Of a stretch of 64,000 nucleotides of DNA, positions 1-64,000 are shown piece after piece (position 1 is the stretch's first letter; the number at the start of each line of letters is the position of its first letter). A program made the position numbers and the translations under genes. The notes below the pieces were generated by a model. The model ran no database searches. It had not been told where the DNA came from and worked only from the letters and a program-made list of their open reading frames with translations. This stretch comes from Nonlabens tegetincola (GTDB taxonomy: Bacteria; Bacteroidota; Bacteroidia; Flavobacteriales; Flavobacteriaceae), in contig NZ_MQVV01000010.1 in the NCBI RefSeq assembly GCF_002954355.1, forward strand, positions 310,001 to 374,000, written 5' to 3'.

Positions 1-299
1 TCTTTAGTTAATTTTTCTCCTTCCCAAATAGCTATGTGCTCATTGGTCTCGGTCACAAAAAGTACTTCCCTTAAATTAGGGTCTGGACAATCAGGAAAAA
101 GTACCAAAATAGTGTCTTCTTGATCAGCCCCAGAAAGGTAAAAGATGTCCCTATGTTGTTTGAAAGGCATGGTGCTGTCTGCACCTGTTTTGAAAATATC
201 GTTTGAATTAAAAACAGCTAGGCTTGATGGTTTCATCATCCCCATAAAGTTTTTGCGGTTTTTAATGAATAATTGTGGATTAATTGGGTTGTATTTCAT
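1..299 (-). CDS. pepP: Xaa-Pro aminopeptidase (aminopeptidase P), N-terminal part
   Basis: Partial gene running off the left edge; the first 99 residues are visible from an ATG at 299. The start (MKYNPINPQLFIKNRKNF) and the later stretches KQHRDIFYLSG and EDTILVLFP match the creatinase/AMP_N-type N-terminal domain of M24B aminopeptidase P. That domain precedes the metal-binding pita-bread domain, which lies outside the window. Members remove an N-terminal residue in front of proline using two Mn ions. No signal peptide is seen, so it should be cytoplasmic. A TAnnTTTG promoter box on the same strand at 337-344 lies about 40 bases upstream, fitting this start. The catalytic residues cannot be checked here. 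Confidence 0.8.
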   Translation of the reverse strand, partial: MKYNPINPQLFIKNRKNFMGMMKPSSLAVFNSNDIFKTGADSTMPFKQHRDIFYLSGADQEDTILVLFPDCPDPNLREVLFVTETNEHIAIWEGEKLTK

Positions 300-336
300 A
301 GTCCAGTTTGATTTTTTACTGCATAAGCAAGTCAAG

Positions 337-344
337 CAAAGATA
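337..344 (-). promoter_or_regulatory. Bacteroidota -7 box upstream of pepP
   Basis: The minus strand reads TATCTTTG, matching TAnnTTTG, about 38 bases before the pepP ATG at 299 and just downstream of the terminator of the preceding gene. No clear -33 TTTG is seen. Confidence 0.5.
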
Positions 345-360
345 TCATTAGTCTAAAGAA

Positions 361-392
361 AAAGAAAGCTGGCTAGTAGCCAGCTTTCTTTA
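361..392 (-). terminator. Strong rho-independent terminator
   Basis: A near-perfect inverted repeat, AAGAAAGCTGGCTA at 362-375 and its complement at 377-390, is followed on the minus strand by a T-rich run. It ends the minus-strand unit of the 266-residue lipoprotein and the small 34-residue ORF, and separates it from pepP. Confidence 0.8.
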
Positions 393-494
393 TTTTCTAA
401 GTCTTCTTTTCTTTTTATTCTTCATGTATGTAACTACTAAAAGAACGACAATAAGAATACATATTCCTAAAATAAAATATCTAATTCCTTCCAT
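390..494 (-). CDS. Possible 34-residue single-pass membrane protein
   Basis: A short open frame encodes MEGIRYFILGICILIVVLL, then VVTYMKNKKKRRLRK. It is one hydrophobic helix (about residues 6-23) followed by a strongly basic tail, giving a predicted N-out/C-in topology by the positive-inside rule. It lies about 45 bases after the upstream lipoprotein gene on the same strand, and its stop codon touches the terminator hairpin, as expected for the last gene of a transcription unit. I do not recognise a family. The hydrophobic/basic pattern argues for a real small protein, but a chance ORF of this length is possible. Confidence 0.45.
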   Translation of the reverse strand: MEGIRYFILGICILIVVLLVVTYMKNKKKRRLRK

Positions 495-538
495 AATGTA
501 TTGAGTTAGTTTACTCTATGAAAGGTACGTCATTTATT

Positions 539-1339
539 TTAGTCAACATAAATGCCATTTTCTGGTTTTTTGAACATACCATTATCCATTGGAGCATTGT
601 CTACGTCAATTTTTTCAAAAACACGGGCATCACCTCTAGGAGTATCTGGTTTCCCATCTTTTACGGTGTACCATTGTAATTTTACAGGTAGTAGTAACCC
701 GTTTACTTCATTCCAGTCTTCATATTTAATAAAGCTATAATTGTTGGACTCTTCATTTTTACCATAGGTCACAGTATAAGCTAACCACTTCATTTCATAG
801 CTAGAAGGATCGTAATAGAGAATATAATTGTCGTCAGGTGCATCACCTATTCCTTCATTATAACTTATTTTGATACCTGGGAAAGTTTCATTCTTATAAG
901 TTAGAGAATCTGCTGGCGAATAATTAATACCATCGTCAGATAATACAAATGGCATGGCATAGAAATAAAACATAAGGTTGTGATAGAATCTAGCCCTACC
1001 TGGATCAAAAAAAGTACTATCTTGTGCGATCCATACTTTACCATCATTACCGCCTATCATATAGTTGTCTGTTTCCAGTAGTATGTTTCGACTTTGTAGG
1101 TCTGTTACAGTAGACTGCTCATTTAATTGATACGTCATGCTACGCATGCTTTTCCAAGTTTCTAATCCACCATGTGCTTTAAAAACCTTAATGAGTTCTT
1201 CTGGATAGGCAGAATAGTCTACTTTGGGCATTTGATTTTCTACTATAGAAACTTTTTCCTGAGTTTCCACTTTTTGCGCTTCGTTTTTACAGCTTATAGC
1301 TACAAGAAGAATGGCTACGATTGATAAAATTTGTTTCAT
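539..1339 (-). CDS. Lipoprotein, DUF6503-like
   Basis: 266 residues beginning with a lipoprotein signal peptide (MKQILSIVAILLVAISCKN; lipobox VAIS-C, Cys17), so probably lipid-anchored in the cell envelope. The mature part starts with a short polar linker. It then has the stretch FKAHGGLETWKSMRSMTYQL, which resembles the start of DUF6503 proteins of Bacteroidota, followed by beta-rich sequence with many Tyr/Trp residues. No catalytic motif is evident and the function is unknown. A same-strand TAnnTTTG box at 1399-1406 lies upstream. Family assignment is from memory of the pattern and only moderately sure; the ORF and lipobox are clear. Confidence 0.7.
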   Translation of the reverse strand: MKQILSIVAILLVAISCKNEAQKVETQEKVSIVENQMPKVDYSAYPEELIKVFKAHGGLETWKSMRSMTYQLNEQSTVTDLQSRNILLETDNYMIGGNDGKVWIAQDSTFFDPGRARFYHNLMFYFYAMPFVLSDDGINYSPADSLTYKNETFPGIKISYNEGIGDAPDDNYILYYDPSSYEMKWLAYTVTYGKNEESNNYSFIKYEDWNEVNGLLLPVKLQWYTVKDGKPDTPRGDARVFEKIDVDNAPMDNGMFKKPENGIYVD

Positions 1340-1398
1340 GAGCGAAAATTAATCTCATCTGTTGAAGCTATATGTTAGAATAACTATAAAACATATCA

Positions 1399-1406
1399 CA
1401 AATTTA
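1399..1406 (-). promoter_or_regulatory. Bacteroidota -7 box for the DUF6503-like lipoprotein
   Basis: TAAATTTG on the minus strand matches TAnnTTTG and lies about 60 bases before the ATG at 1339, back to back with the dusB promoter. Confidence 0.4.
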
Positions 1407-1474
1407 TAACAGATAAAAAAATACAAGTATTACTGATACTTAAACCTAATTAACGGTAGTTTTAAAATACATAG

Positions 1475-1482
1475 TACCTTTG
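1475..1482 (+). promoter_or_regulatory. -7 box immediately upstream of dusB (leaderless)
   Basis: TACCTTTG matches TAnnTTTG and ends only 4 bases before the dusB ATG at 1487. A start of transcription the usual few bases downstream would fall at or next to the A of the ATG, so the mRNA would be leaderless. Confidence 0.55.
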
Positions 1483-1486
1483 CAGT

Positions 1487-2479
1487 ATGCCTAAAATTGG
1501 AGATATACAATTACCAGATTTTCCTCTTCTTCTTGCCCCTATGGAAGACGTGAGTGATCCGCCTTTTAGAGCCTTGTGCAAAGAAAATGGCGCCGATGTC
1601 GTTTACACAGAATTTATTTCTAGTGAAGGATTGATACGAGATGCCGCAAAAAGTACAATGAAACTTGATATTTACGAGGCTGAACGTCCTGTGGGAATTC
1701 AAATCTTTGGAGCTAATCTAGATTCAATGCTCAAGAGTGTTGAAATAGTTGAACAAACTAAACCGGATATTATCGATATCAACTTCGGCTGTCCTGTTAA
1801 AAAAGTAGTTTCTAAAGGAGCTGGTGCTGGTATATTAAAAGATATCGATTTAATGGTATCACTAACCGAGGCTATGGTAAAACACACCAAGCTTCCTATA
1901 ACGGTAAAAACAAGATTAGGTTGGGATCATGATTCCATTAAAATTGTCGAGGTTGCTGAGCGTTTACAAGATGTAGGTATTAAGGCAATCTCCATTCATG
2001 GACGTACCAGAGCGCAAATGTATAAGGGTAATGCAGACTGGGAACCTATCGCTCAAGTTAAAAATAATCCTAGAATGCATATTCCGGTATTTGGAAACGG
2101 TGATGTAAATACTCCAGAACGCGCCATGGAAATGCGTGATCAATATGGTCTTGATGGAGCGATGATTGGTCGAGCAAGTATAGGATATCCTTGGTTTTTT
2201 AGGGAAGTAAAACATTATTTTGAACATGGAACTCACATGGCAAAACCTACCATGGAAGAACGTGTTAAAGTTGCTAGACGTCACCTAGAAATGTCCATTG
2301 CCTGGAAAGGTGAGCACTTGGGAGTTTTTGAAACTAGAAGACACTATACCAATTACTTTAAAGGTATTCCTAACTTCAAAGAATATCGCATGAAGATGGT
2401 AACCAGCGACGATGCTCAAGGAGTATATGATGCGCTAGACGAGGTGTTGGATAAATTTGGTGATTATAGTTTTGCCTGA
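1487..2479 (+). CDS. dusB: tRNA-dihydrouridine synthase DusB
   Basis: 330 residues, the full length for the family. It reduces specific uridines in tRNA to dihydrouridine with FMN and NADPH in the cytoplasm. Motifs in order are APMEDVSDPPFR (residues 17-28) at the start of the TIM barrel, the FMN-binding QIFG, DINFGCP with the conserved catalytic Cys102, KTRLGWD, SIHGRTR and the FMN-phosphate loops GNGDV and MIGRAS. The dusB subgroup is inferred from overall similarity; other Dus paralogues share these motifs. The 3' end overlaps the convergent permease gene by 16 bases. Confidence 0.92.
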   Translation: MPKIGDIQLPDFPLLLAPMEDVSDPPFRALCKENGADVVYTEFISSEGLIRDAAKSTMKLDIYEAERPVGIQIFGANLDSMLKSVEIVEQTKPDIIDINFGCPVKKVVSKGAGAGILKDIDLMVSLTEAMVKHTKLPITVKTRLGWDHDSIKIVEVAERLQDVGIKAISIHGRTRAQMYKGNADWEPIAQVKNNPRMHIPVFGNGDVNTPERAMEMRDQYGLDGAMIGRASIGYPWFFREVKHYFEHGTHMAKPTMEERVKVARRHLEMSIAWKGEHLGVFETRRHYTNYFKGIPNFKEYRMKMVTSDDAQGVYDALDEVLDKFGDYSFA

Positions 2480-3681
2480 GAAAGTAAGCGATCATTAATA
2501 CGTCTGGACCCTACGTAGCTGGCAATTATTCCTAAAATGGCTATGGTTCCAAAAGCTACTACAATATTTTCCCATCGCATAGCTACTGGATAAGGTAACT
2601 GTGGAGCTATGTAAATTAATTTGTATTCCAGCTGCGAATAAACAACAGCAACACCAATTAATAATCCTAAGACACCACCAGTAATTGTCATCAAGCTACC
2701 TTGAATAAAGAATATCCTGCGTAATTCGTGCACGCTCGCACCTAAATCGAGTAAAGTTTTTAGGTTTTGCTTTTTGTCCAATATCATCATGATAATAGCA
2801 CCTATCACATTGAACAAGGCGATAATTAGTACTAAAGTAAAAATAAGGTAGACCGCAAGATTTTCAGAATTCAACATTTTATACAAAGCATCATTCAGCT
2901 GGAACTTATTCTTTACTACTACGCTGTCTCCGTACATATCCTTAATCAATTCACGAGCTTCATTTTCACTTTCGTAAGAACTTAGTTTTATTTCAACGGC
3001 ACTAGCCATAGAATCTGGCATGTTTAGTAACTTTTGTGCCGCTTCATATCGCATAAACACGTATTTATTATCTAGATTTTCATTGATGCTAAAGGTACCT
3101 GTGGCAATAGCATCTAGTGTGTTGAATGAACTCTGAATGTTTAAAGCGGTAATGGCTCCTTTACCAGGTTTGGGCACCATGATTTGTAAAAATTCACTGT
3201 AGTCATTGACACTTAAGGATAGGTCTGATGCTATAGCTTGTCCGGCTACAATTTGAGCATTACTTTTTCCTAACCAAGAGCCGTAATATAGAATAGAATC
3301 TATTTTCACCATATCAATGTATTCATCGGGAACACCTTTGATATAAGCGATATCGTTTTTATCTTGATAATTTAAAAAAGCCTTTTCCTCTATTACGGGA
3401 CAAACTAATTGGATCGAGGGATGATTTTCTAGAGTTCGCTTTCGCGAAAGCGGAATTTCAACAACTTTACCATGACTGGGGAAAATAGACAAGTCCGGAT
3501 CAAAATAACTTGAAAACTGGGTACTAAAATCCTTTAAACCTGAAAACCCTGACAACACAATAAATAGTGATGCAGATCCAACTACAGTAATTATAAAACT
3601 AAGTATATTGATAATATTAATGGCGTTTTTACCATTTTTTGATATCAAATACCGTCTTGCAATAAAGGAGGATAGAGACAC
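2464..3681 (-). CDS. LolC/LolE-type ABC transporter permease (FtsX family)
   Basis: 405 residues with the four-helix layout of FtsX/MacB permeases. One helix is near the N-terminus (about residues 21-45), followed by a large periplasmic domain (about 50-270) and three helices in the C-terminal third. The N-terminal sequence FIARRYLISKNGKNAINIIN is typical of LolC/LolE-like proteins that extract lipoproteins from the inner membrane with a LolD ATPase. No ATPase gene is adjacent, so it would act with a partner encoded elsewhere. Translation starts at GTG, whose G is also the last base of the rbfA stop codon (TAGTG overlap), implying coupled translation. A palindrome copy at 3437-3452 encodes LSRKR in the periplasmic part. 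Confidence 0.8.
   Translation of the reverse strand: MSLSSFIARRYLISKNGKNAINIINILSFIITVVGSASLFIVLSGFSGLKDFSTQFSSYFDPDLSIFPSHGKVVEIPLSRKRTLENHPSIQLVCPVIEEKAFLNYQDKNDIAYIKGVPDEYIDMVKIDSILYYGSWLGKSNAQIVAGQAIASDLSLSVNDYSEFLQIMVPKPGKGAITALNIQSSFNTLDAIATGTFSINENLDNKYVFMRYEAAQKLLNMPDSMASAVEIKLSSYESENEARELIKDMYGDSVVVKNKFQLNDALYKMLNSENLAVYLIFTLVLIIALFNVIGAIIMMILDKKQNLKTLLDLGASVHELRRIFFIQGSLMTITGGVLGLLIGVAVVYSQLEYKLIYIAPQLPYPVAMRWENIVVAFGTIAILGIIASYVGSRRINDRLLSQAKL
3437..3452. repeat. 16-bp palindrome CGCTTTCGCGAAAGCG, copy 1
   Basis: Perfect copy inside the permease gene, where it is read as LSRK. Flanks are TT on the left and GAA on the right. Confidence 0.95.
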
Positions 3682-4076
3682 TATAGTTTTTTACGTCTAG
3701 GAAGAGTGTCAGGTTGTTCAATAGGATTGTTCTCGCCTTTGAGTTCTCTCTCTAATTGCTCCATGTACTCTAGGGAATCATCATTAAAAAATTGTAGTTC
3801 GGGCATACGTCGCATTTGATGTCTAACCTTTGATGCAACTTCATGCCTTATGCTACTTCCTAATTCTTTTATTTCTTTTACCACAGTTTCTGCCTTGTCT
3901 GCTGGGAACACAGATAAAAACACTTTAGCATATCCTAAATCGGGAGTTACTTGCACTTTTGTTACTGAAACGATGAGGTTCTTAACCGCATTCTTTCTCA
4001 TGATATTCTGTATGACCTGTGTAAGGTCCTCTTGTAGAATACCAGCTATCTTCTTCTGTCTGTTCGTTTCTTGCAT
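3681..4076 (-). CDS. rbfA: Ribosome-binding factor A
   Basis: 131 residues, within the usual 110-135. RbfA is a KH-fold protein that helps mature the 30S subunit, near 16S rRNA helix 1. The N-terminal helix (RQKKIAGILQEDLTQVIQN), the central VTPDLGYAKVFLSVFP and the C-terminal IRHEVASKVRHQMRRMPELQF with FNDDSLEY are all characteristic. It is followed without a gap by the permease (1-base overlap), so the two are co-transcribed. A TAnnTTTG box at 4081-4088 ends 4 bases before the ATG, suggesting a leaderless transcript. Confidence 0.93.
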   Translation of the reverse strand: MQETNRQKKIAGILQEDLTQVIQNIMRKNAVKNLIVSVTKVQVTPDLGYAKVFLSVFPADKAETVVKEIKELGSSIRHEVASKVRHQMRRMPELQFFNDDSLEYMEQLERELKGENNPIEQPDTLPRRKKL

Positions 4077-4080
4077 AATG

Positions 4081-4088
4081 CAAAATTA
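4081..4088 (-). promoter_or_regulatory. -7 box directly upstream of rbfA
   Basis: Minus strand TAATTTTG fits TAnnTTTG. It is separated by only 4 bases from the ATG at 4076, again consistent with a leaderless mRNA. Confidence 0.45.
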
Positions 4089-4122
4089 GTAAATTCCTTT
4101 ATAGCAGCGGTATAGTTATAGA

Positions 4123-6897
4123 TTACTTAACGACAAGAGTTTCTTTACTACTACCACTATTACCTGACAAGTGAACTGTGTAAGTGCCTTTAGGTAAGTA
4201 GGTCACACCATTTTGAGCAGGATCAGGGCGATCTTCTTTTTTAAATGCCTTAAGCCCAGCTTTACTTATACTACCGTCGTAGGTATAAAAATTCAATCCT
4301 TGATCACTAGTAAAAGCGGTCTCATAGATAGTTTTACCAGCTTCGTTTTTTATTTCTAGATTAACTTTTCCAGCAGTAGGGTTGAAGTATGAAATTTGGA
4401 TTTTTGGAGTTGGGCCATTGCTCCATAAGAATCCACGACTGCCGTACCTTCTAGAGAATCTTAGATCCTCAATAGATGCCATTTTAAACTCTGTACCTAC
4501 AAGGTCTAGAGCATTTAAATTTGCTAAGTAAATAGATCTACCGTGAGTTCCTATAAGTAAATCATTTGTTTGTGGTTGTATTTTTATATCATGAACTGCA
4601 ACTGGTGGCATACCACCTGATAACAATGTCCAAGTATTACCTTGGTCTAAACTTGCATAAGTTGCATTATCAGTTCCTATGAACAAGTAGTTTTCCTTCA
4701 TAGGATGCTCTGTTATAACATTAACTGGCGACCCAGGTATCGAAGTGGCTAATCGTTCCCATGTTTTACCATAATCCTCACTTTTATATACATAAGATTG
4801 AAAATCGTCCCATCGATATCCATTAAGAGTAACGTATACTCTTGATTTTTTATGTGAACTTGCTGTTACACGACTTACCCATAGGTCATTAGGCCATGGA
4901 CCGTCTAATTGCTCCCAATTGCTACCTCCATTTTTCGTAAGTTGTACAAGTCCATCATCTGTACCTGCGTAAATAAGTCCAAATTCAAACTTTGATTCAC
5001 TTATAGTTGTTATTGTGCCGTAAGCTACATTACCTGGCTTACCACCTTTAGTAAGATCTGGCGAAATAGCTGTCCACGTGTCTCCTTGATCTAGACTGCG
5101 CATTAATTTGTTGCCTCCTAAATATAAAATATCTTGATTATGAGAGGATAAAAGAATAGGAGTTTGCCAATTAAATCTATAAGGACTTTCTCCTAACTTA
5201 TGTTTAGGCTGGATGTAAGTGCGATCACCGTTTTCTCTATTAAGTCTAAAGTAATTTCCAAATTGGAAACCTGTGTATACGATATTACTATTTCTATTGT
5301 CAATTTGAATTTGCATACCATCACCGCCCATTATACTTTCCCAAGGATACTGACCTGATTGATGCCAAGCTCTATTTTCACGAGCAGTGTGTGATCCTAC
5401 CCATACACCGTTATCCTGTAAACCACCGTAAACATGATAAGGCTCTTCTAGGTCATAATTAATAGCATAAAATTGACCTACACTAGGTGTATTGTTTTTG
5501 ATCCAGGTTTCACCGTTGTCGTAAGAAATGTTTACACCACCATCATTACCATTTATAAGGTGGCCTTGCTTGTTAGGGTTTACCCATAGAGCATGGTGAT
5601 CTGCATGAACATTTTCACGTGATATGTTTTTAAAGGTTTTCCCACCATCGTTTGAGGTAATTATGGGAACACCCATTATATAAACTTCATTGATGTCTCT
5701 AGGATTTACTCTTACTTGGGCAAAGTAATAACCGTAGCTATAGAAAACATCATCAATTTGTCCTTCATGTGTTTTGTACCATGTTTTTCCTGCATCATCG
5801 CTACGATACAGCTCGGCACCTTTAACAGGTGTGTCAAAAAGTTGGCTATTTGCATCTTCTAGATATAGTGCAACGTCAGCCGGCGTTGCTTCACCTTTTT
5901 GTATCAGGTTTTTAACGCTTTCTGCTCTATACTTCTCTTGAAATCCATTCTCCTTCAAAAAAGCATTGAGTACTTTATTATCAAGTTTTAAGAAATCATC
6001 GGTTGACATTGACTTAAAGTCCTCTTTATTGATTTTTTTTGAGTTCGCTTTCGCGGAAGCGTTATCTCCATCTTTCTTATCTCTTCTAAATTGTGAATCG
6101 TGAATAGCGTATAATGTGTTATCATCAAATACAGAAAGGCCTATACGTCCTACACCTATTCCAGTAGGGAATCCACTATTTACTGTCGATATTTTAGTCC
6201 AGGTAAGGCCGGCATCCTCACTTTTGTAAATCGCGCTTCCATTACCAGCGCCATCAAAATTCCATGCTTTACGATCCTTTTCCCAACTAGTAGCGTATTG
6301 GGTATTAAAGTTGTTAGGATCATGAGCTAGATCAATAAAACCAGTCTTATCATCAATGTATAGCGTTTTATTCCAGGTTTTACCGCCATCCATGGTACTG
6401 TACATTCCTCTTTCTTCACTTAAAGAATATAATGGACCTGTAACAGCAACCACAACATTGTTTGGATTATCAGGGTTAATTATAATGCGACCTATGTGTT
6501 GACTATTTTTGAGCATGGGTGTACTCCATGTTTTTCCCCAATCGGATGATTTAATAATTCCTACACCAGCATAGCTGCTTCTACTAGCGTTGTTTTCTCC
6601 GGTGCCGGCCCATATGGTTTTATTTTTCCAGTCGACAGCGATATCGCCTAAGTTTATGGTAATGGCATTGTCCATTATAGGAGAGAAACTAGTACCATTG
6701 TTTGTAGTATGCCATAAACCACCGCTTGCATAGGCTACAAGAAACTCGGTTGGGTCTTGTGGATTCACATCAATATCCACTACACGTCCAGACATAACAG
6801 TAGGGCCAATGTTTTTAAATTCTAGGTTGGTAAGATTTTGCGCAAAAAGCAAAGTGGAAGAAAGGAAAAAAATGAGGACTGTTAATGTGCAGCGCAT
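4123..6897 (-). CDS. Secreted BNR/sortilin-type beta-propeller protein
   Basis: 924 residues with a Sec signal peptide (residues 1-19, ending LLFA-Q). The rest carries many BNR/Asp-box turns of the form S-x-D-x-G-x-T-W, for example SSDWGKTW, SEDAGLTW, SDDAGKTW, SYDNGETW, SLDQGDTW, SEDYGKTW and SLDQGNTW. This indicates tandem beta-propellers as in sortilin/VPS10 and xyloglucanase-like proteins. A lysine-rich stretch around residues 280-310 between propeller blades contains an imperfect copy of the palindrome (6046-6061). The final about 70 residues form a beta-sandwich-like tail ending GTYTVHLSG...LVVK that could be a T9SS sorting region, which I hold weakly. Substrate unknown; relatives are annotated as glycosyl hydrolases without proof. 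Confidence 0.8.
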   Translation of the reverse strand: MRCTLTVLIFFLSSTLLFAQNLTNLEFKNIGPTVMSGRVVDIDVNPQDPTEFLVAYASGGLWHTTNNGTSFSPIMDNAITINLGDIAVDWKNKTIWAGTGENNASRSSYAGVGIIKSSDWGKTWSTPMLKNSQHIGRIIINPDNPNNVVVAVTGPLYSLSEERGMYSTMDGGKTWNKTLYIDDKTGFIDLAHDPNNFNTQYATSWEKDRKAWNFDGAGNGSAIYKSEDAGLTWTKISTVNSGFPTGIGVGRIGLSVFDDNTLYAIHDSQFRRDKKDGDNASAKANSKKINKEDFKSMSTDDFLKLDNKVLNAFLKENGFQEKYRAESVKNLIQKGEATPADVALYLEDANSQLFDTPVKGAELYRSDDAGKTWYKTHEGQIDDVFYSYGYYFAQVRVNPRDINEVYIMGVPIITSNDGGKTFKNISRENVHADHHALWVNPNKQGHLINGNDGGVNISYDNGETWIKNNTPSVGQFYAINYDLEEPYHVYGGLQDNGVWVGSHTARENRAWHQSGQYPWESIMGGDGMQIQIDNRNSNIVYTGFQFGNYFRLNRENGDRTYIQPKHKLGESPYRFNWQTPILLSSHNQDILYLGGNKLMRSLDQGDTWTAISPDLTKGGKPGNVAYGTITTISESKFEFGLIYAGTDDGLVQLTKNGGSNWEQLDGPWPNDLWVSRVTASSHKKSRVYVTLNGYRWDDFQSYVYKSEDYGKTWERLATSIPGSPVNVITEHPMKENYLFIGTDNATYASLDQGNTWTLLSGGMPPVAVHDIKIQPQTNDLLIGTHGRSIYLANLNALDLVGTEFKMASIEDLRFSRRYGSRGFLWSNGPTPKIQISYFNPTAGKVNLEIKNEAGKTIYETAFTSDQGLNFYTYDGSISKAGLKAFKKEDRPDPAQNGVTYLPKGTYTVHLSGNSGSSKETLVVK
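6046..6061. repeat. 16-bp palindrome, copy 2 (one mismatch)
   Basis: CGCTTTCGCGGAAGCG, one base off the consensus, in the BNR protein gene. It is read as ASAKA, a variant of the AFAKA frame, in a Lys/Ser-rich linker. Confidence 0.85.
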
Positions 6898-7224
6898 AGT
6901 GTTTTATTTAATGTGGTTCAAGATAAAACGAAATTCACTTTTTTTCATCTCGTTTACCATTGCTTTCTGGTTTTAGGTAATTATTAACAATTCTTATAGC
7001 TTTTGACTACGTAAGTAGTGAAATAATTTTCTCTAATAAAAACGGCGGTTTTGTGGAAATTAATTAATGTATTAGTTAAATATAAACAAGAAAGTATATA
7101 AATGGTTTGAAGTATTGTGTTTTTAATCTTACTAAAAGGTGTTTTCATCTATTTTATTAATATAAAATTAACAATTAATGGTAATAGTTGTTTCTTTAAA
7201 GTTCTCTTTCAAAAACTATTGAAT
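6898..7224. other. Divergent intergenic region without a gene
   Basis: 327 very AT-rich bases between two divergently transcribed genes for secreted proteins. It must hold both promoters, but I could not pick a convincing TAnnTTTG box near either start. No open frame, hairpin or repeat stands out. Confidence 0.6.
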
Positions 7225-10200
7225 ATGAAAGCACAACTACTTGTATTATTTTCTTTTATTTCTTTTTACGCGTTGTCGCAATCGACTATTAATATAACAA
7301 CCTCTGGAGGAAGTTTTCCTAACGAGAAATGGGTTAGTATAACCACAGCTGTGGATGGTGGTGGAACTCAAGTTTGGGGTCAAGGTGATGGATCGTATAG
7401 TAATGGCGCAGGATTAATAAATCAAGACATTTCTATTGCTCCAGGAACTTATTATGTAAATTGTTATGATCAATACTCTGACGGTTGGGATGGAACGACT
7501 ATTTCTGTGACTGCATACGGATCGGTAATAGGTGATAACGGTGGAAATTCGCCCAGCGATACATCAACGAATGATTTAAGTTCTAATTGGGAACCAGGGT
7601 CACCAGAATTAGAATTGGAAGCTTCATTTCAAATCATTGTTCCTGTGCCACCTTCTTGTTTAAGCCCTAGCTTATTAAGTGCAAGTGCTATAACACCAAC
7701 CTCTGTAGACTTAGATTGGACTTCTGGAGGCAGCGGTGAAACTGAATGGGAATTAGAATACGGAGCTAGTGGATTTACTCAAGGAACAGGTACCATAGTG
7801 TCAACTAATAGCAACCCATACACTTTATCAGGACTTACGGCAAATACTGATTATGATGTTTATGTAAGGGCAGTATGTTCACCAACTGATTCAAGTGAAT
7901 GGTCTTCAAGTGAAAGTTTCACAACTCTTTGTAGCGCTTTTAGTTTAGAATTTGACGCAGCAATACCTGCAAATCTCTCAGACAATTGTTGGAACGAAGC
8001 AGGCGATGGAACATTAGCAACTGGCCCAAGTAATTTAGGATCAGGATTATGGTATTCATCTAACTACGGTGGTACTCCTAGTAATGCTATTAATTTATAT
8101 ACAGACAATAGGTCAGATTGGGTATTGTCTCCATTAATTGATGTAACGACATCCAATGCAACTGAAGTTAATATTACAGTAGCATTGACCGAAAATGGTA
8201 ACAGTGGTTCTGGAGCAAGTTTAGGATCAGATGATTTAGTAGCTTTTGTGTATTCGGTTGATGGTGGTAATACGTGGGTTACGTTACAGTCTTGGACTCA
8301 AGGGAATGAACCATCTGATACGGGAGAATACCTATCTTATGACATTTCATCTCTATCAGGACCAGTTCAATTTGCATTTTATGGAACCGACGGTAGTGTT
8401 GATGACACAGAGGATGTTTACTTCCATTTTAGCCAGCTTAGAGTAAGAGAAACACCTGCATGTTCAGAACCTTATTCTTTAGATGGAAGTAATATAGATT
8501 CCAATAGTATAGATTTATCATGGACAAGCGGTGGAAGCGGTGAAACTGAATGGGAATTAGAATATGGAGCTAGTGGCTTTACGCAAGGTACTGGTACTGT
8601 TGTAGTAGCTAACACCAATCCTTATACTCTATCAGGTTTAACAGCAAACACGAATTACGACGTTTATGTAAGGGCTAAATGTTCATTAACGGATACGAGT
8701 TCGTGGTCAGGCGTTTATAGTTTTACGACATCATGTTTGATTTTCAATGTGCCTTTTACCGAAGGGTTTGAGTCAACAGCAACGGGAAGCACATCTTCAT
8801 CGAATGCGCCAGACTGCTGGAATATGATAGATTCAGGCTCTGGTGCTGCTTATGTTTATGACAATTCTGCAGTCAATGTCCAATCAGGTAATAAATCATT
8901 CCGTCTTTATAATGGTTTTAATACTACAGGGACCTATATGTTGATTTCTCCACAAATCGCTGAACTAACAACTGATGGAATTCAAGTATCATTTGGTGTA
9001 AAAGGATCAACGGGTCAAGAATTAGAAATAGGAACAATTACAGATGCTAATGACCCTGCTACCTTTACTTCTGTTGAGGTAGTAACGCTAACATCATCAT
9101 CATTTGAAAATGTAACCGTGGTAATTCCAGCAGGAACAGATTCTTATATGGCAATAAAACATGGACAAACAGGTTCTTACGATAGTTATTATCTAGATGA
9201 TATTTCATTTACGATGGCACCTAATTGTATCATGCCAGCGGATTTATCTGTAGCTCCTTTTTCAAGTTCTGCACAAATCACTTGGAGTGCAATAAATGGT
9301 GAAACTGAATGGGAATTAGAATACGGAGCTAGCGGATTTACTCAAGGAACAGGTACGGTAGTAAGTGTAAATTCAAATCCTTATACTCTTTCTAGTTTAA
9401 CTCCTGAAACTGATTACGATATTTATATACGTGCAGTTTGCTCTCCTACAGAAACTAGTGATTGGTCTAGTGTAGTAAGCTTTGCAACCACATGTGCGCC
9501 GTTAACACCAAATACGATAGAAGATTTCTCAGTTTATTTACCGAATTGTTGGGAAGAAGCTACTGGTGAGATAGACACTTCATTGTCATTTGGATCTTCT
9601 GCATGGACAGAGGATGATTACTTGAATGGGACTTCATCAAATTCAGCCAAATATAATATGTATACAAATACAACTGGGCAATGGTTAATAAGCCCTTCGT
9701 ACGATTTAGGCACCGGTAATAATTATGAATTAATTTTTGATATCGGAGCGACTGTATGGAATGGTACAGGTTCAGCAAGCTTCGAAGCCACTGACTCAGT
9801 TAGTCTTTTGATCTCAACAGATAACGGTGTGACCTGGTCATCTTCTAATGTGTTGCAAAATTGGTCACAAGGAACTGAACCTTCAAACAACGGTGATTCC
9901 ATTACCATTGATTTATCTTCCTATTCAGGTTTAGTTAGATTCGGTATAATAGCGAAGGCAAGTAGCGCTAGTTCGTCAGACTTTGATTTATTCGTTGATG
10001 ATTTTGGAGTACAGGTAGCTAGTACAGATTATACATGGAATGGCTCATCATGGATGGGCGGTAATAACCCAGAAGGAAATATTACAGGTAATGATAACTT
10101 AATAATTCAGTCTGGATCTACTGCTGCTTTATCATCAGGAATAACAGCTGGTAATGTGACTGTTGAGTCTGGAGCATCGTTAGATGCGAGTGCAGGCGAT

Positions 10201-11916
10201 TTATTAATAAATGGTAGCCTAGTTAATAATGGTAGTTTACTAGGTACAAATGCAATAGTCTTAAATGGTTCTAGTGCACAAGATATTTCTGGTACAGGTA
10301 TCATCGATAATCTCACAATTGATAATACAAACAACGTTAATTTAAGTGGTACTCAAGATCTATTAGGAACACTTACTGTCGCAAATGGTAATTTAACAAC
10401 AAATGGAGGTTTAACCTTTAAAAGTGATGCTTCGGGAACAGCAGTTTTAGCTCCATTAGGGTCAGGAGCTTCAATAAGTGGTAATGTAAATGTAGAGCGT
10501 TATATACCTGCTTCAAATAGAGCCTTCCGTTTTGTTGGTTCATCCGTTTCTGGGGAAACAGTTTTTGATAGCTGGCAAGAATCTGGTAACAATAGTACCG
10601 GTTTTGGAGTTCATGTGACCGGAACGACAGGAACAATAGGAAGTGTAAACGCTACCTCTGGTCATGATGAAACACCAACAGGTAATCCAAGTATGTTTAA
10701 GTGGAATGATGGAACTCAGTCATGGGACGCTGTTACAAATACTAATTCAGAAATATTGAATACTGGAACCTACTATAGATTATATGTAAGAGGTGATAGA
10801 GCGACTGATTTAAGTAATAATAACGCAGCTCAAACAGCCACAACATTAAGAGCTACAGGAACGCTGTATACTGGAGATATGAACATGACACCTACTATAG
10901 CAGATGGAGAATTCTTTGCCATGGCAAATCCTTATCAGGCCAAAATTGATATGGCTTCAGTTTCACCGGCTAATACTGGAGTTGATATGTATTATTGGGA
11001 TCCTACATTAGGAGTAAAAGGTAATTACACTGCGATTAATATAAGTTCTGGTACTGGTACTGCAGGTACAGCTAGTAACATTTTAGACCCAGGTCAAGCT
11101 GTGTTTTTTGCTGCAGCGACTGGAGCTACTAGTTTAACAGTAAGTGAGTCAGACAAGGTGACTGGTACGTCAAATCAGAATGTTTTTAGATCAAATCCAT
11201 TAAACGGTTTCGTAGGAATCAAATTATTTCAAACTTCAAGATTAAATAATAATCTTTCGGAAAGTGATGGGATGTACATTCATTTTGATAACCAGCACAG
11301 TGATAATGTAGACTATAATGATGCCGTTAAATTAGATGGATTAAACGCAAATATCGCCGTACAAAAAGGCATCAATAAACTTGCAGTTGAACGACGTTCA
11401 CTTCCTACAGCTTCTGAAACTGTGGCTTTAAACTTATCTAATTATCAGGTTAATGATTATACTATGCAAGTTTCTATTAACGAGCTTTCAAATCTGGATG
11501 TCTTTGTTAAAGATACGTTTACAGGACAATTAACACCTGTATCTAATAACGCTACAACAAATGTATTCTTTAGTGTAGACTTTAATGATGTAAATACTAT
11601 CAATCCTAACAGATTTGAACTAGTTTTTCAAACGGTTACTTTATCTACTGAAGAATCAACATTTGCTCAAGATCTAAGGTTGTATCCTAATCCTGTAAAT
11701 GGAGATCAATTACATATAGAGGTAAGTAATTCAGGTAATAATGAATTATCAGCCTTACTATTTAATAGTTTAGGACAAAAAATCAGATCTATTAATACTC
11801 ATGTAACGACTAATGGAATTACAATAAGTGATTTGAGCAATTTAACAGCAGGAGTTTACTTCGTAACAGTGAGTAACGGAACAGATTCAACAACAAGAAA
11901 AATCGTCATAAAATAA
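7225..11916 (+). CDS. Large T9SS-secreted protein with three fibronectin type III domains
   Basis: 1563 residues from the ATG at 7225 (MKAQLLVLFSFISFYALSQ, a clear signal peptide). The frame is open upstream, but those 36 residues would bury the signal. Order: an N-terminal beta domain (about 20-135); FN3-1 (about 142-237); a jelly-roll/MAM-like domain; FN3-2 (412-505); a second such domain; FN3-3 (667-758); a third; an Asn/Gly/Ser-rich beta-helix-like stretch (938-1090); a further beta region; and a T9SS type A sorting domain from about 1485 (LRLYPNPV...LGQKI...LTAGVYFVTV...KIVIK). It should be exported by Sec, then T9SS, and displayed on or released from the surface. Adhesion or substrate binding is inferred; no catalytic site is seen. 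It has no copy of the dispersed palindrome. Confidence 0.88.
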   Translation: MKAQLLVLFSFISFYALSQSTINITTSGGSFPNEKWVSITTAVDGGGTQVWGQGDGSYSNGAGLINQDISIAPGTYYVNCYDQYSDGWDGTTISVTAYGSVIGDNGGNSPSDTSTNDLSSNWEPGSPELELEASFQIIVPVPPSCLSPSLLSASAITPTSVDLDWTSGGSGETEWELEYGASGFTQGTGTIVSTNSNPYTLSGLTANTDYDVYVRAVCSPTDSSEWSSSESFTTLCSAFSLEFDAAIPANLSDNCWNEAGDGTLATGPSNLGSGLWYSSNYGGTPSNAINLYTDNRSDWVLSPLIDVTTSNATEVNITVALTENGNSGSGASLGSDDLVAFVYSVDGGNTWVTLQSWTQGNEPSDTGEYLSYDISSLSGPVQFAFYGTDGSVDDTEDVYFHFSQLRVRETPACSEPYSLDGSNIDSNSIDLSWTSGGSGETEWELEYGASGFTQGTGTVVVANTNPYTLSGLTANTNYDVYVRAKCSLTDTSSWSGVYSFTTSCLIFNVPFTEGFESTATGSTSSSNAPDCWNMIDSGSGAAYVYDNSAVNVQSGNKSFRLYNGFNTTGTYMLISPQIAELTTDGIQVSFGVKGSTGQELEIGTITDANDPATFTSVEVVTLTSSSFENVTVVIPAGTDSYMAIKHGQTGSYDSYYLDDISFTMAPNCIMPADLSVAPFSSSAQITWSAINGETEWELEYGASGFTQGTGTVVSVNSNPYTLSSLTPETDYDIYIRAVCSPTETSDWSSVVSFATTCAPLTPNTIEDFSVYLPNCWEEATGEIDTSLSFGSSAWTEDDYLNGTSSNSAKYNMYTNTTGQWLISPSYDLGTGNNYELIFDIGATVWNGTGSASFEATDSVSLLISTDNGVTWSSSNVLQNWSQGTEPSNNGDSITIDLSSYSGLVRFGIIAKASSASSSDFDLFVDDFGVQVASTDYTWNGSSWMGGNNPEGNITGNDNLIIQSGSTAALSSGITAGNVTVESGASLDASAGDLLINGSLVNNGSLLGTNAIVLNGSSAQDISGTGIIDNLTIDNTNNVNLSGTQDLLGTLTVANGNLTTNGGLTFKSDASGTAVLAPLGSGASISGNVNVERYIPASNRAFRFVGSSVSGETVFDSWQESGNNSTGFGVHVTGTTGTIGSVNATSGHDETPTGNPSMFKWNDGTQSWDAVTNTNSEILNTGTYYRLYVRGDRATDLSNNNAAQTATTLRATGTLYTGDMNMTPTIADGEFFAMANPYQAKIDMASVSPANTGVDMYYWDPTLGVKGNYTAINISSGTGTAGTASNILDPGQAVFFAAATGATSLTVSESDKVTGTSNQNVFRSNPLNGFVGIKLFQTSRLNNNLSESDGMYIHFDNQHSDNVDYNDAVKLDGLNANIAVQKGINKLAVERRSLPTASETVALNLSNYQVNDYTMQVSINELSNLDVFVKDTFTGQLTPVSNNATTNVFFSVDFNDVNTINPNRFELVFQTVTLSTEESTFAQDLRLYPNPVNGDQLHIEVSNSGNNELSALLFNSLGQKIRSINTHVTTNGITISDLSNLTAGVYFVTVSNGTDSTTRKIVIK
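7735..7793 (+). repeat. FN3 internal DNA repeat, unit 1
   Basis: A 59-base segment encoding GETEWELEYGASGFTQGTGT; 58 of 59 bases match the unit at 9298-9356 by eye. Confidence 0.85.
8539..8597 (+). repeat. FN3 internal DNA repeat, unit 2
   Basis: Same 59-base segment with about five differences from unit 1, all leaving the encoded GETEWELEYGASGFTQGTGT unchanged. Confidence 0.8.
9298..9356 (+). repeat. FN3 internal DNA repeat, unit 3
   Basis: 59 bases with one difference from unit 1, although the sequence on both sides of the units has diverged. Confidence 0.85.
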
Positions 11917-11925
11917 AATCAAAAC

Positions 11926-12099
11926 ATGAAAGCAAAGTTATATATCACGCTTATACTACTATTAGTAAGCAACTCAATTGTAATGGCTCAACCAGGTTTT
12001 GATGACACGGTTGAAGACGTCGCTTTTATTCCTGGAATAGCATTGGCTATTGCTGCAGCATTAGGAATAGGAATAAGAAAAATTATGAAGAAAAAATAA
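11926..12099 (+). CDS. Small secreted/membrane protein, PID-CTERM-like (paralogue of 32762-32938)
   Basis: 57 residues: a signal peptide (MKAKLYITLILLLVSNSIVMA), a short acidic mature segment (QPGFDDTVEDVAFIPG), then a hydrophobic helix (IALAIAAALGIGI) and a basic tail (RKIMKKK). This tripartite layout, with a proline/isoleucine motif, a helix and lysines, resembles the small PID-CTERM-type proteins of Bacteroidota, thought to carry a protein-sorting tail. It starts 9 bases after the stop of the T9SS protein gene, so it is very likely co-transcribed, and it is followed by a strong terminator. It shares 16 of 17 residues over the AQPGFDDTVEDVA-x-IPG segment with the protein at 32762-32938. Function unknown. 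Confidence 0.75.
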   Translation: MKAKLYITLILLLVSNSIVMAQPGFDDTVEDVAFIPGIALAIAAALGIGIRKIMKKK

Positions 12100-12117
12100 A
12101 TGTATAATTAAATCATT

Positions 12118-12152
12118 AAAAAAGGGCTTTCAATTTTGAAAGCCCTTTTTTT
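12118..12152. terminator. Bidirectional terminator between the T9SS unit and trhO
   Basis: A 13-bp perfect stem (AAAGGGCTTTCAA and its complement, loop of 2) with T runs on both strands, between convergent genes. Confidence 0.85.
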
Positions 12153-12157
12153 ACTAA

Positions 12158-13195
12158 TTAAACATGTTTTTTAAACTTAAGCTTTTCGCTTTTACCTTTC
12201 TTAAAAATATTGTTGCTATTATAGTGTCCAGCGCGTAGTTTTTTTTGCTCTTCCAAAGGAAGTTGGATAATGTCATTACACTCTTGACTACAACAGTTTT
12301 CATACTTTTCTTTACAGGAATCACATTGAATAAATAACAAGTGACAAGCATCATTAGCACAGTTTGTATGAGTGTCACATGGTTCGCCACATTGGTGGCA
12401 GTTAGCAATAACCTCATTACCAATCTTTTCAGACAACCTTTGGTCAAAAACGAAGTTTTTTCCTCTAAATTTATTTTCTAATCCCTTTTCTGTTACCTGT
12501 CTGTGGTACTCGATAATACCACCTTCTAATTGGTATACATCCTTAAATCCTTTGTGCTTGTAATAGGCACTGGCTTTTTCACATCTTATTCCACCAGTAC
12601 AATACATTACCAGTTTTTTATCTTCTTTATGTTGCTTGATCTCGTTTTCTATAATTGGCAAGCTTTCTCTAAAAGTATCTACATCTGGAGTCCAAGCATT
12701 TTTAAAATGGCCGATTTCAGTTTCATAATGATTTCTCATATCCACAAGAATCGTATTTGGATCTTCAATAAGGGCATTAAACTGCTCGGCATTGACATGT
12801 TGACCTTTATTGGTCACATCAAAAGTCTCGTCGTTTAAGCCATCGGCAACAATTTTGTTACGCACTTTGACCTTTAGCTTTAAAAAGCTTTCGTTATCTT
12901 GTTCACGAGCGATATTTAGTCTTATATCTTTTAGGAAGTAGATATCGTCTAGAAAGTTCTTGAATTCCATAAAACGATCAGCAGGAATAGAGAGCTGCGC
13001 ATTTATACCTTCATGGGCTACATAAATACGGCCTAATATTTCTAAATTGTCAAATGCGACAAAAAGATGATTTCTAAATAATTCTGGATTTCCTAATCGG
13101 GCATACTGATAGAAAGAAATCGTAAGGCGCTCTTTACCAGCCTCACGTATCATAGTTCTTCTTTCTTCAGCACTTAATTTGTTGTACAGTTGCAT
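12158..13195 (-). CDS. trhO: tRNA uridine(34) hydroxylase, rhodanese-like (TrhO/YceA family)
   Basis: 345 residues from the ATG at 13195 (MQLYNKLSAEERR). An in-frame ATG at 13255 lies upstream of the promoter box at 13225-13232, so the shorter start is preferred. TrhO makes 5-hydroxyuridine at tRNA position 34 using oxygen. An N-terminal acylphosphatase-like domain (LTISFYQYARLGNPELFRN, then YVAHEGINAQLSIP) is followed by a rhodanese domain with LVDMRNHYETEIGHF and the active-site loop CTGGIRCEKA. A cysteine-rich C-terminal region (CHQCGEPCDTH...CDSCKEKYENCC) looks zinc-binding and is typical of the group. Confidence 0.92.
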   Translation of the reverse strand: MQLYNKLSAEERRTMIREAGKERLTISFYQYARLGNPELFRNHLFVAFDNLEILGRIYVAHEGINAQLSIPADRFMEFKNFLDDIYFLKDIRLNIAREQDNESFLKLKVKVRNKIVADGLNDETFDVTNKGQHVNAEQFNALIEDPNTILVDMRNHYETEIGHFKNAWTPDVDTFRESLPIIENEIKQHKEDKKLVMYCTGGIRCEKASAYYKHKGFKDVYQLEGGIIEYHRQVTEKGLENKFRGKNFVFDQRLSEKIGNEVIANCHQCGEPCDTHTNCANDACHLLFIQCDSCKEKYENCCSQECNDIIQLPLEEQKKLRAGHYNSNNIFKKGKSEKLKFKKHV

Positions 13196-13224
13196 GCTAT
13201 AAACAGTTAATAGTGTTGAGCTTG

Positions 13225-13256
13225 CAAAGGTATTGTTATTCTTTGAGTGAAACAAA
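13225..13256 (-). promoter_or_regulatory. trhO promoter with both -33 and -7 elements
   Basis: On the minus strand TTTG (13253-13256) is followed after a 20-base spacer by TACCTTTG (13225-13232), a full match to the Bacteroidota -33/-7 consensus. It lies about 30 bases before the ATG at 13195 and supports that start. Confidence 0.65.
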
Positions 13257-13326
13257 ACTCATTTTTGTAATGAAGTTCTTAGATAAAAAATAGTCTTTTA
13301 ATGATTCATTTTCTCTGTTTTAATTA

Positions 13327-13342
13327 CGCTTTCGCGAAAGCG
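13327..13342. repeat. 16-bp palindrome, copy 3 (intergenic)
   Basis: Perfect CGCTTTCGCGAAAGCG between the divergent trhO and recA promoters, followed by GAAT. Confidence 0.95.
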
Positions 13343-13407
13343 GAATAACATAATTTATTTCATTTAAGCACTCAATTATAGTAGTTAATAATCTTATTGA
13401 ATTCCAG

Positions 13408-13438
13408 TTGCAAATGCTTGAATCTCCCTTTATTTTTA
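13408..13438 (+). promoter_or_regulatory. Candidate recA promoter
   Basis: TTG at 13408-13410, a 20-base spacer and TATTTTTA at 13431-13438 approximate the -33/-7 pair, one base off TAnnTTTG, 15 bases before the recA ATG. Only suggestive. Confidence 0.3.
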
Positions 13439-13453
13439 CGTAAAATATTTCAA

Positions 13454-14467
13454 ATGGCAGACGATAAAGAAAAAGCAGCAAAATTAAAGGCGCTGAAGCT
13501 TACTCTTGATAAGCTAGATAAAGCATATGGTAAAGGTGCGGTGATGAAAATGGGAGATGTAGTGGTTGAAGAAGTAGATGCTATACCTACTGGTTCACTA
13601 GCTCTTAATTCTGCCTTGGGTGTAGGTGGTTATCCTCGTGGTAGGGTAATTGAGATTTATGGGCCAGAATCTTCTGGTAAAACAACACTTACCCTACATG
13701 CTATTGCCGAGGCGCAAAAAGCAGGTGGAATTGCAGCATTCATTGATGCAGAGCATGCTTTTGATAGGTTTTATGCAGAGAAACTAGGTGTAGATCTTGA
13801 TAACCTAATTATTTCTCAACCTGACCACGGAGAGCAGGCTTTGGAAATTGCCGACAACCTGATAAGATCAGGTGCTATCGATATCATTGTTGTTGACTCG
13901 GTTGCGGCGCTTACTCCAAAAAGCGAAATAGAAGGTGAGATGGGAGACAGTAAAATGGGATTACATGCTCGTTTAATGTCACAAGCTTTAAGAAAATTGA
14001 CAGGTACTATCTCAAAAACTAACTGTACAGTAATTTTCATTAATCAATTACGTGAAAAAATCGGTGTGATGTTTGGAAATCCTGAAACAACAACCGGTGG
14101 TAACGCATTGAAGTTTTATGCATCAGTGCGATTAGATATAAGAAGATCTACTCAAATCAAGGATAGTTCAGGTTCTGTATTAGGTAATAAAACTAGAGTA
14201 AAAGTAGTTAAGAATAAGGTGGCACCACCTTTCCAAACTGCCGAGTTTGATATCATGTACGGTGAAGGTGTTTCTAAACTAGGAGAAATTATTGATCTAG
14301 GTGTTCAATATGAAATCGTGAAAAAAGCAGGTTCTTGGTTCTCCTATGAAGACACAAAATTAGGTCAAGGTCGTGATGCGGTTAAAACTATTTTGAAAGA
14401 CAACCCAGATCTAGTCGACGAGCTTGAAGAGAAAATCATGAATGCTATTAAAGATAGTCTTTCATAA
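13454..14467 (+). CDS. recA: Recombinase RecA
   Basis: 337 residues from the ATG at 13454 ([20 protein letters not shown]). The open frame extends 19 codons further but that part is not RecA-like. RecA forms ATP-dependent filaments on single-stranded DNA for homologous recombination and the SOS response. Visible motifs are [10 protein letters not shown], the Walker A loop [10 protein letters not shown], the Walker B region [11 protein letters not shown], loop L1 with [22 protein letters not shown], and loop L2 with [22 protein letters not shown]. It is monocistronic with a strong downstream hairpin. I see no convincing LexA-type operator; a palindrome copy lies 112 bases upstream. Confidence 0.97.
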
Positions 14468-14494
14468 CAACATTTAAATAATAGTAACTTTGTG

Positions 14495-14527
14495 ACCAGC
14501 TGTAGATTACAGCTGGTTTTTTATTTT
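14495..14527 (+). terminator. recA terminator
   Basis: CCAGCTGTA and its complement around a 3-base loop, then a run of T residues. Confidence 0.85.
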
Positions 14528-14590
14528 TTTATTTTTTCACGCAACCTTTTATATAGATATGCATCTATAGTATAGAAATGTAATTTGAAT

Positions 14591-15016
14591 ATGAAGTTGA
14601 AATCTTTATTGTTATCCCTTTTTGTTGTGTTATCAATAGTATCGTGTTCTATTGAAGATGATGGTCCACAGATAGCTTATTCTGCGGCTAAGGTGGTTGA
14701 AGTAAATATGCCAGACACCCTTGATTTTGGAACGACGCATATAGTTACTTTAAAAATAGAAAAACCTGCAGAATGCTTTGTTTTTTCAGGATTTGAGGTG
14801 ATACCTACTTTAAATGAAAGAACGGTAACACCTGTATTGGTTTATAACGCAAATGATTGTTTTGCAGAAAATAACCCTAACAACGTTATTGAGGAAGAGG
14901 TTAATCTAAACTTTATAGCTGCCAGTAACGGTAGTTATGTGTTTAAATTTTTTAACGGATTGGATGCCGATGGGTTGCCTACTTATATTGAAATGACCGT
15001 TCCTGTAAGGGAATAA
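14591..15016 (+). CDS. Small lipoprotein of unknown function
   Basis: 141 residues from the ATG at 14591; an in-frame TTG two codons earlier is less likely. The lipoprotein signal is MKLKSLLLSLFVVLSIVSC, with the lipidated Cys at residue 19. The mature part is acidic and beta-rich, contains two well-separated Cys residues that might pair (in AECFVF and NDCFAEN), and ends in IEMTVPVRE. I do not recognise a domain; an immunoglobulin-like fold is plausible. It lies 9 bases upstream of the ECF sigma gene on the same strand, so the three genes 14591-17179 are likely one operon, suggesting an envelope role linked to that sigma factor. Confidence 0.75.
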   Translation: MKLKSLLLSLFVVLSIVSCSIEDDGPQIAYSAAKVVEVNMPDTLDFGTTHIVTLKIEKPAECFVFSGFEVIPTLNERTVTPVLVYNANDCFAENNPNNVIEEEVNLNFIAASNGSYVFKFFNGLDADGLPTYIEMTVPVRE

Positions 15017-15025
15017 ATTTATAAT

Positions 15026-15571
15026 GTGGTTCAAAAAGAGCTTATCATATCATGTGCACAAGGAGATCGCAAGGCGCAAAGAGAAGTGTATGAACGTCTA
15101 GCTAGTAAGTTATACGCTAGTACACTCAAATACGCCCCAAATCAGGAAGATGCGCAAGATATCTTGCAAGACTCTTTTATAACAATATTTAAAAAAATAG
15201 GTCAGTTTAGTCATAAGGGATCTTTTGAAGGCTGGTGTAAGAGAATAGCAATTAATGAAGCTCTTAAAAGATACAGAGGAACAAAAATTTATAAACTAGA
15301 AGACGAAGAACAAATTAAAGATGTAGAATTAGAAGTTGAAGATGATGAAAGCTTGACAATGGATGAACTTCTAGGAATGATCCAAAAACTACCAGATCGT
15401 TATCGTATGGTGTTTACATTATATTCTCTAGATGGTTACAGCCACAAGGATATAGCCCAAATGATGGAGATAACGGTAGGAACATCAAAATCTAACCTAG
15501 CTAGGGCTAGATTTCATCTTAAGGATATGATAGAAAAATGGCGTGAGAATAATAATCATAACGCCAGCTAG
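15026..15571 (+). CDS. ECF-type RNA polymerase sigma factor
   Basis: 181 residues beginning at GTG (GTG GTT CAA AAA); the overlapping ATG two bases earlier is out of frame. Region 2 is visible as YAPNQEDAQDILQDSFITIF with KIGQFSHKGSFEGWCKRIAIN, and region 4 as LPDRYRMVFTLYSLDGYSHK followed by DIAQMMEITVGTSKSNLARA, the helix-turn-helix that contacts the -35 element. Regions 1 and 3 are missing, as in the ECF class. Its neighbour 4 bases downstream has an anti-sigma-like start, so control by sequestration at the membrane is likely. The stimulus is unknown. Confidence 0.9.
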   Translation: MVQKELIISCAQGDRKAQREVYERLASKLYASTLKYAPNQEDAQDILQDSFITIFKKIGQFSHKGSFEGWCKRIAINEALKRYRGTKIYKLEDEEQIKDVELEVEDDESLTMDELLGMIQKLPDRYRMVFTLYSLDGYSHKDIAQMMEITVGTSKSNLARARFHLKDMIEKWRENNNHNAS

Positions 15572-15574
15572 AAA

Positions 15575-17179
15575 ATGGCAGATAAAAAGAACATAGATAG
15601 AATTTTTCAGGAGCGTTTCAAGGATTTTGAAGTAACGCCACCACCTGGACTTTGGGAGAATATAGAACAAAAAATACCGTCTCAAAAACCAGAAAAGAAA
15701 GGTACGCCCATCTGGATATATTGGTCTGGAATAGCAGCAGCTATTGCGATAATTGTAACAACCGTTTACTTCTCAAATCAGTTTACTGATAATGTTGGGG
15801 TTCATAATGAGATAGTAACCACTCCAGACCTAGATCCTGACGTAGATGAAACAGAGGATAGAGCAATTTCTTATGAAGATAATAGCTCTTCTGTTTCGTC
15901 CACTCAGGATAATACCGAAGCTACAGATTCAAATACTAGTAGTCAGAGTAACAATACATCTATAAGAATCGATAACGATAACAATCAATCCACAATTAGC
16001 GATCAACAATCTAAAAATAATTCAGTTTTAAAGAAGGGTGATCGGGCAGGTGTATTGGTTAATAACTCATCCAAGTCCAGAATTAAAAAGAATTCAAAAG
16101 TTGTACAAAAAAGAGATTTACTTTCAACTGATGTAGCAAATCAAAACTTTGCTCAAAATAATCTCAATAATAATGACAAAATTAAAAATGGAATTGGTGA
16201 TAAAACTAATAATCCATTAGGTCAATCAATGGCCAATAATTCTCAAGAAACACTATCTAATCAAAGTGAAGTTGAGAATAACGGCATTAAGGCAACTAAA
16301 AGCAATCTAGGAAATGACCAGTCGTTGATGGCTCACAATAAGAAATTTACTGATAGTTTGAATAAACAACGATCTCAAGAGTTGGATGCCATGCTAGCTG
16401 CTCAAAAATTAATGGAAGAGAAAAACGATTCAACGGCTACCGTATTCTCACCATCATGGCAAGGATCTAGTTTGATAGCACCAGTTTATTCAGATGTTTT
16501 ATCGGGAACAGCCATAAACGATCAGGTAACTGAAAATGAAACTAATGGTAGTGTAAATTTAAGTGTAGGATTCAATGTTGCTTATAATTTTGCGCCACGG
16601 TGGAGCGTGAGAACAGGTGTGCACCGCATGAGATTAAATTATGGAACACAGGATGTGGTGTATAACACAGGATTTGATTTTTTTGCCAGAGGATCTACTA
16701 GTTCAACAGGCTATGACCCTAATGCTGTGTCCACTTCAAATCAAGCTCCTAATAATGTTGATTTACTAGCCTCTAGCTTTAATCAAGAGTTTGGTGCAAC
16801 GACGACATTTAATGGTATTGAAGGTGAGCTTAGACAAGATTTGGGTTATGTTGAAGTGCCGCTCGAGGTTCAATATACCCTGATAGATAGTCAGTTTAAG
16901 TTTAATGTATTGGCTGGTTTCAGTGCATTATTCCTAACCGATAATGTTGTGGTCATTGAAAATGAAAAAGGAATAACAACCTTAGGTGAGGATTCTAATT
17001 TTAACACCTTTAATCAAAGTGCCAATTTTGGATTGGGTCTTGACTATAATTTTAATAATAAAATAGGTGTGAGTCTAGAACCAATGTTGAAATATCAACT
17101 TAATACGTTACGTACCAATTCTGAAAATTTTAGGCCGTTTGCGGTTGGAATTTATTCGGGAGTTAGATATAGATTTTAA
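15575..17179 (+). CDS. Anti-sigma-like protein with C-terminal outer-membrane beta-barrel region
   Basis: 534 residues. Residues 1-45 (IDRIFQERFKDFEVTPPPGLW, ENIEQKI) resemble the cytoplasmic end of Bacteroidota anti-sigma proteins, followed by one membrane helix (about 49-68, YWSGIAAAIAIIVTTVYF). Then comes a long, low-complexity Asn/Ser/Gln/Asp-rich segment (about 85-280), and a C-terminal half of alternating beta strands (SVNLSVGFNVAYNFAPRWSV, DLGYVEVPLEVQYTLI, the closing GIYSGVRYRF). That half resembles PorT/OMP_b-brl eight-stranded barrels and ends in Phe. An inner-membrane helix joined to a barrel by a disordered tether would let it span the periplasm. This topology is inference; the operon pairing with the ECF sigma gene is direct. 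Confidence 0.7.
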   Translation: MADKKNIDRIFQERFKDFEVTPPPGLWENIEQKIPSQKPEKKGTPIWIYWSGIAAAIAIIVTTVYFSNQFTDNVGVHNEIVTTPDLDPDVDETEDRAISYEDNSSSVSSTQDNTEATDSNTSSQSNNTSIRIDNDNNQSTISDQQSKNNSVLKKGDRAGVLVNNSSKSRIKKNSKVVQKRDLLSTDVANQNFAQNNLNNNDKIKNGIGDKTNNPLGQSMANNSQETLSNQSEVENNGIKATKSNLGNDQSLMAHNKKFTDSLNKQRSQELDAMLAAQKLMEEKNDSTATVFSPSWQGSSLIAPVYSDVLSGTAINDQVTENETNGSVNLSVGFNVAYNFAPRWSVRTGVHRMRLNYGTQDVVYNTGFDFFARGSTSSTGYDPNAVSTSNQAPNNVDLLASSFNQEFGATTTFNGIEGELRQDLGYVEVPLEVQYTLIDSQFKFNVLAGFSALFLTDNVVVIENEKGITTLGEDSNFNTFNQSANFGLGLDYNFNNKIGVSLEPMLKYQLNTLRTNSENFRPFAVGIYSGVRYRF

Positions 17180-17238
17180 AAGTATAATTGAGCTTTAGTT
17201 AAGTTGAAACTCGATTAATTATGCAATGATGATGAATG

Positions 17239-17275
17239 ACCGTTTCCTGTGCCATGGAGACGGTTTTTCTTTTTT
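17239..17275 (+). terminator. Terminator after the sigma/anti-sigma operon
   Basis: CCGTTTCC pairs with GGAGACGG (one G-T pair) around an 8-base loop, then T5-C-T6. It abuts the convergent plsC gene. Confidence 0.75.
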
Positions 17276-18014
17276 AAGATGCTCGTTCTAGTGATTGAAG
17301 AATTATTTGTCTTACGCTTTCGCGAAAGCGTACTTTATCATCCTGCAATGTCATACCAGTACTAGGTATACTAGGATGTACTATTGCTCTCATTTTCCCA
17401 GGACTTCCTTTAAAAAATTCAAATGGAAAACGCTTTTTATTATCAAATAAAGTGACGGGTAAAACAGGTATTTGATGTTCTATGGCAAGTCTAAAAGCGC
17501 CATCCTTAAAAGTGTCCAATAGAATACTTGTGTCGTCGGGAACTCCACCTTCAGGAAAAATACAAATTCCAACGCCGTCTTCCATACGTTGTCTGGCTCG
17601 ATCAAATACAGCTTTGCGGCTTTTTGGGTTGCTCCTGTCTACAAGAATACAAGTGCGTTTATAGAAAAAACCAAATAAAGGGATTTTTGCGAGCTCTTTT
17701 TTACCTACAAAAACAAATGGATTTTTTGATATCAACAACATCATCATAATATCAGTCATGCTAGTGTGGTTTGCCACTAGCATATAGCTTTGATGAGGAT
17801 CCATTTTGGCTAATCGTTTAATCTTTGGGAAGAATCCCATACCGTATAAAACGATGGCAGCCCACAATCTTGCAAGTTTAAAGAACCAATTGTAAGTTTT
17901 TTCAGAAATAGTAGTAAGAATTAACAATGGCATTAATACTACAATAGGAAGCCCTACTAGTACGTAGAACCACACTCGATAGACCGGCATTAATATGTAA
18001 CGTACTATTTTCAA
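17274..18014 (-). CDS. plsC: 1-acyl-sn-glycerol-3-phosphate acyltransferase (PlsC family)
   Basis: 246 residues, normal length. It transfers an acyl group to lysophosphatidate to make phosphatidate for membrane lipids, at the cytoplasmic face of the inner membrane. It has an N-terminal hydrophobic anchor (about residues 8-34), the catalytic NHTSMTD (HX4D), the second-block KKELAKIPLFG, the glycerol-phosphate-binding IFPEGGVPDD (EGG form) and the following PVLPVTLFD. A palindrome copy at 17315-17330 encodes RFRES near the C-terminus. A minus-strand TAnnTTTG box ends 7 bases from the ATG. Confidence 0.9.
   Translation of the reverse strand: MKIVRYILMPVYRVWFYVLVGLPIVVLMPLLILTTISEKTYNWFFKLARLWAAIVLYGMGFFPKIKRLAKMDPHQSYMLVANHTSMTDIMMMLLISKNPFVFVGKKELAKIPLFGFFYKRTCILVDRSNPKSRKAVFDRARQRMEDGVGICIFPEGGVPDDTSILLDTFKDGAFRLAIEHQIPVLPVTLFDNKKRFPFEFFKGSPGKMRAIVHPSIPSTGMTLQDDKVRFRESVRQIILQSLERAS
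17315..17330. repeat. 16-bp palindrome, copy 4
   Basis: Perfect copy near the 3' end of plsC, read as RFRES. Confidence 0.95.
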
Positions 18015-18021
18015 ACTTTTT

Positions 18022-18029
18022 CAAAAATA
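18022..18029 (-). promoter_or_regulatory. -7 box directly upstream of plsC
   Basis: Minus strand TATTTTTG, a TAnnTTTG match 7 bases before the ATG at 18014; a very short or absent leader is implied. Confidence 0.4.
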
Positions 18030-18118
18030 ATAAGAATTATAATGTTGAACGAGATAATGATCTCCACATTTTAACCTTAAATTCATCTAAAAGCTGTTAG
18101 GTAGTTAAGCTTATACGC

Positions 18119-18126
18119 TACTTTTG
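18119..18126 (+). promoter_or_regulatory. -7 box of the thioesterase gene
   Basis: TACTTTTG matches TAnnTTTG, 16 bases before the ATG at 18143. Confidence 0.5.
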
Positions 18127-18142
18127 CAAAAAAATTCAAATT

Positions 18143-18655
18143 ATGCAAGCTAAAACGCCATCGCAATCTTTTACAACGGTAACTGATATGGTATTACCTA
18201 GTGAAACTAATCCACTTAATAATTTATTTGGTGGTGAATTGCTAGCTCGTATGGATCGTGCGGCAAGTATTGCGGCAAGACGTCATTCTAGGCGTATTGT
18301 GGTAACAGCATCGGTAAATAATGTAGCATTTAATAGAATGGTTCCTCTAGGTAGTGTTGTAACTATTGAGGCACAAGTAACTAGAGCTTTTAAAACCTCT
18401 ATGGAGGTTTTTATGGATGTTTGGGTAGAGGATCGTGAGAGCGGTGAGAGAACTAAAGCAAACGAGGCAATTTATTCGTTTGTAGCAGTTGACGATACAG
18501 GTAGACCGGTTCAAATTCCAGCCATTACACCAGAAACTGAAGAGGAAAAAATGCGTTATGATGCGGCTTTAAGGCGTAAGCAATTAAGTCTAGTTCTTGC
18601 AGGTAAAATGAAAGCTGCTGATGCGACTGAACTTAAAGCCTTATTTGAAGAATAA
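18143..18655 (+). CDS. Acyl-CoA thioesterase, hotdog fold (YciA/BACH type)
   Basis: 170 residues. Hotdog-fold acyl-CoA thioesterases hydrolyse acyl-CoA to free acid and CoA in the cytoplasm. The sequence has the family's early block LPSETNPLNNLFGGELLARM with Asn and Gly at the hotdog helix, then AARRHSRRIVVTASVNNVAF, then GSVVTIEAQVTRAFKTSMEVF and NEAIYSFVAVD. The C-terminal 30 residues are charged helices. It is a single gene with its own promoter box, facing the MutS-like gene on the opposite strand with a 7-base gap. Chain-length preference cannot be read from the sequence. Confidence 0.88.
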   Translation: MQAKTPSQSFTTVTDMVLPSETNPLNNLFGGELLARMDRAASIAARRHSRRIVVTASVNNVAFNRMVPLGSVVTIEAQVTRAFKTSMEVFMDVWVEDRESGERTKANEAIYSFVAVDDTGRPVQIPAITPETEEEKMRYDAALRRKQLSLVLAGKMKAADATELKALFEE

Positions 18656-18662
18656 GTAAGGC

Positions 18663-20435
18663 TTATTCTACAATTCCCATTTTACGCAGCAGGAAGCTGG
18701 CGTTCATATTATGAGCTACTCCCGTTTTACATTTATAATCAAAATGTAATTCATCATTTACAACTTCTGCATCAAAATAGTAATTTTTAATGCTAGGATA
18801 ATCGTTTGCTACCTGTGTTAGGCTTAAATCATGTGTGGCTATAATTCCTGTTGCGCCCAGTGAATTAAGTTTTTGTACCAATTTTTGTGATCCAATAGCT
18901 TTGTCCTCACTGTTTGTTCCTTTTAAAATTTCATCCAAAACAATGAAATAAGGAAACTCTTCAATGCTATTCATAATGTATTGTAATCTCTTTAATTCAC
19001 CGAAGAAGTATGAGGTGTCATCTTGTATTGAGTCTGTAGTACGCATACTGGTGATTAGTCTAATAGGAGAATATACAACATCATGAGCACAAACTGGAAG
19101 TCCGCAATTTGCCATTACGATTAGTGATGACACGGTTCTAAGAAAGGTGCTTTTTCCAGCCATGTTGGCTCCGGTAATGATGAAAAACTCGCCTTGACTT
19201 ATAAATATTGGATTTCCAATCGCTTTTTCTGGATTTAATAAAGGATGTGAGGCTTTGCTAGCTTGTAAGGTAAACGGACCAGATTTGATACTAGGATAGG
19301 TAAAGGTTTGGTTATTATAGGCATAATTAGCCATACTGTTAATGGCATCTACCTCTTCAATCATACTTATCCACGTTCCTACTTTTTCTTTATACTCACT
19401 TATCCAACGTTCAATGTAACTCATTTGCTTAAGATCCCATAAACCTAATGCATTTGCAATAAATCCAAACAACATGTTATGCCTTTGATCTAACCTACCT
19501 AGCGCTTGTGAAAAATCATGCATAACGCTAGATGCTTTTTTATCCTGTGTTTTAAGATTGTTTTGGATTTCTAACAGTAAAGATGATTGAAACTCTTGTT
19601 TCTCAATAAGCGCAATTAGTTTTCCATATTGAGCAAAAAAATCTTCAAGCGGTGTAATTACTTGAGCTACTTGATTCACTTTTTTAAGATAGCGCCTTGT
19701 CACTAATAGAGCAATAACAACACCTATTGAGGCTAAATAACCGTTAAAACTAGTAAAACTATACAAAGCAATAAGCACTATGTTAACAGTGAGAATTATA
19801 GACCATACCCATGAATAATATTTAGGTACAAATGGTTTGTAATTGGTAAACCAATGAGCAAAGTTTGTAGCACGATCTATGGAAATCAATCGTGCAGTAG
19901 CCATGTAGTTTTGCCTAAAATTAAGTTTGCCAGATAGCTCTTTAATCGCTATTTGCTTTTCAATTACATCAATAGGTTGATTGTGAGTTAGCTTTCGCGA
20001 AAGCGTAACTTCACCACCTTTTGTAGCACACCTATTTATTTGTTGAAATAATGAACCCTTACCAAATAAATCTATATCGTGTGAGTAGTCATGAGTGGGA
20101 TTTTTATAAGCATCACCATCAACAAAGGAATCAAATTCACCTTGGACGGCTAAGATCTCCTTTTCATTAATTTCGATTAATAATTGATGAAAATCTTTTT
20201 GATTTTTTAAATTTTGGTGGTTCTTTACTAACCATAGAAATAGGGCGCCACCAGTACCTAAGATTAATGTTAGGACACCTATTTTACTCCAGAAATAATA
20301 TACGCTTACAGCTAAGGATAGGAATAAAACTAATCTTAAAGCACTGCTCAATGATAGTTTTTTCTTTATAGCTTCTACCTTGCCTCGGTTGATTTCTATC
20401 CTTTCTTTATAGGTGTTTAATAGGTCTAATGTCAT
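18663..20435 (-). CDS. Membrane-associated MutS-family ATPase
   Basis: 590 residues. The C-terminal third is a MutS ATPase domain with Walker A GANMAGKSTFLRT, the Walker B region FIVLDEILKGTNSEDK and the downstream GIIATHDLSL. The N-terminal mismatch-binding and connector domains of true MutS are missing. Instead there are two hydrophobic helical pairs (about residues 33-68 and 210-245), so the protein is probably membrane-bound. A MutS core/lever-like helical region (about 270-400) joins the halves. Family members in Bacteroidota are annotated only as MutS-related, and a role in mismatch repair is doubtful. A palindrome copy encodes LSRK at about residue 150. It starts 2 bases after the YjbR gene and is probably co-transcribed with it. 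Confidence 0.85.
   Translation of the reverse strand: MTLDLLNTYKERIEINRGKVEAIKKKLSLSSALRLVLFLSLAVSVYYFWSKIGVLTLILGTGGALFLWLVKNHQNLKNQKDFHQLLIEINEKEILAVQGEFDSFVDGDAYKNPTHDYSHDIDLFGKGSLFQQINRCATKGGEVTLSRKLTHNQPIDVIEKQIAIKELSGKLNFRQNYMATARLISIDRATNFAHWFTNYKPFVPKYYSWVWSIILTVNIVLIALYSFTSFNGYLASIGVVIALLVTRRYLKKVNQVAQVITPLEDFFAQYGKLIALIEKQEFQSSLLLEIQNNLKTQDKKASSVMHDFSQALGRLDQRHNMLFGFIANALGLWDLKQMSYIERWISEYKEKVGTWISMIEEVDAINSMANYAYNNQTFTYPSIKSGPFTLQASKASHPLLNPEKAIGNPIFISQGEFFIITGANMAGKSTFLRTVSSLIVMANCGLPVCAHDVVYSPIRLITSMRTTDSIQDDTSYFFGELKRLQYIMNSIEEFPYFIVLDEILKGTNSEDKAIGSQKLVQKLNSLGATGIIATHDLSLTQVANDYPSIKNYYFDAEVVNDELHFDYKCKTGVAHNMNASFLLRKMGIVE
19991..20005. repeat. 16-bp palindrome, copy 5 (one end base different)
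   Basis: AGCTTTCGCGAAAGCG; the first base differs from consensus. It lies in the MutS-like gene and is read as LSRK. Confidence 0.9.
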
Positions 20436-20437
20436 GT

Positions 20438-20806
20438 TTAGAGTAGCTGTAATTCTTGCTTTTGTTTTTTAGTGAGCTTATTTACTACAAGCTCATAACT
20501 ATGATCGATCCACGTTAACAGTTCGTCATCGCCCATGTCTTCATTTAAATAAACTGTATTCCAATGTTTCTTGTTACTATGATAGCCACCGATGACAGTT
20601 CCCTCATACTTTTCACGTAATTGTATAGCTTTTTCAGGATCGCATTTGAGATTAACAGCTGGCTTACCGTTTTCCCAATGCTCTAATCCTGTTAGACAAT
20701 ACATTTTTCCCATAACCTTAAAGACTAAGGTTACCTGATCAAACGGAAATTCTTCTGTAGTACCCTTTTTCGACAAGCAATAATCTCTAAGTTGTTCTAC
20801 GTTCAT
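20438..20806 (-). CDS. MmcQ/YjbR family protein
   Basis: 122 residues, the usual length for this DUF419/CyaY-like fold family. The signature is NVEQLRDYCLSKKGTTEEFP, followed by FDQVTLVFKVMGKMYCLTGL and later HSNKKHWNTVYL. Structures of relatives show a double-wing DNA-binding-like fold, but no molecular function is proven. It stands upstream of the MutS-like gene by 2 bases and is probably co-transcribed with it, which may hint at a nucleic-acid-related role; that is inference only. Confidence 0.88.
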   Translation of the reverse strand: MNVEQLRDYCLSKKGTTEEFPFDQVTLVFKVMGKMYCLTGLEHWENGKPAVNLKCDPEKAIQLREKYEGTVIGGYHSNKKHWNTVYLNEDMGDDELLTWIDHSYELVVNKLTKKQKQELQLL

Positions 20807-20828
20807 GATTTAAATTTGTCTAAAAATA

Positions 20829-20862
20829 CAAAAGCAGCTCTTTTAAAAGAGCTGCTTTTAAG
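20829..20862. terminator. Perfect 30-base palindromic terminator
   Basis: AAAAGCAGCTCTTTT is followed directly by its complement, with T-rich ends on both strands. It terminates the ALDH gene on the minus strand, before the YjbR promoter region. Confidence 0.75.
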
Positions 20863-20878
20863 TATCTAATACTTTTAC

Positions 20879-22432
20879 TTATAGATCAAATTTTATCCCT
20901 TGCGCAAGAGGCAACTCAGTAGTGTAATTGATAGTATTAGTTTGACGACGCATGTAGACTTTCCATGCATCTGATCCAGATTCACGTCCGCCACCGGTGT
21001 CTTTTTCACCACCGAAAGCACCGCCTATTTCTGCACCGCTTGTACCGATGTTTACATTTGCTATACCACAATCAGATCCTGCGTGCGAAAGGAAGCGTTC
21101 TGCCTCTCTTAAATTATTAGTCATGATGGCACTAGAAAGACCTTGTGCAACATCATTTTGTAGCTCAATCGCGTTTTCTACTTCACCAGAATATTTAAGT
21201 AAGTAAAGTACTGGGGCAAAAGTCTCATGTTGTACAATTTCCATGTTATTAGATGCCTCTGCAATCGCAGGTTTCACATAACAGCCGCTTTCATATCCAG
21301 CACCTGAAAGTACTCCACCTTCTACCAGAATATTTCCACCTTGTGCAACTACATCTTCAAGAGCCTTGTTATAATTAGCAACAGCATCTGTATCAATTAA
21401 TGGGCCTACATGGTTATTCTCATCCAATGGGTTACCTATTTTAAGTTGTTGATACGCATCTACTATGGCGTTTTTAACAGTGTCATACATAGACTCATGA
21501 ACGATTAATCTTCTTGTAGAAGTACAACGTTGACCAGCGGTTCCTACAGCACCAAAAACAGCGCCTATCACAGTCATTTTAACGTCTGCATCTGGTGTAA
21601 CGATTATGGCATTGTTACCACCTAATTCTAATAATGATTTACCTAAACGTTCACCTACCGTTGCAGCTACTATTCTTCCCATACGAGTAGAACCAGTGGC
21701 ACTTATTAATGGCACTCGTTTATCTGTTGTCATAAACTCACCTACTTTGTAATCACCGTTAATTAAACATGAGATTCCTTCAGGTAGGTTGTTGTCTTTT
21801 AAAACTTTGGCAATGATATTTTGACAAGCTACCCCACATAAAGGAGTTTTCTCACTAGGTTTCCACACACATACATCACCACAGATCCATGCAAGGGCTG
21901 TATTCCATGCCCATACGGCAACAGGGAAATTGAAGGCACTTATAATTCCTACAATTCCTAAAGGATGGTATTGCTCATACATGCGGTGTCCTGGACGTTC
22001 ACTGTGCATGGTTAATCCATGTAATTGTCTAGAAAGACCAACGGCAAAATCACAGATATCAATCATTTCCTGAACTTCACCCAATCCTTCTTGGTAAGAT
22101 TTTCCCATTTCATAGGAAACTAGTTTACCTAAAGGTTCTTTAAGACGTCTAAGTTCTTCACCGAATTGACGTACTATTTCACCTCTTTGTGGTGCAGGGA
22201 TTACTCTCCACTCTTTATACGCTATTTGGGCAGCACTCATTACTTCTTCATAAGCATCTTTTGTAGTGACAGAAACCTCACCTATAACGGCACCATCAAC
22301 TGGTGAATAGGATGTGATATACTCACTACCTTTGATTGATTTTGAACCTGTAGAAGTCCCTTCATTTTTCTTATTGAGACCTAGAGCTTCTAGAGCGGTG
22401 TTGATACCAAATTCTTTGGCTATTTCAGACAT
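20879..22432 (-). CDS. Aldehyde dehydrogenase, ALDH7 (piperideine-6-carboxylate dehydrogenase) type
   Basis: 517 residues, full length. An NAD-dependent cytoplasmic enzyme; ALDH7 members oxidise alpha-aminoadipic semialdehyde, in equilibrium with piperideine-6-carboxylate, in lysine catabolism. Visible are the Rossmann-side SAFNFPVAVWAWN, KPSEKTPLCG, SATGSTRMGR, the general-base Glu in LELGGNNAIIV and the catalytic Cys in GTAGQRCTSTRRL. The C-terminal GGAFGGEKDTGGGRESGSDA is typical of the antiquitin branch. It lies 11 bases downstream of gpsA and is probably read from the gpsA promoter. Substrate is assigned by branch; other lysine genes are not nearby. Confidence 0.87.
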   Translation of the reverse strand: MSEIAKEFGINTALEALGLNKKNEGTSTGSKSIKGSEYITSYSPVDGAVIGEVSVTTKDAYEEVMSAAQIAYKEWRVIPAPQRGEIVRQFGEELRRLKEPLGKLVSYEMGKSYQEGLGEVQEMIDICDFAVGLSRQLHGLTMHSERPGHRMYEQYHPLGIVGIISAFNFPVAVWAWNTALAWICGDVCVWKPSEKTPLCGVACQNIIAKVLKDNNLPEGISCLINGDYKVGEFMTTDKRVPLISATGSTRMGRIVAATVGERLGKSLLELGGNNAIIVTPDADVKMTVIGAVFGAVGTAGQRCTSTRRLIVHESMYDTVKNAIVDAYQQLKIGNPLDENNHVGPLIDTDAVANYNKALEDVVAQGGNILVEGGVLSGAGYESGCYVKPAIAEASNNMEIVQHETFAPVLYLLKYSGEVENAIELQNDVAQGLSSAIMTNNLREAERFLSHAGSDCGIANVNIGTSGAEIGGAFGGEKDTGGGRESGSDAWKVYMRRQTNTINYTTELPLAQGIKFDL

Positions 22433-22443
22433 GTTTTTTGATT

Positions 22444-23439
22444 TTAGTCTAGCTTATCAGCTAGTTTTTTAAATACTTTCTTTGGGTTTTTATTGTCGTA
22501 TAAAATGCTGTAAACAGCATTTAAAATAGGAGTACGGGCTCCTTTATCTTCGTTTATTTTGTACGCGCTTTTCGTTGCGTAGTAACCTTCGGCGATCATG
22601 CTCATTTCTAATTGTGCACTGCGCACTGTATATCCTTTTCCTAGCATATTACCAAACAATCGATTTCGTGAAAAAACTGAATAACCTGTTACTAGTAAGT
22701 CTCCTAAGTAAGCGCTATCGTTGATGTTACGTTTCATTTTGTGTACTTTTTTAATGAATCGTTTCATTTCACGTATAGCATTACTCATAAGAACGCTTTG
22801 AAAATTATCACCATATCCCAGACCATGAGCTATTCCAGCAGCAATAGCATAAATATTCTTAAGCATGGCGGCATATTCAGTCCCTATGATATCATCACTT
22901 ATTTTACAGTTGATGTAATCACTATTAAGGCAAGTAGCTAGATGTTGCGCTTTTTCTTCATCTGCACATGCGATTGTAAGGTAGGATAACCGTTCTAGGG
23001 CAACTTCTTCGGCATGGCAAGGTCCCGTAATAACACCAATGTTTTCAAAAGGAATGTTGTAATGATCATGAAAATGTTCTCCAACAATAAGCCCTGTTTC
23101 AGGTACTATTCCTTTAATAGCACTAAAAATTATTTTGTTTTCCAATGAAACCTCTAGAGATTCCAACTCGCTGTACACAAAAGCACTAGGAATCGCAAAT
23201 ATGCAAATATCTGCAGCGCTCACGATTTCATTTATATCGCTAGACAAGTGCAATTGATTGTTTTTAAACTCAACTGAGCTTAAGTAATTAGGATTGTGGT
23301 CATTACGTTTAATATGTTCAATGGCATATTCACTGCGCATGTACCAATGGATAGTTTCTAGGTTCTCCGACAGCATTTTCACAATAGCCGTTGCCCAACT
23401 TCCACCACCTATTACTGCAATATTTTTTGATAATGTCAT
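22444..23439 (-). CDS. gpsA: NAD(P)H-dependent glycerol-3-phosphate dehydrogenase
   Basis: 331 residues from the ATG at 23439 (MTLSKNIAVIGGGSWATAIV). A longer frame from 23481 would begin upstream of the promoter box. GpsA reduces dihydroxyacetone phosphate to sn-glycerol-3-phosphate, the backbone of phospholipids. The dinucleotide motif GGGSWAT, the FAIPSAF and ISAIKGI stretches, VITGPCHAEEVA and the catalytic-domain signature TEYAAMLKNIYAIAAGIAHG with its conserved Lys are all present. With plsC nearby in the window it supplies the same lipid pathway, but the two genes are not in one operon. Confidence 0.93.
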   Translation of the reverse strand: MTLSKNIAVIGGGSWATAIVKMLSENLETIHWYMRSEYAIEHIKRNDHNPNYLSSVEFKNNQLHLSSDINEIVSAADICIFAIPSAFVYSELESLEVSLENKIIFSAIKGIVPETGLIVGEHFHDHYNIPFENIGVITGPCHAEEVALERLSYLTIACADEEKAQHLATCLNSDYINCKISDDIIGTEYAAMLKNIYAIAAGIAHGLGYGDNFQSVLMSNAIREMKRFIKKVHKMKRNINDSAYLGDLLVTGYSVFSRNRLFGNMLGKGYTVRSAQLEMSMIAEGYYATKSAYKINEDKGARTPILNAVYSILYDNKNPKKVFKKLADKLD

Positions 23440-23460
23440 TCTACTTTTTTGGGGTATATG

Positions 23461-23468
23461 CAAATATA
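23461..23468 (-). promoter_or_regulatory. gpsA -7 box
   Basis: Minus-strand TATATTTG, 21 bases upstream of the ATG at 23439; supports the shorter gpsA start. Confidence 0.45.
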
Positions 23469-23563
23469 AGCAACTCAACAACAGACATACTTACACAAGT
23501 ATTTTAGTTGTTATGCATGCATGATAAAACTTTATGTTCTAGATCAGATTGAAGAAAGATTTC

Positions 23564-24325
23564 TTAAAGCTTTTTCAAATCCTCTAATGGCATCCAGGCC
23601 TTACTACCATTTGCGAGTTGTATGTGCGCCCAATCATTGAATTCTTCAAGGACCTCAACCTTAGTTCCTTCATGAATAACAAAGCTGGTGCCAGCGCTAT
23701 TTTTAGGTTCACTGCGAGTTGTGAATTCTTCTATGTAAACAATAGCAAATTGCTTTTTATCTAAATATTCACTACTGTAAAAGGCAGCAGCAGCAGTAGA
23801 TAAAAACAAAATACCAGTAAGAATGAAAAGAATAAAAAACAATCTTTTTTTACTTGTAGTTCCTGCGTAAATATAAAGTACTATGAATAGTATGGTAAAT
23901 AAGGCAGCAATGACACTAAAATAGGCCCATTCATCGACAGATAACGATTTTATAGTATCCTGTAAACTTCCAGATAAATTGTCTTGTGGTAAGGATTCTA
24001 TAGCGTCTATTTTCATACGATTGGCAAATGCTAGATTGCTCTTAATATCTTCGTTTTCAGGGTCTAGTTCTAGGGCTTTCTCGTAATTATAAATAGCCGG
24101 ACCTACCTGATTTAATTTGTAATGAGCATTAGCTAGATTAAAATAAACATCGGCACTGTGTAGACCTGTATTTAATACTTGCTCATAACCTGCAATTGCT
24201 ATTTCATAATTTTCGTTAGTATATGCTTGATTCGCTTTCGCGAAAGCGGAATAAGCAGCCTCTTCTTGACTGAAAATAGGCCAAGTTAATAGGACGGTAG
24301 CTAGAAAAATTAAGGTTGTTCTCAT
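23564..24325 (-). CDS. batE: BatE: TPR and SH3-like membrane protein
   Basis: 253 residues, the last gene of the Bat operon. Signal peptide 1-19 (MRTTLIFLATVLLTWPIFS); two TPR units (about 25-105: AFAKANQAYTNENYEIAIAG, YFNLANAHYKLNQVGPAIYNY); two membrane helices (about 133-155 and 163-182); and a C-terminal SH3-like domain (about 195-253, TTRSEPKNSAGTSFVIHEGT, then WAHIQLANGSKAWMP). The order matches BatE of Bacteroides and Leptospira-type bat loci, where the complex lies in the inner membrane and aids aerotolerance or stress resistance. A perfect palindrome copy encodes SAFAKA in the first TPR helix. The gene begins 4 bases after batD ends. Confidence 0.9.
   Translation of the reverse strand: MRTTLIFLATVLLTWPIFSQEEAAYSAFAKANQAYTNENYEIAIAGYEQVLNTGLHSADVYFNLANAHYKLNQVGPAIYNYEKALELDPENEDIKSNLAFANRMKIDAIESLPQDNLSGSLQDTIKSLSVDEWAYFSVIAALFTILFIVLYIYAGTTSKKRLFFILFILTGILFLSTAAAAFYSSEYLDKKQFAIVYIEEFTTRSEPKNSAGTSFVIHEGTKVEVLEEFNDWAHIQLANGSKAWMPLEDLKKL
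24233..24248. repeat. 16-bp palindrome, copy 6
   Basis: Perfect copy in batE, read as AFAKA in a TPR helix; followed by GAAT on the right. Confidence 0.95.
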
Positions 24326-24329
24326 AAAA

Positions 24330-26075
24330 CTAGCTTTTTAATTGTTTGTCTATCAAATTAAGGACCTGACTAGCTTTTTCATAATCTTCTCTCATGCTAG
24401 CAGGAGTTGACGGCGTGTATCGTGCAAATTCACAGCTTTCTAGTAGTTTAATAAACTCTTGTTTTGTTTGAACGGTAGCACCGCGGTCTAATAAGAGTTG
24501 TCCTACATTGTTTTTAGTCATTTCACTTGTTGAAATACTAAGTTTAGATTTGAGATAATTGTGTAGGGATTTTTCTAGAGCGACATAGAATTCTTCGTGA
24601 TTGCCTAAATTTTTACGAGCAGTGCTCAAGTATTTTTTACTTAATTTATTGGCGTTTCTCAATCGATTACCTACTACATCGGCAGCTCTAGATTCTTTAC
24701 GTTTTTTCACTATTAAGAATAAAGGTAAAAGAAGGAAAATACCACCTAAGGTTATCCAGTATTTTGTTGAGCCAAAAAACTGTTCCTCGTTTTGTGATGT
24801 TAATTCGGTGTCCGTTTTAATGAAAACAAACTGGTTGTTTTGAGTAATGACATTTTTGTTTTCTGTGGTAGCTATAGGAGCAGCAACATCACCTTCTACT
24901 TGTAATAAAATTTCACCACTATTTAAACTTACGTAGGACTCCTTTTTGGGATCAAAATAACTAAATTCAACAGGTGGAATAACATATTTACCGCTGTATT
25001 GAGGAACTATGGTGTATTTGTCCTTAATATTTCCTCGCATTCCTGTAATTGAGGTACGTACGTTATTAATGCGTTCTGGTTCGTAAACTTCAAGACTCTT
25101 AGGTGCTTTAAGTTCTGGTAAATCCATTAATTTAAGATTTCCTACTCCACCTACTTGAACACTAGCAGTCATGCTTTCACCTGCTTCAATTTGTACTTGA
25201 TCAGTTTCTACTTGAAATTCAAATTGACCTACCGCTCCATTGAAGTTTGCTGGTCTACCATCTAGTGGAAGATCTTTAACATCAATAGTACGTTTACCAG
25301 CACTGACTGTTATTTGTTCGGTGGTCATATATGGTCTACCTGTAAAACTACGTTGACCGGTAGGAACTACCACATCTACTTCTAAAGTAAGTGGTTCTAT
25401 AATTAATTTACCTGTTTTTTGAGGATAGAGGATGGCTTCTCTTAATACTTTGTATCGATAAGGCTTTCCTTTATAAGTTCCTTCTTTAACTAGACTATTA
25501 CGATTGTCGATATTATCACTCCAAAAGTCTGCGTATTTAGGTGAGTTAACCTCGCGCCAGTCATTTACTCCAGATGTGTTTGAAACATAAAGTTTGTATA
25601 CGACCCTAATAGCTTCATTAAGATAAGGGTTTGCGTTTGAAATCTCGGCAACTAGATGTACGGTCTCATCTGCTCGTGGCGAGGTGTCATTAATGTTTTT
25701 AGGTTTATTTACAGCACCAGTTACATTTATCTCTACTGTTTTAGTAGAGTATGTTTTACCCTCGTAATTCATGGTAGCTGGTTTAATATACTGTTTTCCT
25801 GTTTTATTAGGTTTTAATATATAGGTAAACGATTTTGTCATGGATCCTTTTCCATTAATCCATTGTTGTGAAAAAGATTGACTAGGTCCACCTACTACTT
25901 GAAACCCTACAAAGTTTGGCGGTGTAAAATCATTACCATTTACATTCATTTTAAATTCAACACGCATGCGCTCATTGAGTGCGATACGTTCACGACTTAC
26001 GCTCGTAGTAAACTCTACTTGTGCGTGTGCCCATGCTGCTATAAAAACTAATATGTAAAACCACGTGCTTTTCAT
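24330..26075 (-). CDS. batD: BatD (oxygen-tolerance family)
   Basis: 581 residues. Signal peptide 1-18 (MKSTWFYILVFIAAWAHA), then an extended periplasmic array of Ig-like beta domains (about 20-430) with the BatD landmarks FTTSVSRERIALNERMRVEF, FVGFQVVGGPSQSFSQQWIN and YILKPNKTGKQYIKPATM. A single membrane helix (about 444-462, YWITLGGIFLLLPLFLIV) and a cytoplasmic helical tail follow. BatD sits between batC and batE with gaps of 3-4 bases. In other species BatD is the large periplasmic partner of the VWA proteins BatA/B. No enzyme motif is seen. Confidence 0.9.
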   Translation of the reverse strand: MKSTWFYILVFIAAWAHAQVEFTTSVSRERIALNERMRVEFKMNVNGNDFTPPNFVGFQVVGGPSQSFSQQWINGKGSMTKSFTYILKPNKTGKQYIKPATMNYEGKTYSTKTVEINVTGAVNKPKNINDTSPRADETVHLVAEISNANPYLNEAIRVVYKLYVSNTSGVNDWREVNSPKYADFWSDNIDNRNSLVKEGTYKGKPYRYKVLREAILYPQKTGKLIIEPLTLEVDVVVPTGQRSFTGRPYMTTEQITVSAGKRTIDVKDLPLDGRPANFNGAVGQFEFQVETDQVQIEAGESMTASVQVGGVGNLKLMDLPELKAPKSLEVYEPERINNVRTSITGMRGNIKDKYTIVPQYSGKYVIPPVEFSYFDPKKESYVSLNSGEILLQVEGDVAAPIATTENKNVITQNNQFVFIKTDTELTSQNEEQFFGSTKYWITLGGIFLLLPLFLIVKKRKESRAADVVGNRLRNANKLSKKYLSTARKNLGNHEEFYVALEKSLHNYLKSKLSISTSEMTKNNVGQLLLDRGATVQTKQEFIKLLESCEFARYTPSTPASMREDYEKASQVLNLIDKQLKS

Positions 26076-26078
26076 TAC

Positions 26079-26936
26079 TTACCAGTCTTTTTCTGATTTC
26101 TTAACGGTTCCTTTGGCCTTTTTACCGTTTACTTTCTTTTGAATTTTCTTTTCCTCGTTATTCATCGCCTCGAGCAACTGTTTAATTTGTTGTCTTGTCA
26201 TTTTTCCTTGCTGGCGTTGAGGTGCTTGTCCTTTTTGTTCTTCTGGTGAATCATTACCGTTTTCACCTTCGCTATTTTTTCCTTGGTCATCATTCTTTTG
26301 ATCACCATCATTTTTATCTTGATCTCCTTCTTTTTCGTCTTGATCTCCTTTATTATCACCATCAGACTTTTCGTCTTGATCACCTTCCTTATTCTTATCT
26401 TGTTCTTGCTCCTTTTCTTGCTGTTGGTTTTGATCATTCTCGTCATTACCGCCGCCACCGCCGCCACCTTGTTTCTCTTTTTCTTGCTTTGCAAGAGCTA
26501 GGTTATAACGAGTTTCATCGTCGGTAGGGTCGTTACGTAATGCGTTCTTATAGGCTTCAATAGCTTTATCGTAATCTTTGTTCTCTAATAAAGTGTTACC
26601 TATATTGTGAAAAATTTTATGCTTCATTTCTTTAGAAGTAGCAGCATCTGCAGCCTTTCTAAAATAGGAGTTTGCCTCAATTTTTTTCTCGTTGTTGTAA
26701 TACAGATTACCCAAATTATAAGCTGCTTGCGCATTATCTGGGTTTAATGATAGGGCTTTTTTGTATTCCGCTTCCGCGAAAGCGAAATCACCATCACTAG
26801 CAGCGTCTTGAGCATCTTTTATGGCTTGCTGTTCTGCGTAATTTATGGCTGGTTCTTGTTCGTTTTGAGCCGCAGTGTAGAATGATATTAGCATGAATAT
26901 CAAAACATAGGTGATATGTATACTATTATTATTCAT
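26079..26936 (-). CDS. batC: BatC: TPR protein with acidic low-complexity tail
   Basis: 285 residues. A signal-type N-terminus (about 1-23, IHITYVLIFMLISFYTAA) is followed by three TPR units (about 30-155; QAAYNLGNLYYNNEKKIEAN, HNIGNTLLENKDYDKAIEAY, ETRYNLALAKQEK). Then come a run of six glycines and a very acidic Asp/Glu/Lys/Gln-rich region (about 160-235), and a conserved end RQQIKQLLEAMNNEEKKIQKK. The start overlaps the end of batB by 8 bases. TPRs suggest a scaffolding role in the Bat complex. The low-complexity run produces large spurious open frames on other frames. An imperfect palindrome copy encodes AFAEAE in the first TPR. Confidence 0.88.
   Translation of the reverse strand: MNNNSIHITYVLIFMLISFYTAAQNEQEPAINYAEQQAIKDAQDAASDGDFAFAEAEYKKALSLNPDNAQAAYNLGNLYYNNEKKIEANSYFRKAADAATSKEMKHKIFHNIGNTLLENKDYDKAIEAYKNALRNDPTDDETRYNLALAKQEKEKQGGGGGGGNDENDQNQQQEKEQEQDKNKEGDQDEKSDGDNKGDQDEKEGDQDKNDGDQKNDDQGKNSEGENGNDSPEEQKGQAPQRQQGKMTRQQIKQLLEAMNNEEKKIQKKVNGKKAKGTVKKSEKDW
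26769..26784. repeat. 16-bp palindrome, copy 7 (one mismatch)
   Basis: CGCTTCCGCGAAAGCG in batC, one base off; read as AFAEA in the first TPR of the protein. Confidence 0.85.
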
Positions 26937-27960
26937 TAAATAAATTAAGTTTTTTAATCCATCCTGTTTTTCTTTCTAAATAGAATACATCCAGTACGAC
27001 AAAGAATAGGCCAAAGGCTAGAAACCATTGGAATTGTGATTCAAAATCGGCATATTGTTGTGAATCAAAAGCTACTTTGTCCAAGGTGTCTAACTCTGCC
27101 TTTAGTTTTTCAATCACTTCATTAGTCAAGGTGCCATCGATATAAACACCATTACCAGCCTCTGCTATTTCTTGAAGCGTTGTCGCATTTAATTTGGTGA
27201 TAACAGTTTTACCGTTTTGATCTTTTTTAAAGGATTTTACAATACCATTTTCTCGTATAGGAATGTTACTACCTTTTTGAGTTCCTACACCTATTGTTAT
27301 TATGTGTAAGCCTTTTTCTGCAGCAGCCTCTGCTAGGTCGACAGAATCACCTTCATGATCCTCACCATCACTTATGATAACTAATACTTTGGCAGCTTCA
27401 CTATCGTCCCCATAGTATCCTAGTGCTAGTTCTATTGCTTCATTAATTGCTGTTCCTTGACTGGATACTAGATCAGTACTTAATCCTTGTAAAAATAGTT
27501 TGGCACTACCATAGTCTGTAGTAATGGGTAACTGAGGCACGGCACTACCTGCATAGGCAATCAATCCTATACGGTCACTTGCAAGATTATTAATAATTTG
27601 TGTGACAAGTTGTTGAGATTTTTCCAATCGATTAGGCGCAATATCTTCTGCTAGCATGGATTTTGAAATATCTACCGCAAATACGATATCTACTCCTTCA
27701 CGGTTAACAGTTTCTAGTCTTGTTCCTGCTTTTAAATTAACTAAGGAAAAGGCTATAAAGCCAAGCCCAAAACTTATGGTAATTACCTTGAGTAGCGGTT
27801 TAAACCACGACTTGTTGGGCATAAGGTGTGGTAATTGATGTTTTTGAGCGTACTTTTTTTGTGCTCTCAATCGCCACAAGCTTACGGCTATATAAAACAC
27901 TAATAGCAATGGAATTGCTACTAATAACCAAAAATATATTTTCTCTTCAAGTACGTACAT
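26929..27960 (-). CDS. batB: BatB: membrane-anchored VWA protein
   Basis: 343 residues. Two N-terminal membrane helices (about 9-27 and 55-76), a von Willebrand factor A domain (about 85-290) with the MIDAS motif DISKS (VFAVDISKSMLAEDIAPNRL) and the later conserved Thr and Asp (GTAINEAIEL, ISDGEDHEGD), and a C-terminal helix (about 310-330). The VWA domain should bind Mg and a partner in the periplasm or cytoplasm depending on topology. It overlaps batC by 8 bases and follows batA by 5 bases. It is paralogous to the batA product; the order in the operon and the SMLAEDIAPNRLEKS motif assign it as BatB. Confidence 0.9.
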   Translation of the reverse strand: MYVLEEKIYFWLLVAIPLLLVFYIAVSLWRLRAQKKYAQKHQLPHLMPNKSWFKPLLKVITISFGLGFIAFSLVNLKAGTRLETVNREGVDIVFAVDISKSMLAEDIAPNRLEKSQQLVTQIINNLASDRIGLIAYAGSAVPQLPITTDYGSAKLFLQGLSTDLVSSQGTAINEAIELALGYYGDDSEAAKVLVIISDGEDHEGDSVDLAEAAAEKGLHIITIGVGTQKGSNIPIRENGIVKSFKKDQNGKTVITKLNATTLQEIAEAGNGVYIDGTLTNEVIEKLKAELDTLDKVAFDSQQYADFESQFQWFLAFGLFFVVLDVFYLERKTGWIKKLNLFNE

Positions 27961-27965
27961 ATTTA

Positions 27966-28976
27966 CTAGGCTACAGATTTAAATAGCGTGTGTTTTAATA
28001 ATTGTTCTATTGCGAGCAAACAAAAGGCGATTAATGCAAATGCTCTAAATTTTTCTTGCACACTATAAAATTCAAATTGCTCTATTTCAGTTTTTTCAAG
28101 TTGATCGATTTCATTATAAATTTCTTTTAATTTTTCATCATCAGTTGCTCTAAAATAGCGTCCACCTGTTGACGTGGCTATATTTTTTAAAAGCTCTTCA
28201 TCGATTTCTACAGGTAACATTCTAAATTGAAATTCTCCATTAGGATACCTGCTGTATGGTGAAAGAGCATTTCCATTTGTACCTATTCCAATGGTGTATA
28301 CCTTAATTCCAAATTCGACGGCAAGTTCTCCGGCTATTTTGGGATCAATTACTCCGCTGTTATTCACACCATCAGTCATGAGTATGATTACTTTACTTTC
28401 TGCCTCACTTTCTTTAAGTCTATTAACCGCTGTTCCTAATCCCATTCCGATTGCAGTACCGTTTTCTAGCACTTCGTCAAATTCGATACCTTTTACCGCA
28501 TTGAGCGAGACCTTTTGATCGGTAGTAATCGGTGTTTTAGTATAACTTTCTCCTGCGTATACTACAATACCTATACGGTCATTTGGCCTGCCTTGTATAA
28601 AGTTTGTAGCAACTTCCTTAGTTGCTTGTAATCGATCCGGTTTAAAATCTCTTGCCAGCATACTAGCACTCACATCAATGGCAAGAACTATATCTATACC
28701 ACTGGTTTTTTTTGTTCTAGTAGTAACATCGGTTGTTTGAGGTCTTGCTATGGCTATAATTAATAAAGCGATAGCTAATAATCTAAGTAAATAAAGTATA
28801 GGCTTTAATTTACCTAAAAGTGATTCTTTAAACTTAAAACCAGCTGTACTAGAAATATAAACCTCTGCTTGTTGTTTTCTATGTGAAAAAAAATAGAATA
28901 CCGCTAGCGGAACTAATAACAATAACAACCAGAAAAACTCTGGATTTAAAAACTTTATGTTTTCAAAGTTCCACAT
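27966..28976 (-). CDS. batA: BatA: membrane-anchored VWA protein
   Basis: 336 residues with the same plan as BatB: N-terminal helices (about 12-30 and 58-79), a VWA domain with MIDAS DVSAS (VLAIDVSASMLARDFKPDRL), GTAIGMGLGTAV and LMTDGVNNSG, and a C-terminal helix (about 310-328). The family is defined by the SMLARDFKPDRLQATK segment. BatA and BatB probably assemble with BatC-E. It begins 3 bases after the preceding 545-residue gene ends. All MIDAS residues needed for metal binding appear intact. Confidence 0.9.
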   Translation of the reverse strand: MWNFENIKFLNPEFFWLLLLLVPLAVFYFFSHRKQQAEVYISSTAGFKFKESLLGKLKPILYLLRLLAIALLIIAIARPQTTDVTTRTKKTSGIDIVLAIDVSASMLARDFKPDRLQATKEVATNFIQGRPNDRIGIVVYAGESYTKTPITTDQKVSLNAVKGIEFDEVLENGTAIGMGLGTAVNRLKESEAESKVIILMTDGVNNSGVIDPKIAGELAVEFGIKVYTIGIGTNGNALSPYSRYPNGEFQFRMLPVEIDEELLKNIATSTGGRYFRATDDEKLKEIYNEIDQLEKTEIEQFEFYSVQEKFRAFALIAFCLLAIEQLLKHTLFKSVA

Positions 28977-28979
28977 CTT

Positions 28980-30617
28980 TTACTTGTCTTTATTATTAGG
29001 TTGTTGAATGGATGAAGGTATGGTCAAACTTTCTATAACCCTTTCTTTAAGCTGTTGTCCATATTGTCTTTCTTCTAATTCTTCATCGTCCATGATATTA
29101 TAAACCATACACTCAACTACACCAGGTCCTGTAGCATAAAATCTGGTTTCGTAATCGTATTTATTTCCCTCACGTTCAAAACTTCCTGTGATACTTATAC
29201 CTTTTATGTTGTTGGTAGTAATTTCACTGTCAAAGTTTAGGATGTTTGATGCTCCTGTTTCTTCTAATTGTTTAAGGAAAATATCTATAAACTCTTGTGG
29301 ATTAATTTCTTGTTTACCTTGCGTAGCACTTGCTGGTATTTGGTATGTTTTTACATAAACTCCTGCAAGATCTTTATCGTCTTTCCATTCAAAGACTTGC
29401 TCATTGATTGCTGTAGCAGTATTTTCTTCCTCACTGTTTAAGGTTGATTGTCTAACTAGTATTTCTGGCGTATCAAGTTGAATGCTTGGTAAACCATACT
29501 CTGCCGTATACCATTCTTGCTCATTATAACTGCGCAGTTTATTTCCAAAGACACTATCCTTTACATTGTCCCAACCTGAAAGGTAAGTCCATATCCCAAT
29601 ACCGCTACAAATGACTAGTAGACTAATTGCAGAAACTAGCAATCCTTTTTTAAGGGCTTTTTTTCTAGCTTGTTTTCTTTGATATTCTGCGCTTAGCATG
29701 AGCTCTTCTTCACTAGGTGGTGGCAACACTTGATGAATGTTGTATATGATATCGTGTGCATAACCACGATCTTCTTTGGCACTTATAGAGTCACTTGAGG
29801 CGCCAGCAAACTTGATTAAATCAGCTTTTTGAAGCAATGATTCTAGTCGATTTTCCGAATTCTGGGTGATGTGCATGCCCTTTTCATTCATCACAACCTT
29901 GAGCTCGGTAAGCAGTTGTTGTGTGGTGCTTTCCATCGTACGCCCATAAACCTTCGAATCTATATATCTTCTTATGATATATGTGATTTCAGAATAGTAG
30001 CTTTTCCAATCTCTGTTTTCTAACCAATTATTGTTTTCTAGTTGTTTAAGACGATATATCGCCCATTCATATGGAGCTAGTGTATCCTCATAGCTTTTCT
30101 TTTCACGCTTTCGCGAAAGCAAATAAATAATAGCTCCAATAGGTAATAAAAGAAGTAGCCACCACAACCAGGACCAATCTGTTCTTGTAACAGTTTCAAT
30201 ATTAAGTGTGTCCTTAATGGGAAACATTTTTTGTTTAGTAGTATCTACTTCAACTTCTCTTACACTTACAAGAAGTGAATCAGTTAGGACTTGCTTATCA
30301 TCGTTTATAAGGACTTTTAATTGTGGTATCCAGTAGTCACCGCTGTCCCATTGTGTTACTCCGTACTTCTTAAAAAGCTGAAATTTATCATCAGCAATAA
30401 CACTATCTACTGGATATGATTCTAAAACCTCTAAAGCTCCATAGGCAGGTTGCTCTGGAAAGATTACTAAATCACTTTTTTGAGCCGTAATGCCAATTTC
30501 TAGAACTACTTCTTCTCCAATTTTAATAAGGTCACGATCTACTTTTGTAGATACTTCTGGTTGTTGAGCTGTTGCCCAAGCAGAAACAATAAAAAAGAGG
30601 TACAGTACGTATTTCAT
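28980..30617 (-). CDS. BatD/DUF4381-like membrane protein in the Bat operon
   Basis: 545 residues. Signal peptide 1-17 (MKYVLYLFFIVSAWATA); an N-terminal Ig-like beta domain (about 20-140) resembling the first BatD domain; a helix (about 150-168, WSWLWWLLLLLPIGAIIYLL); a cytoplasmic helical segment with the DUF4381-like DWKSYYSEITYIIRRYIDSK; a second helix (about 330-352); and a C-terminal beta domain of about 190 residues. It lies between the DUF58 gene (1-base overlap) and batA (3-base gap), so it is certainly in the operon. A palindrome copy encodes LSRK right after the first helix, supplying its positive stop-transfer charges. The exact role is unknown. Confidence 0.75.
   Translation of the reverse strand: MKYVLYLFFIVSAWATAQQPEVSTKVDRDLIKIGEEVVLEIGITAQKSDLVIFPEQPAYGALEVLESYPVDSVIADDKFQLFKKYGVTQWDSGDYWIPQLKVLINDDKQVLTDSLLVSVREVEVDTTKQKMFPIKDTLNIETVTRTDWSWLWWLLLLLPIGAIIYLLSRKREKKSYEDTLAPYEWAIYRLKQLENNNWLENRDWKSYYSEITYIIRRYIDSKVYGRTMESTTQQLLTELKVVMNEKGMHITQNSENRLESLLQKADLIKFAGASSDSISAKEDRGYAHDIIYNIHQVLPPPSEEELMLSAEYQRKQARKKALKKGLLVSAISLLVICSGIGIWTYLSGWDNVKDSVFGNKLRSYNEQEWYTAEYGLPSIQLDTPEILVRQSTLNSEEENTATAINEQVFEWKDDKDLAGVYVKTYQIPASATQGKQEINPQEFIDIFLKQLEETGASNILNFDSEITTNNIKGISITGSFEREGNKYDYETRFYATGPGVVECMVYNIMDDEELEERQYGQQLKERVIESLTIPSSIQQPNNKDK
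30106..30121. repeat. 16-bp palindrome, copy 8 (last base different)
   Basis: CGCTTTCGCGAAAGCA; read as LSRK in the cytoplasmic edge of a membrane helix. Confidence 0.9.
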
Positions 30618-31480
30618 TATCTTGCTTTAAAGTAACCTAATAATTTTTTTGAATAATCTTCTCTAGTTTCTAGATCAATAGCTCCGGCATCAGACCTAGT
30701 GAAAGCATTTTTAAAATAAGCAGCTTTTTCTATATGATGAGCGGCATACTCACGGCGAGTTTTGCTAGAGTTTGTATTAATGAACAAATTTTTCCCTGTT
30801 TCTAGATCTTTAAATTGGACCAGGCCTATTTTAGGCAGCTCTTGTTCATGCTTATCGTAAATTCTTACTCCGGTAACATCATGCTTGCGTCCAATTATTT
30901 GTAAGGTTTTCATATAATCATCACTCATAAAATCAGACAAAACAAAAACAATGGCTTTCTTTTTAAGAACACCAGCCATATATTTTAAAGCCCCAGAAAC
31001 ATCAGTCTTTTTGTGTTCTGGTTTAAATTCCAATAATTCTCTTATAATTCTAAGAATGTGTGACTTTCCTTTTTTTGGTGGTACAAATAATTCTACTTGA
31101 TCCGAAAAAAGTAATAATCCTACTTTGTCATTGTTTTGTAAAGCACTGAAGGCTAATGTTGCACACAGTTCTGTTATAATCTCCTTTTTAATTTGATTTT
31201 GAGTTCCAAACAAAGTTGAAGAACTTACATCTACCACTAGCATTAACGTGAGTTCACGTTCTTCTTCAAAAACCTTAATATAAGGCTCGTTATATCTAGC
31301 GGTAACGTTCCAATCTATATTACGAACATCATCACCAAATTGATATTGACGCACCTCGCTAAAAGTCATTCCTCTTCCTTTAAAAGCACTATGATACTCA
31401 CCACCAAATACAGCGTCGCTCAATCGACGTGTTTTGATTTCAATTTTTCGTACTTTTTTTAAAAGCTCCTGAGTATTCAT
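30617..31480 (-). CDS. DUF58 protein (VWA-like, Bat operon)
   Basis: 287 residues from the ATG at 31480 (MNTQELLKKVRKIEIKTRRL); the frame is open 8 codons further, but that part is not conserved-looking. The DUF58 signature FKGRGMTFSEVRQYQFGDDV then RNIDWNVTARYNEPYIKVFEEERE is complete. It is followed by a VWA-type strand with MIDAS DVSSS and the later DFMSDD. No membrane helix is seen, so it should be cytoplasmic, probably linking the MoxR ATPase to the membrane Bat proteins. It starts 72 bases after the MoxR stop and overlaps the next gene by one base (TAATG). Confidence 0.9.
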   Translation of the reverse strand: MNTQELLKKVRKIEIKTRRLSDAVFGGEYHSAFKGRGMTFSEVRQYQFGDDVRNIDWNVTARYNEPYIKVFEEERELTLMLVVDVSSSTLFGTQNQIKKEIITELCATLAFSALQNNDKVGLLLFSDQVELFVPPKKGKSHILRIIRELLEFKPEHKKTDVSGALKYMAGVLKKKAIVFVLSDFMSDDYMKTLQIIGRKHDVTGVRIYDKHEQELPKIGLVQFKDLETGKNLFINTNSSKTRREYAAHHIEKAAYFKNAFTRSDAGAIDLETREDYSKKLLGYFKAR

Positions 31481-31551
31481 GAAGTTACGTTGCCTGTGGA
31501 ACACAGGGATTTGTTACTAATTATAGATTTATTAAAAGGATTATTTAGATG

Positions 31552-32556
31552 CTACGGTACCTCTATGGAATTTACAATTTTATTTATGATATCAACACTT
31601 GAAAAGTTTTCTGCCTCTGCTTCATAAGTGATACCGATTCTATGTCTTAAAACATCAAGAACAACCGCTCTCACGTCTTCAGGAATTACGTAACCACGAC
31701 GTTTTATAAACGCGTAACATTTTGCCGCCTTGGCTAGATTGATAGATCCTCGAGGTGAAGCACCAAAACTAATAAGAGGTTTTAACTCCTCTAGTTTATA
31801 TTTCTCTGGATATCTAGTAGCAAAAATGATATCCAGGATATACTTTTCTATTTTTTCGTCCATGTAAACCAATTCTACAGCATCTTGCGCTTTTAGGATT
31901 TGCTCGGTTGTGATGACTGCATTAGGAACTGGAAAATCCTTTTTAAGATTTGCACGCATGATGTGTTGTTCATCATTTAACGTGGGATAATCAATAACTG
32001 TTTTTAACATGAAACGGTCCATTTGAGCTTCAGGTAGTGGATAAGTACCTTCTTGATCAACTGGATTTTGAGTAGCCATAACTAAGAAAGGTTTTTCTAG
32101 ACTGAAAGTAGTTTCTCCAATGGTTACTTGTTTCTCTTGCATGGCTTCTAATAGAGCACTTTGAACCTTGGCAGGAGCACGATTGATCTCATCTGCAAGG
32201 ACAAAATTTGCAAATACAGGACCTTTTTTAATGCTAAAATCAGCGTCTTTCATGTTATAGATTAAAGTTCCTACAACATCGGCTGGTAATAAATCTGGAG
32301 TAAACTGTATTCGAGAAAAGCTAGCACTTACGGCTTTTGACAAGGTGTTAATGGCTAGAGTTTTGGCTAGACCAGGTACACCTTCTAGTAAAATGTGACC
32401 GCGTCCTAATAAACCTATGAGCAAACGATCAATCATATACTGTTGACCGACTATCACTTTATTCATCTCGCTTACAAGAAGATCAATGAACTGACTTTCT
32501 TGTTGCACTTTTTTATTTATGCTTGCTATGTCTATCGTACTATTATTTTGTTCCAT
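31552..32556 (-). CDS. MoxR-family AAA+ ATPase
   Basis: 334 residues, first gene of the Bat operon. AAA+ motifs: Walker A GVPGLAKTLA, Walker B VLADEINRAPAKVQSALLEA, sensor 1 ATQNPVDQEGTYPLPEAQMD (also the arginine-finger region) and sensor 2 near GASPRGSINLAKAAK. MoxR ATPases act as chaperones for VWA-domain proteins, which fits the four VWA-type proteins downstream. The region upstream (32557-32760) should hold the operon promoter; I could not pick a clear TAnnTTTG box there. Confidence 0.93.
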   Translation of the reverse strand: MEQNNSTIDIASINKKVQQESQFIDLLVSEMNKVIVGQQYMIDRLLIGLLGRGHILLEGVPGLAKTLAINTLSKAVSASFSRIQFTPDLLPADVVGTLIYNMKDADFSIKKGPVFANFVLADEINRAPAKVQSALLEAMQEKQVTIGETTFSLEKPFLVMATQNPVDQEGTYPLPEAQMDRFMLKTVIDYPTLNDEQHIMRANLKKDFPVPNAVITTEQILKAQDAVELVYMDEKIEKYILDIIFATRYPEKYKLEELKPLISFGASPRGSINLAKAAKCYAFIKRRGYVIPEDVRAVVLDVLRHRIGITYEAEAENFSSVDIINKIVNSIEVP

Positions 32557-32710
32557 GTCTGGATGGTTAATTCGAATAGCTAATTAAAAATTGTTTTAAC
32601 TATTGTAAGTTGTCTTTGTACGCTAAAATAACAAACAGAATAAGGACTACTCTAGGTTTAAAAATATTTTATGTTAATCAATGTGAAATTAGAATTACGG
32701 TTGTAGAAAA

Positions 32711-32741
32711 TAAAAAAAGCCTCCATTTTACAGGAGGCTTT
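32711..32741 (-). terminator. Terminator of the 58-residue protein gene
   Basis: AAAGCCTCC pairs with GGAGGCTTT around an 8-base loop, followed on the minus strand by T7. Confidence 0.85.
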
Positions 32742-32761
32742 AAGTATGCGTTATAACTTTA

Positions 32762-32938
32762 TTACTTTGACTTTTTATAAACAGATCTAACACCGATTCC
32801 AATAGCTGCGGCTGCGGCAATTAGTAATCCTGGAATAGGAGCAACGTCTTCAACTGTGTCATCAAAACCTGGTTGAGCACTTGCAATACTTCCAATTAAA
32901 ATAAAAGCGAATAATACTAACTTCTGTGAATTTTTCAT
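32762..32938 (-). CDS. Small secreted/membrane protein, PID-CTERM-like (paralogue of 11926-12099)
   Basis: 58 residues from the ATG at 32938 (an in-frame TTG two codons earlier is less likely). It has a signal peptide (MKNSQKLVLFAFILIGSIASA), an acidic segment QPGFDDTVEDVAPIPG, a helix LLIAAAAAIGIGV and a basic tail RSVYKKSK. It stands alone, with its own promoter box at 32984-32991 and its own terminator, and could be strongly expressed. The mature N-terminal segment is nearly identical, in protein and DNA, to that of the gene at 11926-12099, while signal peptides and tails differ. Function unknown; the tail resembles PID-CTERM sorting tails. Confidence 0.75.
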   Translation of the reverse strand: MKNSQKLVLFAFILIGSIASAQPGFDDTVEDVAPIPGLLIAAAAAIGIGVRSVYKKSK

Positions 32939-32983
32939 TGTCAAAAAAATTGAATTTTAATACTTGAATTACATCAAGAGTAA

Positions 32984-32991
32984 CAAATATA
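32984..32991 (-). promoter_or_regulatory. -7 box of the 58-residue protein gene
   Basis: Minus-strand TATATTTG, about 45 bases before the ATG at 32938. Confidence 0.45.
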
Positions 32992-33128
32992 ACAATTGGT
33001 TGCTAACTTTTTAAAAAGCAGGTAAATATTTAACCTCTACTTAAACTTGATTTCATCTTTGAATAAGTCTGTTTACTGAAATACAGAAGGTTGTATTAAA
33101 ACACAAAAGATTTAATTTTATCGAAAAC

Positions 33129-33161
33129 AAAAAACCCAAATCAATATGATTTGGGTTTTTA
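33129..33161. terminator. Terminator after rplU-rpmA
   Basis: AAAAACCCAAATCA and its complement around a 4-base loop, with T runs both ways; ends the ribosomal protein operon on the minus strand. Confidence 0.85.
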
Positions 33162-33180
33162 ATTCTATTATCTAATGGAA

Positions 33181-33444
33181 TTAAGCTTGTGCTTCAGGAA
33201 CAATAGAAACAAATGATCTATTATTACCTTTCTTAACGAATTTTACTGTTCCATCAACTTTAGCATGTAAAGTAAAATCTTTACCTGCGTATACGTTTTC
33301 ACCTGGGTGGTGCTCCATACCTCTTTGACGAACAATAATGTTACCAGCTACTGCTGCTTGTCCACCAAAAATTTTAACACCTAATCGTTTCGATTCTGAT
33401 TCTCTACCGTTCTTAGAACTACCTACTCCTTTTTTATGAGCCAT
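33181..33444 (-). CDS. rpmA: Ribosomal protein bL27
   Basis: 87 residues, normal length. The N-terminus [20 protein letters not shown] is the conserved start, which reaches toward the peptidyl-transferase centre; there is no Firmicutes-type cleaved leader. [20 protein letters not shown] and [20 protein letters not shown] complete the family pattern. It is downstream of rplU as in nearly all bacteria. The 43-base gap between the two genes holds a palindrome copy. Confidence 0.97.
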
Positions 33445-33458
33445 GATGTTTTATTTTA

Positions 33459-33474
33459 AGCTTTCGCGAAAGCG
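33459..33474. repeat. 16-bp palindrome, copy 9 (intergenic, one end base different)
   Basis: AGCTTTCGCGAAAGCG in the short gap between rplU and rpmA, inside the operon mRNA. Confidence 0.9.
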
Positions 33475-33487
33475 AAATAGGTTAAAC

Positions 33488-34123
33488 TTATTTTTCAACT
33501 CCTCCGTCTAGACGGTCTTGAAGTTCTTTTAATTCATCCCACTTACCATCAGCTGCAAGTTGAGCTTGTTGTGGCCAAGTAGTCGTTACGTGATTTCCAC
33601 GAACATCCTTAATCATTTCAGAAATGTCCTCTGGTTTTGCGTTTGCAAGATCTGAGAAAGTAACAATTCCTGATTCATTAAGAGTTGTAGCAATCTTTGG
33701 ACCAATACCTTCGATTTTCTTTAAATCATCACCTTTTGAGCTTGCTTTTGGTGCAGCTTTTTTAGGTTCAGCTTTTTTCTCTTCTTTCTTAGCAGCAGTT
33801 TTTTTACCGCCAGTAGTTGAAATACTTGAGATTTGGATTTCAGATAAGTATTGTCTGTGTCCGTTTTTCTTTTTGTAACCTTTTCTACGTTTTTTCTTGA
33901 AAACGATTACCTTGTCACCTTTAAGGTGGGAAAGTACTTTTGCTTCTGCAAATGCACCTTCTATAACTGGGGCGCCGAGTGTGATGTTGTCACCGTCACC
34001 TACTAGAAGAACTTTGTCGATGTTAATAGTAGCACCTTCATCTTCTTGTAAGCGATGTACAAACAACTTCTGATCCTTCTCGATCTTGAATTGTTGCCCT
34101 GCTATCTCTACGATTGCGTACAT
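33488..34123 (-). CDS. rplU: Ribosomal protein bL21 with C-terminal helix-hairpin-helix extension
   Basis: 211 residues, about twice the usual 100-105. Residues 1-105 are a normal bL21 (MYAIVEIAGQQFKIEKDQKL, VLLVGDGDNITLGAPVIEGA, VIVFKKKRRKGYKKKNGHRQ). Then come a Lys/Ala/Glu-rich linker (about 108-132) and a helix-hairpin-helix-like domain (DDLKKIEGIGPKIATTLNES, then GIVTFSDLANAKPEDI), ending in a Trp-containing tail. Such extensions are found in other Bacteroidota bL21 proteins. The added domain probably contacts rRNA or an assembly factor; that is inference. Promoter box at 34156-34163. Confidence 0.93.
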   Translation of the reverse strand: MYAIVEIAGQQFKIEKDQKLFVHRLQEDEGATINIDKVLLVGDGDNITLGAPVIEGAFAEAKVLSHLKGDKVIVFKKKRRKGYKKKNGHRQYLSEIQISSISTTGGKKTAAKKEEKKAEPKKAAPKASSKGDDLKKIEGIGPKIATTLNESGIVTFSDLANAKPEDISEMIKDVRGNHVTTTWPQQAQLAADGKWDELKELQDRLDGGVEK

Positions 34124-34155
34124 AATTACGAATTAATGTTGTTAATTTAGGGCTG

Positions 34156-34163
34156 CAAATATA
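34156..34163 (-). promoter_or_regulatory. rplU-rpmA operon -7 box
   Basis: Minus-strand TATATTTG, 32 bases before the rplU ATG; TTG (34183-34185) lies 19 bases upstream as a possible -33 element. Confidence 0.5.
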
Positions 34164-34211
34164 CTGCTATTCTACAAATTAGCAATAGTTGTCAACATTT
34201 CTTCAAGAATT

Positions 34212-34691
34212 TTATGCTTGCTGATTAAGAGGTTTTTGTTTGGACCTAATTTCTTTGGTGTTCCAAGATTGTTTGTAGATAGGTAAAATTACTAATGATG
34301 CTACAATCGTAGTTGCTACTCCAGATAAAAATACAAAAAGCAACAAGGCTACTTCTAATCCTTCACCTGCTATTGTAATTTGTTGTTTAAGTTCAGTGGC
34401 TAATTCGGGATGAATTTCAAATAAATAAATTGCCATAAAGACTGTAAATATGGTAGTTGCAATAAATCCTGCTGTTAGAGAAGCCGTAAATCCTTCCATA
34501 TATTTAAACTGTCCTCTTTTCTCCTCGTAAACTTTTTTAATCAGTTGCCATAGCCCAAAACCGACAATAGCGGCATTGAAAAAACTTAACCAGGACTCGT
34601 TCCCTAATCCGATTAAGTCAATTATAATGAAATAGATAATTAATGCTAGAGCTATTAATAATCCGTATTTAGTAGTTTTTGAAAAATTCAT
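34212..34691 (-). CDS. DUF4199 membrane protein
   Basis: 159 residues with four predicted membrane helices (about 9-27, 34-50, 71-92 and 110-137). The sequence FSKTTKYGLLIALALIIYFI and the mid-protein KRGQFKYMEGFTASLTAGFI fit the DUF4199 family, widespread in Bacteroidota with no known function. It stands alone between rplU and the M16 peptidase genes, the latter divergent. No catalytic residues are apparent. Confidence 0.8.
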   Translation of the reverse strand: MNFSKTTKYGLLIALALIIYFIIIDLIGLGNESWLSFFNAAIVGFGLWQLIKKVYEEKRGQFKYMEGFTASLTAGFIATTIFTVFMAIYLFEIHPELATELKQQITIAGEGLEVALLLFVFLSGVATTIVASLVILPIYKQSWNTKEIRSKQKPLNQQA

Positions 34692-34879
34692 GATATAATA
34701 TTTTTAGTTCAGTTTTCCTTTAAATATCGAACTTTTGTATCGTAGTCATGGTTGATTTCAAATAAGTTTAACTTGAAAACGAAAGAATTACCAGTATTTT
34801 TACAAAGATTTGTATTGTTTGTAACATTTCGATCAAATCTTACACTAACATAAACAGTTGAACTAAAGTATCAAAAAAC

Positions 34880-36589
34880 ATGAAAAAAATTGTTTTGAGT
34901 CTGGTAGCTGGTTTTACAGCATTAACTGGATTTTCCCAAGAGGTGGATTTTATAGAATATGATTTACCTAATGGACTGCACGTTATTCTTCACCAAGAAA
35001 ATGCTGCTCCTGTTATTACAGTAGGAGTGATGTATCAAGTAGGTGCAAAGGATGAAGAGCCTGGAAGAACTGGGTTTGCTCACTTTTTTGAACACTTGTT
35101 GTTTGAAGGAACTGAGAATATTGAAAGAGGAAAGTGGTTTGAAATAGTAGGAGCAAATGGTGGTAGTAACAACGCAAACACCACTCAGGATAGGACTTAC
35201 TATTATGAGACGTTTCCTTCTAACAAGCTAGAATTAGGTCTTTGGATGGAAAGTGAGCGTATGTTACATCCTAAAATTGAACAAATAGGTGTAGACACAC
35301 AAAATGAAGTAGTAAAAGAAGAGAAAAGACAGCGTATCGATAATGCACCTTATGGAGCTATTCTTTACAGAACAGGTATCGATAAGCACTTGTTTAAAAA
35401 ACACCCATACGGGCAGTCAGTTATTGGGTCTATGGAAGATCTTGACGCTGCAAAATTGGATGAGTTTATTGGTTTCAACGATAAGTACTACAATCCAAAT
35501 AATGCAGTGCTAGTAGTTGCAGGAGATATCCAAATCGACGAAACTAAAAAGATGATTGAGGATTATTTTGGGCCTATTCCTAATAATGCTCCTACGAACG
35601 TAAGAAAGGAAATAGTTGAGGACCCAATTACGGAAACTCGTTTTGCAACAGAATACGATCCAAACATTAGTATTCCTGTAAAAATCTTCTCTTACATCAC
35701 GCCAAAATCGGTAGAAAAAGATGCTTATGTACTGGATTATATATCTAGTATTCTTACAGGTGGTGCAAGTTCTAGAATGCAGAAAAGGATGGTTGAAGAG
35801 GAGCAAATCGCTTTTCAAGTACTTGCTTTCAATCAAGCAAATCAAGACTACGGAACTTACACTATGGGAGCTCTTCCTAAAGGTGATGTAACACTAGATC
35901 AACTAGCAAAAGTGATGGACGAAGAAATTAAAAAACTTCAAACTGAACTTATCTCGGAAAAGGAACTAAAAAAGCTTAAAAACCAATTTGAAGCTCGTTA
36001 TGTTCAATCTAATTCAAGAGTTGAAGGTATTGCTTCATCTCTTGCTACTTATTATATGTTAAAAGGTGGTGCTGATAAAATCAATAAAGAACTAGATATC
36101 TATAAAAGTATTACTAGAGAAGATATCAAACGAGTTGCAAATACTTATTTAAACCCTAATCAACGATTAGAACTAGATTACTTTGCTGGTGAAGCACCTC
36201 AAGACGCTTCAAATGAAGAAGTGAAAGTTGTTGATAATAAAATCCAAATCAATAAGATTTACTTTGATAACGATAAAGCAACTATCAAATCAGAATCAGC
36301 TAAGGAGCTAGACCGAATAGCAACTTTTATGCAGTCTAATCCTTCAATGGAAATAATGGCAGAATCTTATACAGATAGTAAAGGAGCTACTAAATACAAT
36401 AAGGAATTGTCTCAAAAACGTGCAGAGTCTGTAAAAACATACCTGGTTTCAAAAGGTATTGCTGAAAACAGAATTACAGCTGTAGGTAAAGGAGAAAGTA
36501 ATCCTGTAGTAGATTGCGATTCTCAAGAATGTACAGAGGAACAGCATGAGCAAAATAGGAGAACTGAATTTACGATCATAAAAAAATAA
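34880..36589 (+). CDS. Secreted M16 zinc peptidase fused to an OmpA domain
   Basis: 569 residues. Signal peptide 1-19 (MKKIVLSLVAGFTALTGFS), no lipobox. Residues about 22-435 are an M16B peptidase with the inverted zinc motif HFFEH (in GFAHFFEHLLFEG) and the downstream Glu in TQNEVVKEEKRQR. Residues about 455-569 are a complete OmpA C-terminal domain: IYFDNDKATIKSESAKELDR, the peptidoglycan-binding SYTDSKGATKYNKELSQKRA, and GKGESNPVVDC. The typical partner is about 440 residues and lacks OmpA, so this is a fusion that should tether the peptidase to peptidoglycan in the periplasm. The gene for its inactive partner follows after 9 bases. Confidence 0.9.
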   Translation: MKKIVLSLVAGFTALTGFSQEVDFIEYDLPNGLHVILHQENAAPVITVGVMYQVGAKDEEPGRTGFAHFFEHLLFEGTENIERGKWFEIVGANGGSNNANTTQDRTYYYETFPSNKLELGLWMESERMLHPKIEQIGVDTQNEVVKEEKRQRIDNAPYGAILYRTGIDKHLFKKHPYGQSVIGSMEDLDAAKLDEFIGFNDKYYNPNNAVLVVAGDIQIDETKKMIEDYFGPIPNNAPTNVRKEIVEDPITETRFATEYDPNISIPVKIFSYITPKSVEKDAYVLDYISSILTGGASSRMQKRMVEEEQIAFQVLAFNQANQDYGTYTMGALPKGDVTLDQLAKVMDEEIKKLQTELISEKELKKLKNQFEARYVQSNSRVEGIASSLATYYMLKGGADKINKELDIYKSITREDIKRVANTYLNPNQRLELDYFAGEAPQDASNEEVKVVDNKIQINKIYFDNDKATIKSESAKELDRIATFMQSNPSMEIMAESYTDSKGATKYNKELSQKRAESVKTYLVSKGIAENRITAVGKGESNPVVDCDSQECTEEQHEQNRRTEFTIIKK

Positions 36590-36598
36590 AGAATTAAA

Positions 36599-38665
36599 AT
36601 GAAAAAGCAACTTTTATATACTCTGGCAGTACTTTTTATCGGGTTAACCGCTACTGCACAGATTGATCGATCAAAGATGCCTGAATCTGGTCCAACACCA
36701 GAAATAAACATGGGTAAACCATATACATTTGAGCTTAAAAATGGGCTTCAGGTTTTGGTAGTTGAAGATTCTAAACTTCCTGTAATCAACATGAGTTTAA
36801 GTCTTGATAATCCACCAATTATTGAAGGCGATAAAGCTGGTGTACAATCCTTGACCTCTTCTATAATGGGTAAGGGAACTTCAAAAACACCTAAGAATGA
36901 CTTTAACGAAAAAGTTGATTACTTAGGTCTTAGAGTGTTTGTAAATGCAAACGGTGGTTTTGCCTCTGGTTTATCTAAATACAAAGAAGATATTTTCTCA
37001 ATGTTTACTGAGGCGGCTTTATATCCGAATTTTACCGAAGAAGAATTAAAACTAGAACGTGATAATTTAATTCAAGGACTTAAATCCGGTGAAAATAGTG
37101 CTGCTTCAATTGCTGGAAAAGTTCGTGGTGCGTTAGTGTATGGTAAAGATCATGCAGCAGGAGAATTTGCAACAGTAGAATCGGTAGAAAGTGTTACGCT
37201 AGATGATGTTAAAAACTTCTACAACACTTACTTCAAGCCATCTCGTGGATTTCTTGTAATTTCTGGTGATATTACCAAAAAGGAAGCTAAAAAGCTTACT
37301 AAAAAATACTTTGATAAGCAGTGGGAAGAAGGCCTTGCTCCTAAAGCACAATTGCCAGCAGTGCAAGACCTTGCAGAGAGACAAATTAACTTTGTTGATG
37401 TTCCTAATGCAGTACAAACAGAGCTTGCAGTTATGCATGTATCTGATCTTAAAATGAATGATCCTGATTATCATGCAGCTGTACTTGCTAACTACATTTT
37501 AGGTGGTGGATTTAATTCATACGTTAACATGAACCTTAGAGAAGAACATGGATGGACTTATGGTGCACGTACATCTCTAGGTAGCGGAAGAAATTACAAA
37601 TCTACATTCAGAGCTACGACAAAGGTGCGTAATGAAGTTACAGATAGTGCTGTTGTTGAAATATTCAAAGAAATCAACCGTCTTAAGACTGAGGATGTAG
37701 ATCCTGTAGTTCTAGAAAATGCCAAAGCAAAATTCTTAGGAAGTTTTATCATGCAATCAGAAGATAAAGAAGTTGTTGCAGATAGAGCAGTAACAATAAG
37801 AACAAACAATCTTCCAGAAGATTTCTACAAAAACTTTATAAAAAACATCAATGCAGTTACAGTTGCAGATGTGAAGCGCGTTGCAAATAAGTACTTAAAG
37901 CCTGAACAGGCTCGTATAGTTCTTGTAGGAAAAGCAAGTGATGTACTAGAGAACCTAGAAAAAATGAAAATTGATGGATTGCCTGTAGATATCAAATTCT
38001 TTGATAAAGAGGCGAACCCTACAGAGCGTCCATCAACAGTAGAAGTTCCAGAAGGATTAACTGCGCAAAACGTTCTTGACAACTATATAGCAGCTATCGG
38101 TGGTAAGGAAGCTGTTCAAGAAATTAAAGATGTGAATACATTCTCTGCCTACACATCTCCTATGGGAGAACTTATACTAGGAGTAAAGAGAGCACAAGGT
38201 GATAAATGGTCACAATCTATAAAAATGGGTGGTCGTGAAGTAAATAAACAAGTTTACTTGGACGGGAAAGCCACTGTAGGTGCCATGGGGCAATCACAGG
38301 AATTATCTGGTAAAATGTTAGAATTAGTAAAAGATCAAGCTTTATTTTTCCCTGAATTATATCATGCAGATAAAGCTACTCTTGCAGGAGCACAACGTTT
38401 AGGAGATAATAACGTATACATTATCAAGTGGAGTGATACAAAAAAATCATTCTATGATACTGAAAGCGGTCTTTTAGTTGGAGAAGAAGTGGTGTCTATG
38501 GGACCTCAAGGTGAAATCACTACTATCCTTAAGTATAACGATTACGAGGAGTATAATGGAGTGAAATTTCCTACCGTAATGGTTCAGCCTATGATGGGAC
38601 AGGAGCTTAAATTTGAAACTAAAGATCTTAAAGTAAATACAGGTTTAAAAGACTCTGATTTCTAG
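36599..38665 (+). CDS. M16 peptidase-like partner subunit lacking the zinc motif
   Basis: 688 residues. Signal peptide 1-21 (MKKQLLYTLAVLFIGLTATAQ). Two M16-type halves (about 40-255 and 255-460), then an additional C-terminal region (about 480-688) rich in beta strands. The HxxEH motif is absent: the equivalent position reads GVQSLTSSIMGKGT. The substrate-binding R/Y pair of M16 C-terminal halves is present in HGWTYGARTSLGSG. This is the classical inactive beta subunit of an M16B heterodimer, paired with the upstream active subunit. Located 9 bases downstream, it must be co-expressed. The 200-residue extra domain is of unknown role. Confidence 0.88.
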   Translation: MKKQLLYTLAVLFIGLTATAQIDRSKMPESGPTPEINMGKPYTFELKNGLQVLVVEDSKLPVINMSLSLDNPPIIEGDKAGVQSLTSSIMGKGTSKTPKNDFNEKVDYLGLRVFVNANGGFASGLSKYKEDIFSMFTEAALYPNFTEEELKLERDNLIQGLKSGENSAASIAGKVRGALVYGKDHAAGEFATVESVESVTLDDVKNFYNTYFKPSRGFLVISGDITKKEAKKLTKKYFDKQWEEGLAPKAQLPAVQDLAERQINFVDVPNAVQTELAVMHVSDLKMNDPDYHAAVLANYILGGGFNSYVNMNLREEHGWTYGARTSLGSGRNYKSTFRATTKVRNEVTDSAVVEIFKEINRLKTEDVDPVVLENAKAKFLGSFIMQSEDKEVVADRAVTIRTNNLPEDFYKNFIKNINAVTVADVKRVANKYLKPEQARIVLVGKASDVLENLEKMKIDGLPVDIKFFDKEANPTERPSTVEVPEGLTAQNVLDNYIAAIGGKEAVQEIKDVNTFSAYTSPMGELILGVKRAQGDKWSQSIKMGGREVNKQVYLDGKATVGAMGQSQELSGKMLELVKDQALFFPELYHADKATLAGAQRLGDNNVYIIKWSDTKKSFYDTESGLLVGEEVVSMGPQGEITTILKYNDYEEYNGVKFPTVMVQPMMGQELKFETKDLKVNTGLKDSDF

Positions 38666-38673
38666 TAAGATCT

Positions 38674-38689
38674 CGCTTTCGCGAAAGCG
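38674..38689. repeat. 16-bp palindrome, copy 10 (intergenic)
   Basis: Perfect copy 8 bases after the M16 partner gene's stop, just before the terminator. Confidence 0.95.
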
Positions 38690-38703
38690 AAATAATGAAA
38701 CGT

Positions 38704-38740
38704 AAAACCGGTTACTAGTCAGTGGCCGGTTTTTCTTTTT
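38704..38740. terminator. Terminator after the M16 pair
   Basis: AAAACCGG pairs with CCGGTTTT, with an inner ACT/AGT pairing, then a T-rich run on the plus strand; the stop codon of the convergent EamA gene is in the loop. Confidence 0.75.
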
Positions 38741-39626
38741 TTGCTCTTGTTACCAATACCACTGCAAAAATTATTACCGCGGTAGAGATGCCTTGCCAAA
38801 AATTAAAAGATTCACCATCCAAAATTCCCCAAGTAAGTCCAACTACAGGCATTAAGTATGTGACACTACTTGCAAATACAGGAGATGTAATTTGAACAAG
38901 TTTGTTAAACATGATCTTTGCTGCTACGGTACCAAAGATGCATAAAACGACAATATAGCCTAAGCTTTTTTGAATTTGTGGATTGGTGTAATCCAGACTG
39001 TGACCATCAGAAAGAAATAGTACGATTACCGCAAGTGGAGTAATAAATATGAAGTTACCTGCCGCGATAGCTAGTGGTTTTACGTTTTGTAAATACCTTT
39101 TAATAATATTCACATTGCTGGCGTAACAACAGCATGCAATAAGTACAAACCCGGCAAAAAGATAATTTTGATCAGGATTGCCTTCCATCCCGGCAAATAT
39201 TAAACCTATGGCACCACCTAATCCAATTATTACGCCTAAAAGTTGTACTCGACTGAATGATATCCCAAAAACTATCGCTCCTAGAATAAGCGTGATTAAA
39301 GGCACTGTAGAGTTTAATATACCGCTTACTGCACTATCGATTTCTGTTTGGGCATAAGCAAAAAGAAATACTGGAAAAAAAGTTCCCAGTAAACCAGAAA
39401 TAAACAACCATAAATAATCACTCTTGCTTGCTTTTTTAAAGCTAGATAGTCCAATCACAGTTAATATCACACCTGATAAAATTACACGCAATGCTCCTAG
39501 CTGTAAAGGTGTAAGGGTGAGATTACCATTCTCTTGACCCAAAGCTTTTTTTATAAGAATAAATGAAGAGCCCCAAATAAGACTTAGAATGACAAGATAA
39601 ACGTACTTTAATTGGCTCTTTTCCAT
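38715..39626 (-). CDS. EamA/DMT-family transporter
   Basis: 303 residues with ten hydrophobic helices in two repeated halves, the drug/metabolite transporter layout. Characteristic pieces are the N-terminal LIWGSSFILIKKAL and the second-half TLILGAIVFG, with a Lys/Arg-rich C-terminal end (TRAKKEKPATD). These transporters move amino acids, nucleotide sugars or metabolites across the inner membrane; the substrate cannot be read from sequence. It stands alone and is convergent with the M16 pair. Confidence 0.87.
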   Translation of the reverse strand: MEKSQLKYVYLVILSLIWGSSFILIKKALGQENGNLTLTPLQLGALRVILSGVILTVIGLSSFKKASKSDYLWLFISGLLGTFFPVFLFAYAQTEIDSAVSGILNSTVPLITLILGAIVFGISFSRVQLLGVIIGLGGAIGLIFAGMEGNPDQNYLFAGFVLIACCCYASNVNIIKRYLQNVKPLAIAAGNFIFITPLAVIVLFLSDGHSLDYTNPQIQKSLGYIVVLCIFGTVAAKIMFNKLVQITSPVFASSVTYLMPVVGLTWGILDGESFNFWQGISTAVIIFAVVLVTRAKKEKPATD

Positions 39627-39755
39627 CTATGCGATTTTATAAAATGCAAAGGTGGTTCTATTAATTTGATTGAACTAATAATTTAAAACCAATGATTTGA
39701 AGAAGGTTTTGATTAAACTAACTGTTTAAAGATAAACATATTACGATTTGTTAGA

Positions 39756-40319
39756 CTACTTCCATTGCAAGGTTTCCAGTAGATTGATCATATCTTTTTT
39801 GACATAATCAACTGCAGGAAGAATACTATCGTAGTTGGGTCTTGTGTCAAAATACAGACTAGCGGTCAAAAAATGGTTGGTACTATCAGTGACGTAAAAT
39901 TGTGCATTACTCGCAGCGTTACCTTCTACTTCATACATCATTCCATAGACTTTAGATTTCTCATTCATAAATGGATAATCCTTTATTACATCGGCTTTTA
40001 TATTATGCTTATAAGATAGTTTTTGGCCGTCAATTAGCAGTTGAGTTAAATTATCATCTACCTTATTGTAGGTTAGGTAAACAGTAGCGTCCATGTAGGG
40101 GTATTCGATTTTCATCGAGCAATCATTCTTGCTCAATACTCTAGCATACTCGTTGAGTTCAAAAACAAAAGGGCAGTAATCAGTGGTAGTGGTACCGTAT
40201 GTCGCATCGGGATACTGTAGCGCTAGACTTGCGCTAGGTTTGGGTAATACATCTTCATCACCACAGCTGGTTAAAATCAAGAAGCAAGAAATTAAAATCA
40301 GTTTTATGGTAGTGTGCAT
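39756..40319 (-). CDS. gldD: Gliding motility lipoprotein GldD
   Basis: 187 residues. The lipoprotein signal peptide is MHTTIKLILISCFLILTSCG, Cys19, so it should be lipid-anchored. The mature start PKPSASLALQYPDATYG and later CPFVFELNEYARV and CSMKIEYPYMDATVYLTYNK fit GldD of gliding Bacteroidota. GldD is required for gliding and for T9SS-dependent secretion in Flavobacterium johnsoniae. The start overlaps the end of gldE by 16 bases, the usual gldE-gldD arrangement. Confidence 0.88.
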   Translation of the reverse strand: MHTTIKLILISCFLILTSCGDEDVLPKPSASLALQYPDATYGTTTTDYCPFVFELNEYARVLSKNDCSMKIEYPYMDATVYLTYNKVDDNLTQLLIDGQKLSYKHNIKADVIKDYPFMNEKSKVYGMMYEVEGNAASNAQFYVTDSTNHFLTASLYFDTRPNYDSILPAVDYVKKDMINLLETLQWK

Positions 40320-41608
40320 TTGATTTGTTTGATTCGTTTATTGTCCATCGCTTCTACTAAAAACGTGAATCCTTTGAACTTTATTTTATCTAATTTACGA
40401 GGGAAATTACCTGTTTGTTCCAATAAAAAACCTGCTAAAGTCTCTGATTCTCCACGTGCACTCTCATATTGCTCTATTACTTCTTCATCGAGGTCTACGA
40501 CTCGGTAAAAGTCTTTCAGAGAAGTTTTACCTTCAAATACATAGTTTTTCTCATCTAGTTGTGAATAGACCAGATCTTCTTCGTCAAATTCATCACTTAT
40601 ATCACCTACAATCTCTTCTATTATATCCTCAAGTGAGATTAGGCCACTAGTACCACCATATTCATCCACCACTATAGCTAGATGCTTTTTTTGAACCTGA
40701 AATTCTTGAAGTAAGTCATCAAGTTTTTTGTTTTCAGGAACAAAATAGGCTTCTCTCAATAACTTTGTCCAATCGTAGTTTTTGCGATCTACATAAGGTA
40801 ATAGATCTTTTACATACAATACGCCTGTGATTTGATCAATGCTTTCTTTGTAAACAGGGATTCTTGAATAGCCGTTATCTACGACAAGAGTAATAACTTC
40901 TCTAAACGGTAGTGACTCATCTAGAGCAAAAACATCTGTGCGATTGCGCATTACGTTTTTCGTGTCGGTATTACCAAAGTTTACAATTCCTTGTAGTAAT
41001 TGTTGTTCCTCATCGGTAGTGTCGTTTTCATCGGTAAGTTCTAAGGCCTGAGATAACTGTGATACCGTTAAATTACTTTTTTTACTACCTAAGTTGTCTT
41101 GTATTTTCAAGGTTATGAATCTCATGGGTAAGCTCAAAAAACTGAATAATACATCGAGAACTTTTAATGGAACCGCCATAAAATTTGAAAACCCTATTGG
41201 GTTACGATTTGCATATACTTTTGGAAATATTTCTCCAAAGAGCAATATTAAAAAGGTAGCAAACAATACCTCTAGGGCAAACCTTATCCAGCTAGTTTCT
41301 ATATCTGCAAACCACTGCTCTCCTAACAAGCTAAAAATTAAAACCGATGTAATATTGATTGCATTATTAGCAATAAGTATGGTTGCTAGTAACTTTTTTG
41401 GTCTTTCAAGTAGCTTACTTACGACATTTTGTTTGGTAAATGCTTCATTTGGTTCTTCTAGTTCGCTAGAAGTAAGGGAGAAAAAAGCTACCTCGGCACC
41501 ACTAATTAAAGCACTACAAATTAAAAGTAATAAATAGATTACTAGGTAGAGCGCTTGCTCACCTTGCGTTACTAATAATAAGGGTAAATGTTCAGGATCA
41601 GGATCCAC
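40304..41608 (-). CDS. gldE: Gliding motility-associated protein GldE (CNNM/CorC-type)
   Basis: 434 residues. An N-terminal CNNM membrane domain has about three or four helices (about 20-175, with ALISGAEVAFFSLTSSELEE); then two CBS domains (about 200-330, VMRNRTDVFALDE and YSRIPVYKESIDQITGVLYV, HLAIVVDEYGGTSGLISLED) and a C-terminal CorC_HlyC transporter-associated domain (about 345-430). The family is related to Mg/Co efflux proteins. In gliding bacteria GldE is linked to GldD function, and both are in one operon with ssb here (gap of 16 bases to ssb). Confidence 0.9.
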   Translation of the reverse strand: MDPDPEHLPLLLVTQGEQALYLVIYLLLLICSALISGAEVAFFSLTSSELEEPNEAFTKQNVVSKLLERPKKLLATILIANNAINITSVLIFSLLGEQWFADIETSWIRFALEVLFATFLILLFGEIFPKVYANRNPIGFSNFMAVPLKVLDVLFSFLSLPMRFITLKIQDNLGSKKSNLTVSQLSQALELTDENDTTDEEQQLLQGIVNFGNTDTKNVMRNRTDVFALDESLPFREVITLVVDNGYSRIPVYKESIDQITGVLYVKDLLPYVDRKNYDWTKLLREAYFVPENKKLDDLLQEFQVQKKHLAIVVDEYGGTSGLISLEDIIEEIVGDISDEFDEEDLVYSQLDEKNYVFEGKTSLKDFYRVVDLDEEVIEQYESARGESETLAGFLLEQTGNFPRKLDKIKFKGFTFLVEAMDNKRIKQIKCTLP

Positions 41609-41624
41609 TAATCAATAGATTTAG

Positions 41625-42086
41625 TTAGAATGGTAGGTCATCAACCTCTTCATCACTACCTTCTGGTGGTACTACTGGAGCTTGATAACGCTGTGTATTA
41701 GACTGTTGTTGGGTTGCTTGCTGTTGTGGTCCCGTGTTTGAATTCTCATTTTTAGGAGTTAAAAATGTAAACTCTTGTACCTGGATTTCGGTCGTGTACC
41801 GCTGTTGACCGTCTTCACCAGTCCATTGTCTATTTTTAATGCGTCCTTCAATGTATACTTTATCGCCTTTACGCAAGTATTTTTCACAAACCTCAGCTGC
41901 TTTATTACGAACCACACAATTGTGCCATTCAGTATTAGAAACACGCTCACCAGTGGTGCGATTTACATATTCTTCATTTGTTGCTAGAGGAAACCTTCCT
42001 ATACAGCCACCACCTTCAAAATGCTTCATTTTCACATCATCACCTGTGTGACCTATAAGTATTACTTTGTTTACCGTACCTGCCAT
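41625..42086 (-). CDS. ssb: Single-stranded DNA-binding protein
   Basis: 153 residues. An OB-fold domain (about 1-110: NKVILIGHTGDDVKMKHFEG, EWHNCVVRNKAAEVCEKYLR, VYIEGRIKNRQWTGEDGQQR) and a Gln/Asn-rich disordered linker end in the acidic tip EVDDLPF that binds repair and replication partners. It coats single-stranded DNA. Its own promoter box lies at 42143-42150, in the gap after mutY, so it can be transcribed apart from mutY. Order mutY-ssb-gldE-gldD is common in Flavobacteriia. Confidence 0.95.
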   Translation of the reverse strand: MAGTVNKVILIGHTGDDVKMKHFEGGGCIGRFPLATNEEYVNRTTGERVSNTEWHNCVVRNKAAEVCEKYLRKGDKVYIEGRIKNRQWTGEDGQQRYTTEIQVQEFTFLTPKNENSNTGPQQQATQQQSNTQRYQAPVVPPEGSDEEVDDLPF

Positions 42087-42142
42087 AGTTTGTGTTTGAA
42101 TTATCTTTTAAAGATATAAAATCCTTTATAATAAATAGAATA

Positions 42143-42150
42143 CAAAGGTA
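42143..42150 (-). promoter_or_regulatory. ssb -7 box
   Basis: Minus-strand TACCTTTG immediately after the mutY stop, 56 bases before the ssb ATG. Confidence 0.5.
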
Positions 42151-42154
42151 ATTC

Positions 42155-43201
42155 TTAATGTTTGTAATCTCGCCAATATTCATTCATGAAACGTTCCATT
42201 AATACATGAACTGGCTTTTTAAAAGCGTCTTTAATAGGTGACAGTCCTTCCATGTAATCTTCTAGTTCTATAATCCAAAAAGTCGCATGTATTTTACGAT
42301 GTGATAATTTGTGAATAATAGGTTGTTGATTGTATACGCTTTCGCGAAAGCGTAACTCGCCTATAAGATCTTTAAACTCTATAGAATCTTTAATTTCAGA
42401 CACCATCGCCGCTCCTGGAGTCTCAACAAGAGGAAATTCATAAAGACCTTTCCAAATTCCTGATTCATCACGTTGTTGCAACAAAGTTTTTTGGTCTGGA
42501 GAAATAATTACAAGGTAATTATGGAACAAATTTTTGACCTTGGTTTTTCTAGGCTTAACCGGTAACTCATCAATTAAACCCTTTTCGTGGGCAACGCAAT
42601 CATTTTTAAATACACACGAAGCGCAATTTGGATTTTTTGGAATGCATTGTAGGGCTCCAAACTCCATCATCGCTTGATTAAAGATGTCCGGCTGCTCTTT
42701 ATCCATAAGTTGTGCAGCAAGATGAGTAAACTCTTTTACGGCTGCTGGCGTATTTATAGGCGTATTGATATGAAAAATTCTGGAAAGCACTCGATACACG
42801 TTACCATCTACCACGGGAACAGCTTCCTTGTTAGAAAAGCTCGCAATGGCAGCAGCCGTATAAGTGCCTACACCTTTAAGTTTAAGCAAATCTTTGTATT
42901 GGGTAGGGAATTTACCTAGTTCTACTACTTGCTGTGCGGCTTTATGTAAATTACGTGCTCTAGAATAATATCCTAATCCTTGCCATAATTTAAGAACGTC
43001 GTCCAGCGGTGCAGCAGCAAGCATTTCAACTTTGGGGTAGGTTTCAACAAACTTGTTGTAGTAAGGAAGGCCTTGTGCTACACGAGTTTGTTGGAGAATT
43101 ACCTCACTCAACCATATGTAATAAGGATTAGTAGTATGACGCCAAGGTAGATCTCTTTTGTTAACTAAATACCAATCAATGAGTTGGCTCGAAAAGTTCA
43201 T
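42155..43201 (-). CDS. mutY: A/G-specific adenine glycosylase
   Basis: 348 residues. MutY removes adenine mispaired with 8-oxoguanine. Visible are the catalytic-Glu region EVILQQTRVAQGLPYY, the HhH hairpin LLKLKGVGTYTAAAIASF, the catalytic-Asp VPVVDGNVYRVLSR, the iron-sulfur cluster cysteines CIPKNPNCASCVFKNDC (C-X6-C-X2-C-X5-C), and a C-terminal NUDIX-like domain (about 220-345) that recognises 8-oxoG. A perfect palindrome copy encodes RFRES in that domain. All key residues appear intact. Confidence 0.95.
   Translation of the reverse strand: MNFSSQLIDWYLVNKRDLPWRHTTNPYYIWLSEVILQQTRVAQGLPYYNKFVETYPKVEMLAAAPLDDVLKLWQGLGYYSRARNLHKAAQQVVELGKFPTQYKDLLKLKGVGTYTAAAIASFSNKEAVPVVDGNVYRVLSRIFHINTPINTPAAVKEFTHLAAQLMDKEQPDIFNQAMMEFGALQCIPKNPNCASCVFKNDCVAHEKGLIDELPVKPRKTKVKNLFHNYLVIISPDQKTLLQQRDESGIWKGLYEFPLVETPGAAMVSEIKDSIEFKDLIGELRFRESVYNQQPIIHKLSHRKIHATFWIIELEDYMEGLSPIKDAFKKPVHVLMERFMNEYWRDYKH
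42337..42352. repeat. 16-bp palindrome, copy 11
   Basis: Perfect copy in mutY, read as RFRES in the C-terminal domain. Confidence 0.95.
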
Positions 43202-43282
43202 ATTTTCTTTATAATTATAGAGTGGAAAGATATATCTATTTAAAATTTAATTAATTAGAGATTTTAATTAGTTTAATTAGAG

Positions 43283-43290
43283 TATATTTG
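43283..43290 (+). promoter_or_regulatory. HU gene -7 box
   Basis: TATATTTG, a TAnnTTTG match, 45 bases before the ATG at 43336, leaving a leader of roughly 40 bases. Confidence 0.5.
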
Positions 43291-43335
43291 CGCCCTGTTT
43301 AATGTAACCCTAAATAATTAAAATAGAACTTAAAA

Positions 43336-43626
43336 ATGACTAAAGCAGATATCGTATCTAAGATTTCAGATAAGTTGGGAATGGAGAAGACTGATGTTCA
43401 GGCAACTGTTGAGTCTTTTATGGAAGAGGTGAAAGGATCTCTGGAAACTGGAGAAAACGTATATTTACGCGGTTTTGGTAGCTTTATCGTAAAAACGAGA
43501 GCTGAAAAAACTGGTCGTAATATTTCTAAAAATACTACTATAAAAATACCAGCTCACAATATACCAGCTTTTAAACCAGCTAAAGTATTTGTAGAAGGTG
43601 TAAAAACAAAAGTTAAAGTAAAATAA
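43336..43626 (+). CDS. HU-family DNA-binding protein
   Basis: 96 residues, slightly longer than the usual 90. HU dimers bend and compact DNA. MTKADIVSKISDKLGMEKTD, FMEEVKGSLETGENVYLRGF, GSFIVKTRAEKTGRNISKNT and IPAHNIPAFKPAKVFVEGVK follow the family pattern, including the DNA-intercalating beta-arm with a proline. It has a short Lys-rich C-terminal extension. The 30-residue basic protein follows 18 bases later with a shared terminator, so the two form an operon. HU and IHF-like forms cannot be told apart with certainty. Confidence 0.92.
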   Translation: MTKADIVSKISDKLGMEKTDVQATVESFMEEVKGSLETGENVYLRGFGSFIVKTRAEKTGRNISKNTTIKIPAHNIPAFKPAKVFVEGVKTKVKVK

Positions 43627-43644
43627 ACCAATAATATAAGAGAT

Positions 43645-43737
43645 ATGCCAAGCGGTAAGAAAAGAAAAAGACATAAGGTAGCTACGCACAAACGTAAAAA
43701 GCGTCGTCGCGCTAACCGTCACAAGAAGAAAAAGTAG
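43645..43737 (+). CDS. 30-residue Lys/Arg-rich protein in an operon with HU
   Basis: The open frame MPSGKKRKRHKVATHKRKKR then RRANRHKKKK is 30 residues, of which about two thirds are basic. It follows the HU gene by 18 bases, its stop codon sits inside the stem of a strong terminator, and the codons are used in an orderly protein-like way. It is probably highly expressed and nucleic-acid binding: a small ribosomal or nucleoid protein, similar in character to THX-type ribosomal peptides. I recall close counterparts in other flavobacteria but cannot verify that here. The function is inferred from composition and context only. Confidence 0.75.
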   Translation: MPSGKKRKRHKVATHKRKKRRRANRHKKKK

Positions 43738-43758
43738 TGTAGCACTACTTTTTCTTTT
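43729..43758 (+). terminator. Terminator overlapping the stop codon of the basic protein
   Basis: AAAAAGTAGTG pairs with CACTACTTTTT around a 3-base loop; a T-rich run follows. Confidence 0.85.
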
Positions 43759-43891
43759 TTACGTTCATTGAAATAGGGTTGCAGTTGACAACTCGTTTGA
43801 CTTTACAAGAAAAGTTCTTGTAATGTATTCTTTCATATCATCCTGTTGTAAAACATATCTATGGTTTTACAACTATTAAATAACAGGAAAC

Positions 43892-45430
43892 ATGGATAAA
43901 GAAATTATTATCCGTTCCGGTGCTACAAACGTGGATTACGCCTTGACCAAAAATGGTAGGCTTATTGAACTCCACAAAGATGAAGATGAAAACAAGTTTG
44001 CAGTAAGCGATGTTTTTATAGCAAAAGCACGTAAAGTACTGTCTGGTCTTAATGCCTCATTTGTTAATGTAGGTTATGAAAAAGATGGGTTTTTACACTA
44101 TCATGATCTAGGACCTAAATACCGTACACAGTTAAAGTTTACCAAGCAAATTTTAAGCGGACGAAGAAAAAATTTTAAACTCAAGGACATCAAGTTAGAA
44201 AAGGAACTAGATAAAAGTGGTTCTATTGACGATGTTGTTGAATCTGGCCAGCCTATACTTGTACAGGTAGTTAAAGAACCTATCTCTACAAAGGGCCCGC
44301 GATTGAGTGCAGAAATCTCACTGCCAGGTAGGTATGTTGTACTCGTTCCATTCTCTGATCGTATATCTATTTCCCAAAAAATAGAAGATAGAGAAGAAAA
44401 AAGCCGTCTTAAAAGACTTGTTAAAAGCATTAAACCTGAAGGTTTTGGCGTTATAGTACGCACGGTAGCCACAGGAAAATTAGTAGCAGACCTGGATCAG
44501 GATCTACAAAATTTAATGGAAAAATGGGACCGCATGTGTAGTAAATTGCACAAGGCTTCCTTTCCTACTAAAGTATTGACTGAACAAAGTCGTACTCACT
44601 CTCTTATGAGAGATGTGTTTAATGATACCTATACTTCAATCATTGTTGATGATAAAGAAGTGTGTGAAGAGATCAAAGAATATTTAAGTACAATAGCTCC
44701 ACACAAACAGTCTATTGTAAAATATCACAATCCACGACTACCGATTTTTGAAAAATACGGTATCGAGAGACAAATTAAAACGTCGTTTGGAAAAACGGTT
44801 TCCATGAGTAAAGGTGCCTATTTAGTCATAGAGCACACTGAAGCCATGCACGTTATAGACGTTAATTCTGGTAATAGATCTAATAAAGCTGATAGTCAGG
44901 AAGACACCGCGCTTGAAACAAACCTAATAGCCGCTACAGAAATCGCTAGACAATTAAGATTGCGCGATATGGGTGGTATCATAGTAGTTGATTTTATTGA
45001 TATGCGCGCTTCAGAAAACAGGAAAAAGCTGTATGAGCACCTGCGTGAAGAAATGTCGGATGACAGAGCAAAACATAAGATATTACCACCTAGTAAATTT
45101 GGTCTTATTCAAATCACAAGACAGCGTGTAAGACAAGAAGTTAAGATTAAAACTCGTGAAGAGAATCCTAACGGAAATGGTAATGAGATTCAAGCTCCTA
45201 TAGTAATTGTACAACAAATTACTGAAAAACTAGAGCGCTTGTTTAAAGAAGGGAATAAAAACATCACCTTAAATGCTCATCCATTTATTGCTGCCTTTTT
45301 AACTAAAGGAGTGCCGTCAATACGTTCAAAGTGGTTCGTAAAACACAAAAAATGGGTAAAAATTTTACCCAGAGATGCTTATACTTATTTAGAGTATAAG
45401 TTTAAAGACAAAGATGGAAAAGTCTTATAA
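43892..45430 (+). CDS. rng: Rne/Rng-family ribonuclease (RNase G/E)
   Basis: 512 residues, close to RNase G and without the long scaffold tail of RNase E. It cuts single-stranded AU-rich RNA and acts in rRNA maturation and mRNA decay. An S1-like RNA-binding region (about 35-125: ARKVLSGLNASFVNVGYEKD, LSAEISLPGRYVVLVPFS) is followed by the 5'-sensor/RNase H-like part, with the catalytic Mg ligands in HVIDVNSGNRS and GGIIVVDFIDM. The gene is preceded by 154 bases downstream of the HU-operon terminator. The zinc-link CPxCxGxG motif is not visible, as in some RNase G forms. Confidence 0.92.
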   Translation: MDKEIIIRSGATNVDYALTKNGRLIELHKDEDENKFAVSDVFIAKARKVLSGLNASFVNVGYEKDGFLHYHDLGPKYRTQLKFTKQILSGRRKNFKLKDIKLEKELDKSGSIDDVVESGQPILVQVVKEPISTKGPRLSAEISLPGRYVVLVPFSDRISISQKIEDREEKSRLKRLVKSIKPEGFGVIVRTVATGKLVADLDQDLQNLMEKWDRMCSKLHKASFPTKVLTEQSRTHSLMRDVFNDTYTSIIVDDKEVCEEIKEYLSTIAPHKQSIVKYHNPRLPIFEKYGIERQIKTSFGKTVSMSKGAYLVIEHTEAMHVIDVNSGNRSNKADSQEDTALETNLIAATEIARQLRLRDMGGIIVVDFIDMRASENRKKLYEHLREEMSDDRAKHKILPPSKFGLIQITRQRVRQEVKIKTREENPNGNGNEIQAPIVIVQQITEKLERLFKEGNKNITLNAHPFIAAFLTKGVPSIRSKWFVKHKKWVKILPRDAYTYLEYKFKDKDGKVL

Positions 45431-45434
45431 ATAT

Positions 45435-45469
45435 AATCCCGCTATTCAGTTGAGTAGCGGGATTTTTTT
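45435..45469. terminator. Terminator between RNase G/E and the peptidase gene
   Basis: AATCCCGCTA and its complement around a 10-base loop, then T7 on the plus strand; convergent genes on either side. Confidence 0.85.
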
Positions 45470-45486
45470 ATGCAATTTTTAAAGCA

Positions 45487-46569
45487 TTATTCCTTATACA
45501 TTCCAATAACTAGATCTCCTTTATCGTTCATACTAGCACGATACATACCAGCTGTATTAAACTCCATAGAAACATTACCATATTTATCAAGAGATACGAT
45601 TCCACCAGTTCCACCTAATGCAGTAAGCTTTTTCTGTATAACCTCTTCCGTAGCTTCTTCTAGTGTAAGTCCTTTGTACTCCATAAGTGCACTTATGTCA
45701 TAAGCAACTTGACCACGTATAAAGTATTCACCGTGACCAGTGCTAGAAATACCACAAGTGTTATTATTTGCATACGTACCACTACCTATAATAGGAGAAT
45801 CACCTATACGACCGTACTTCTTATTAGTCATACCACCTGTGCTTGTTCCGGCTGCGATATTTCCATTTTTATCTAATGCAACACAACCTACCGTTCCATA
45901 TTTAGAATCTTGTATAAAAGGATCTTGAAAATTCATAGCTGTTCCATTATCTCCTTCTTCTGCCTCTTTTTCAAGTATACGTTGTAGGGATTGATAACGT
46001 CTTTCTGTGTAAAAATATTTATTGTCCACAATCTCTATGTTTGGATTTTGTTGCGCTTTCGCGAAAGCGTCACTACCGCTGCCACTCAATAATACATGTT
46101 CACTATCGGTCATGACCAATCGGGCTAATGAGATCGGGTTTTTCACTGTACTCACTCCAGCAATAGCTCCAGCATTTAAGGTTTTACCATCCATGAAGCT
46201 AGCGTCTAAAGAGTTAACTCCTTCATGAGTAAAAACAGCTCCTTTTCCTGCATTAAATAAAGGAGAATCTTCCATAATTCTTATACTAGCTTCAACAGCA
46301 TCCATAGCGCTACCACCTTTGGCTAAAACGTCGTGTCCAGCTTTGATAGACTCGGTAAGCTTGTCGTTGTAAGCCTTTTCGAGTTCAGGAGTCATGTTTT
46401 CTTTTTTGATTGTTCCTGCACCACCGTGAATAACTATAGCGTATTCGCTTACTTGTTGATTGTTATTATCTGTGCTAATTGTAAGATCTTGATTAGGTGA
46501 GTTTTCTTCCTTTGGTTTACAGGAAGTAAATAGACAGAATACACAAATGAAAAGAGCAATAATTCTCAT
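45487..46569 (-). CDS. Isoaspartyl peptidase/L-asparaginase (Ntn-hydrolase), lipoprotein
   Basis: 360 residues. The lipoprotein signal MRIIALFICVFCLFTSCKP, Cys17, places it in the cell envelope. The mature protein matches plant-type asparaginases: AIVIHGGAGTIKKENMTPEL, the conserved GKGAVFTHEGVNSLDASFMD, the autoprocessing site with nucleophile Thr in SKYGTVGCVALDKNGNIAAG, and STGGMTNKKYGRIGDSPIIG. The enzyme self-cleaves to alpha and beta chains and removes iso-Asp dipeptides or Asn. A perfect palindrome copy encodes DAFAKA in the alpha chain. It is a single gene convergent with RNase G/E. Confidence 0.92.
   Translation of the reverse strand: MRIIALFICVFCLFTSCKPKEENSPNQDLTISTDNNNQQVSEYAIVIHGGAGTIKKENMTPELEKAYNDKLTESIKAGHDVLAKGGSAMDAVEASIRIMEDSPLFNAGKGAVFTHEGVNSLDASFMDGKTLNAGAIAGVSTVKNPISLARLVMTDSEHVLLSGSGSDAFAKAQQNPNIEIVDNKYFYTERRYQSLQRILEKEAEEGDNGTAMNFQDPFIQDSKYGTVGCVALDKNGNIAAGTSTGGMTNKKYGRIGDSPIIGSGTYANNNTCGISSTGHGEYFIRGQVAYDISALMEYKGLTLEEATEEVIQKKLTALGGTGGIVSLDKYGNVSMEFNTAGMYRASMNDKGDLVIGMYKE
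46054..46069. repeat. 16-bp palindrome, copy 12
   Basis: Perfect copy in the isoaspartyl peptidase gene, read as AFAKA. Confidence 0.95.
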
Positions 46570-46630
46570 ATATTAAAGTTTTGAGACTAAGATACTGCTT
46601 TTGCAGCATAACATTTTCTACCTTTAGCCC

Positions 46631-47191
46631 ATGAATTGGTTAGACATTTTCATTTGTATTGTATTATTAGTCGGTCTGTGGAAAGGCTACATGAACGGAC
46701 TTTTTATTGAAGTAGCCAGCCTAGTAGCTCTTATAGCTGCAATTTATGGTGCAATTTATTTCTCAAATTTTGCCGGTGACTGGTTGAGAGAACAGGTAAA
46801 CTGGGACGAGGCATACATTACCATAGCCAGTTTTATCATCACTTTTGTGGTCATCATTTTTGTGATTACCTATATAGGTAAATTGTTTACCAAAATTGTG
46901 AAAACAGCACAACTCTCCTTCATAAATAAACTCGCTGGGGCCGCATTTGGATTACTCAAAATGGCCTTTTTGATAAGCGTTGTATTAATGTTTATCAATT
47001 CTGCCAGTGGTGAGTTTGACATTATTAGTAACGAGGTAAAAGAAGAATCGATAGTCTATGAACCTATTGAACCTATGGCACCTTATTTACTTCCTAAGAT
47101 TCTAGAAGAAGCAGACCGTGTAGATCGTAATTTACGAGGCGATAGAATAGAGTCTCCTAGACCAGTCGATCAAGATTCATTGTCCCGATAA
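46631..47191 (+). CDS. CvpA family membrane protein
   Basis: 186 residues with four membrane helices (about 2-20, 26-46, 63-87 and 100-124). Conserved landmarks are the start MNWLDIFICIVLLVGLWKGY and GAAFGLLKMAFLISVVLMFI. A basic/acidic C-terminal tail is probably cytoplasmic. CvpA proteins affect envelope integrity and colicin V export in other species; the molecular function is not settled. The region between this gene and the divergent peptidase is only 61 bases. Confidence 0.88.
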   Translation: MNWLDIFICIVLLVGLWKGYMNGLFIEVASLVALIAAIYGAIYFSNFAGDWLREQVNWDEAYITIASFIITFVVIIFVITYIGKLFTKIVKTAQLSFINKLAGAAFGLLKMAFLISVVLMFINSASGEFDIISNEVKEESIVYEPIEPMAPYLLPKILEEADRVDRNLRGDRIESPRPVDQDSLSR

Positions 47192-47223
47192 TCTAAAACA
47201 CTTAATAACAACAGATTACATTT

Positions 47224-47240
47224 TTGGCACAGTTTTCGAA
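47224..47240 (+). promoter_or_regulatory. Weak sigma-54-like site
   Basis: TTGGCAC with the right spacing is followed by TCGAA where TTGCA/T is expected (two mismatches at -12), about 30 bases before the lipoprotein gene at 47273. Speculative. Confidence 0.22.
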
Positions 47241-47272
47241 AACGTTGTAGTAATAACTTTAATACAACGATT

Positions 47273-48160
47273 ATGAGAACAATTACTACTTTTTTAGGAG
47301 CTATGTTGTTATTTGTTTTAACAACTAGTTGTGATGCAGACATTCAATTAGGAGATGGAGTAGTAGCACCTACTCTAGAACAAGTTGTAGAAGGTAAACA
47401 ACTGTGGTACGTCGATTTAAATTATGTATACGATGATATTGATATACCATTTATTACACAGGCTTTTACCCTAAGTTTTGATTATGGAACCCTTATGGCC
47501 AATAATAACTTAGTTGGAGTGGGAAGTGCTGGCGCAGGTATGGGGATTTCTGTAGGATATTATGAAACATTTGAAAACACCTTGATTATACATCATGATA
47601 TAGATGGTACTTATGAATTTGATGTTAGAGTAAAAGATTTTGACAGAATTCATCTTATCGATCCAGCTAGTGGTTCCCTTATACGATTACAAGGGTATCA
47701 AATAGGAAATTTTGATTATGATGCTCTGTTTTATGACAATATTCATTATTTCTTACAAGAGTATAGAGCTTGGGAAAAAACATTTACTAGCAATGCAGGT
47801 GTTATAAATGAATTTGATAGAGAAAATTTCTTGAGTTTTTTTCCTAGTTACGATGGCGATACTTTTTTAAGTTCAAAAGACGCTCGCGGTACATCTATAC
47901 AGAATTTATTATGGGATTATGAAGGATCGTACCTGGTTGAAAATCAGAATAATGATCTGATTAATAAATATTTAACGCTCCATTATGAAAATATAGGCAA
48001 TGAAATGTTCGATCTTTACGTTATCAATGATAGAACGATAGAACTCTATCATATTTCCTCAGGAACGACATACCGTTTTACAGGAAAAGGATACATTCAG
48101 ATTAAAAATTCTTCCGGAAAATCTAGATTACTAGATGTAAAAAAGAAGAAGTCATTATAA
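47273..48160 (+). CDS. Lipoprotein of unknown function
   Basis: 295 residues with the lipoprotein signal MRTITTFLGAMLLFVLTTSC, Cys20. The mature protein is mostly beta strands with many Tyr/Phe/Asp residues (DIQLGDGVVAPTLEQVVEGK, the later GVGSAGAGMGISVGYYETF, then HYFLQEYRAWEKTF) and a basic tail. I recognise no domain with a known activity. Relatives in flavobacteria are often named nicotinate-nucleotide adenylyltransferase, but nothing in the sequence supports that activity. It stands alone with a terminator after it. Confidence 0.8.
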   Translation: MRTITTFLGAMLLFVLTTSCDADIQLGDGVVAPTLEQVVEGKQLWYVDLNYVYDDIDIPFITQAFTLSFDYGTLMANNNLVGVGSAGAGMGISVGYYETFENTLIIHHDIDGTYEFDVRVKDFDRIHLIDPASGSLIRLQGYQIGNFDYDALFYDNIHYFLQEYRAWEKTFTSNAGVINEFDRENFLSFFPSYDGDTFLSSKDARGTSIQNLLWDYEGSYLVENQNNDLINKYLTLHYENIGNEMFDLYVINDRTIELYHISSGTTYRFTGKGYIQIKNSSGKSRLLDVKKKKSL

Positions 48161-48177
48161 AGATTATTGGTTGGTTG

Positions 48178-48220
48178 GAAGCCGCCTGTTTAGCAATCCT
48201 TGCTTACGGGCGGTTTTTTT
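48178..48220 (+). terminator. Terminator after the 295-residue lipoprotein gene
   Basis: CCGCC..GT pairs with AC..GGGCGG, with an inner AGCA/TGCT stem, followed by T7. Confidence 0.75.
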
Positions 48221-48265
48221 ATGCAATAAATACTAATCTATTCCTAGCCAGTGTGGTATAATCCC

Positions 48266-48273
48266 TATTTTTG
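48266..48273 (+). promoter_or_regulatory. leuS -7 box
   Basis: TATTTTTG, a TAnnTTTG match, 23 bases before the ATG at 48297. Confidence 0.5.
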
Positions 48274-48296
48274 CGGCATAAAATTCACTCCATAGC

Positions 48297-51152
48297 ATGG
48301 TACATTACAAGCACATTGAGATTGAGAAAAAGTGGCAAGAATACTGGGCCCAAAACAAAACGTTTAAAGCCGTTAATCACAGTGACAAACCTAAATTCTA
48401 TGCACTAGATATGTTTCCGTATCCTAGTGGTGCTGGGCTTCACGTAGGTCACCCATTAGGTTACATCGCTAGTGATATCGTTTCACGATACAAACGTCAC
48501 ACTGGTTTCAATGTACTACATCCTATGGGTTATGATAGCTTTGGTCTTCCTGCCGAGCAGTATGCCATACAGACTGGGCAGCATCCTGCAATCACGACTC
48601 GTGATAATATTGCTAGATACCGTGAGCAAATGGACCGTATCGGGTTTAGCTTTGACTGGGATCGTGAGGTAAAAACCAGTAATCCAGATTATTATAAATG
48701 GACTCAGGAGATATTTATATTGCTTTTTGATAGCTGGTATGATAAAGATGTAGATAAGGCAAAACCTATTAGTGAATTAGAATCTCGCTTTCGCGAAAGC
48801 GGAACAACCACTATCAACGCTGCTACTGATGAGGATTTACAAGAATTCACAGCAGATGAGTGGAACAGCTATACCAAAGAAGAACAAGAGAAAATCTTGC
48901 TAGATTATCGCCTTACTTACCTGGCAGATACTGAGGTGAACTGGTGTCCGGCGCTAGGAACTGTACTGGCAAATGATGAGATAGTAAACGGAGTAAGCGA
49001 ACGTGGTGGACATCCAGTAGTGCGCAAGAAAATGCGCCAGTGGATGATGCGTATCAGTGCCTATGCAGAGCGTTTGTTAAACGACCTAGATGGATTAGAC
49101 TGGAGCGATAGTATTAAAGAAATACAGCGCAACTGGATTGGGAAATCTGTTGGTGCTATGGTTAGTTTTAAACTAGACGAGCATAAAATTGATGTTTTCA
49201 CAACGCGACCTGATACTATTTACGGTGTAACCTTTATGACGCTGGCTCCAGAACATGAGCTAGTGGATAGCATCACAACCGATGCTCAACGCGATGCCGT
49301 AGAAGCCTATAAAAAAGCCACCGCAGCACGATCAGAACGTGAACGTATGGCAGATGTAAAAACCATAAGTGGTGTATTTACTGGTGCTTATGCTACGCAT
49401 CCATTAAGCGGTGATAAAATACCTGTGTGGATAGGTGATTATGTGCTTGCTGGATATGGTACTGGTGCTGTTATGGCAGTACCGTGCGGTGATGAGCGTG
49501 ATCATGCCTTTGCTAATTATTTTGCCGGTCAAGAAGGAATGCCAGCGATTAAAAATATTTTTGAAGGTGTAGATATAAGTGAAGAAGCCTATACAGCCAA
49601 AGACAACACGCCTATTTGTAACAGTGATTTCCTTAATGGAATGAGCTATAAGCAAGCGATGGCTGCCGCTATTGAAAAATTAGAAGAAATAGGCGCTGGA
49701 AAAGGAAAAACAAATTATCGCTTGCGCGATGCAGTTTTCTCTAGACAGCGTTATTGGGGTGAACCATTCCCAGTGTATTATAAGAACGGGTTACCACAAA
49801 TGATAGACCGTAAGCATTTACCACTAGAATTGCCAGAAGTAGATGAATATCTACCTACAGAAGATGGTGCGCCGCCTTTGGGACGTGCGACTACTTGGAG
49901 TTGGTGTACAATGGAAAACAAAGTGGTATCCAATGATGACGATCGCGATTGCGTGTACCCATTAGAATTGAACACCATGCCTGGTTGGGCTGGTAGCTCG
50001 TGGTATATGTTTAGATACATGGATGCGAGTAATGAGAATGAAATGTTCTCAAAAGAAGCACAAGAATATTGGGAAAACGTAGACTTGTACATAGGTGGTA
50101 GCGAGCACGCAACAGGTCATTTGTTATATAGTAGATTTTGGGTGAAAGTGTTGCACGATCTTGGAAAAGTAACGGTCAACGAACCTTTTAAAAAGTTGAT
50201 TAATCAAGGGATGATACTGGGTGAGAGTGCTTTTGTTAAAGAACTTGAAGTTGAAGTAGAATCTGGAATTGAAAAAGTTTTTATCTCTCAAGGAGTAAAC
50301 TTTGATGGTAAAGTCAAATCAGGTCGTAAACTTCACACAGATGTTTCTTTTGTAAACAACTCTAACGAATTGGATGTTAAATCATTTCAAACTTGGAGAC
50401 AAGATGCGAGAGATAAAAAATTCATTCATAACGATGACGGTGTTTTCAAGGTCTCTCGTGAGGTTGAAAAAATGTCCAAGTCTAAGTTCAACGTAGTCAA
50501 CCCAGACGACATTTGTGAACAGTACGGTGCAGATACGCTGCGTTTGTACGAGATGTTCCTCGGGCCGCTGGAGCAAGCAAAACCATGGAATACCGCTGGT
50601 ATAACAGGAGTATATGGTTTCATTAAAAAGCTATGGAAACTATATCATAATGAAAACGGCTTCCATGTAAGTGATGAAAAAGCATCGCCAGAAAGCATGA
50701 AGACGCTTCATAAAACCATCAAAAAAGTTCGTGAGGATATCGAGAACTTCTCGTTTAATACGAGTGTGAGTAGTTTTATGATTGCCGTTAATGAGTTAAC
50801 TGCTCAAAAATGCGATAGCCGCGAAGTTTTAGAACCGCTTGCGATATTGGTTTCACCTTATGCGCCTCACATCGCAGAAGAGTTATGGTCACTACTAGGT
50901 CATGAGGAAAGTATAGCCTACGTTGATTTCCCGGTTTTTGAAGAAAAGTACTTAGTAGAGAGCAGCAAGAAGTATCCTATCTCGTTCAATGGTAAAATGA
51001 AATTTACTTTAGAATTACCGGTTGATGCCAGTAAAGACGAGCTAGAAAAACTAGTGCTGGAAAATGACAAGGTTAGACAGCAGTTAGAAGGGAAGACAAT
51101 TCGTAAAACGATTGTCGTACCTGGCAAGATTGTCAACTTTGTGGTAGGATAA
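48297..51152 (+). CDS. leuS: Leucyl-tRNA synthetase
   Basis: 951 residues, class I synthetase charging tRNA-Leu. YPSGAGLHVGHPLGY holds the HIGH-type motif, the CP1 editing domain occupies the region about 230-420 (TTRPDTIYGVTFMTLAPEHE, then AVMAVPCGDERDHAF), and KMSKSKFNVVNPDDI is the ATP-binding KMSKS loop. The C-terminal anticodon-binding domain is complete. A perfect palindrome copy encodes SRFRESG in an insertion near residue 165, a loop that varies among LeuRS proteins. Own promoter and no close operon partner. Confidence 0.96.
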   Translation: MVHYKHIEIEKKWQEYWAQNKTFKAVNHSDKPKFYALDMFPYPSGAGLHVGHPLGYIASDIVSRYKRHTGFNVLHPMGYDSFGLPAEQYAIQTGQHPAITTRDNIARYREQMDRIGFSFDWDREVKTSNPDYYKWTQEIFILLFDSWYDKDVDKAKPISELESRFRESGTTTINAATDEDLQEFTADEWNSYTKEEQEKILLDYRLTYLADTEVNWCPALGTVLANDEIVNGVSERGGHPVVRKKMRQWMMRISAYAERLLNDLDGLDWSDSIKEIQRNWIGKSVGAMVSFKLDEHKIDVFTTRPDTIYGVTFMTLAPEHELVDSITTDAQRDAVEAYKKATAARSERERMADVKTISGVFTGAYATHPLSGDKIPVWIGDYVLAGYGTGAVMAVPCGDERDHAFANYFAGQEGMPAIKNIFEGVDISEEAYTAKDNTPICNSDFLNGMSYKQAMAAAIEKLEEIGAGKGKTNYRLRDAVFSRQRYWGEPFPVYYKNGLPQMIDRKHLPLELPEVDEYLPTEDGAPPLGRATTWSWCTMENKVVSNDDDRDCVYPLELNTMPGWAGSSWYMFRYMDASNENEMFSKEAQEYWENVDLYIGGSEHATGHLLYSRFWVKVLHDLGKVTVNEPFKKLINQGMILGESAFVKELEVEVESGIEKVFISQGVNFDGKVKSGRKLHTDVSFVNNSNELDVKSFQTWRQDARDKKFIHNDDGVFKVSREVEKMSKSKFNVVNPDDICEQYGADTLRLYEMFLGPLEQAKPWNTAGITGVYGFIKKLWKLYHNENGFHVSDEKASPESMKTLHKTIKKVREDIENFSFNTSVSSFMIAVNELTAQKCDSREVLEPLAILVSPYAPHIAEELWSLLGHEESIAYVDFPVFEEKYLVESSKKYPISFNGKMKFTLELPVDASKDELEKLVLENDKVRQQLEGKTIRKTIVVPGKIVNFVVG
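48786..48801. repeat. 16-bp palindrome, copy 13
   Basis: Perfect copy in leuS, read as RFRES; followed by GAAC. Confidence 0.95.
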
Positions 51153-51244
51153 TTACATATATGAGCCGTAAATAGGTTTTAAAGTGTATCAGCTGGGCTG
51201 CTGAGAATTTTAAATGTACTTTTATAACTCATAAAACAACGTTT

Positions 51245-52708
51245 TTGAGCACAACACGTAAATTATTTCAGCAAACTGCCGTGTATGGAGTTGCTACCGT
51301 ATTGCCTAGAGTGCTTACGGTATTACTTAATTTACTGTTGACAACCTTTATAGATACTAAACAAGATTTTGGTAATCTGTCCATCATCTTTTCATGGATC
51401 ATCATTTTTAATGTTATACTTACCTATGGAATGGAAACCTCATTTTTTAGGTTTTATTCTCATTCAAAGAGTAAAAACAAGGTGCTTAGCACTTCGCTAC
51501 TTGGGTTATTAGCTACTACAACATTGTTTACAGTTATTGCCTTTTTCAACCTTGATAATATTGAGTTGTGGTCGGGTAAAAACAGTGAATACTGGCGTTG
51601 GGTGATTGGCGTACTAGCCTTAGATACTTTGATGGTCATACCATTTGCGTATTTAAGAGCACAAGGTATGGCTAGAAAGTACGCCATCATTAAAATGATT
51701 GACGTGGTTATTTCATTCGTTCTAACCACTTTTTTCTTAGTTTTTTTATCAGATATTCCAGTAATTCAACAGTGGTTTCCAACTGATAAAGTGGAGTTAT
51801 TTTTCATTGCCTTGTTTACTCCCAAAATATTTTTGTTGCTACTACTCATCAAACCTTATTTCCATATAGAAGGTTTTGATGTTACCATTTGGAAACAAAT
51901 GATGAAGTACGGTACTCCTATTCTGGTGGCTGGACTAGCATTTGCGATTAATGAAACTTTTGATAAGCAACTAATTGAATGGTTAAGTCCAGGTAATAGT
52001 ACTGCCCAAGCTGGGTTGTACACTGCCTGTTACAGACTAGCGGTGGGAATGACCTTATTTGCCACTGCTTTTAAGCTAGGTGTAGAGCCTTTCTTTTTTA
52101 GTGAATCAAAGGATAAAAATGCTCCGCAGTTATATGCTTCTATTACCAAGATGTTTGTGATTCTAGGAGCAATCGCATTGGTGTTTTATATCACATTGAT
52201 CGATGTTGTTAAACTAGCAGTAATCGATAGTGATTATTACGAGGCTATTTTTATTGTTCCTTATGTGTTGGTTGCGTATTTCTTTTTTGGGATTTATCAA
52301 TCCTTGTCTGTATGGTATAAGGTAACCGACAAAACAAAATACGGAGCAATAATATCGGTGTTTGGAGCTATTATCACAATAGCGGCTAATGTCTTACTAA
52401 TTCCTAAAATTGGTTATCTAGCTAGTGCAATTACAACCTGTGTAGCCTATGGAGTAATGATGATTGTTTCCTATCTATGGAGTCGCAAACATTTTCCTAT
52501 TCCTTATGATATCAAGAGTATTCTATTGTACTTGCTGCTATCAATAGGAGCTACGGTTGTAATCTTCTACCTTATAAGAGATTCATACGGCGCTGGTAGC
52601 TGGCAACAATACGTGTACGGTTTAAGCATTAGTTTGCTAGTGAGCGCTTTTATATTAGTTAGAGAAAAGAATTTTATACTTCAATTACTTAAGAAAAATG
52701 ACAGTTAA
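51245..52708 (+). CDS. Polysaccharide/lipid-linked oligosaccharide flippase (MOP family)
   Basis: 487 residues beginning at TTG (codons TTG AGC ACA ACA); no in-frame ATG is close. Twelve or more hydrophobic helices spread evenly over the protein, with the start [20 protein letters not shown] and the later [20 protein letters not shown] typical of Wzx/RfbX-type flippases of the MATE/MOP superfamily. It should flip lipid-linked sugars across the inner membrane. It overlaps dut by 11 bases; the nucleotidyltransferase gene is next, so a cell-surface sugar role fits. Substrate unknown. Confidence 0.87.
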
Positions 52709-53132
52709 AATCATCAATAAATCAAACCATGACCTGCCTCACTACGAGACATTAGGAAGTGCAGGAATGGATTTAAGAGCAAATCTTACAGAGTCAATCT
52801 GTTTAAAGCCACTAGAGCGTACCATTGTTAAAACAGGATTGTTTATAGAATTACCGGTTGGGTATGAAGCTCAAGTACGTCCACGTAGTGGTCTAGCTGC
52901 CAAAAAAGGAATCACTGTCTTAAACTCGCCTGGAACAGTTGACGCTGATTATCGTGGAGAAATTGGTGTTATTCTAGTTAATTTGTCCAATGAAGAATTT
53001 GTAATTGAGAACGGTGAACGAGTGGCACAATTAGTAATTGCAAAGCACGAGCGCGTTACCTGGAACGAGGTAGAAGTACTTTCTGATACTGATCGTGGTG
53101 CTGGCGGTTTTGGTAGCACTGGTGTAAAGTAA
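52698..53132 (+). CDS. dut: dUTP pyrophosphatase
   Basis: 144 residues. It cleaves dUTP to dUMP and PPi, keeping uracil out of DNA. All five trimeric dUTPase motifs are visible: [44 protein letters not shown] and [10 protein letters not shown]. The start is inside the flippase gene (11-base overlap), so translation is coupled. A palindrome copy lies after the stop. Confidence 0.96.
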
Positions 53133-53146
53133 GGATTGTTGCTGTA

Positions 53147-53162
53147 TGCTTTCGCGAAAGCG
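53147..53162. repeat. 16-bp palindrome, copy 14 (intergenic, one end base different)
   Basis: TGCTTTCGCGAAAGCG, 14 bases after the dut stop. Confidence 0.9.
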
Positions 53163-53248
53163 ATACCTCAACCCAACTCTGTTTATTCTACTTAATAATT
53201 TTTACCTTAGCACATTAATCTAAAAATGCGCCCATCAGGGCTTTACAT

Positions 53249-54265
53249 ATGAAAATAATAGTACCTATGGCAGGTCGTGGTTCAAGACTACGTCCTCATT
53301 CACTAACTACGCCTAAACCATTAATACCAATTGCAAACAAACCTATAGTCAACCGATTGGTTACTGATATTGCTAGAATTTTAAAAGAACCCATCGAGGA
53401 AATTGCTTTTATTCTAGGTGATCCAGCATTCTTTGGTGATGACGTGGTGAACAACCTTGAAGAACTTGCGGAAAGTTTGGGTGCCAAGGCAAGTATCTAC
53501 CGTCAGTTAAATCCGTTGGGAACTGGTCACGCCATTATGTGTGCCGAACCTAGTTTGTCTGGTCCAGCTGTAGTTGCCTATGCCGATACACTTATTAGAG
53601 CCGATTTTGACCTAGATCCAGCAGCCGATGCTGTTATCTGGACAAAACAAGTTGAACGACCAGAAGCCTATGGTGTTGTGAAACTTAATGAAAAAGATGA
53701 AATTGTTGAGTTGGTAGAAAAACCGCAGGAATTTGTAAGTGACCAGGCCGTTATCGGTATTTATTACTTCAAAGAAATTGGCGATCTTAAGAAAGAGCTT
53801 CAATTTGTGATTGATAATGAAATTATAAACGGTGGCGAGTACCAAATCAATGATGGAATCACGCGTTTAATGGCCGCAGGAAATGTTTTTAAGACAGGAA
53901 CGGTAGACGAGTGGATGGATTGCGGTAATAAAAATGTTGCTATAGACACCAATAACAAGATCATGCAGTTTATGATTACCGATGGTAGTGATGAAATTAA
54001 GCAAGAACCTAAATTGAGTAATTCAACAATTATAGAGCCATGTGTCATTGATCCTAGCGTTGTGATCAAGGATAGTACGATTGGACCTAACGTGTCCATA
54101 GGAGCTCATACTATTATTGAAAACTGCACTATTAAAAATTCATTAATTCAGAAAAGCAGCAGTATTAAAAACGCTACCTTAGATGAAGCAATGATAGGTA
54201 ATCACGTCAAGTATGACGGTGATTTTACAAAAATCAGTATAGGAGATTACACGATAATGGAATAA
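53249..54265 (+). CDS. Sugar-phosphate nucleotidyltransferase with left-handed beta-helix
   Basis: 338 residues. The N-terminal nucleotidyltransferase domain (about 1-235) has the signature MAGRGSRLRPHSLTTPKPLI, the metal-binding VVAYADTLIRADF and the EKPQEF, GIYYF and GGEYQIND motifs. A C-terminal left-handed beta-helix (about 245-335: NSTIIEPCVIDPSVVIKDST, VSIGAHTIIENCTIKNSLIQ) is made of hexapeptide repeats. Enzymes of this plan join an NTP to a sugar-1-phosphate. Adjacent to a flippase and dut on the same strand, it could supply activated sugars for envelope polysaccharide. Sugar specificity is not evident. Confidence 0.88.
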   Translation: MKIIVPMAGRGSRLRPHSLTTPKPLIPIANKPIVNRLVTDIARILKEPIEEIAFILGDPAFFGDDVVNNLEELAESLGAKASIYRQLNPLGTGHAIMCAEPSLSGPAVVAYADTLIRADFDLDPAADAVIWTKQVERPEAYGVVKLNEKDEIVELVEKPQEFVSDQAVIGIYYFKEIGDLKKELQFVIDNEIINGGEYQINDGITRLMAAGNVFKTGTVDEWMDCGNKNVAIDTNNKIMQFMITDGSDEIKQEPKLSNSTIIEPCVIDPSVVIKDSTIGPNVSIGAHTIIENCTIKNSLIQKSSSIKNATLDEAMIGNHVKYDGDFTKISIGDYTIME

Positions 54266-54275
54266 TTGTTGACTC

Positions 54276-55661
54276 ATGAACAGCATGACTAGAAAAATCA
54301 TATTTTTTTCACTTTTAACCTTAGGGTTACAAGTTCATGTTGGTGCTCAAGAACAAGGTGAGCAAGATGAGGTTAATGTGGATTTGCTACAGGATGTTTC
54401 AAGTGAGTTTAAAGAGAAGTTTTTTAACGCACTTACTGAAAAAGCAAAGGAAAACCACAACAAAGCCATAAATATTCTATTAGAGTGTGAAGAACTAGAG
54501 CCTAATGCTGCGATAATTCAATTTGAACTGGCAAAAAATTATGAGGCAATTTCCGCTTTCGCGAAAGCGGAACAATCCTTACTAAGAGCCATTGAAATAG
54601 ATGGGAAAAGAGAATGGGTTCTAGACAAATTATATGATGTTTATGATAAGCAACAAAAATTTGATGAAGGACTTGAGATTCTAGAAGAACTCACGCAAAT
54701 TAATCCGATTTATGAAGAGTTGTTGCCCTATCAATACTATAGAACGCAGCAATATCAAAAATGTGTTGATATAATCAATAAGTTGGATAAGCGATTGGGC
54801 GTTGACAAGCGACGTACCTTTTTACAATCACAAGCAAAAAAGCAGCTAGGAATCGTTGAGGATTTAAACGAGGACATCACAGGAGCTTTAGCTAGAATCC
54901 AAAATGATGATAAAGATGAACAGGCATATATTGAGCTTATTTATTATTACAGTAAAAAGAAAGATCAAGAGAACACTCTAAAGTATGCTGAATTATTAGA
55001 TAAAAATGTTCCTGATAGTGATAAAGCCCATCTCGCTTTGTATAAAATTTATCTGGATGCAGGTAGGTTAAGAAAAGGAATACGTAGCATGAAAAAGGTT
55101 TTTAAATCACCGCAATTTGATGATGAAACCAAAGTGCGCGTACTCAATGATTTTATTACGACTAGTACGCATGATGATGAACTCATGGATGATGTAAAGG
55201 ATGCCATCGATGTTTTTTCAGATTATGTAGAAAACCCTGAAGCCTTTACGGCTCTAGGAGCCTATTATTTGGAGAAAAAGAATGATCCCAGTGCGGCACT
55301 TGCTTTTTATGAAAAAGGATTGGAAATTAATGATCAAGACTTTGATCTTATAAAAAAGGCAGCTTTATTATCTATAGACGTTAAGGATTACAGCAAGGCT
55401 CATGATATATTAGAAAAAGCATTATCCTACTTTCCAGCCCAACCTTTGTTCTATTTGTTAGATGGTGTTGCCTTAAATTATCTTGATAAACCTGATGATG
55501 CTATTGAACGCTTGGAATCTGGAATGACCTACTTATTAGACGAGATTCAATTGGAACGAGATATCTATCAACAGCTTGCTATAAGCTATGATAAAAAAGG
55601 TAATGCAACACAAGCAGTAAAAATGCGTTCTAAAGCTCAAGAATTATCTAAAAAATTATAA
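54276..55661 (+). CDS. TPR-repeat secreted protein
   Basis: 461 residues (a second ATG three codons in may be the real start). Signal peptide about 1-26 (TRKIIFFSLLTLGLQVHVGA). At least ten tetratricopeptide helices follow (NAAIIQFELAKNYEAISAFA, YFPAQPLFYLLDGVALNYLD, QQLAISYDKKGNATQAVKMR), so it is a solenoid for protein contacts, probably in the periplasm or on an outer-membrane assembly. A perfect palindrome copy encodes SAFAKAEQ in a TPR helix. The start lies 10 bases after the nucleotidyltransferase gene; the stop overlaps the next ATG by one base. Confidence 0.83.
   Translation: MNSMTRKIIFFSLLTLGLQVHVGAQEQGEQDEVNVDLLQDVSSEFKEKFFNALTEKAKENHNKAINILLECEELEPNAAIIQFELAKNYEAISAFAKAEQSLLRAIEIDGKREWVLDKLYDVYDKQQKFDEGLEILEELTQINPIYEELLPYQYYRTQQYQKCVDIINKLDKRLGVDKRRTFLQSQAKKQLGIVEDLNEDITGALARIQNDDKDEQAYIELIYYYSKKKDQENTLKYAELLDKNVPDSDKAHLALYKIYLDAGRLRKGIRSMKKVFKSPQFDDETKVRVLNDFITTSTHDDELMDDVKDAIDVFSDYVENPEAFTALGAYYLEKKNDPSAALAFYEKGLEINDQDFDLIKKAALLSIDVKDYSKAHDILEKALSYFPAQPLFYLLDGVALNYLDKPDDAIERLESGMTYLLDEIQLERDIYQQLAISYDKKGNATQAVKMRSKAQELSKKL
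54554..54569. repeat. 16-bp palindrome, copy 15
   Basis: Perfect copy in the TPR protein gene, read as AFAKA; both flanks carry TTC/GAA. Confidence 0.95.
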
Positions 55662-56407
55662 TGAAATTGAGATACTTACTAGTACCAGCTCTATTAATCA
55701 TAGTAGCATGTGGTACTCAAAAATCATCAACAACTGCTCTAGCTACTGCAAAGAAGGCTAAGGTGGTGCGCAGTCATGATAATTCAGAACTTGAGTTTAA
55801 TACACTCAAGGCTAGACTAGGTGTGGATTATGAAGATGACAAGCAATCTCGAAATATTACCATGAACCTGCGCATGGAAAAAGGTGAGAAAATATGGATG
55901 AGTGCGAGTATTCTAGGACTCACTCTAGCCAAAGTTTATATCACACCTGATCGTGTACAGTTCTATGAAAAAATTAATAAACGCAGTTTTGACGGTGATT
56001 TTAGATTAATAAGTGATTTTCTAGGTGAGGATTTGACTTTTGAACAACTAGAAGATGTTTTGCTAGGTCAAGCGGTTGAAAATTTGAGTAATCATGAGTT
56101 TACCATTCAAAATAACGAGTATCAATTCAAAACTGAAGATGTTATCACCAAGCTCTTTCGTTTACGACCATCTGATTTTAAATTGGTAGAGCAATCTGTT
56201 CTTAAAGCTGAAAATAATTATCTAACTATAAATTACCCTGAATATCAAGAGGTAGATAATCGTTTATTGCCTCGTACGGTAAAAATCGATGCAAAACGAG
56301 GAAAACGTTTTTCTCAAGTAGAACTTACCTTTAAAAGTGTAGAATTCAATAAAGAGCTATCCTTTCCGTTTGAATTACCAGATAATTATCGCAAAATCGA
56401 GTTATGA
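55661..56407 (+). CDS. DUF4292 lipoprotein
   Basis: 248 residues. The lipoprotein signal MKLRYLLVPALLIIVACGTQ, Cys17, suggests an outer-membrane lipoprotein. The body is a LolA/LolB-like open beta-barrel in style: LRMEKGEKIWMSASILGLTL, AKVYITPDRVQFYEKINKRS, FLGEDLTFEQLEDVLLGQAV and RLLPRTVKIDAKRGKRFSQV are typical of DUF4292. A role in lipid or lipoprotein handling is plausible but unproven. It overlaps the preceding stop by one base and the EnvC-like start by 4 bases, so it is in the same operon. Confidence 0.82.
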   Translation: MKLRYLLVPALLIIVACGTQKSSTTALATAKKAKVVRSHDNSELEFNTLKARLGVDYEDDKQSRNITMNLRMEKGEKIWMSASILGLTLAKVYITPDRVQFYEKINKRSFDGDFRLISDFLGEDLTFEQLEDVLLGQAVENLSNHEFTIQNNEYQFKTEDVITKLFRLRPSDFKLVEQSVLKAENNYLTINYPEYQEVDNRLLPRTVKIDAKRGKRFSQVELTFKSVEFNKELSFPFELPDNYRKIEL

Positions 56408-57609
56408 TTAAAAAGTTAGTGGTTGTTTTATTAGTAGTTTTTTGTGGTGTACTTGGGACGGCACAAACTCAAAAAGAACTGGAACGCAAGAAAGCCGCTA
56501 TCCAAGATAAAATCAATCAATATGATAGATTGTTAAAAGAAGTACGTCAAGAGGAAAATACAATGACATTACTTCTAGAGACTCTCGATAAAAAAATAGC
56601 AAGTACTCAGGAAATTATTACCATCACAAATCGTGAAGCAAATGCTCTTACTCGAGCTATTAAGAACAATAGAACTGAGATTAAGAAACTAGATGAAGAA
56701 GTAGAGTCTCTTAAAAAGGAATATGCTAGTATGATTGTAAAAGCATACAAGAGCAAGAATGATCAAAGTAGATTGATGTTTCTACTGTCTTCAGAAGATT
56801 TTTTGCAAGCGTATAAAAGAATACAGTACTTGAAATCCATTGCCGATTACCGCAAGAAACAAGCAAATGAAATTAGTGACAAAAGTGCCCAGCTCAAGCA
56901 GAAGACTGAGAAGTTAGAGATCGATAAAAAGCAAAAGGAAATTGTAGTCGCTCAAAATCGAAAACAAAAAAAAGAATTGAGTAAGGACAAAACGGAGCAG
57001 GAGAATATGCTGGCTGTGGTAAACGCCAATAAAAAGAAGTACAGTTCGCAATTCAAAGAAGCCGCAAAAGAACGAGATCGTCTAGACCGTGAAATCAAAA
57101 AACTAATTGCAGCTAGAATTAAAGAATCCTATAAAGGATCAGGTAAAAAAGTAGATAAAAACAAATTTTTTCTTACTCCAGAAGCCAAAGCACTAGCAGC
57201 AGACTTTAAATCAAACAGAGGTAAACTACCATGGCCTGTTAATGAAGGCTTTGTTTCACGTAAATACGGAGAAATGCCTTCTCCAATAGATAGAAATGTC
57301 CGTATTTATTCAAATGGCTGGCGTTTTCAAACGCCTAAAGGTGCAAGTGCACGGGCTGTTTTCTCTGGTGAAGTCGATGCTATTGTTAAGAAACCAAATG
57401 GTATTTTAATAGTGTATATTCGTCATGGAAACTATACATCTGTTTATAATAATTTGAAATCTGTTGCTGTATCAAAAGGTGATAAAGTCAAGGTATACGA
57501 TACAATTGGAGAGGTTTTTACCAATCGAGCAGGAGTTTCTGAACTGCGATTTATCTTAATGGAAGATACAAACACGCTCAATCCTGCCTACTGGCTTTTA
57601 AAAGGGTAA
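56404..57609 (+). CDS. EnvC-like murein hydrolase activator with degenerate LytM domain
   Basis: 401 residues. Signal peptide about 1-20 (IKKLVVVLLVVFCGVLGTA), long coiled coils (about 22-230, many KExxxLxxE-type heptads), then a LytM/M23 domain (about 290-401; GWRFQTPKGASARAVFSGEV, IVYIRHGNYTSVYNNLKSVA, NTLNPAYWLLKG). The zinc ligands of active M23 peptidases are missing: the first His is replaced in SNGWRF, and the HxH motif region reads ELRFILME. It should therefore be an activator of amidases, as EnvC is in cell division. Last gene of a co-directional run starting at 53249. Confidence 0.87.
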   Translation: MIKKLVVVLLVVFCGVLGTAQTQKELERKKAAIQDKINQYDRLLKEVRQEENTMTLLLETLDKKIASTQEIITITNREANALTRAIKNNRTEIKKLDEEVESLKKEYASMIVKAYKSKNDQSRLMFLLSSEDFLQAYKRIQYLKSIADYRKKQANEISDKSAQLKQKTEKLEIDKKQKEIVVAQNRKQKKELSKDKTEQENMLAVVNANKKKYSSQFKEAAKERDRLDREIKKLIAARIKESYKGSGKKVDKNKFFLTPEAKALAADFKSNRGKLPWPVNEGFVSRKYGEMPSPIDRNVRIYSNGWRFQTPKGASARAVFSGEVDAIVKKPNGILIVYIRHGNYTSVYNNLKSVAVSKGDKVKVYDTIGEVFTNRAGVSELRFILMEDTNTLNPAYWLLKG

Positions 57610-57612
57610 AAC

Positions 57613-58299
57613 TTAAACGGCTACCGCCATAGTGGCTATTGAGATTTTTATATCAGGAATTTTTAGAAGTTCATGCGCACAACTACTTAATGTAGCTCCT
57701 GTAGTTATCACATCATCAACTATTAATAAATGCTTGCCTTGTAAGGTAACATCATTAAGTTCAAATACAGCTTGTTTAATCGCATGGCGCTCTACTTGAT
57801 TTAATTGAGCTTGCTTCCGTGTATTTTTAGTCTTGATAAGAATATCCTCACGATAGTCTGCCTGAATAGCTTGTGCAATTTCTTTCCCAAAACCCGTCAC
57901 CTGGTTATAGCCTCTTACCTTTTTTCGTTTAGGATGAATAGGTACTGGTAAAACCACGTCTATCTGCTCAAACTCTTTTTTATTTTTTATTTCTCTAGCC
58001 ATCCACTTGCCTAAATACTCACTTATTCCTTCTTGTTTTTTATACTTGAGCTGGTGAATGAGCTGTTGAACAGCACCTATTTTTTCATAGTAAAATAAAC
58101 TTGTAGCATTTTCTACAGGTACTCTCGCAAAAAATAAATCTTTAATTTGTGTATCCTTATTTTTATGATGTAGCGCTAGTGGTAGGTGTGCAATGCATGT
58201 AGTACACAGCTTCTCTTCTCCAGGAGTAAGCACGGTAGTACAAGCCATGCATGATGGTGGATAAAAGAGGTTAAATAAATCTAAAAACAAGTTTTTCAC
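57613..58299 (-). CDS. comF: ComF-family phosphoribosyltransferase-like protein
   Basis: 228 residues. An N-terminal zinc-finger-like region has two CxxC pairs (CMACTTVL, CTTCIAHL). The phosphoribosyltransferase domain has VDVVLPVPIHPKRKKVRGYN, QVTGFGKEIAQAI and the PRPP loop LLIVDDVITTGATLSSCAHE. ComF homologues take part in DNA uptake in competent bacteria and perhaps in nucleotide handling. It convergently follows the EnvC-like gene with a 3-base gap. Whether this organism is naturally competent cannot be seen from one gene. Confidence 0.9.
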   Translation of the reverse strand: MKNLFLDLFNLFYPPSCMACTTVLTPGEEKLCTTCIAHLPLALHHKNKDTQIKDLFFARVPVENATSLFYYEKIGAVQQLIHQLKYKKQEGISEYLGKWMAREIKNKKEFEQIDVVLPVPIHPKRKKVRGYNQVTGFGKEIAQAIQADYREDILIKTKNTRKQAQLNQVERHAIKQAVFELNDVTLQGKHLLIVDDVITTGATLSSCAHELLKIPDIKISIATMAVAV

Positions 58300-58347
58300 A
58301 AATTATTTTCTAGCTTGCTGCGTTATAAAGATAAACAACCTATAAAA

Positions 58348-59229
58348 ATGACTAAGGAAAAAGACAATCGTATTTATAAGGTGCTCCTAGGATTATTGCT
58401 TTTAGGATTGATAGCAGTAAGTGTTTGGGCCTATAAAAATTACAACGAGAACGAATCTATTAAAGCCGATCTAAGAGACGAGCAAGTTCAAATTCAAAAA
58501 GAGCTAGAAAACATAAGTGCAGAGTATACTGCCGAGATTGATAAAGGGAACGTCCTAAATGCAGAATTAACTAGCGCAAATGACCGAATTACTAGACTCG
58601 TTGATAGCGTAAGCAGGCTAGAAGCCGATGTAAAAGTAATTTCTAGATTAAGAAAGGAACTAGCAAAAATTAAACAAGAGCGCACAGCTTTAAAAGAACG
58701 TATAACCGTACTAGAAACTTTAAATAAAGACTTGTCAAGAGTTAATGATAGTACACTTGCTGCGCTCAATGAAGAAATGATTAAAAGTCAGGAGCAAAGC
58801 GACATGTTATCAAAATTAAATGAGAATATGTCTAGAGCAGCAACTCTTGTTCCTACAAACTTCACTACTCAAGGCGTTATCATACGTCGTAGCGGTAAAC
58901 AAATTGAAAATGACAAAGCAAGACGAGTTGATGACTTAAAAGTATGCTTTACCTTGCCACAAAATCCGCTGGCTCAAGATGGCGTTACTGAATTTTACCT
59001 TCAAGTAATAAATCCAGAAAATAATGTAATTGGTAGTAAGGCGCAGCAGCAGTTTGACGGCCAGTCACTTACGTACTCTAAACTTATTAAGTTCAATTAT
59101 CAGAATAAGGAACTAGATATTTGCGAGTTGATTAATGCTGGCGAGGATGAGATAACTTCAGGTCGTTATCGTATTAATTTATACAACGGTCCAGTGAGAA
59201 TAAGTAGTAGCGAGATTACACTTAGATAA
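58348..59229 (+). CDS. Membrane-anchored coiled-coil protein of unknown function
   Basis: 293 residues from the ATG at 58348 (MTKEKDNRIYKVLLG; a TTG further upstream would add 11 residues but is not needed). One N-terminal helix (about 9-27, VLLGLLLLGLIAVSVWAY) is followed by a long coiled coil (about 35-160) and a small beta-rich C-terminal domain (about 175-293, LKVCFTLPQNPLAQDGVTEF, then YRINLYNGPVRISSSEITL). I do not recognise a family with known activity, although similar proteins are common in Flavobacteriaceae. It is divergent from comF and ends in a terminator. Confidence 0.75.
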   Translation: MTKEKDNRIYKVLLGLLLLGLIAVSVWAYKNYNENESIKADLRDEQVQIQKELENISAEYTAEIDKGNVLNAELTSANDRITRLVDSVSRLEADVKVISRLRKELAKIKQERTALKERITVLETLNKDLSRVNDSTLAALNEEMIKSQEQSDMLSKLNENMSRAATLVPTNFTTQGVIIRRSGKQIENDKARRVDDLKVCFTLPQNPLAQDGVTEFYLQVINPENNVIGSKAQQQFDGQSLTYSKLIKFNYQNKELDICELINAGEDEITSGRYRINLYNGPVRISSSEITLR

Positions 59230-59250
59230 AAAATTGAGTCGTAAACTTTA

Positions 59251-59287
59251 TAACCGTTCTAGAAATAGAGCGGTTTTTCTTTTTTTA
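59251..59287 (+). terminator. Terminator after the coiled-coil protein gene
   Basis: AACCGTTCTA pairs with TAGAGCGGTT (one G-T pair), then a long T run; immediately followed by a palindrome copy. Confidence 0.8.
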
Positions 59288-59303
59288 CGCTTTCGCGAAA
59301 GCG
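59288..59303. repeat. 16-bp palindrome, copy 16 (intergenic)
   Basis: Perfect copy directly after a terminator's T run and about 50 bases before the glyS promoter box. Confidence 0.95.
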
Positions 59304-59342
59304 AAAAAAACACAAACACGTCGCACAAGACAACACTTTTTT

Positions 59343-59350
59343 TACCTTTG
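59343..59350 (+). promoter_or_regulatory. glyS -7 box (leaderless)
   Basis: TACCTTTG, followed by only 5 bases before the ATG at 59356. The mRNA would start at or near the ATG. Confidence 0.55.
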
Positions 59351-59355
59351 CAGCT

Positions 59356-60903
59356 ATGGCAAAAAACAACGATCAGGATCAGTTTAAAAAAGTACTCTCA
59401 CATGCTAAAGAGTACGGTTATGTCTTCCAATCCAGTGAAATTTATGATGGCTTACAAGCCGTTTATGATTATGGACAAAATGGAGCAGAGCTTAAAAAGA
59501 ATATAAGGGAATATTGGTGGCAAGCAATGACCCAATTGCATCAAGAAATTGTGGGTATAGACGCTGCCATTTTCATGCACCCGACTACATGGAAAGCCAG
59601 TGGTCACGTTGATGCTTTCAATGACCCATTGATAGACAATAAAGATTCAAAAAAGCGCTATCGCGCTGATGTGCTTATTGAGGACTATTGCGAGAAATAC
59701 TTGCAAAAAGCAAACAAAGAGGTTGAAAAAGCTCGTAAACGTTTTGGAGAAAGTTTTGACGAGGATATGTATCGCAAGACAAATCCACGTGTTCTAGGAT
59801 ACCTAGAAAAAGCGACCGAGCCAACCGCAAGACTAGCATCTTTACTGGAAAATGAGGATCTAGCAGGAGTAAAAGCACTTATCGAGGAATTGGAAATTAA
59901 ATGTCCTGTTTCTGGATCAATGAATTGGACCGATGTAAGACAGTTCAATTTGATGTTTGGGACTAAATTAGGAGCCAGTGCAGATACAGCAACAGATTTA
60001 TATTTAAGACCCGAGACCGCTCAAGGAATTTTTGTAAACTTTCTAAACGTGCAAAAAACCGGTCGTATGAAAATTCCATTTGGAATTGCTCAAACAGGTA
60101 AGGCATTTAGGAATGAGATTGTTGCTAGACAATTTATATTCCGCCAGCGTGAGTTTGAACAAATGGAGATGCAATACTTCGTTAAACCTGGAACTGAACT
60201 CGAGTGGTTTGAAATTTGGAAAGAAAGACGCATGGCGTGGCATCAATCTCTAGGAATTGATCAGTCTAATTATAGATTTCATGATCATGAAAAACTAGCA
60301 CACTATGCAAATGCCGCAACCGATATCGAATTTGATTTCCCGTTTGGTTTTAAAGAATTAGAAGGGATACACTCAAGAACAGATTTTGATCTTAAGGCTC
60401 ATGAGGAACACAGTGGTAAGAAGCTTCAATTTTTTGATCATGAAGAAAATAAAAGTTATGTACCTTATGTAATCGAGACCTCAATAGGTTTAGATAGAAT
60501 GTTTTTGGCTGTTTTTTCTAATGCTTTACAAGATGAAGTTTTGGAAGATGGTAGTGAGCGTACAGTCCTTAAAATACCAGCGGTACTTGCACCTGTAAAA
60601 GCAGCTGTTTTACCACTGCTTAAAAAGGATGGTTTACCAGAAATCGCACAAGAAATTATAGATGATCTTAAATGGACTATGAACGTTCAATATGATGAGA
60701 AAGATGCTATAGGTCGTCGTTATAGACGTGCTGATGCTAATGGAACACCATTCTGTATAACTATCGATCACGACACCAAGGAAGATAAAGCTGTCACAGT
60801 ACGTAATAGAGATACTATGACTCAAGAAAGAGTTGCGATTGCAGATCTTAAATCATATTTAGAGCCTAAAGTTGCTATGAGTGAGTGGTTAAAAAAGATC
60901 TAG
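59356..60903 (+). CDS. glyS: Glycyl-tRNA synthetase (single-chain class II)
   Basis: 515 residues, alpha-2 type rather than the tetrameric bacterial GlyQ/GlyS form. It charges tRNA-Gly. Class II motifs: motif 2 in FRNEIVARQFIFRQREFEQM with the DLYLRPETAQGIFVNFLNVQ stretch, and motif 3 in VIETSIGLDRMFLAVF. The anticodon-binding domain occupies about 405-515 (PAVLAPVKAAVLPLLKKDGL, TMTQERVAIADLKSYL). Monocistronic and leaderless by the promoter position. Confidence 0.95.
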   Translation: MAKNNDQDQFKKVLSHAKEYGYVFQSSEIYDGLQAVYDYGQNGAELKKNIREYWWQAMTQLHQEIVGIDAAIFMHPTTWKASGHVDAFNDPLIDNKDSKKRYRADVLIEDYCEKYLQKANKEVEKARKRFGESFDEDMYRKTNPRVLGYLEKATEPTARLASLLENEDLAGVKALIEELEIKCPVSGSMNWTDVRQFNLMFGTKLGASADTATDLYLRPETAQGIFVNFLNVQKTGRMKIPFGIAQTGKAFRNEIVARQFIFRQREFEQMEMQYFVKPGTELEWFEIWKERRMAWHQSLGIDQSNYRFHDHEKLAHYANAATDIEFDFPFGFKELEGIHSRTDFDLKAHEEHSGKKLQFFDHEENKSYVPYVIETSIGLDRMFLAVFSNALQDEVLEDGSERTVLKIPAVLAPVKAAVLPLLKKDGLPEIAQEIIDDLKWTMNVQYDEKDAIGRRYRRADANGTPFCITIDHDTKEDKAVTVRNRDTMTQERVAIADLKSYLEPKVAMSEWLKKI

Positions 60904-60926
60904 AGTAATCCTGTAATACTTAAAGT

Positions 60927-60964
60927 AAAAAGCCGAATACTTCTTTAATATTCGGCTTTTTTTA
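60927..60964. terminator. Terminator between glyS and the exonuclease gene
   Basis: AAAAAGCCGAATA and its complement around a 9-base loop, T runs both ways; convergent genes. Confidence 0.85.
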
Positions 60965-61723
60965 TTCTAGCTCTACAAGTACTGGACAGTGGTCACTGTG
61001 CACAGCTTCTTGTAAAATTACAGACCTTTTTACACTTGATTCTAGCGGTGTTGTAACCATGTGATAGTCCAATCTCCATCCTTTATTTCTTGCTCGACTA
61101 CCACCGCGGTAGCTCCACCAAGAATATTCATCGGGTTGATCATTAAACATTCTAAAAGTGTCTATAAATCCACTTTCAACAAATTGATCCATCCAAGCTC
61201 TTTCTTCTGGTAAAAAACCACTTGTGTTTTTAAGTCTTACAGGATCATGGATGTCAATAGCTTTGTGACAAATATTATAATCACCACAAATTAATAGCTG
61301 CGGTCTTTCACGTCGTAGTTCTTCTGTGTAGGCTAGAAAGTCATCCATGTATTGGAATTTGAAGCTCAGTCTAGCATCATTAGTTCCACTAGGCAGGTAC
61401 ATACTCATAATAGAGAGATCTCCATAATCTACTCTTAAGTTACGACCTTCATTGTCCATGTACTCAATTCCAGTACCATATTCTACATGATCTGGCTGCG
61501 TTTTACATAAAATAGCAACACCGCTATATCCTTTTTTTTGAGCTGAAAAATAGTACTGGTATTCGTATCCAGCTTCTGAAAAAGCATCCTTATCAACTTG
61601 ATCTTCGGTAGCCTTTATCTCCTGTAAACAAAGTACATCTGGATTTGCAGCTTTTAACCACGTAATAAAATCTTTTTTCATGGCTGCTCGTATTCCGTTT
61701 ACATTGTAGGAGATAATTTTCAT
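60962..61723 (-). CDS. xth: Exodeoxyribonuclease III (AP endonuclease)
   Basis: 253 residues. A class II AP endonuclease and 3'-5' exonuclease in base-excision repair. KIISYNVNGIRAAMKKDFIT, the metal-ligand Glu in LCLQEIKATEDQVD, SMYLPSGTNDARLSFKFQYM, the catalytic GDYNICHKAIDIHDP and the final SDHCPVLVELE (His nucleophile-side residue) are all present. It stands alone with a -7 box at 61740-61747. Complementary to mutY in oxidative DNA repair, though not linked. Confidence 0.94.
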   Translation of the reverse strand: MKIISYNVNGIRAAMKKDFITWLKAANPDVLCLQEIKATEDQVDKDAFSEAGYEYQYYFSAQKKGYSGVAILCKTQPDHVEYGTGIEYMDNEGRNLRVDYGDLSIMSMYLPSGTNDARLSFKFQYMDDFLAYTEELRRERPQLLICGDYNICHKAIDIHDPVRLKNTSGFLPEERAWMDQFVESGFIDTFRMFNDQPDEYSWWSYRGGSRARNKGWRLDYHMVTTPLESSVKRSVILQEAVHSDHCPVLVELE

Positions 61724-61739
61724 AGGATATAATTTATTT

Positions 61740-61747
61740 CAAAAGTA
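61740..61747 (-). promoter_or_regulatory. Exonuclease gene -7 box
   Basis: Minus-strand TACTTTTG, 16 bases before the ATG at 61723. Confidence 0.45.
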
Positions 61748-61825
61748 GGAGTAAGATCGCTTTATACAAAGGAACAAACTAATAATCTATTGCAATTCGG
61801 ACCTAATAAAGTCCTTACTAGAAGT

Positions 61826-61833
61826 TACCTTTG
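61826..61833 (+). promoter_or_regulatory. trpS -7 box
   Basis: TACCTTTG, 21 bases before the ATG at 61855. It overlaps the TTG at 61831, which shows that the TTG cannot be the translation start. Confidence 0.5.
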
Positions 61834-61854
61834 CAATCTTTAAAAACAAAAATT

Positions 61855-62823
61855 ATGGCAAGAGTTCTTACAGGTGTCCAGTCTACTGGAACACCTCATT
61901 TAGGTAACCTATTAGGAGCTATTTTACCAGCAATTGAGATGAGTGAACAGTCTGAAAATGAATCTTTTCTTTTCATCGCCGATTTACATTCGCTTACTCA
62001 AATTAAAGATGGTGAACAGCTTAGGGCTAATACGTATTCAACTGCCGCTGCCTGGCTTGCTTGTGGTTTAGATACTTCTAAAACTACATTTTATCGCCAG
62101 AGCGATGTGCCTCAAGTAACAGAACTTAACTGGTACTTAAATTGTTTTTATCCATACCAAAGACTTACACTAGCTCATAGTTTTAAAGACAAAGCAGATC
62201 GTCTAGGAGATGTTAACGCAGGTCTTTTTACTTACCCAATGCTTATGGCTGCAGATATACTATTATACGACGCGCAAGTCGTACCAGTTGGTAAGGATCA
62301 GTTACAACATATAGAAATGACCAGAGATGTAGCGGGAAGATTTAACAATGCAATGGGTGAAACCTTGATTGAACCACAAGCAAAGCTTCAAGAGTCTACC
62401 ATGTACGTTCCAGGTACTGATGGGGAGAAAATGAGTAAGTCTAGAGGAAATTACATAAATATTTTTCAAACTGATAAAAAATTGCGCAAGCAAATCATGT
62501 CAATTGAAACTGATAGTACGCCTCTAGAAGATCCTAAAAATCCTGATACCTGTAATGTATTTGCTTTATATAAGATTATAGGTAAAGAAGATGAGGTTGC
62601 TGCTCTCAAAGCTAAGTACCTAGCCGGTAATTACGGTTACGGTCACGCTAAACAAGCGTTGTACGAACTTATTTGTGAACGATTTGCGACAGCGCGTGAA
62701 CGCTATAACTATTTCATGGAAAACAAGCACGAGATAGATGCTGCTCTTGAACAAGGCGCGCAAAAGGCTGGTGCTATTGCAAATGAGACTTTAAAACGCG
62801 TGCGTAAAAAAGTAGGATATTAA
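61855..62823 (+). CDS. trpS: Tryptophanyl-tRNA synthetase
   Basis: 322 residues from the ATG at 61855 (MARVLTGVQSTGTPHLGNLL). An in-frame TTG at 61831 lies inside the promoter box, so it is rejected. A class I synthetase charging tRNA-Trp. It has the HIGH-type TGTPHLGN, the tryptophan-site motif MAADILLYDAQVVPVGKDQL and the KMSKS loop GEKMSKSRGNYINI. The 3' end overlaps the convergent deoxynucleoside kinase gene by 4 bases. Confidence 0.95.
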   Translation: MARVLTGVQSTGTPHLGNLLGAILPAIEMSEQSENESFLFIADLHSLTQIKDGEQLRANTYSTAAAWLACGLDTSKTTFYRQSDVPQVTELNWYLNCFYPYQRLTLAHSFKDKADRLGDVNAGLFTYPMLMAADILLYDAQVVPVGKDQLQHIEMTRDVAGRFNNAMGETLIEPQAKLQESTMYVPGTDGEKMSKSRGNYINIFQTDKKLRKQIMSIETDSTPLEDPKNPDTCNVFALYKIIGKEDEVAALKAKYLAGNYGYGHAKQALYELICERFATARERYNYFMENKHEIDAALEQGAQKAGAIANETLKRVRKKVGY

Positions 62824-63437
62824 GCAAACAGACCTGTAAGTTCTGCATCAATTTTATTGATGATATCACCTAGATCTTCAGGGTTATTTACAAAATCTAT
62901 GTGATCCACGTCTATGATTAGGAGATTTCCCTTGTTGTAGCCGTGGATCCATGCTTCATAGCGCTCGTTAAGTCGACTTAGATAATCAATAGATATTGAG
63001 TTTTCATAATCGCGCCCACGCTTTTGAATTTGCCCAACAAGATTAGGGATGCTACTGCGCAGATAAATTAAAAGATCTGGTGCAGCAACTAGCTTTTCCA
63101 TTAGATCAAATAGTGATGCATAGTTATCAAAATCACGTTGAGATAACAAGCCCATCGCATGCAAGTTAGGGGCAAAAATATTAGCATCTTCATAAATGGT
63201 TCTATCCTGAATAATTTTTTTACCACTTTCTCTAATTTCCAGCACTTGACGGAAACGGCTGTTTAAAAAGTAAACTTGCAGGTTAAAGGACCATCGTTCC
63301 ATATCGGTATAGAAATCTTCCAAATATGGATTTTCAAGGACATCTTCAAATTGTGGAGTCCATTTGTAATGTTTTGCTAGTAATTTGGTAAGGGTTGTTT
63401 TACCAGCGCCTATATTTCCCGCAACAGCTATATGCAT
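62820..63437 (-). CDS. Deoxynucleoside kinase
   Basis: 205 residues. It phosphorylates deoxynucleosides (deoxyadenosine/deoxyguanosine kinase-like) for nucleotide salvage. A P-loop GNIGAGKTTLTK, the nucleobase-binding ENPYLEDFYTDMERWSFNLQ, the DRT motif IIQDRTIYEDANIF and the lid region RSSIPNLVGQIQKRGRDYEN identify the family. Located 4 bases before the partial gene to its right on the same strand, so co-transcribed with it. Base specificity cannot be read with certainty. Confidence 0.92.
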   Translation of the reverse strand: MHIAVAGNIGAGKTTLTKLLAKHYKWTPQFEDVLENPYLEDFYTDMERWSFNLQVYFLNSRFRQVLEIRESGKKIIQDRTIYEDANIFAPNLHAMGLLSQRDFDNYASLFDLMEKLVAAPDLLIYLRSSIPNLVGQIQKRGRDYENSISIDYLSRLNERYEAWIHGYNKGNLLIIDVDHIDFVNNPEDLGDIINKIDAELTGLFA

Positions 63438-63440
63438 GAT

Positions 63441-64000
63441 CTATTTCTTGAAATTCAACTCTAGGCTGTGAATCTTGCCTGAGGTCCAAATATAAAGGTT
63501 TCCCGTCTTTAGATGAAAGCTTTTGTTGTTTTCAGTAATCAAAATTTCCTTTGGGATTTTGGTTGTTTCGCTTTCGCGAAAGCGAAAATCTTTACCAAAA
63601 TTATAGGATGTAACATCATTGCCTTGAATTATTACCAATTGTTCTAGATGATAGGCTAGCATTGCGCCATTCAAACTCAAAGTTGATGTCTTACTACCAT
63701 AAGTATTGAATGAAATTAGAGAGTTGTCTACTTGAACATGGCAGAAGTTATAATCGGTATATAAATGTCGTATGTTGCCTTTAATAACTGGTGTTGAAGA
63801 GATGATTCTATTATTGATATAATCGTATAATTCTATTTGATTAGTATCGGCATTGAGCATCCATAAACGTCTATCGCCTGCAAGCTGGACTTTACTAATG
63901 AATCTTAGTGGATTAAGTGTACTTAAGGTTACTCGCTGTATTTCATTAAGTCTGTTGTCAAGAATTACAACGGTTTGAGTATCCTCATAAAAAACAACGA
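63441..64000 (-). CDS. Partial beta-rich protein (possible beta-propeller), C-terminal part
   Basis: The open frame continues beyond the right window edge without a stop (codons for VVFYEDTQTVVILDNRLNE are at the edge), so the methionine at 63858-63860 is internal, not the start. The visible about 185 residues form short beta strands in a repeating pattern (ILDNRLNEIQRVTLSTLNPL, MLNADTNQIELYDYINNR, HVQVDNSLISFNTYGSKTST, VIIQGNDVTSYNFG) like blades of a propeller. A palindrome copy encodes FRFRES. It precedes the deoxynucleoside kinase gene by 4 bases. No function assigned. Confidence 0.7.
   Translation of the reverse strand, partial: VVFYEDTQTVVILDNRLNEIQRVTLSTLNPLRFISKVQLAGDRRLWMLNADTNQIELYDYINNRIISSTPVIKGNIRHLYTDYNFCHVQVDNSLISFNTYGSKTSTLSLNGAMLAYHLEQLVIIQGNDVTSYNFGKDFRFRESETTKIPKEILITENNKSFHLKTGNLYIWTSGKIHSLELNFKK
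63569..63584. repeat. 16-bp palindrome, copy 17
   Basis: Perfect copy in the partial gene at the right edge, read as RFRES. Confidence 0.95.

What the first reader, a model, noticed from the sequence alone, without database searches (positions are those of the whole stretch)
3437..63584. A 16-bp palindrome, CGCTTTCGCGAAAGCG, occurs 17 times with unusually even spacing
Direct: starts at 3437, 6046, 13327, 17315, 19991, 24233, 26769, 30106, 33459, 38674, 42337, 46054, 48786, 53147, 54554, 59288 and 63569. Chance expectation for a 16-mer in 64 kb is far below one. The 16 gaps average about 3.8 kb with a hand-computed coefficient of variation of about 0.35, where random placement gives about 1. 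Twelve copies are inside genes, five are between them. Established: HIP1 of cyanobacteria and DNA-uptake sequences of Neisseria and Pasteurellaceae show this genome-wide, coding-tolerant, fairly even distribution. Inference: this is a comparable highly iterated signal, for uptake, nucleoid organisation, segregation, or methylation/repair bias.
Basis: partly seen in the sequence, partly recalled or inferred. Interest (0 to 1): 0.88.

Follow-up and report, generated by a model that had tools for sequence, protein, structure and literature searches.

The report
Evenly spaced 16-bp genome-wide DNA signal
Marine Nonlabens and Dokdonia bacteria carry the same 16-letter palindrome about every 4 kb along the chromosome, far more evenly than chance and even inside an essential gene, which points to an undescribed DNA address system, possibly for taking up their own kind's DNA.

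Summary
The signal is genome-wide: 464 exact copies in 3.03 Mb, 628 with up to 2 mismatches (reversed control 0 and 2). All 22 other genomes of the genus (Nonlabens) searched have 180-737; a Dokdonia has 630 and one further genus 153; no other of 397 family genomes exceeds 13. In 454 kb, 106 sites lie 4.3 kb apart with CV 0.44 (random 0.99; E. coli Chi in 150 kb 1.08). Sites use all three reading frames, arose by substitution where tested (leuS), and carry C-poor, T/G-rich flanks of 17 nt. Imperfect sites in D. sinensis fill gaps between perfect ones. Phage contigs, one with an integrase, carry sites; two isolated Nonlabens phages do not. HIP-type methylation drive, regional marks, a ParB paralogue and RNA hairpins fit poorly. 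Best reading: a clade-specific DNA signal, each site serving about 4 kb, most like the uptake signals of Pasteurellaceae and Neisseria; a chromosome-organising role is the main rival. No reader protein was found; the motif is in no paper of the searched open library.

The parts
3437..3452 (.). site, exact, inside gene 2464-3681(-)
6046..6061 (.). site, 1 mismatch, inside gene 4123-6897(-)
13327..13342 (.). site, exact, intergenic
17315..17330 (.). site, exact, inside gene 17274-18014(-)
24233..24248 (.). site, exact, inside gene 23564-24325(-)
26769..26784 (.). site, 1 mismatch, inside gene 26079-26936(-)
30106..30121 (.). site, 1 mismatch, inside gene 28980-30617(-)
33459..33474 (.). site, 1 mismatch, intergenic
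38674..38689 (.). site, exact, intergenic
42337..42352 (.). site, exact, inside gene 42155-43201(-)
46054..46069 (.). site, exact, inside gene 45487-46569(-)
48786..48801 (.). site, exact, inside leuS (48297-51152, +); present in 19 of 19 Nonlabens examined
53147..53162 (.). site, 1 mismatch, intergenic
54554..54569 (.). site, exact, inside gene 54276-55661(+), TPR-like below the family cut-offs
59288..59303 (.). site, exact, intergenic, upstream of glyS (59356-60903, +)
63569..63584 (.). site, exact, inside a minus-strand gene whose low end is 63441 and which runs past the window end
48769..48818 (.). example of the whole footprint: 17 nt C-poor flank + 16-bp core + 17 nt G-poor flank (the extent is inferred from 106 sites, not from this one)

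Best explanation
A clade-specific, sequence-coded DNA signal, read on double- or single-stranded DNA by a protein not yet found. Each site serves about 4 kb of neighbouring DNA, so a second site close by adds little and is not kept, and a long gap is filled. My preferred mechanism, inferred and not shown, is that of an uptake signal: during natural transformation a receptor prefers fragments that carry the site, and homologous recombination spreads and preserves it, so that spacing settles near the length of incorporated fragments. The readable unit may be one arm plus the core plus a T/G-rich, C-poor flank (about 30 bp); the Nonlabens palindrome would then be two such units overlapping head to head, readable from either end. 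Shown: genome-wide array, evenness, substitution origin in leuS, flanks, conservation of place, presence in phage contigs and absence from two isolated phages.
For: Count and range. Evenness: CV 0.44 over 106 sites, 1 gap under 1 kb against 21.9 expected; 0.39 over 36 cores in 120 kb of D. sinensis. Near-perfect consensus: 79 exact, 22 one-off, 5 two-off in 454 kb, the kind of profile reported for USS (PMC1939737, PMC1626085, passages seen). Substitution origin: the LeuS alignment is gapless across the site in the 21 rows, and D. sinensis has the site at the same place in another frame; USS are likewise described as not insertions, more regular than random and richer in non-coding DNA (PMC1626085, passages); here 28 of 106 sites are intergenic while about 9% of the sequence is. 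One-armed sites of Dokdonia keep the C-poor flank mainly on the complete side, resembling a USS core with AT-rich segments on one side. Neisseria DUS spacing matches conversion-fragment length (PMC2397512, abstract and passages). Phage contigs have the sites, two isolated Nonlabens phages have none. ComEC-family protein in 6 of 6 motif genomes examined.
Against: No receptor was found, and no paper in the library holds both Nonlabens and natural competence (Dokdonia was not searched for). ComEC is about as common without the motif (11 of 12 genomes). Spacing is 4-5 kb, not about 1 kb as for USS (PMC7811141, summary passage) and DUS, and is much more even than 'somewhat more regular'. Phage contigs and mobile segments carry the sites, several at near chromosomal density, which uptake drive explains only if they are long-term residents. 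The flank is G/T-rich and C-poor, not simply AT-rich. The one-arm flank result falls to P = 0.049 (pooled) and to P = 0.083 and 0.48 in the two sets apart when 4 of 23 sites with inserted hairpins are left out, and G234 does not show it.
Confidence: 0.42

Rival explanations
1. Chromosome organisation: an abundant DNA-binding protein loads at each site and condenses, bridges or tethers about 4 kb around it, giving a chromosome-wide ruler.
For: Very even spacing and no regional trend. Sites kept at the same places across the genus. Two-fold symmetry suits a dimer. Phage contigs (one with an integrase) and mobile segments carry sites while two isolated phages do not.
Against: No candidate protein. 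The obvious one, a ParB paralogue, is not shared by carriers: 5 of 6 motif genomes searched have a single ParB_N match, the sixth has an extra 616-aa one of the kind seen beside mobile segments, and 16 non-motif genomes have 1-3. One-armed sites that still belong to the array fit an obligate dimer less well.
Confidence: 0.27
2. A bidirectional Chi-like site: a helicase-nuclease reading from either side stops degrading and loads RecA at the site; the T/G-rich 5' flank would be the loading strand.
For: Density close to E. coli Chi (mean 3.9 kb). AddB-like PDDEXK_1 proteins in all 18 genomes searched. Flanks are strand-asymmetric and G/T-rich. The two phages without sites list their own Erf-type and YqaJ-type recombination genes. 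RecA's taste for GT-rich DNA is recalled, not looked up.
Against: Chi in a 150-kb E. coli stretch is spaced like random points (CV 1.08, 37 sites) and oriented 27 to 10. One-armed sites here show no clear preference relative to genes (10 same, 7 opposite, 12 non-coding, G234 included); replication direction was not known. The enzyme family is equally present in genera without the motif.
Confidence: 0.13
3. HIP-like product of DNA methylation and biased repair at an internal motif such as TCGCGA or CGCG.
For: Palindrome with an internal CGCG, coding-tolerant, genome-wide, like HIP1 (PMC4390886, abstract and passages).
Against: Outside the sites TCGCGA is at expectation (54 against 50), TTCGCGAA 2 against 6, CGCG 482 against 645. 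Long, asymmetric flanks and one-armed sites are unexplained. Methyltransferases were not searched.
Confidence: 0.04
4. A mobile or RNA-level palindrome: an inserted REP-like element, a terminator or an RNA hairpin.
For: Perfect palindrome; other hairpin elements do insert in these genomes.
Against: No gap in the coding alignment tested (leuS). Flanks show no pairing covariation (0.361 against 0.354 +/- 0.011). Only 1 of 27 classified intergenic sites lies between convergent genes. Flanks are not repeats.
Confidence: 0.04

Closest known systems
Uptake signal sequences of Pasteurellaceae (USS)
   Same: Strong core, more perfect than mismatched copies, many in genes, origin by substitution, a flank of biased composition beside the core, more regular than random (PMC1626085, PMC7811141, PMC1939737, passages seen)
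   Different: Palindromic 16 bp rather than a 9-bp one-way core; 4-5 kb rather than about 1 kb spacing; much more even; C-poor G/T-rich flank; other phylum; uptake untested
DNA uptake sequences of Neisseria (DUS)
   Same: Iterated, genome-wide, clade-specific; spacing in Neisseria matches conversion-fragment length (PMC2397512, abstract and passages)
   Different: 10-bp one-way motif without flanks (PMC1626085, passage); no ComP-type receptor was searched for here
HIP1 of cyanobacteria
   Same: Highly iterated palindrome in coding and non-coding DNA
   Different: 8 bp, tied to methyltransferases of inner motifs (PMC4390886, abstract); here the inner motifs are not enriched
Chi sites
   Same: Similar density, cis-acting on kilobases (recalled)
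   Different: Short, one-way, orientation-biased and spaced like random points in the E. coli stretch measured
matS, Noc, SlmA and parS sites (recalled)
   Same: Palindromic protein sites of about 12-16 bp
   Different: Tens of copies with regional bias (recalled), against hundreds without regional trend here; a separate parS-type sequence is present in the 454 kb

Membership tests
DNA uptake signal (USS/DUS) | Preferential uptake of DNA that carries it | not testable with these tools
   needs a bench assay
DNA uptake signal (USS/DUS) | Genome-wide over-representation with perfect copies outnumbering mismatched ones | tested here: met
   464 exact of 628 with up to 2 mismatches; 79:22:5 in 454 kb
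DNA uptake signal (USS/DUS) | Arises by substitution, not insertion | tested here: met
   gapless LeuS alignment in 21 rows; one gene only. In one search, 112 of 824 DNA pairs had an alignment gap at the site and were only sampled by eye
DNA uptake signal (USS/DUS) | Species has competence machinery | tested here: inconclusive
   ComEC family in 6 of 6 motif genomes but also 11 of 12 others; the outer-membrane step was not searched
DNA uptake signal (USS/DUS) | Scarce in foreign DNA | tested here: inconclusive
   0 within 3 mismatches in two isolated Nonlabens phages, present in phage contigs
HIP (methylation-linked iterated palindrome) | Inner methyltransferase motif over-represented | tested here: not met
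   inner motifs at or below expectation outside sites
HIP (methylation-linked iterated palindrome) | Matching methyltransferase in carriers | not tested
   no methyltransferase search was made
Chi | Recognised by RecBCD or AddAB | not testable with these tools
   AddB-like family present in all 18 genomes searched
Chi | Orientation bias of one-way sites | tested here: inconclusive
   29 one-armed sites (23 Dokdonia, 6 G234): 10 with, 7 against the gene, 12 non-coding; replication direction unknown; E. coli yardstick 27:10
Macrodomain or nucleoid-occlusion sites | Regional distribution between origin and terminus | tested here: not met
   2-9 sites in each of 20 stretches round G019, no trend; the stretch with 2 is partly masked
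Noc/ParB sites | Extra ParB-family protein in carriers | tested here: not met
   one ParB_N match in 5 of 6 motif genomes, two in the sixth

The most novel reading that the evidence does not exclude
A chromosome-wide ruler of a new kind in Bacteroidota: a two-armed, either-way readable signal held at about 4-kb intervals by selection on gap length, carried also by phages and mobile segments that live in the chromosome, and used as a landing pad by small hairpin elements because a cellular enzyme opens or nicks it.
Probability: 0.25. Interest if true: 0.88.

Novelty: new variant of a known kind. Interest (0 to 1): 0.75.

Why it matters
If it is an uptake signal, it would be one in a phylum for which the searches made here turned up none, with a form (two overlapping arms) and an evenness that let the theory of uptake drive be tested: spacing should equal the length of incorporated fragments. 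If it is an intracellular site, it is a chromosome ruler with hundreds of known positions, ready for ChIP, Hi-C and recoding in cultured marine bacteria. Either way the array is so regular that gap-filling selection could be measured directly.

Tried and rejected
Rejected or weakened: ParB/Noc paralogue; HIP-type inner motif; extended hairpin; terminator; regional marking; larger repeats. Led nowhere: BLAST of a 32-bp site in the phage and plasmid collections is too short to be informative. De novo 12-mers in one 20-kb stretch from each of 20 other genomes of the family showed no such motif; most recurring words were AT-rich with 3 copies, but G131 and G384 had GC-richer words around TCCATCCCCAA in 3-4 copies that I did not examine, and this test would miss shorter motifs. 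The LeuS tree splits the three carrier lineages (at least 2 changes forced); the RpoB tree (9 rows) joins Dokdonia with G234 and leaves Nonlabens unresolved, so one origin is neither shown nor excluded. AddB-like and ComEC presence does not separate carriers from non-carriers. I first read the one-armed sites as strong evidence for a one-way unit; one search showed that part of the flank contrast comes from inserted hairpins, so the claim is now only suggestive. Not done: methyltransferase search, structure prediction, search for a reader by comparing proteomes.
Full report
1. The observation. The window holds 11 exact copies of CGCTTTCGCGAAAGCG and 6 with one mismatch; none has 2 or 3 (shuffle expectation 0.00 and 0.06). 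The gap CV is 0.36, against 0.95 +/- 0.20 for random points. Twelve are in genes and five between genes.

2. Whole genome and relatives. The genome of the window (G000, 3,028,293 bp, 21 contigs) has 464 exact copies, with 0 for the reversed control. With up to 2 mismatches it has 628, control 2. In one search (59 genomes including G000) all 22 other genomes of the genus have 180-737 copies, while 1 of the 36 others has any (4 copies). In one search (397 genomes of the family) 48 have a match: four are of the own genus, G234 has 153 and G250 has 630, and the other 42 have 1-13. The 12-mer TTTCGCGAAAGC gives 476-983 per strand in G234, G250 and the three own-genus genomes (259 genomes) and at most 23 per strand elsewhere. 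In 198 genomes across the phylum the 14-mer CTTTCGCGAAAGCG exceeds 5 per strand only in G000. Equal contig lengths tie the own genus to Nonlabens (G009:C1 1027445, uncultured Nonlabens; G012:C32 1660217, N. ulvanivorans; also G003, 'Flavobacteria bacterium BBFL7') and G250 to Dokdonia sinensis (483439); this is an inference from length. The name of G234's genus is unknown.

3. Even spacing. In 454 kb around the window there are 79 exact, 22 one-off and 5 two-off sites. The mean gap is 4,318 bp, CV 0.44, smallest 845, largest 9,251. Random placement gives CV 0.99 (lowest of 5,000: 0.73), and 21.9 gaps under 1 kb where 1 is seen. Keeping the coding and intergenic shares gives the same (mean 1.00, lowest 0.66). 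As a yardstick, 37 Chi sites in 150 kb of E. coli have CV 1.08, while blocks of 37 sites here have 0.36-0.50. In 20 stretches of 20 kb round a complete Nonlabens chromosome (G019) density is 2-9 per stretch with no trend; the stretch with 2 is partly masked; CV within stretches is 0.48, and 6 of 91 gaps are under 1 kb. G234 is looser (CV about 0.8).

4. What the site looks like. On the 5' side of each strand C is depleted from -2 to -17 (for example 0.019 at -3 against 0.177) and back near normal at -18 to -22, with weaker dips at -23, -24 and -27. T and G are raised. In the ten positions next to the core the bias is stronger between genes (C 0.039) than in genes (0.084). In coding sites C is depleted at all three codon positions of the 5' flank, and G at all three of the 3' flank. 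Left and right flanks do not covary, so this is not a longer hairpin. Inner cores are not enriched outside the sites.

5. Coding cost and origin. 78 of 106 sites are coding, in all three frames (39, 23, 16). In leuS all 19 Nonlabens examined (of 23 in the genus set) have the site, 17 reading RFRES and 2 CFRES. D. sinensis has it at the same spot in another frame (AFAKA). G234 has HFEKQ and no site. The alignment of these 21 rows has no gap. In the leuS regions of 21 genomes (20 kb each, 25 kb for G000) 78 of 99 sites had an aligned counterpart; of 824 pairs, 704 keep the site within 2 mismatches, 8 have lost it without a gap, and 112 have an alignment gap at the site. Of those 112 at most six per site were printed and read by eye: some are intact sites shifted by a few bases, others are losses in less conserved DNA, one holds an inserted hairpin.

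6. One-armed sites. In 180 kb of D. sinensis 57 TTTCGCGAAA cores include 14 with one full arm and at most one match in the other. In 120 contiguous kb, 10 imperfect sites lie among 26 palindromic ones. Together CV is 0.39, where random placing of the 10 gives 0.69, 0 of 20,000 as low; they lie 3.5 kb from the nearest palindromic site against 1.5 kb expected. So imperfect sites belong to the same array. In 23 one-armed Dokdonia sites C in the flank is 0.079 on the complete side and 0.176 on the other (P = 6e-5); without four sites that hold inserted hairpins it is 0.090 against 0.142 (P = 0.049 pooled; 0.083 and 0.48 in the two sets apart). G234 shows no such contrast (6 sites).

7. Phages and mobile segments. 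41 stretches in viral contigs hold the 16-mer. Several with high GC hold one copy and look like chance hits. Others hold 2-7 sites with up to one mismatch in the pieces read. Their flanks are C-poor (0.03-0.13) in most contigs of GC 0.36-0.41, but not in one of GC 0.38 (0.18) or two of GC 0.45-0.47 (0.16 and 0.20). I scanned 20 proteins from 5 of these contigs: four contigs have head, packaging or tail proteins, one of them also an integrase (L014); the fifth (L016) matches only a phage family of unknown function. Two isolated Nonlabens phages, P12024L and P12024S, have no site within 3 mismatches in 35 kb each. Their records show no integrase among the 56 and 57 features listed and do show Erf-type and YqaJ-type genes; that they are lytic is recalled, and that the host is a Nonlabens rests on the record names. 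In other genera low counts cluster with repeated gaps of 933 and about 2,446-2,481 bp.

8. Hairpin landings. The 20-21-bp hairpin family CCTG(C/T)CTG..CAG(G/A)CAGG has 9 distinct copies in the fetched DNA. 5 split a perfect site without duplication (two of these, in G004 and G008, are the same place in two related species), 3 lie in remains of sites with 3, 4 and 6 mismatches, 1 does not. Genome counts of CCTGCCTGNCGGCAGGCAGG: 8 of 19 Nonlabens have it (not G000), as do G250 and G234, and 1 of 14 non-carriers. A second family (TTCGACTSCGCTCA) has 3 of 5 copies next to site fragments, against 2-3.5% background. The site thus seems open to insertion; an HUH-type enzyme is a guess.

9. Candidate readers. 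ParB_N: one match in 5 of 6 carriers and two in G019; 16 non-carriers have 1-3. PDDEXK_1 (AddB-like): all 18 genomes. ComEC family: 17 of 18, the miss being a non-carrier. None separates carriers from others.

10. Literature. The motif and three of its cores are in no paper of the searched library. 'Highly iterated palindrome' with Bacteroidetes: none. Nonlabens with natural competence: none. Nonlabens with palindrome: 7 listed, by title on other subjects, not opened. DNA uptake sequence with Flavobacteri- and natural transformation: 2 listed. One of them reports that Riemerella columbina is competent and prefers its own DNA, and looked for repeats of up to 10 bp in three species; the top 10-mers in the passage seen are A-rich (PMC7965970, passages). 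The library holds open-licence papers only, so absence is not proof.

11. Judgement. What it works like: an iterated address that serves several kilobases with saturation. Uptake is preferred at 0.42 because consensus strength, mismatch profile, substitution origin, coding share and (suggestively) a one-sided flank match USS and DUS. A nucleoid role follows at 0.27 because of the extreme evenness and lack of regional trend. A Chi-like role has 0.13.

Noticed in passing
L175:366-385, L309:4207-4226, L214:6848-6868, L240:4585-4604, L241:4574-4593: A 20-21-bp hairpin (CCTGCCTGNCGGCAGGCAGG family) sits exactly inside otherwise perfect 16-bp sites, cut at CGCT|TTCG in D. sinensis and CGCTTT|CGCG in Nonlabens, without target duplication; L240 and L241 are the same place in two species.
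   Followed up: partly
L070, L273, L278: A second hairpin family (TTCGACTSCGCTCA) also lies next to or inside site fragments in 3 of 5 copies.
   Followed up: partly
G033:C18, G122, G131, G145, G155, G188, G259, G352; L005, L074: Other genera hold small clusters of the site with the same gaps (933, about 2446-2481 bp), apparently a shared mobile segment; the two pieces read (L005, L074) encode efflux and multicopper oxidase families, and a 616-aa ParB-type protein lies near several clusters.
   Followed up: partly
leuS of G005, G010, G015, G018: Open frame of 1158-1219 aa against 956 in the window's genome, as if LeuS carries extra in-frame sequence; the protein match breaks near residue 550.
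   Followed up: no
G234 (complete genome, 3,163,819 bp): Third carrier genus with GC 0.46 in the part read, looser spacing and weak flanks: perhaps a decaying or younger array.
   Followed up: partly
L189 (G131), L199 (G384): Words around TCCATCCCCAA recur 3-4 times in each 20-kb stretch of two other genera.
   Followed up: no
G000:C10 about 258538 (outside the window): A parS-type sequence is present once in the 454 kb, so ParB-parS probably exists beside this array.
   Followed up: no
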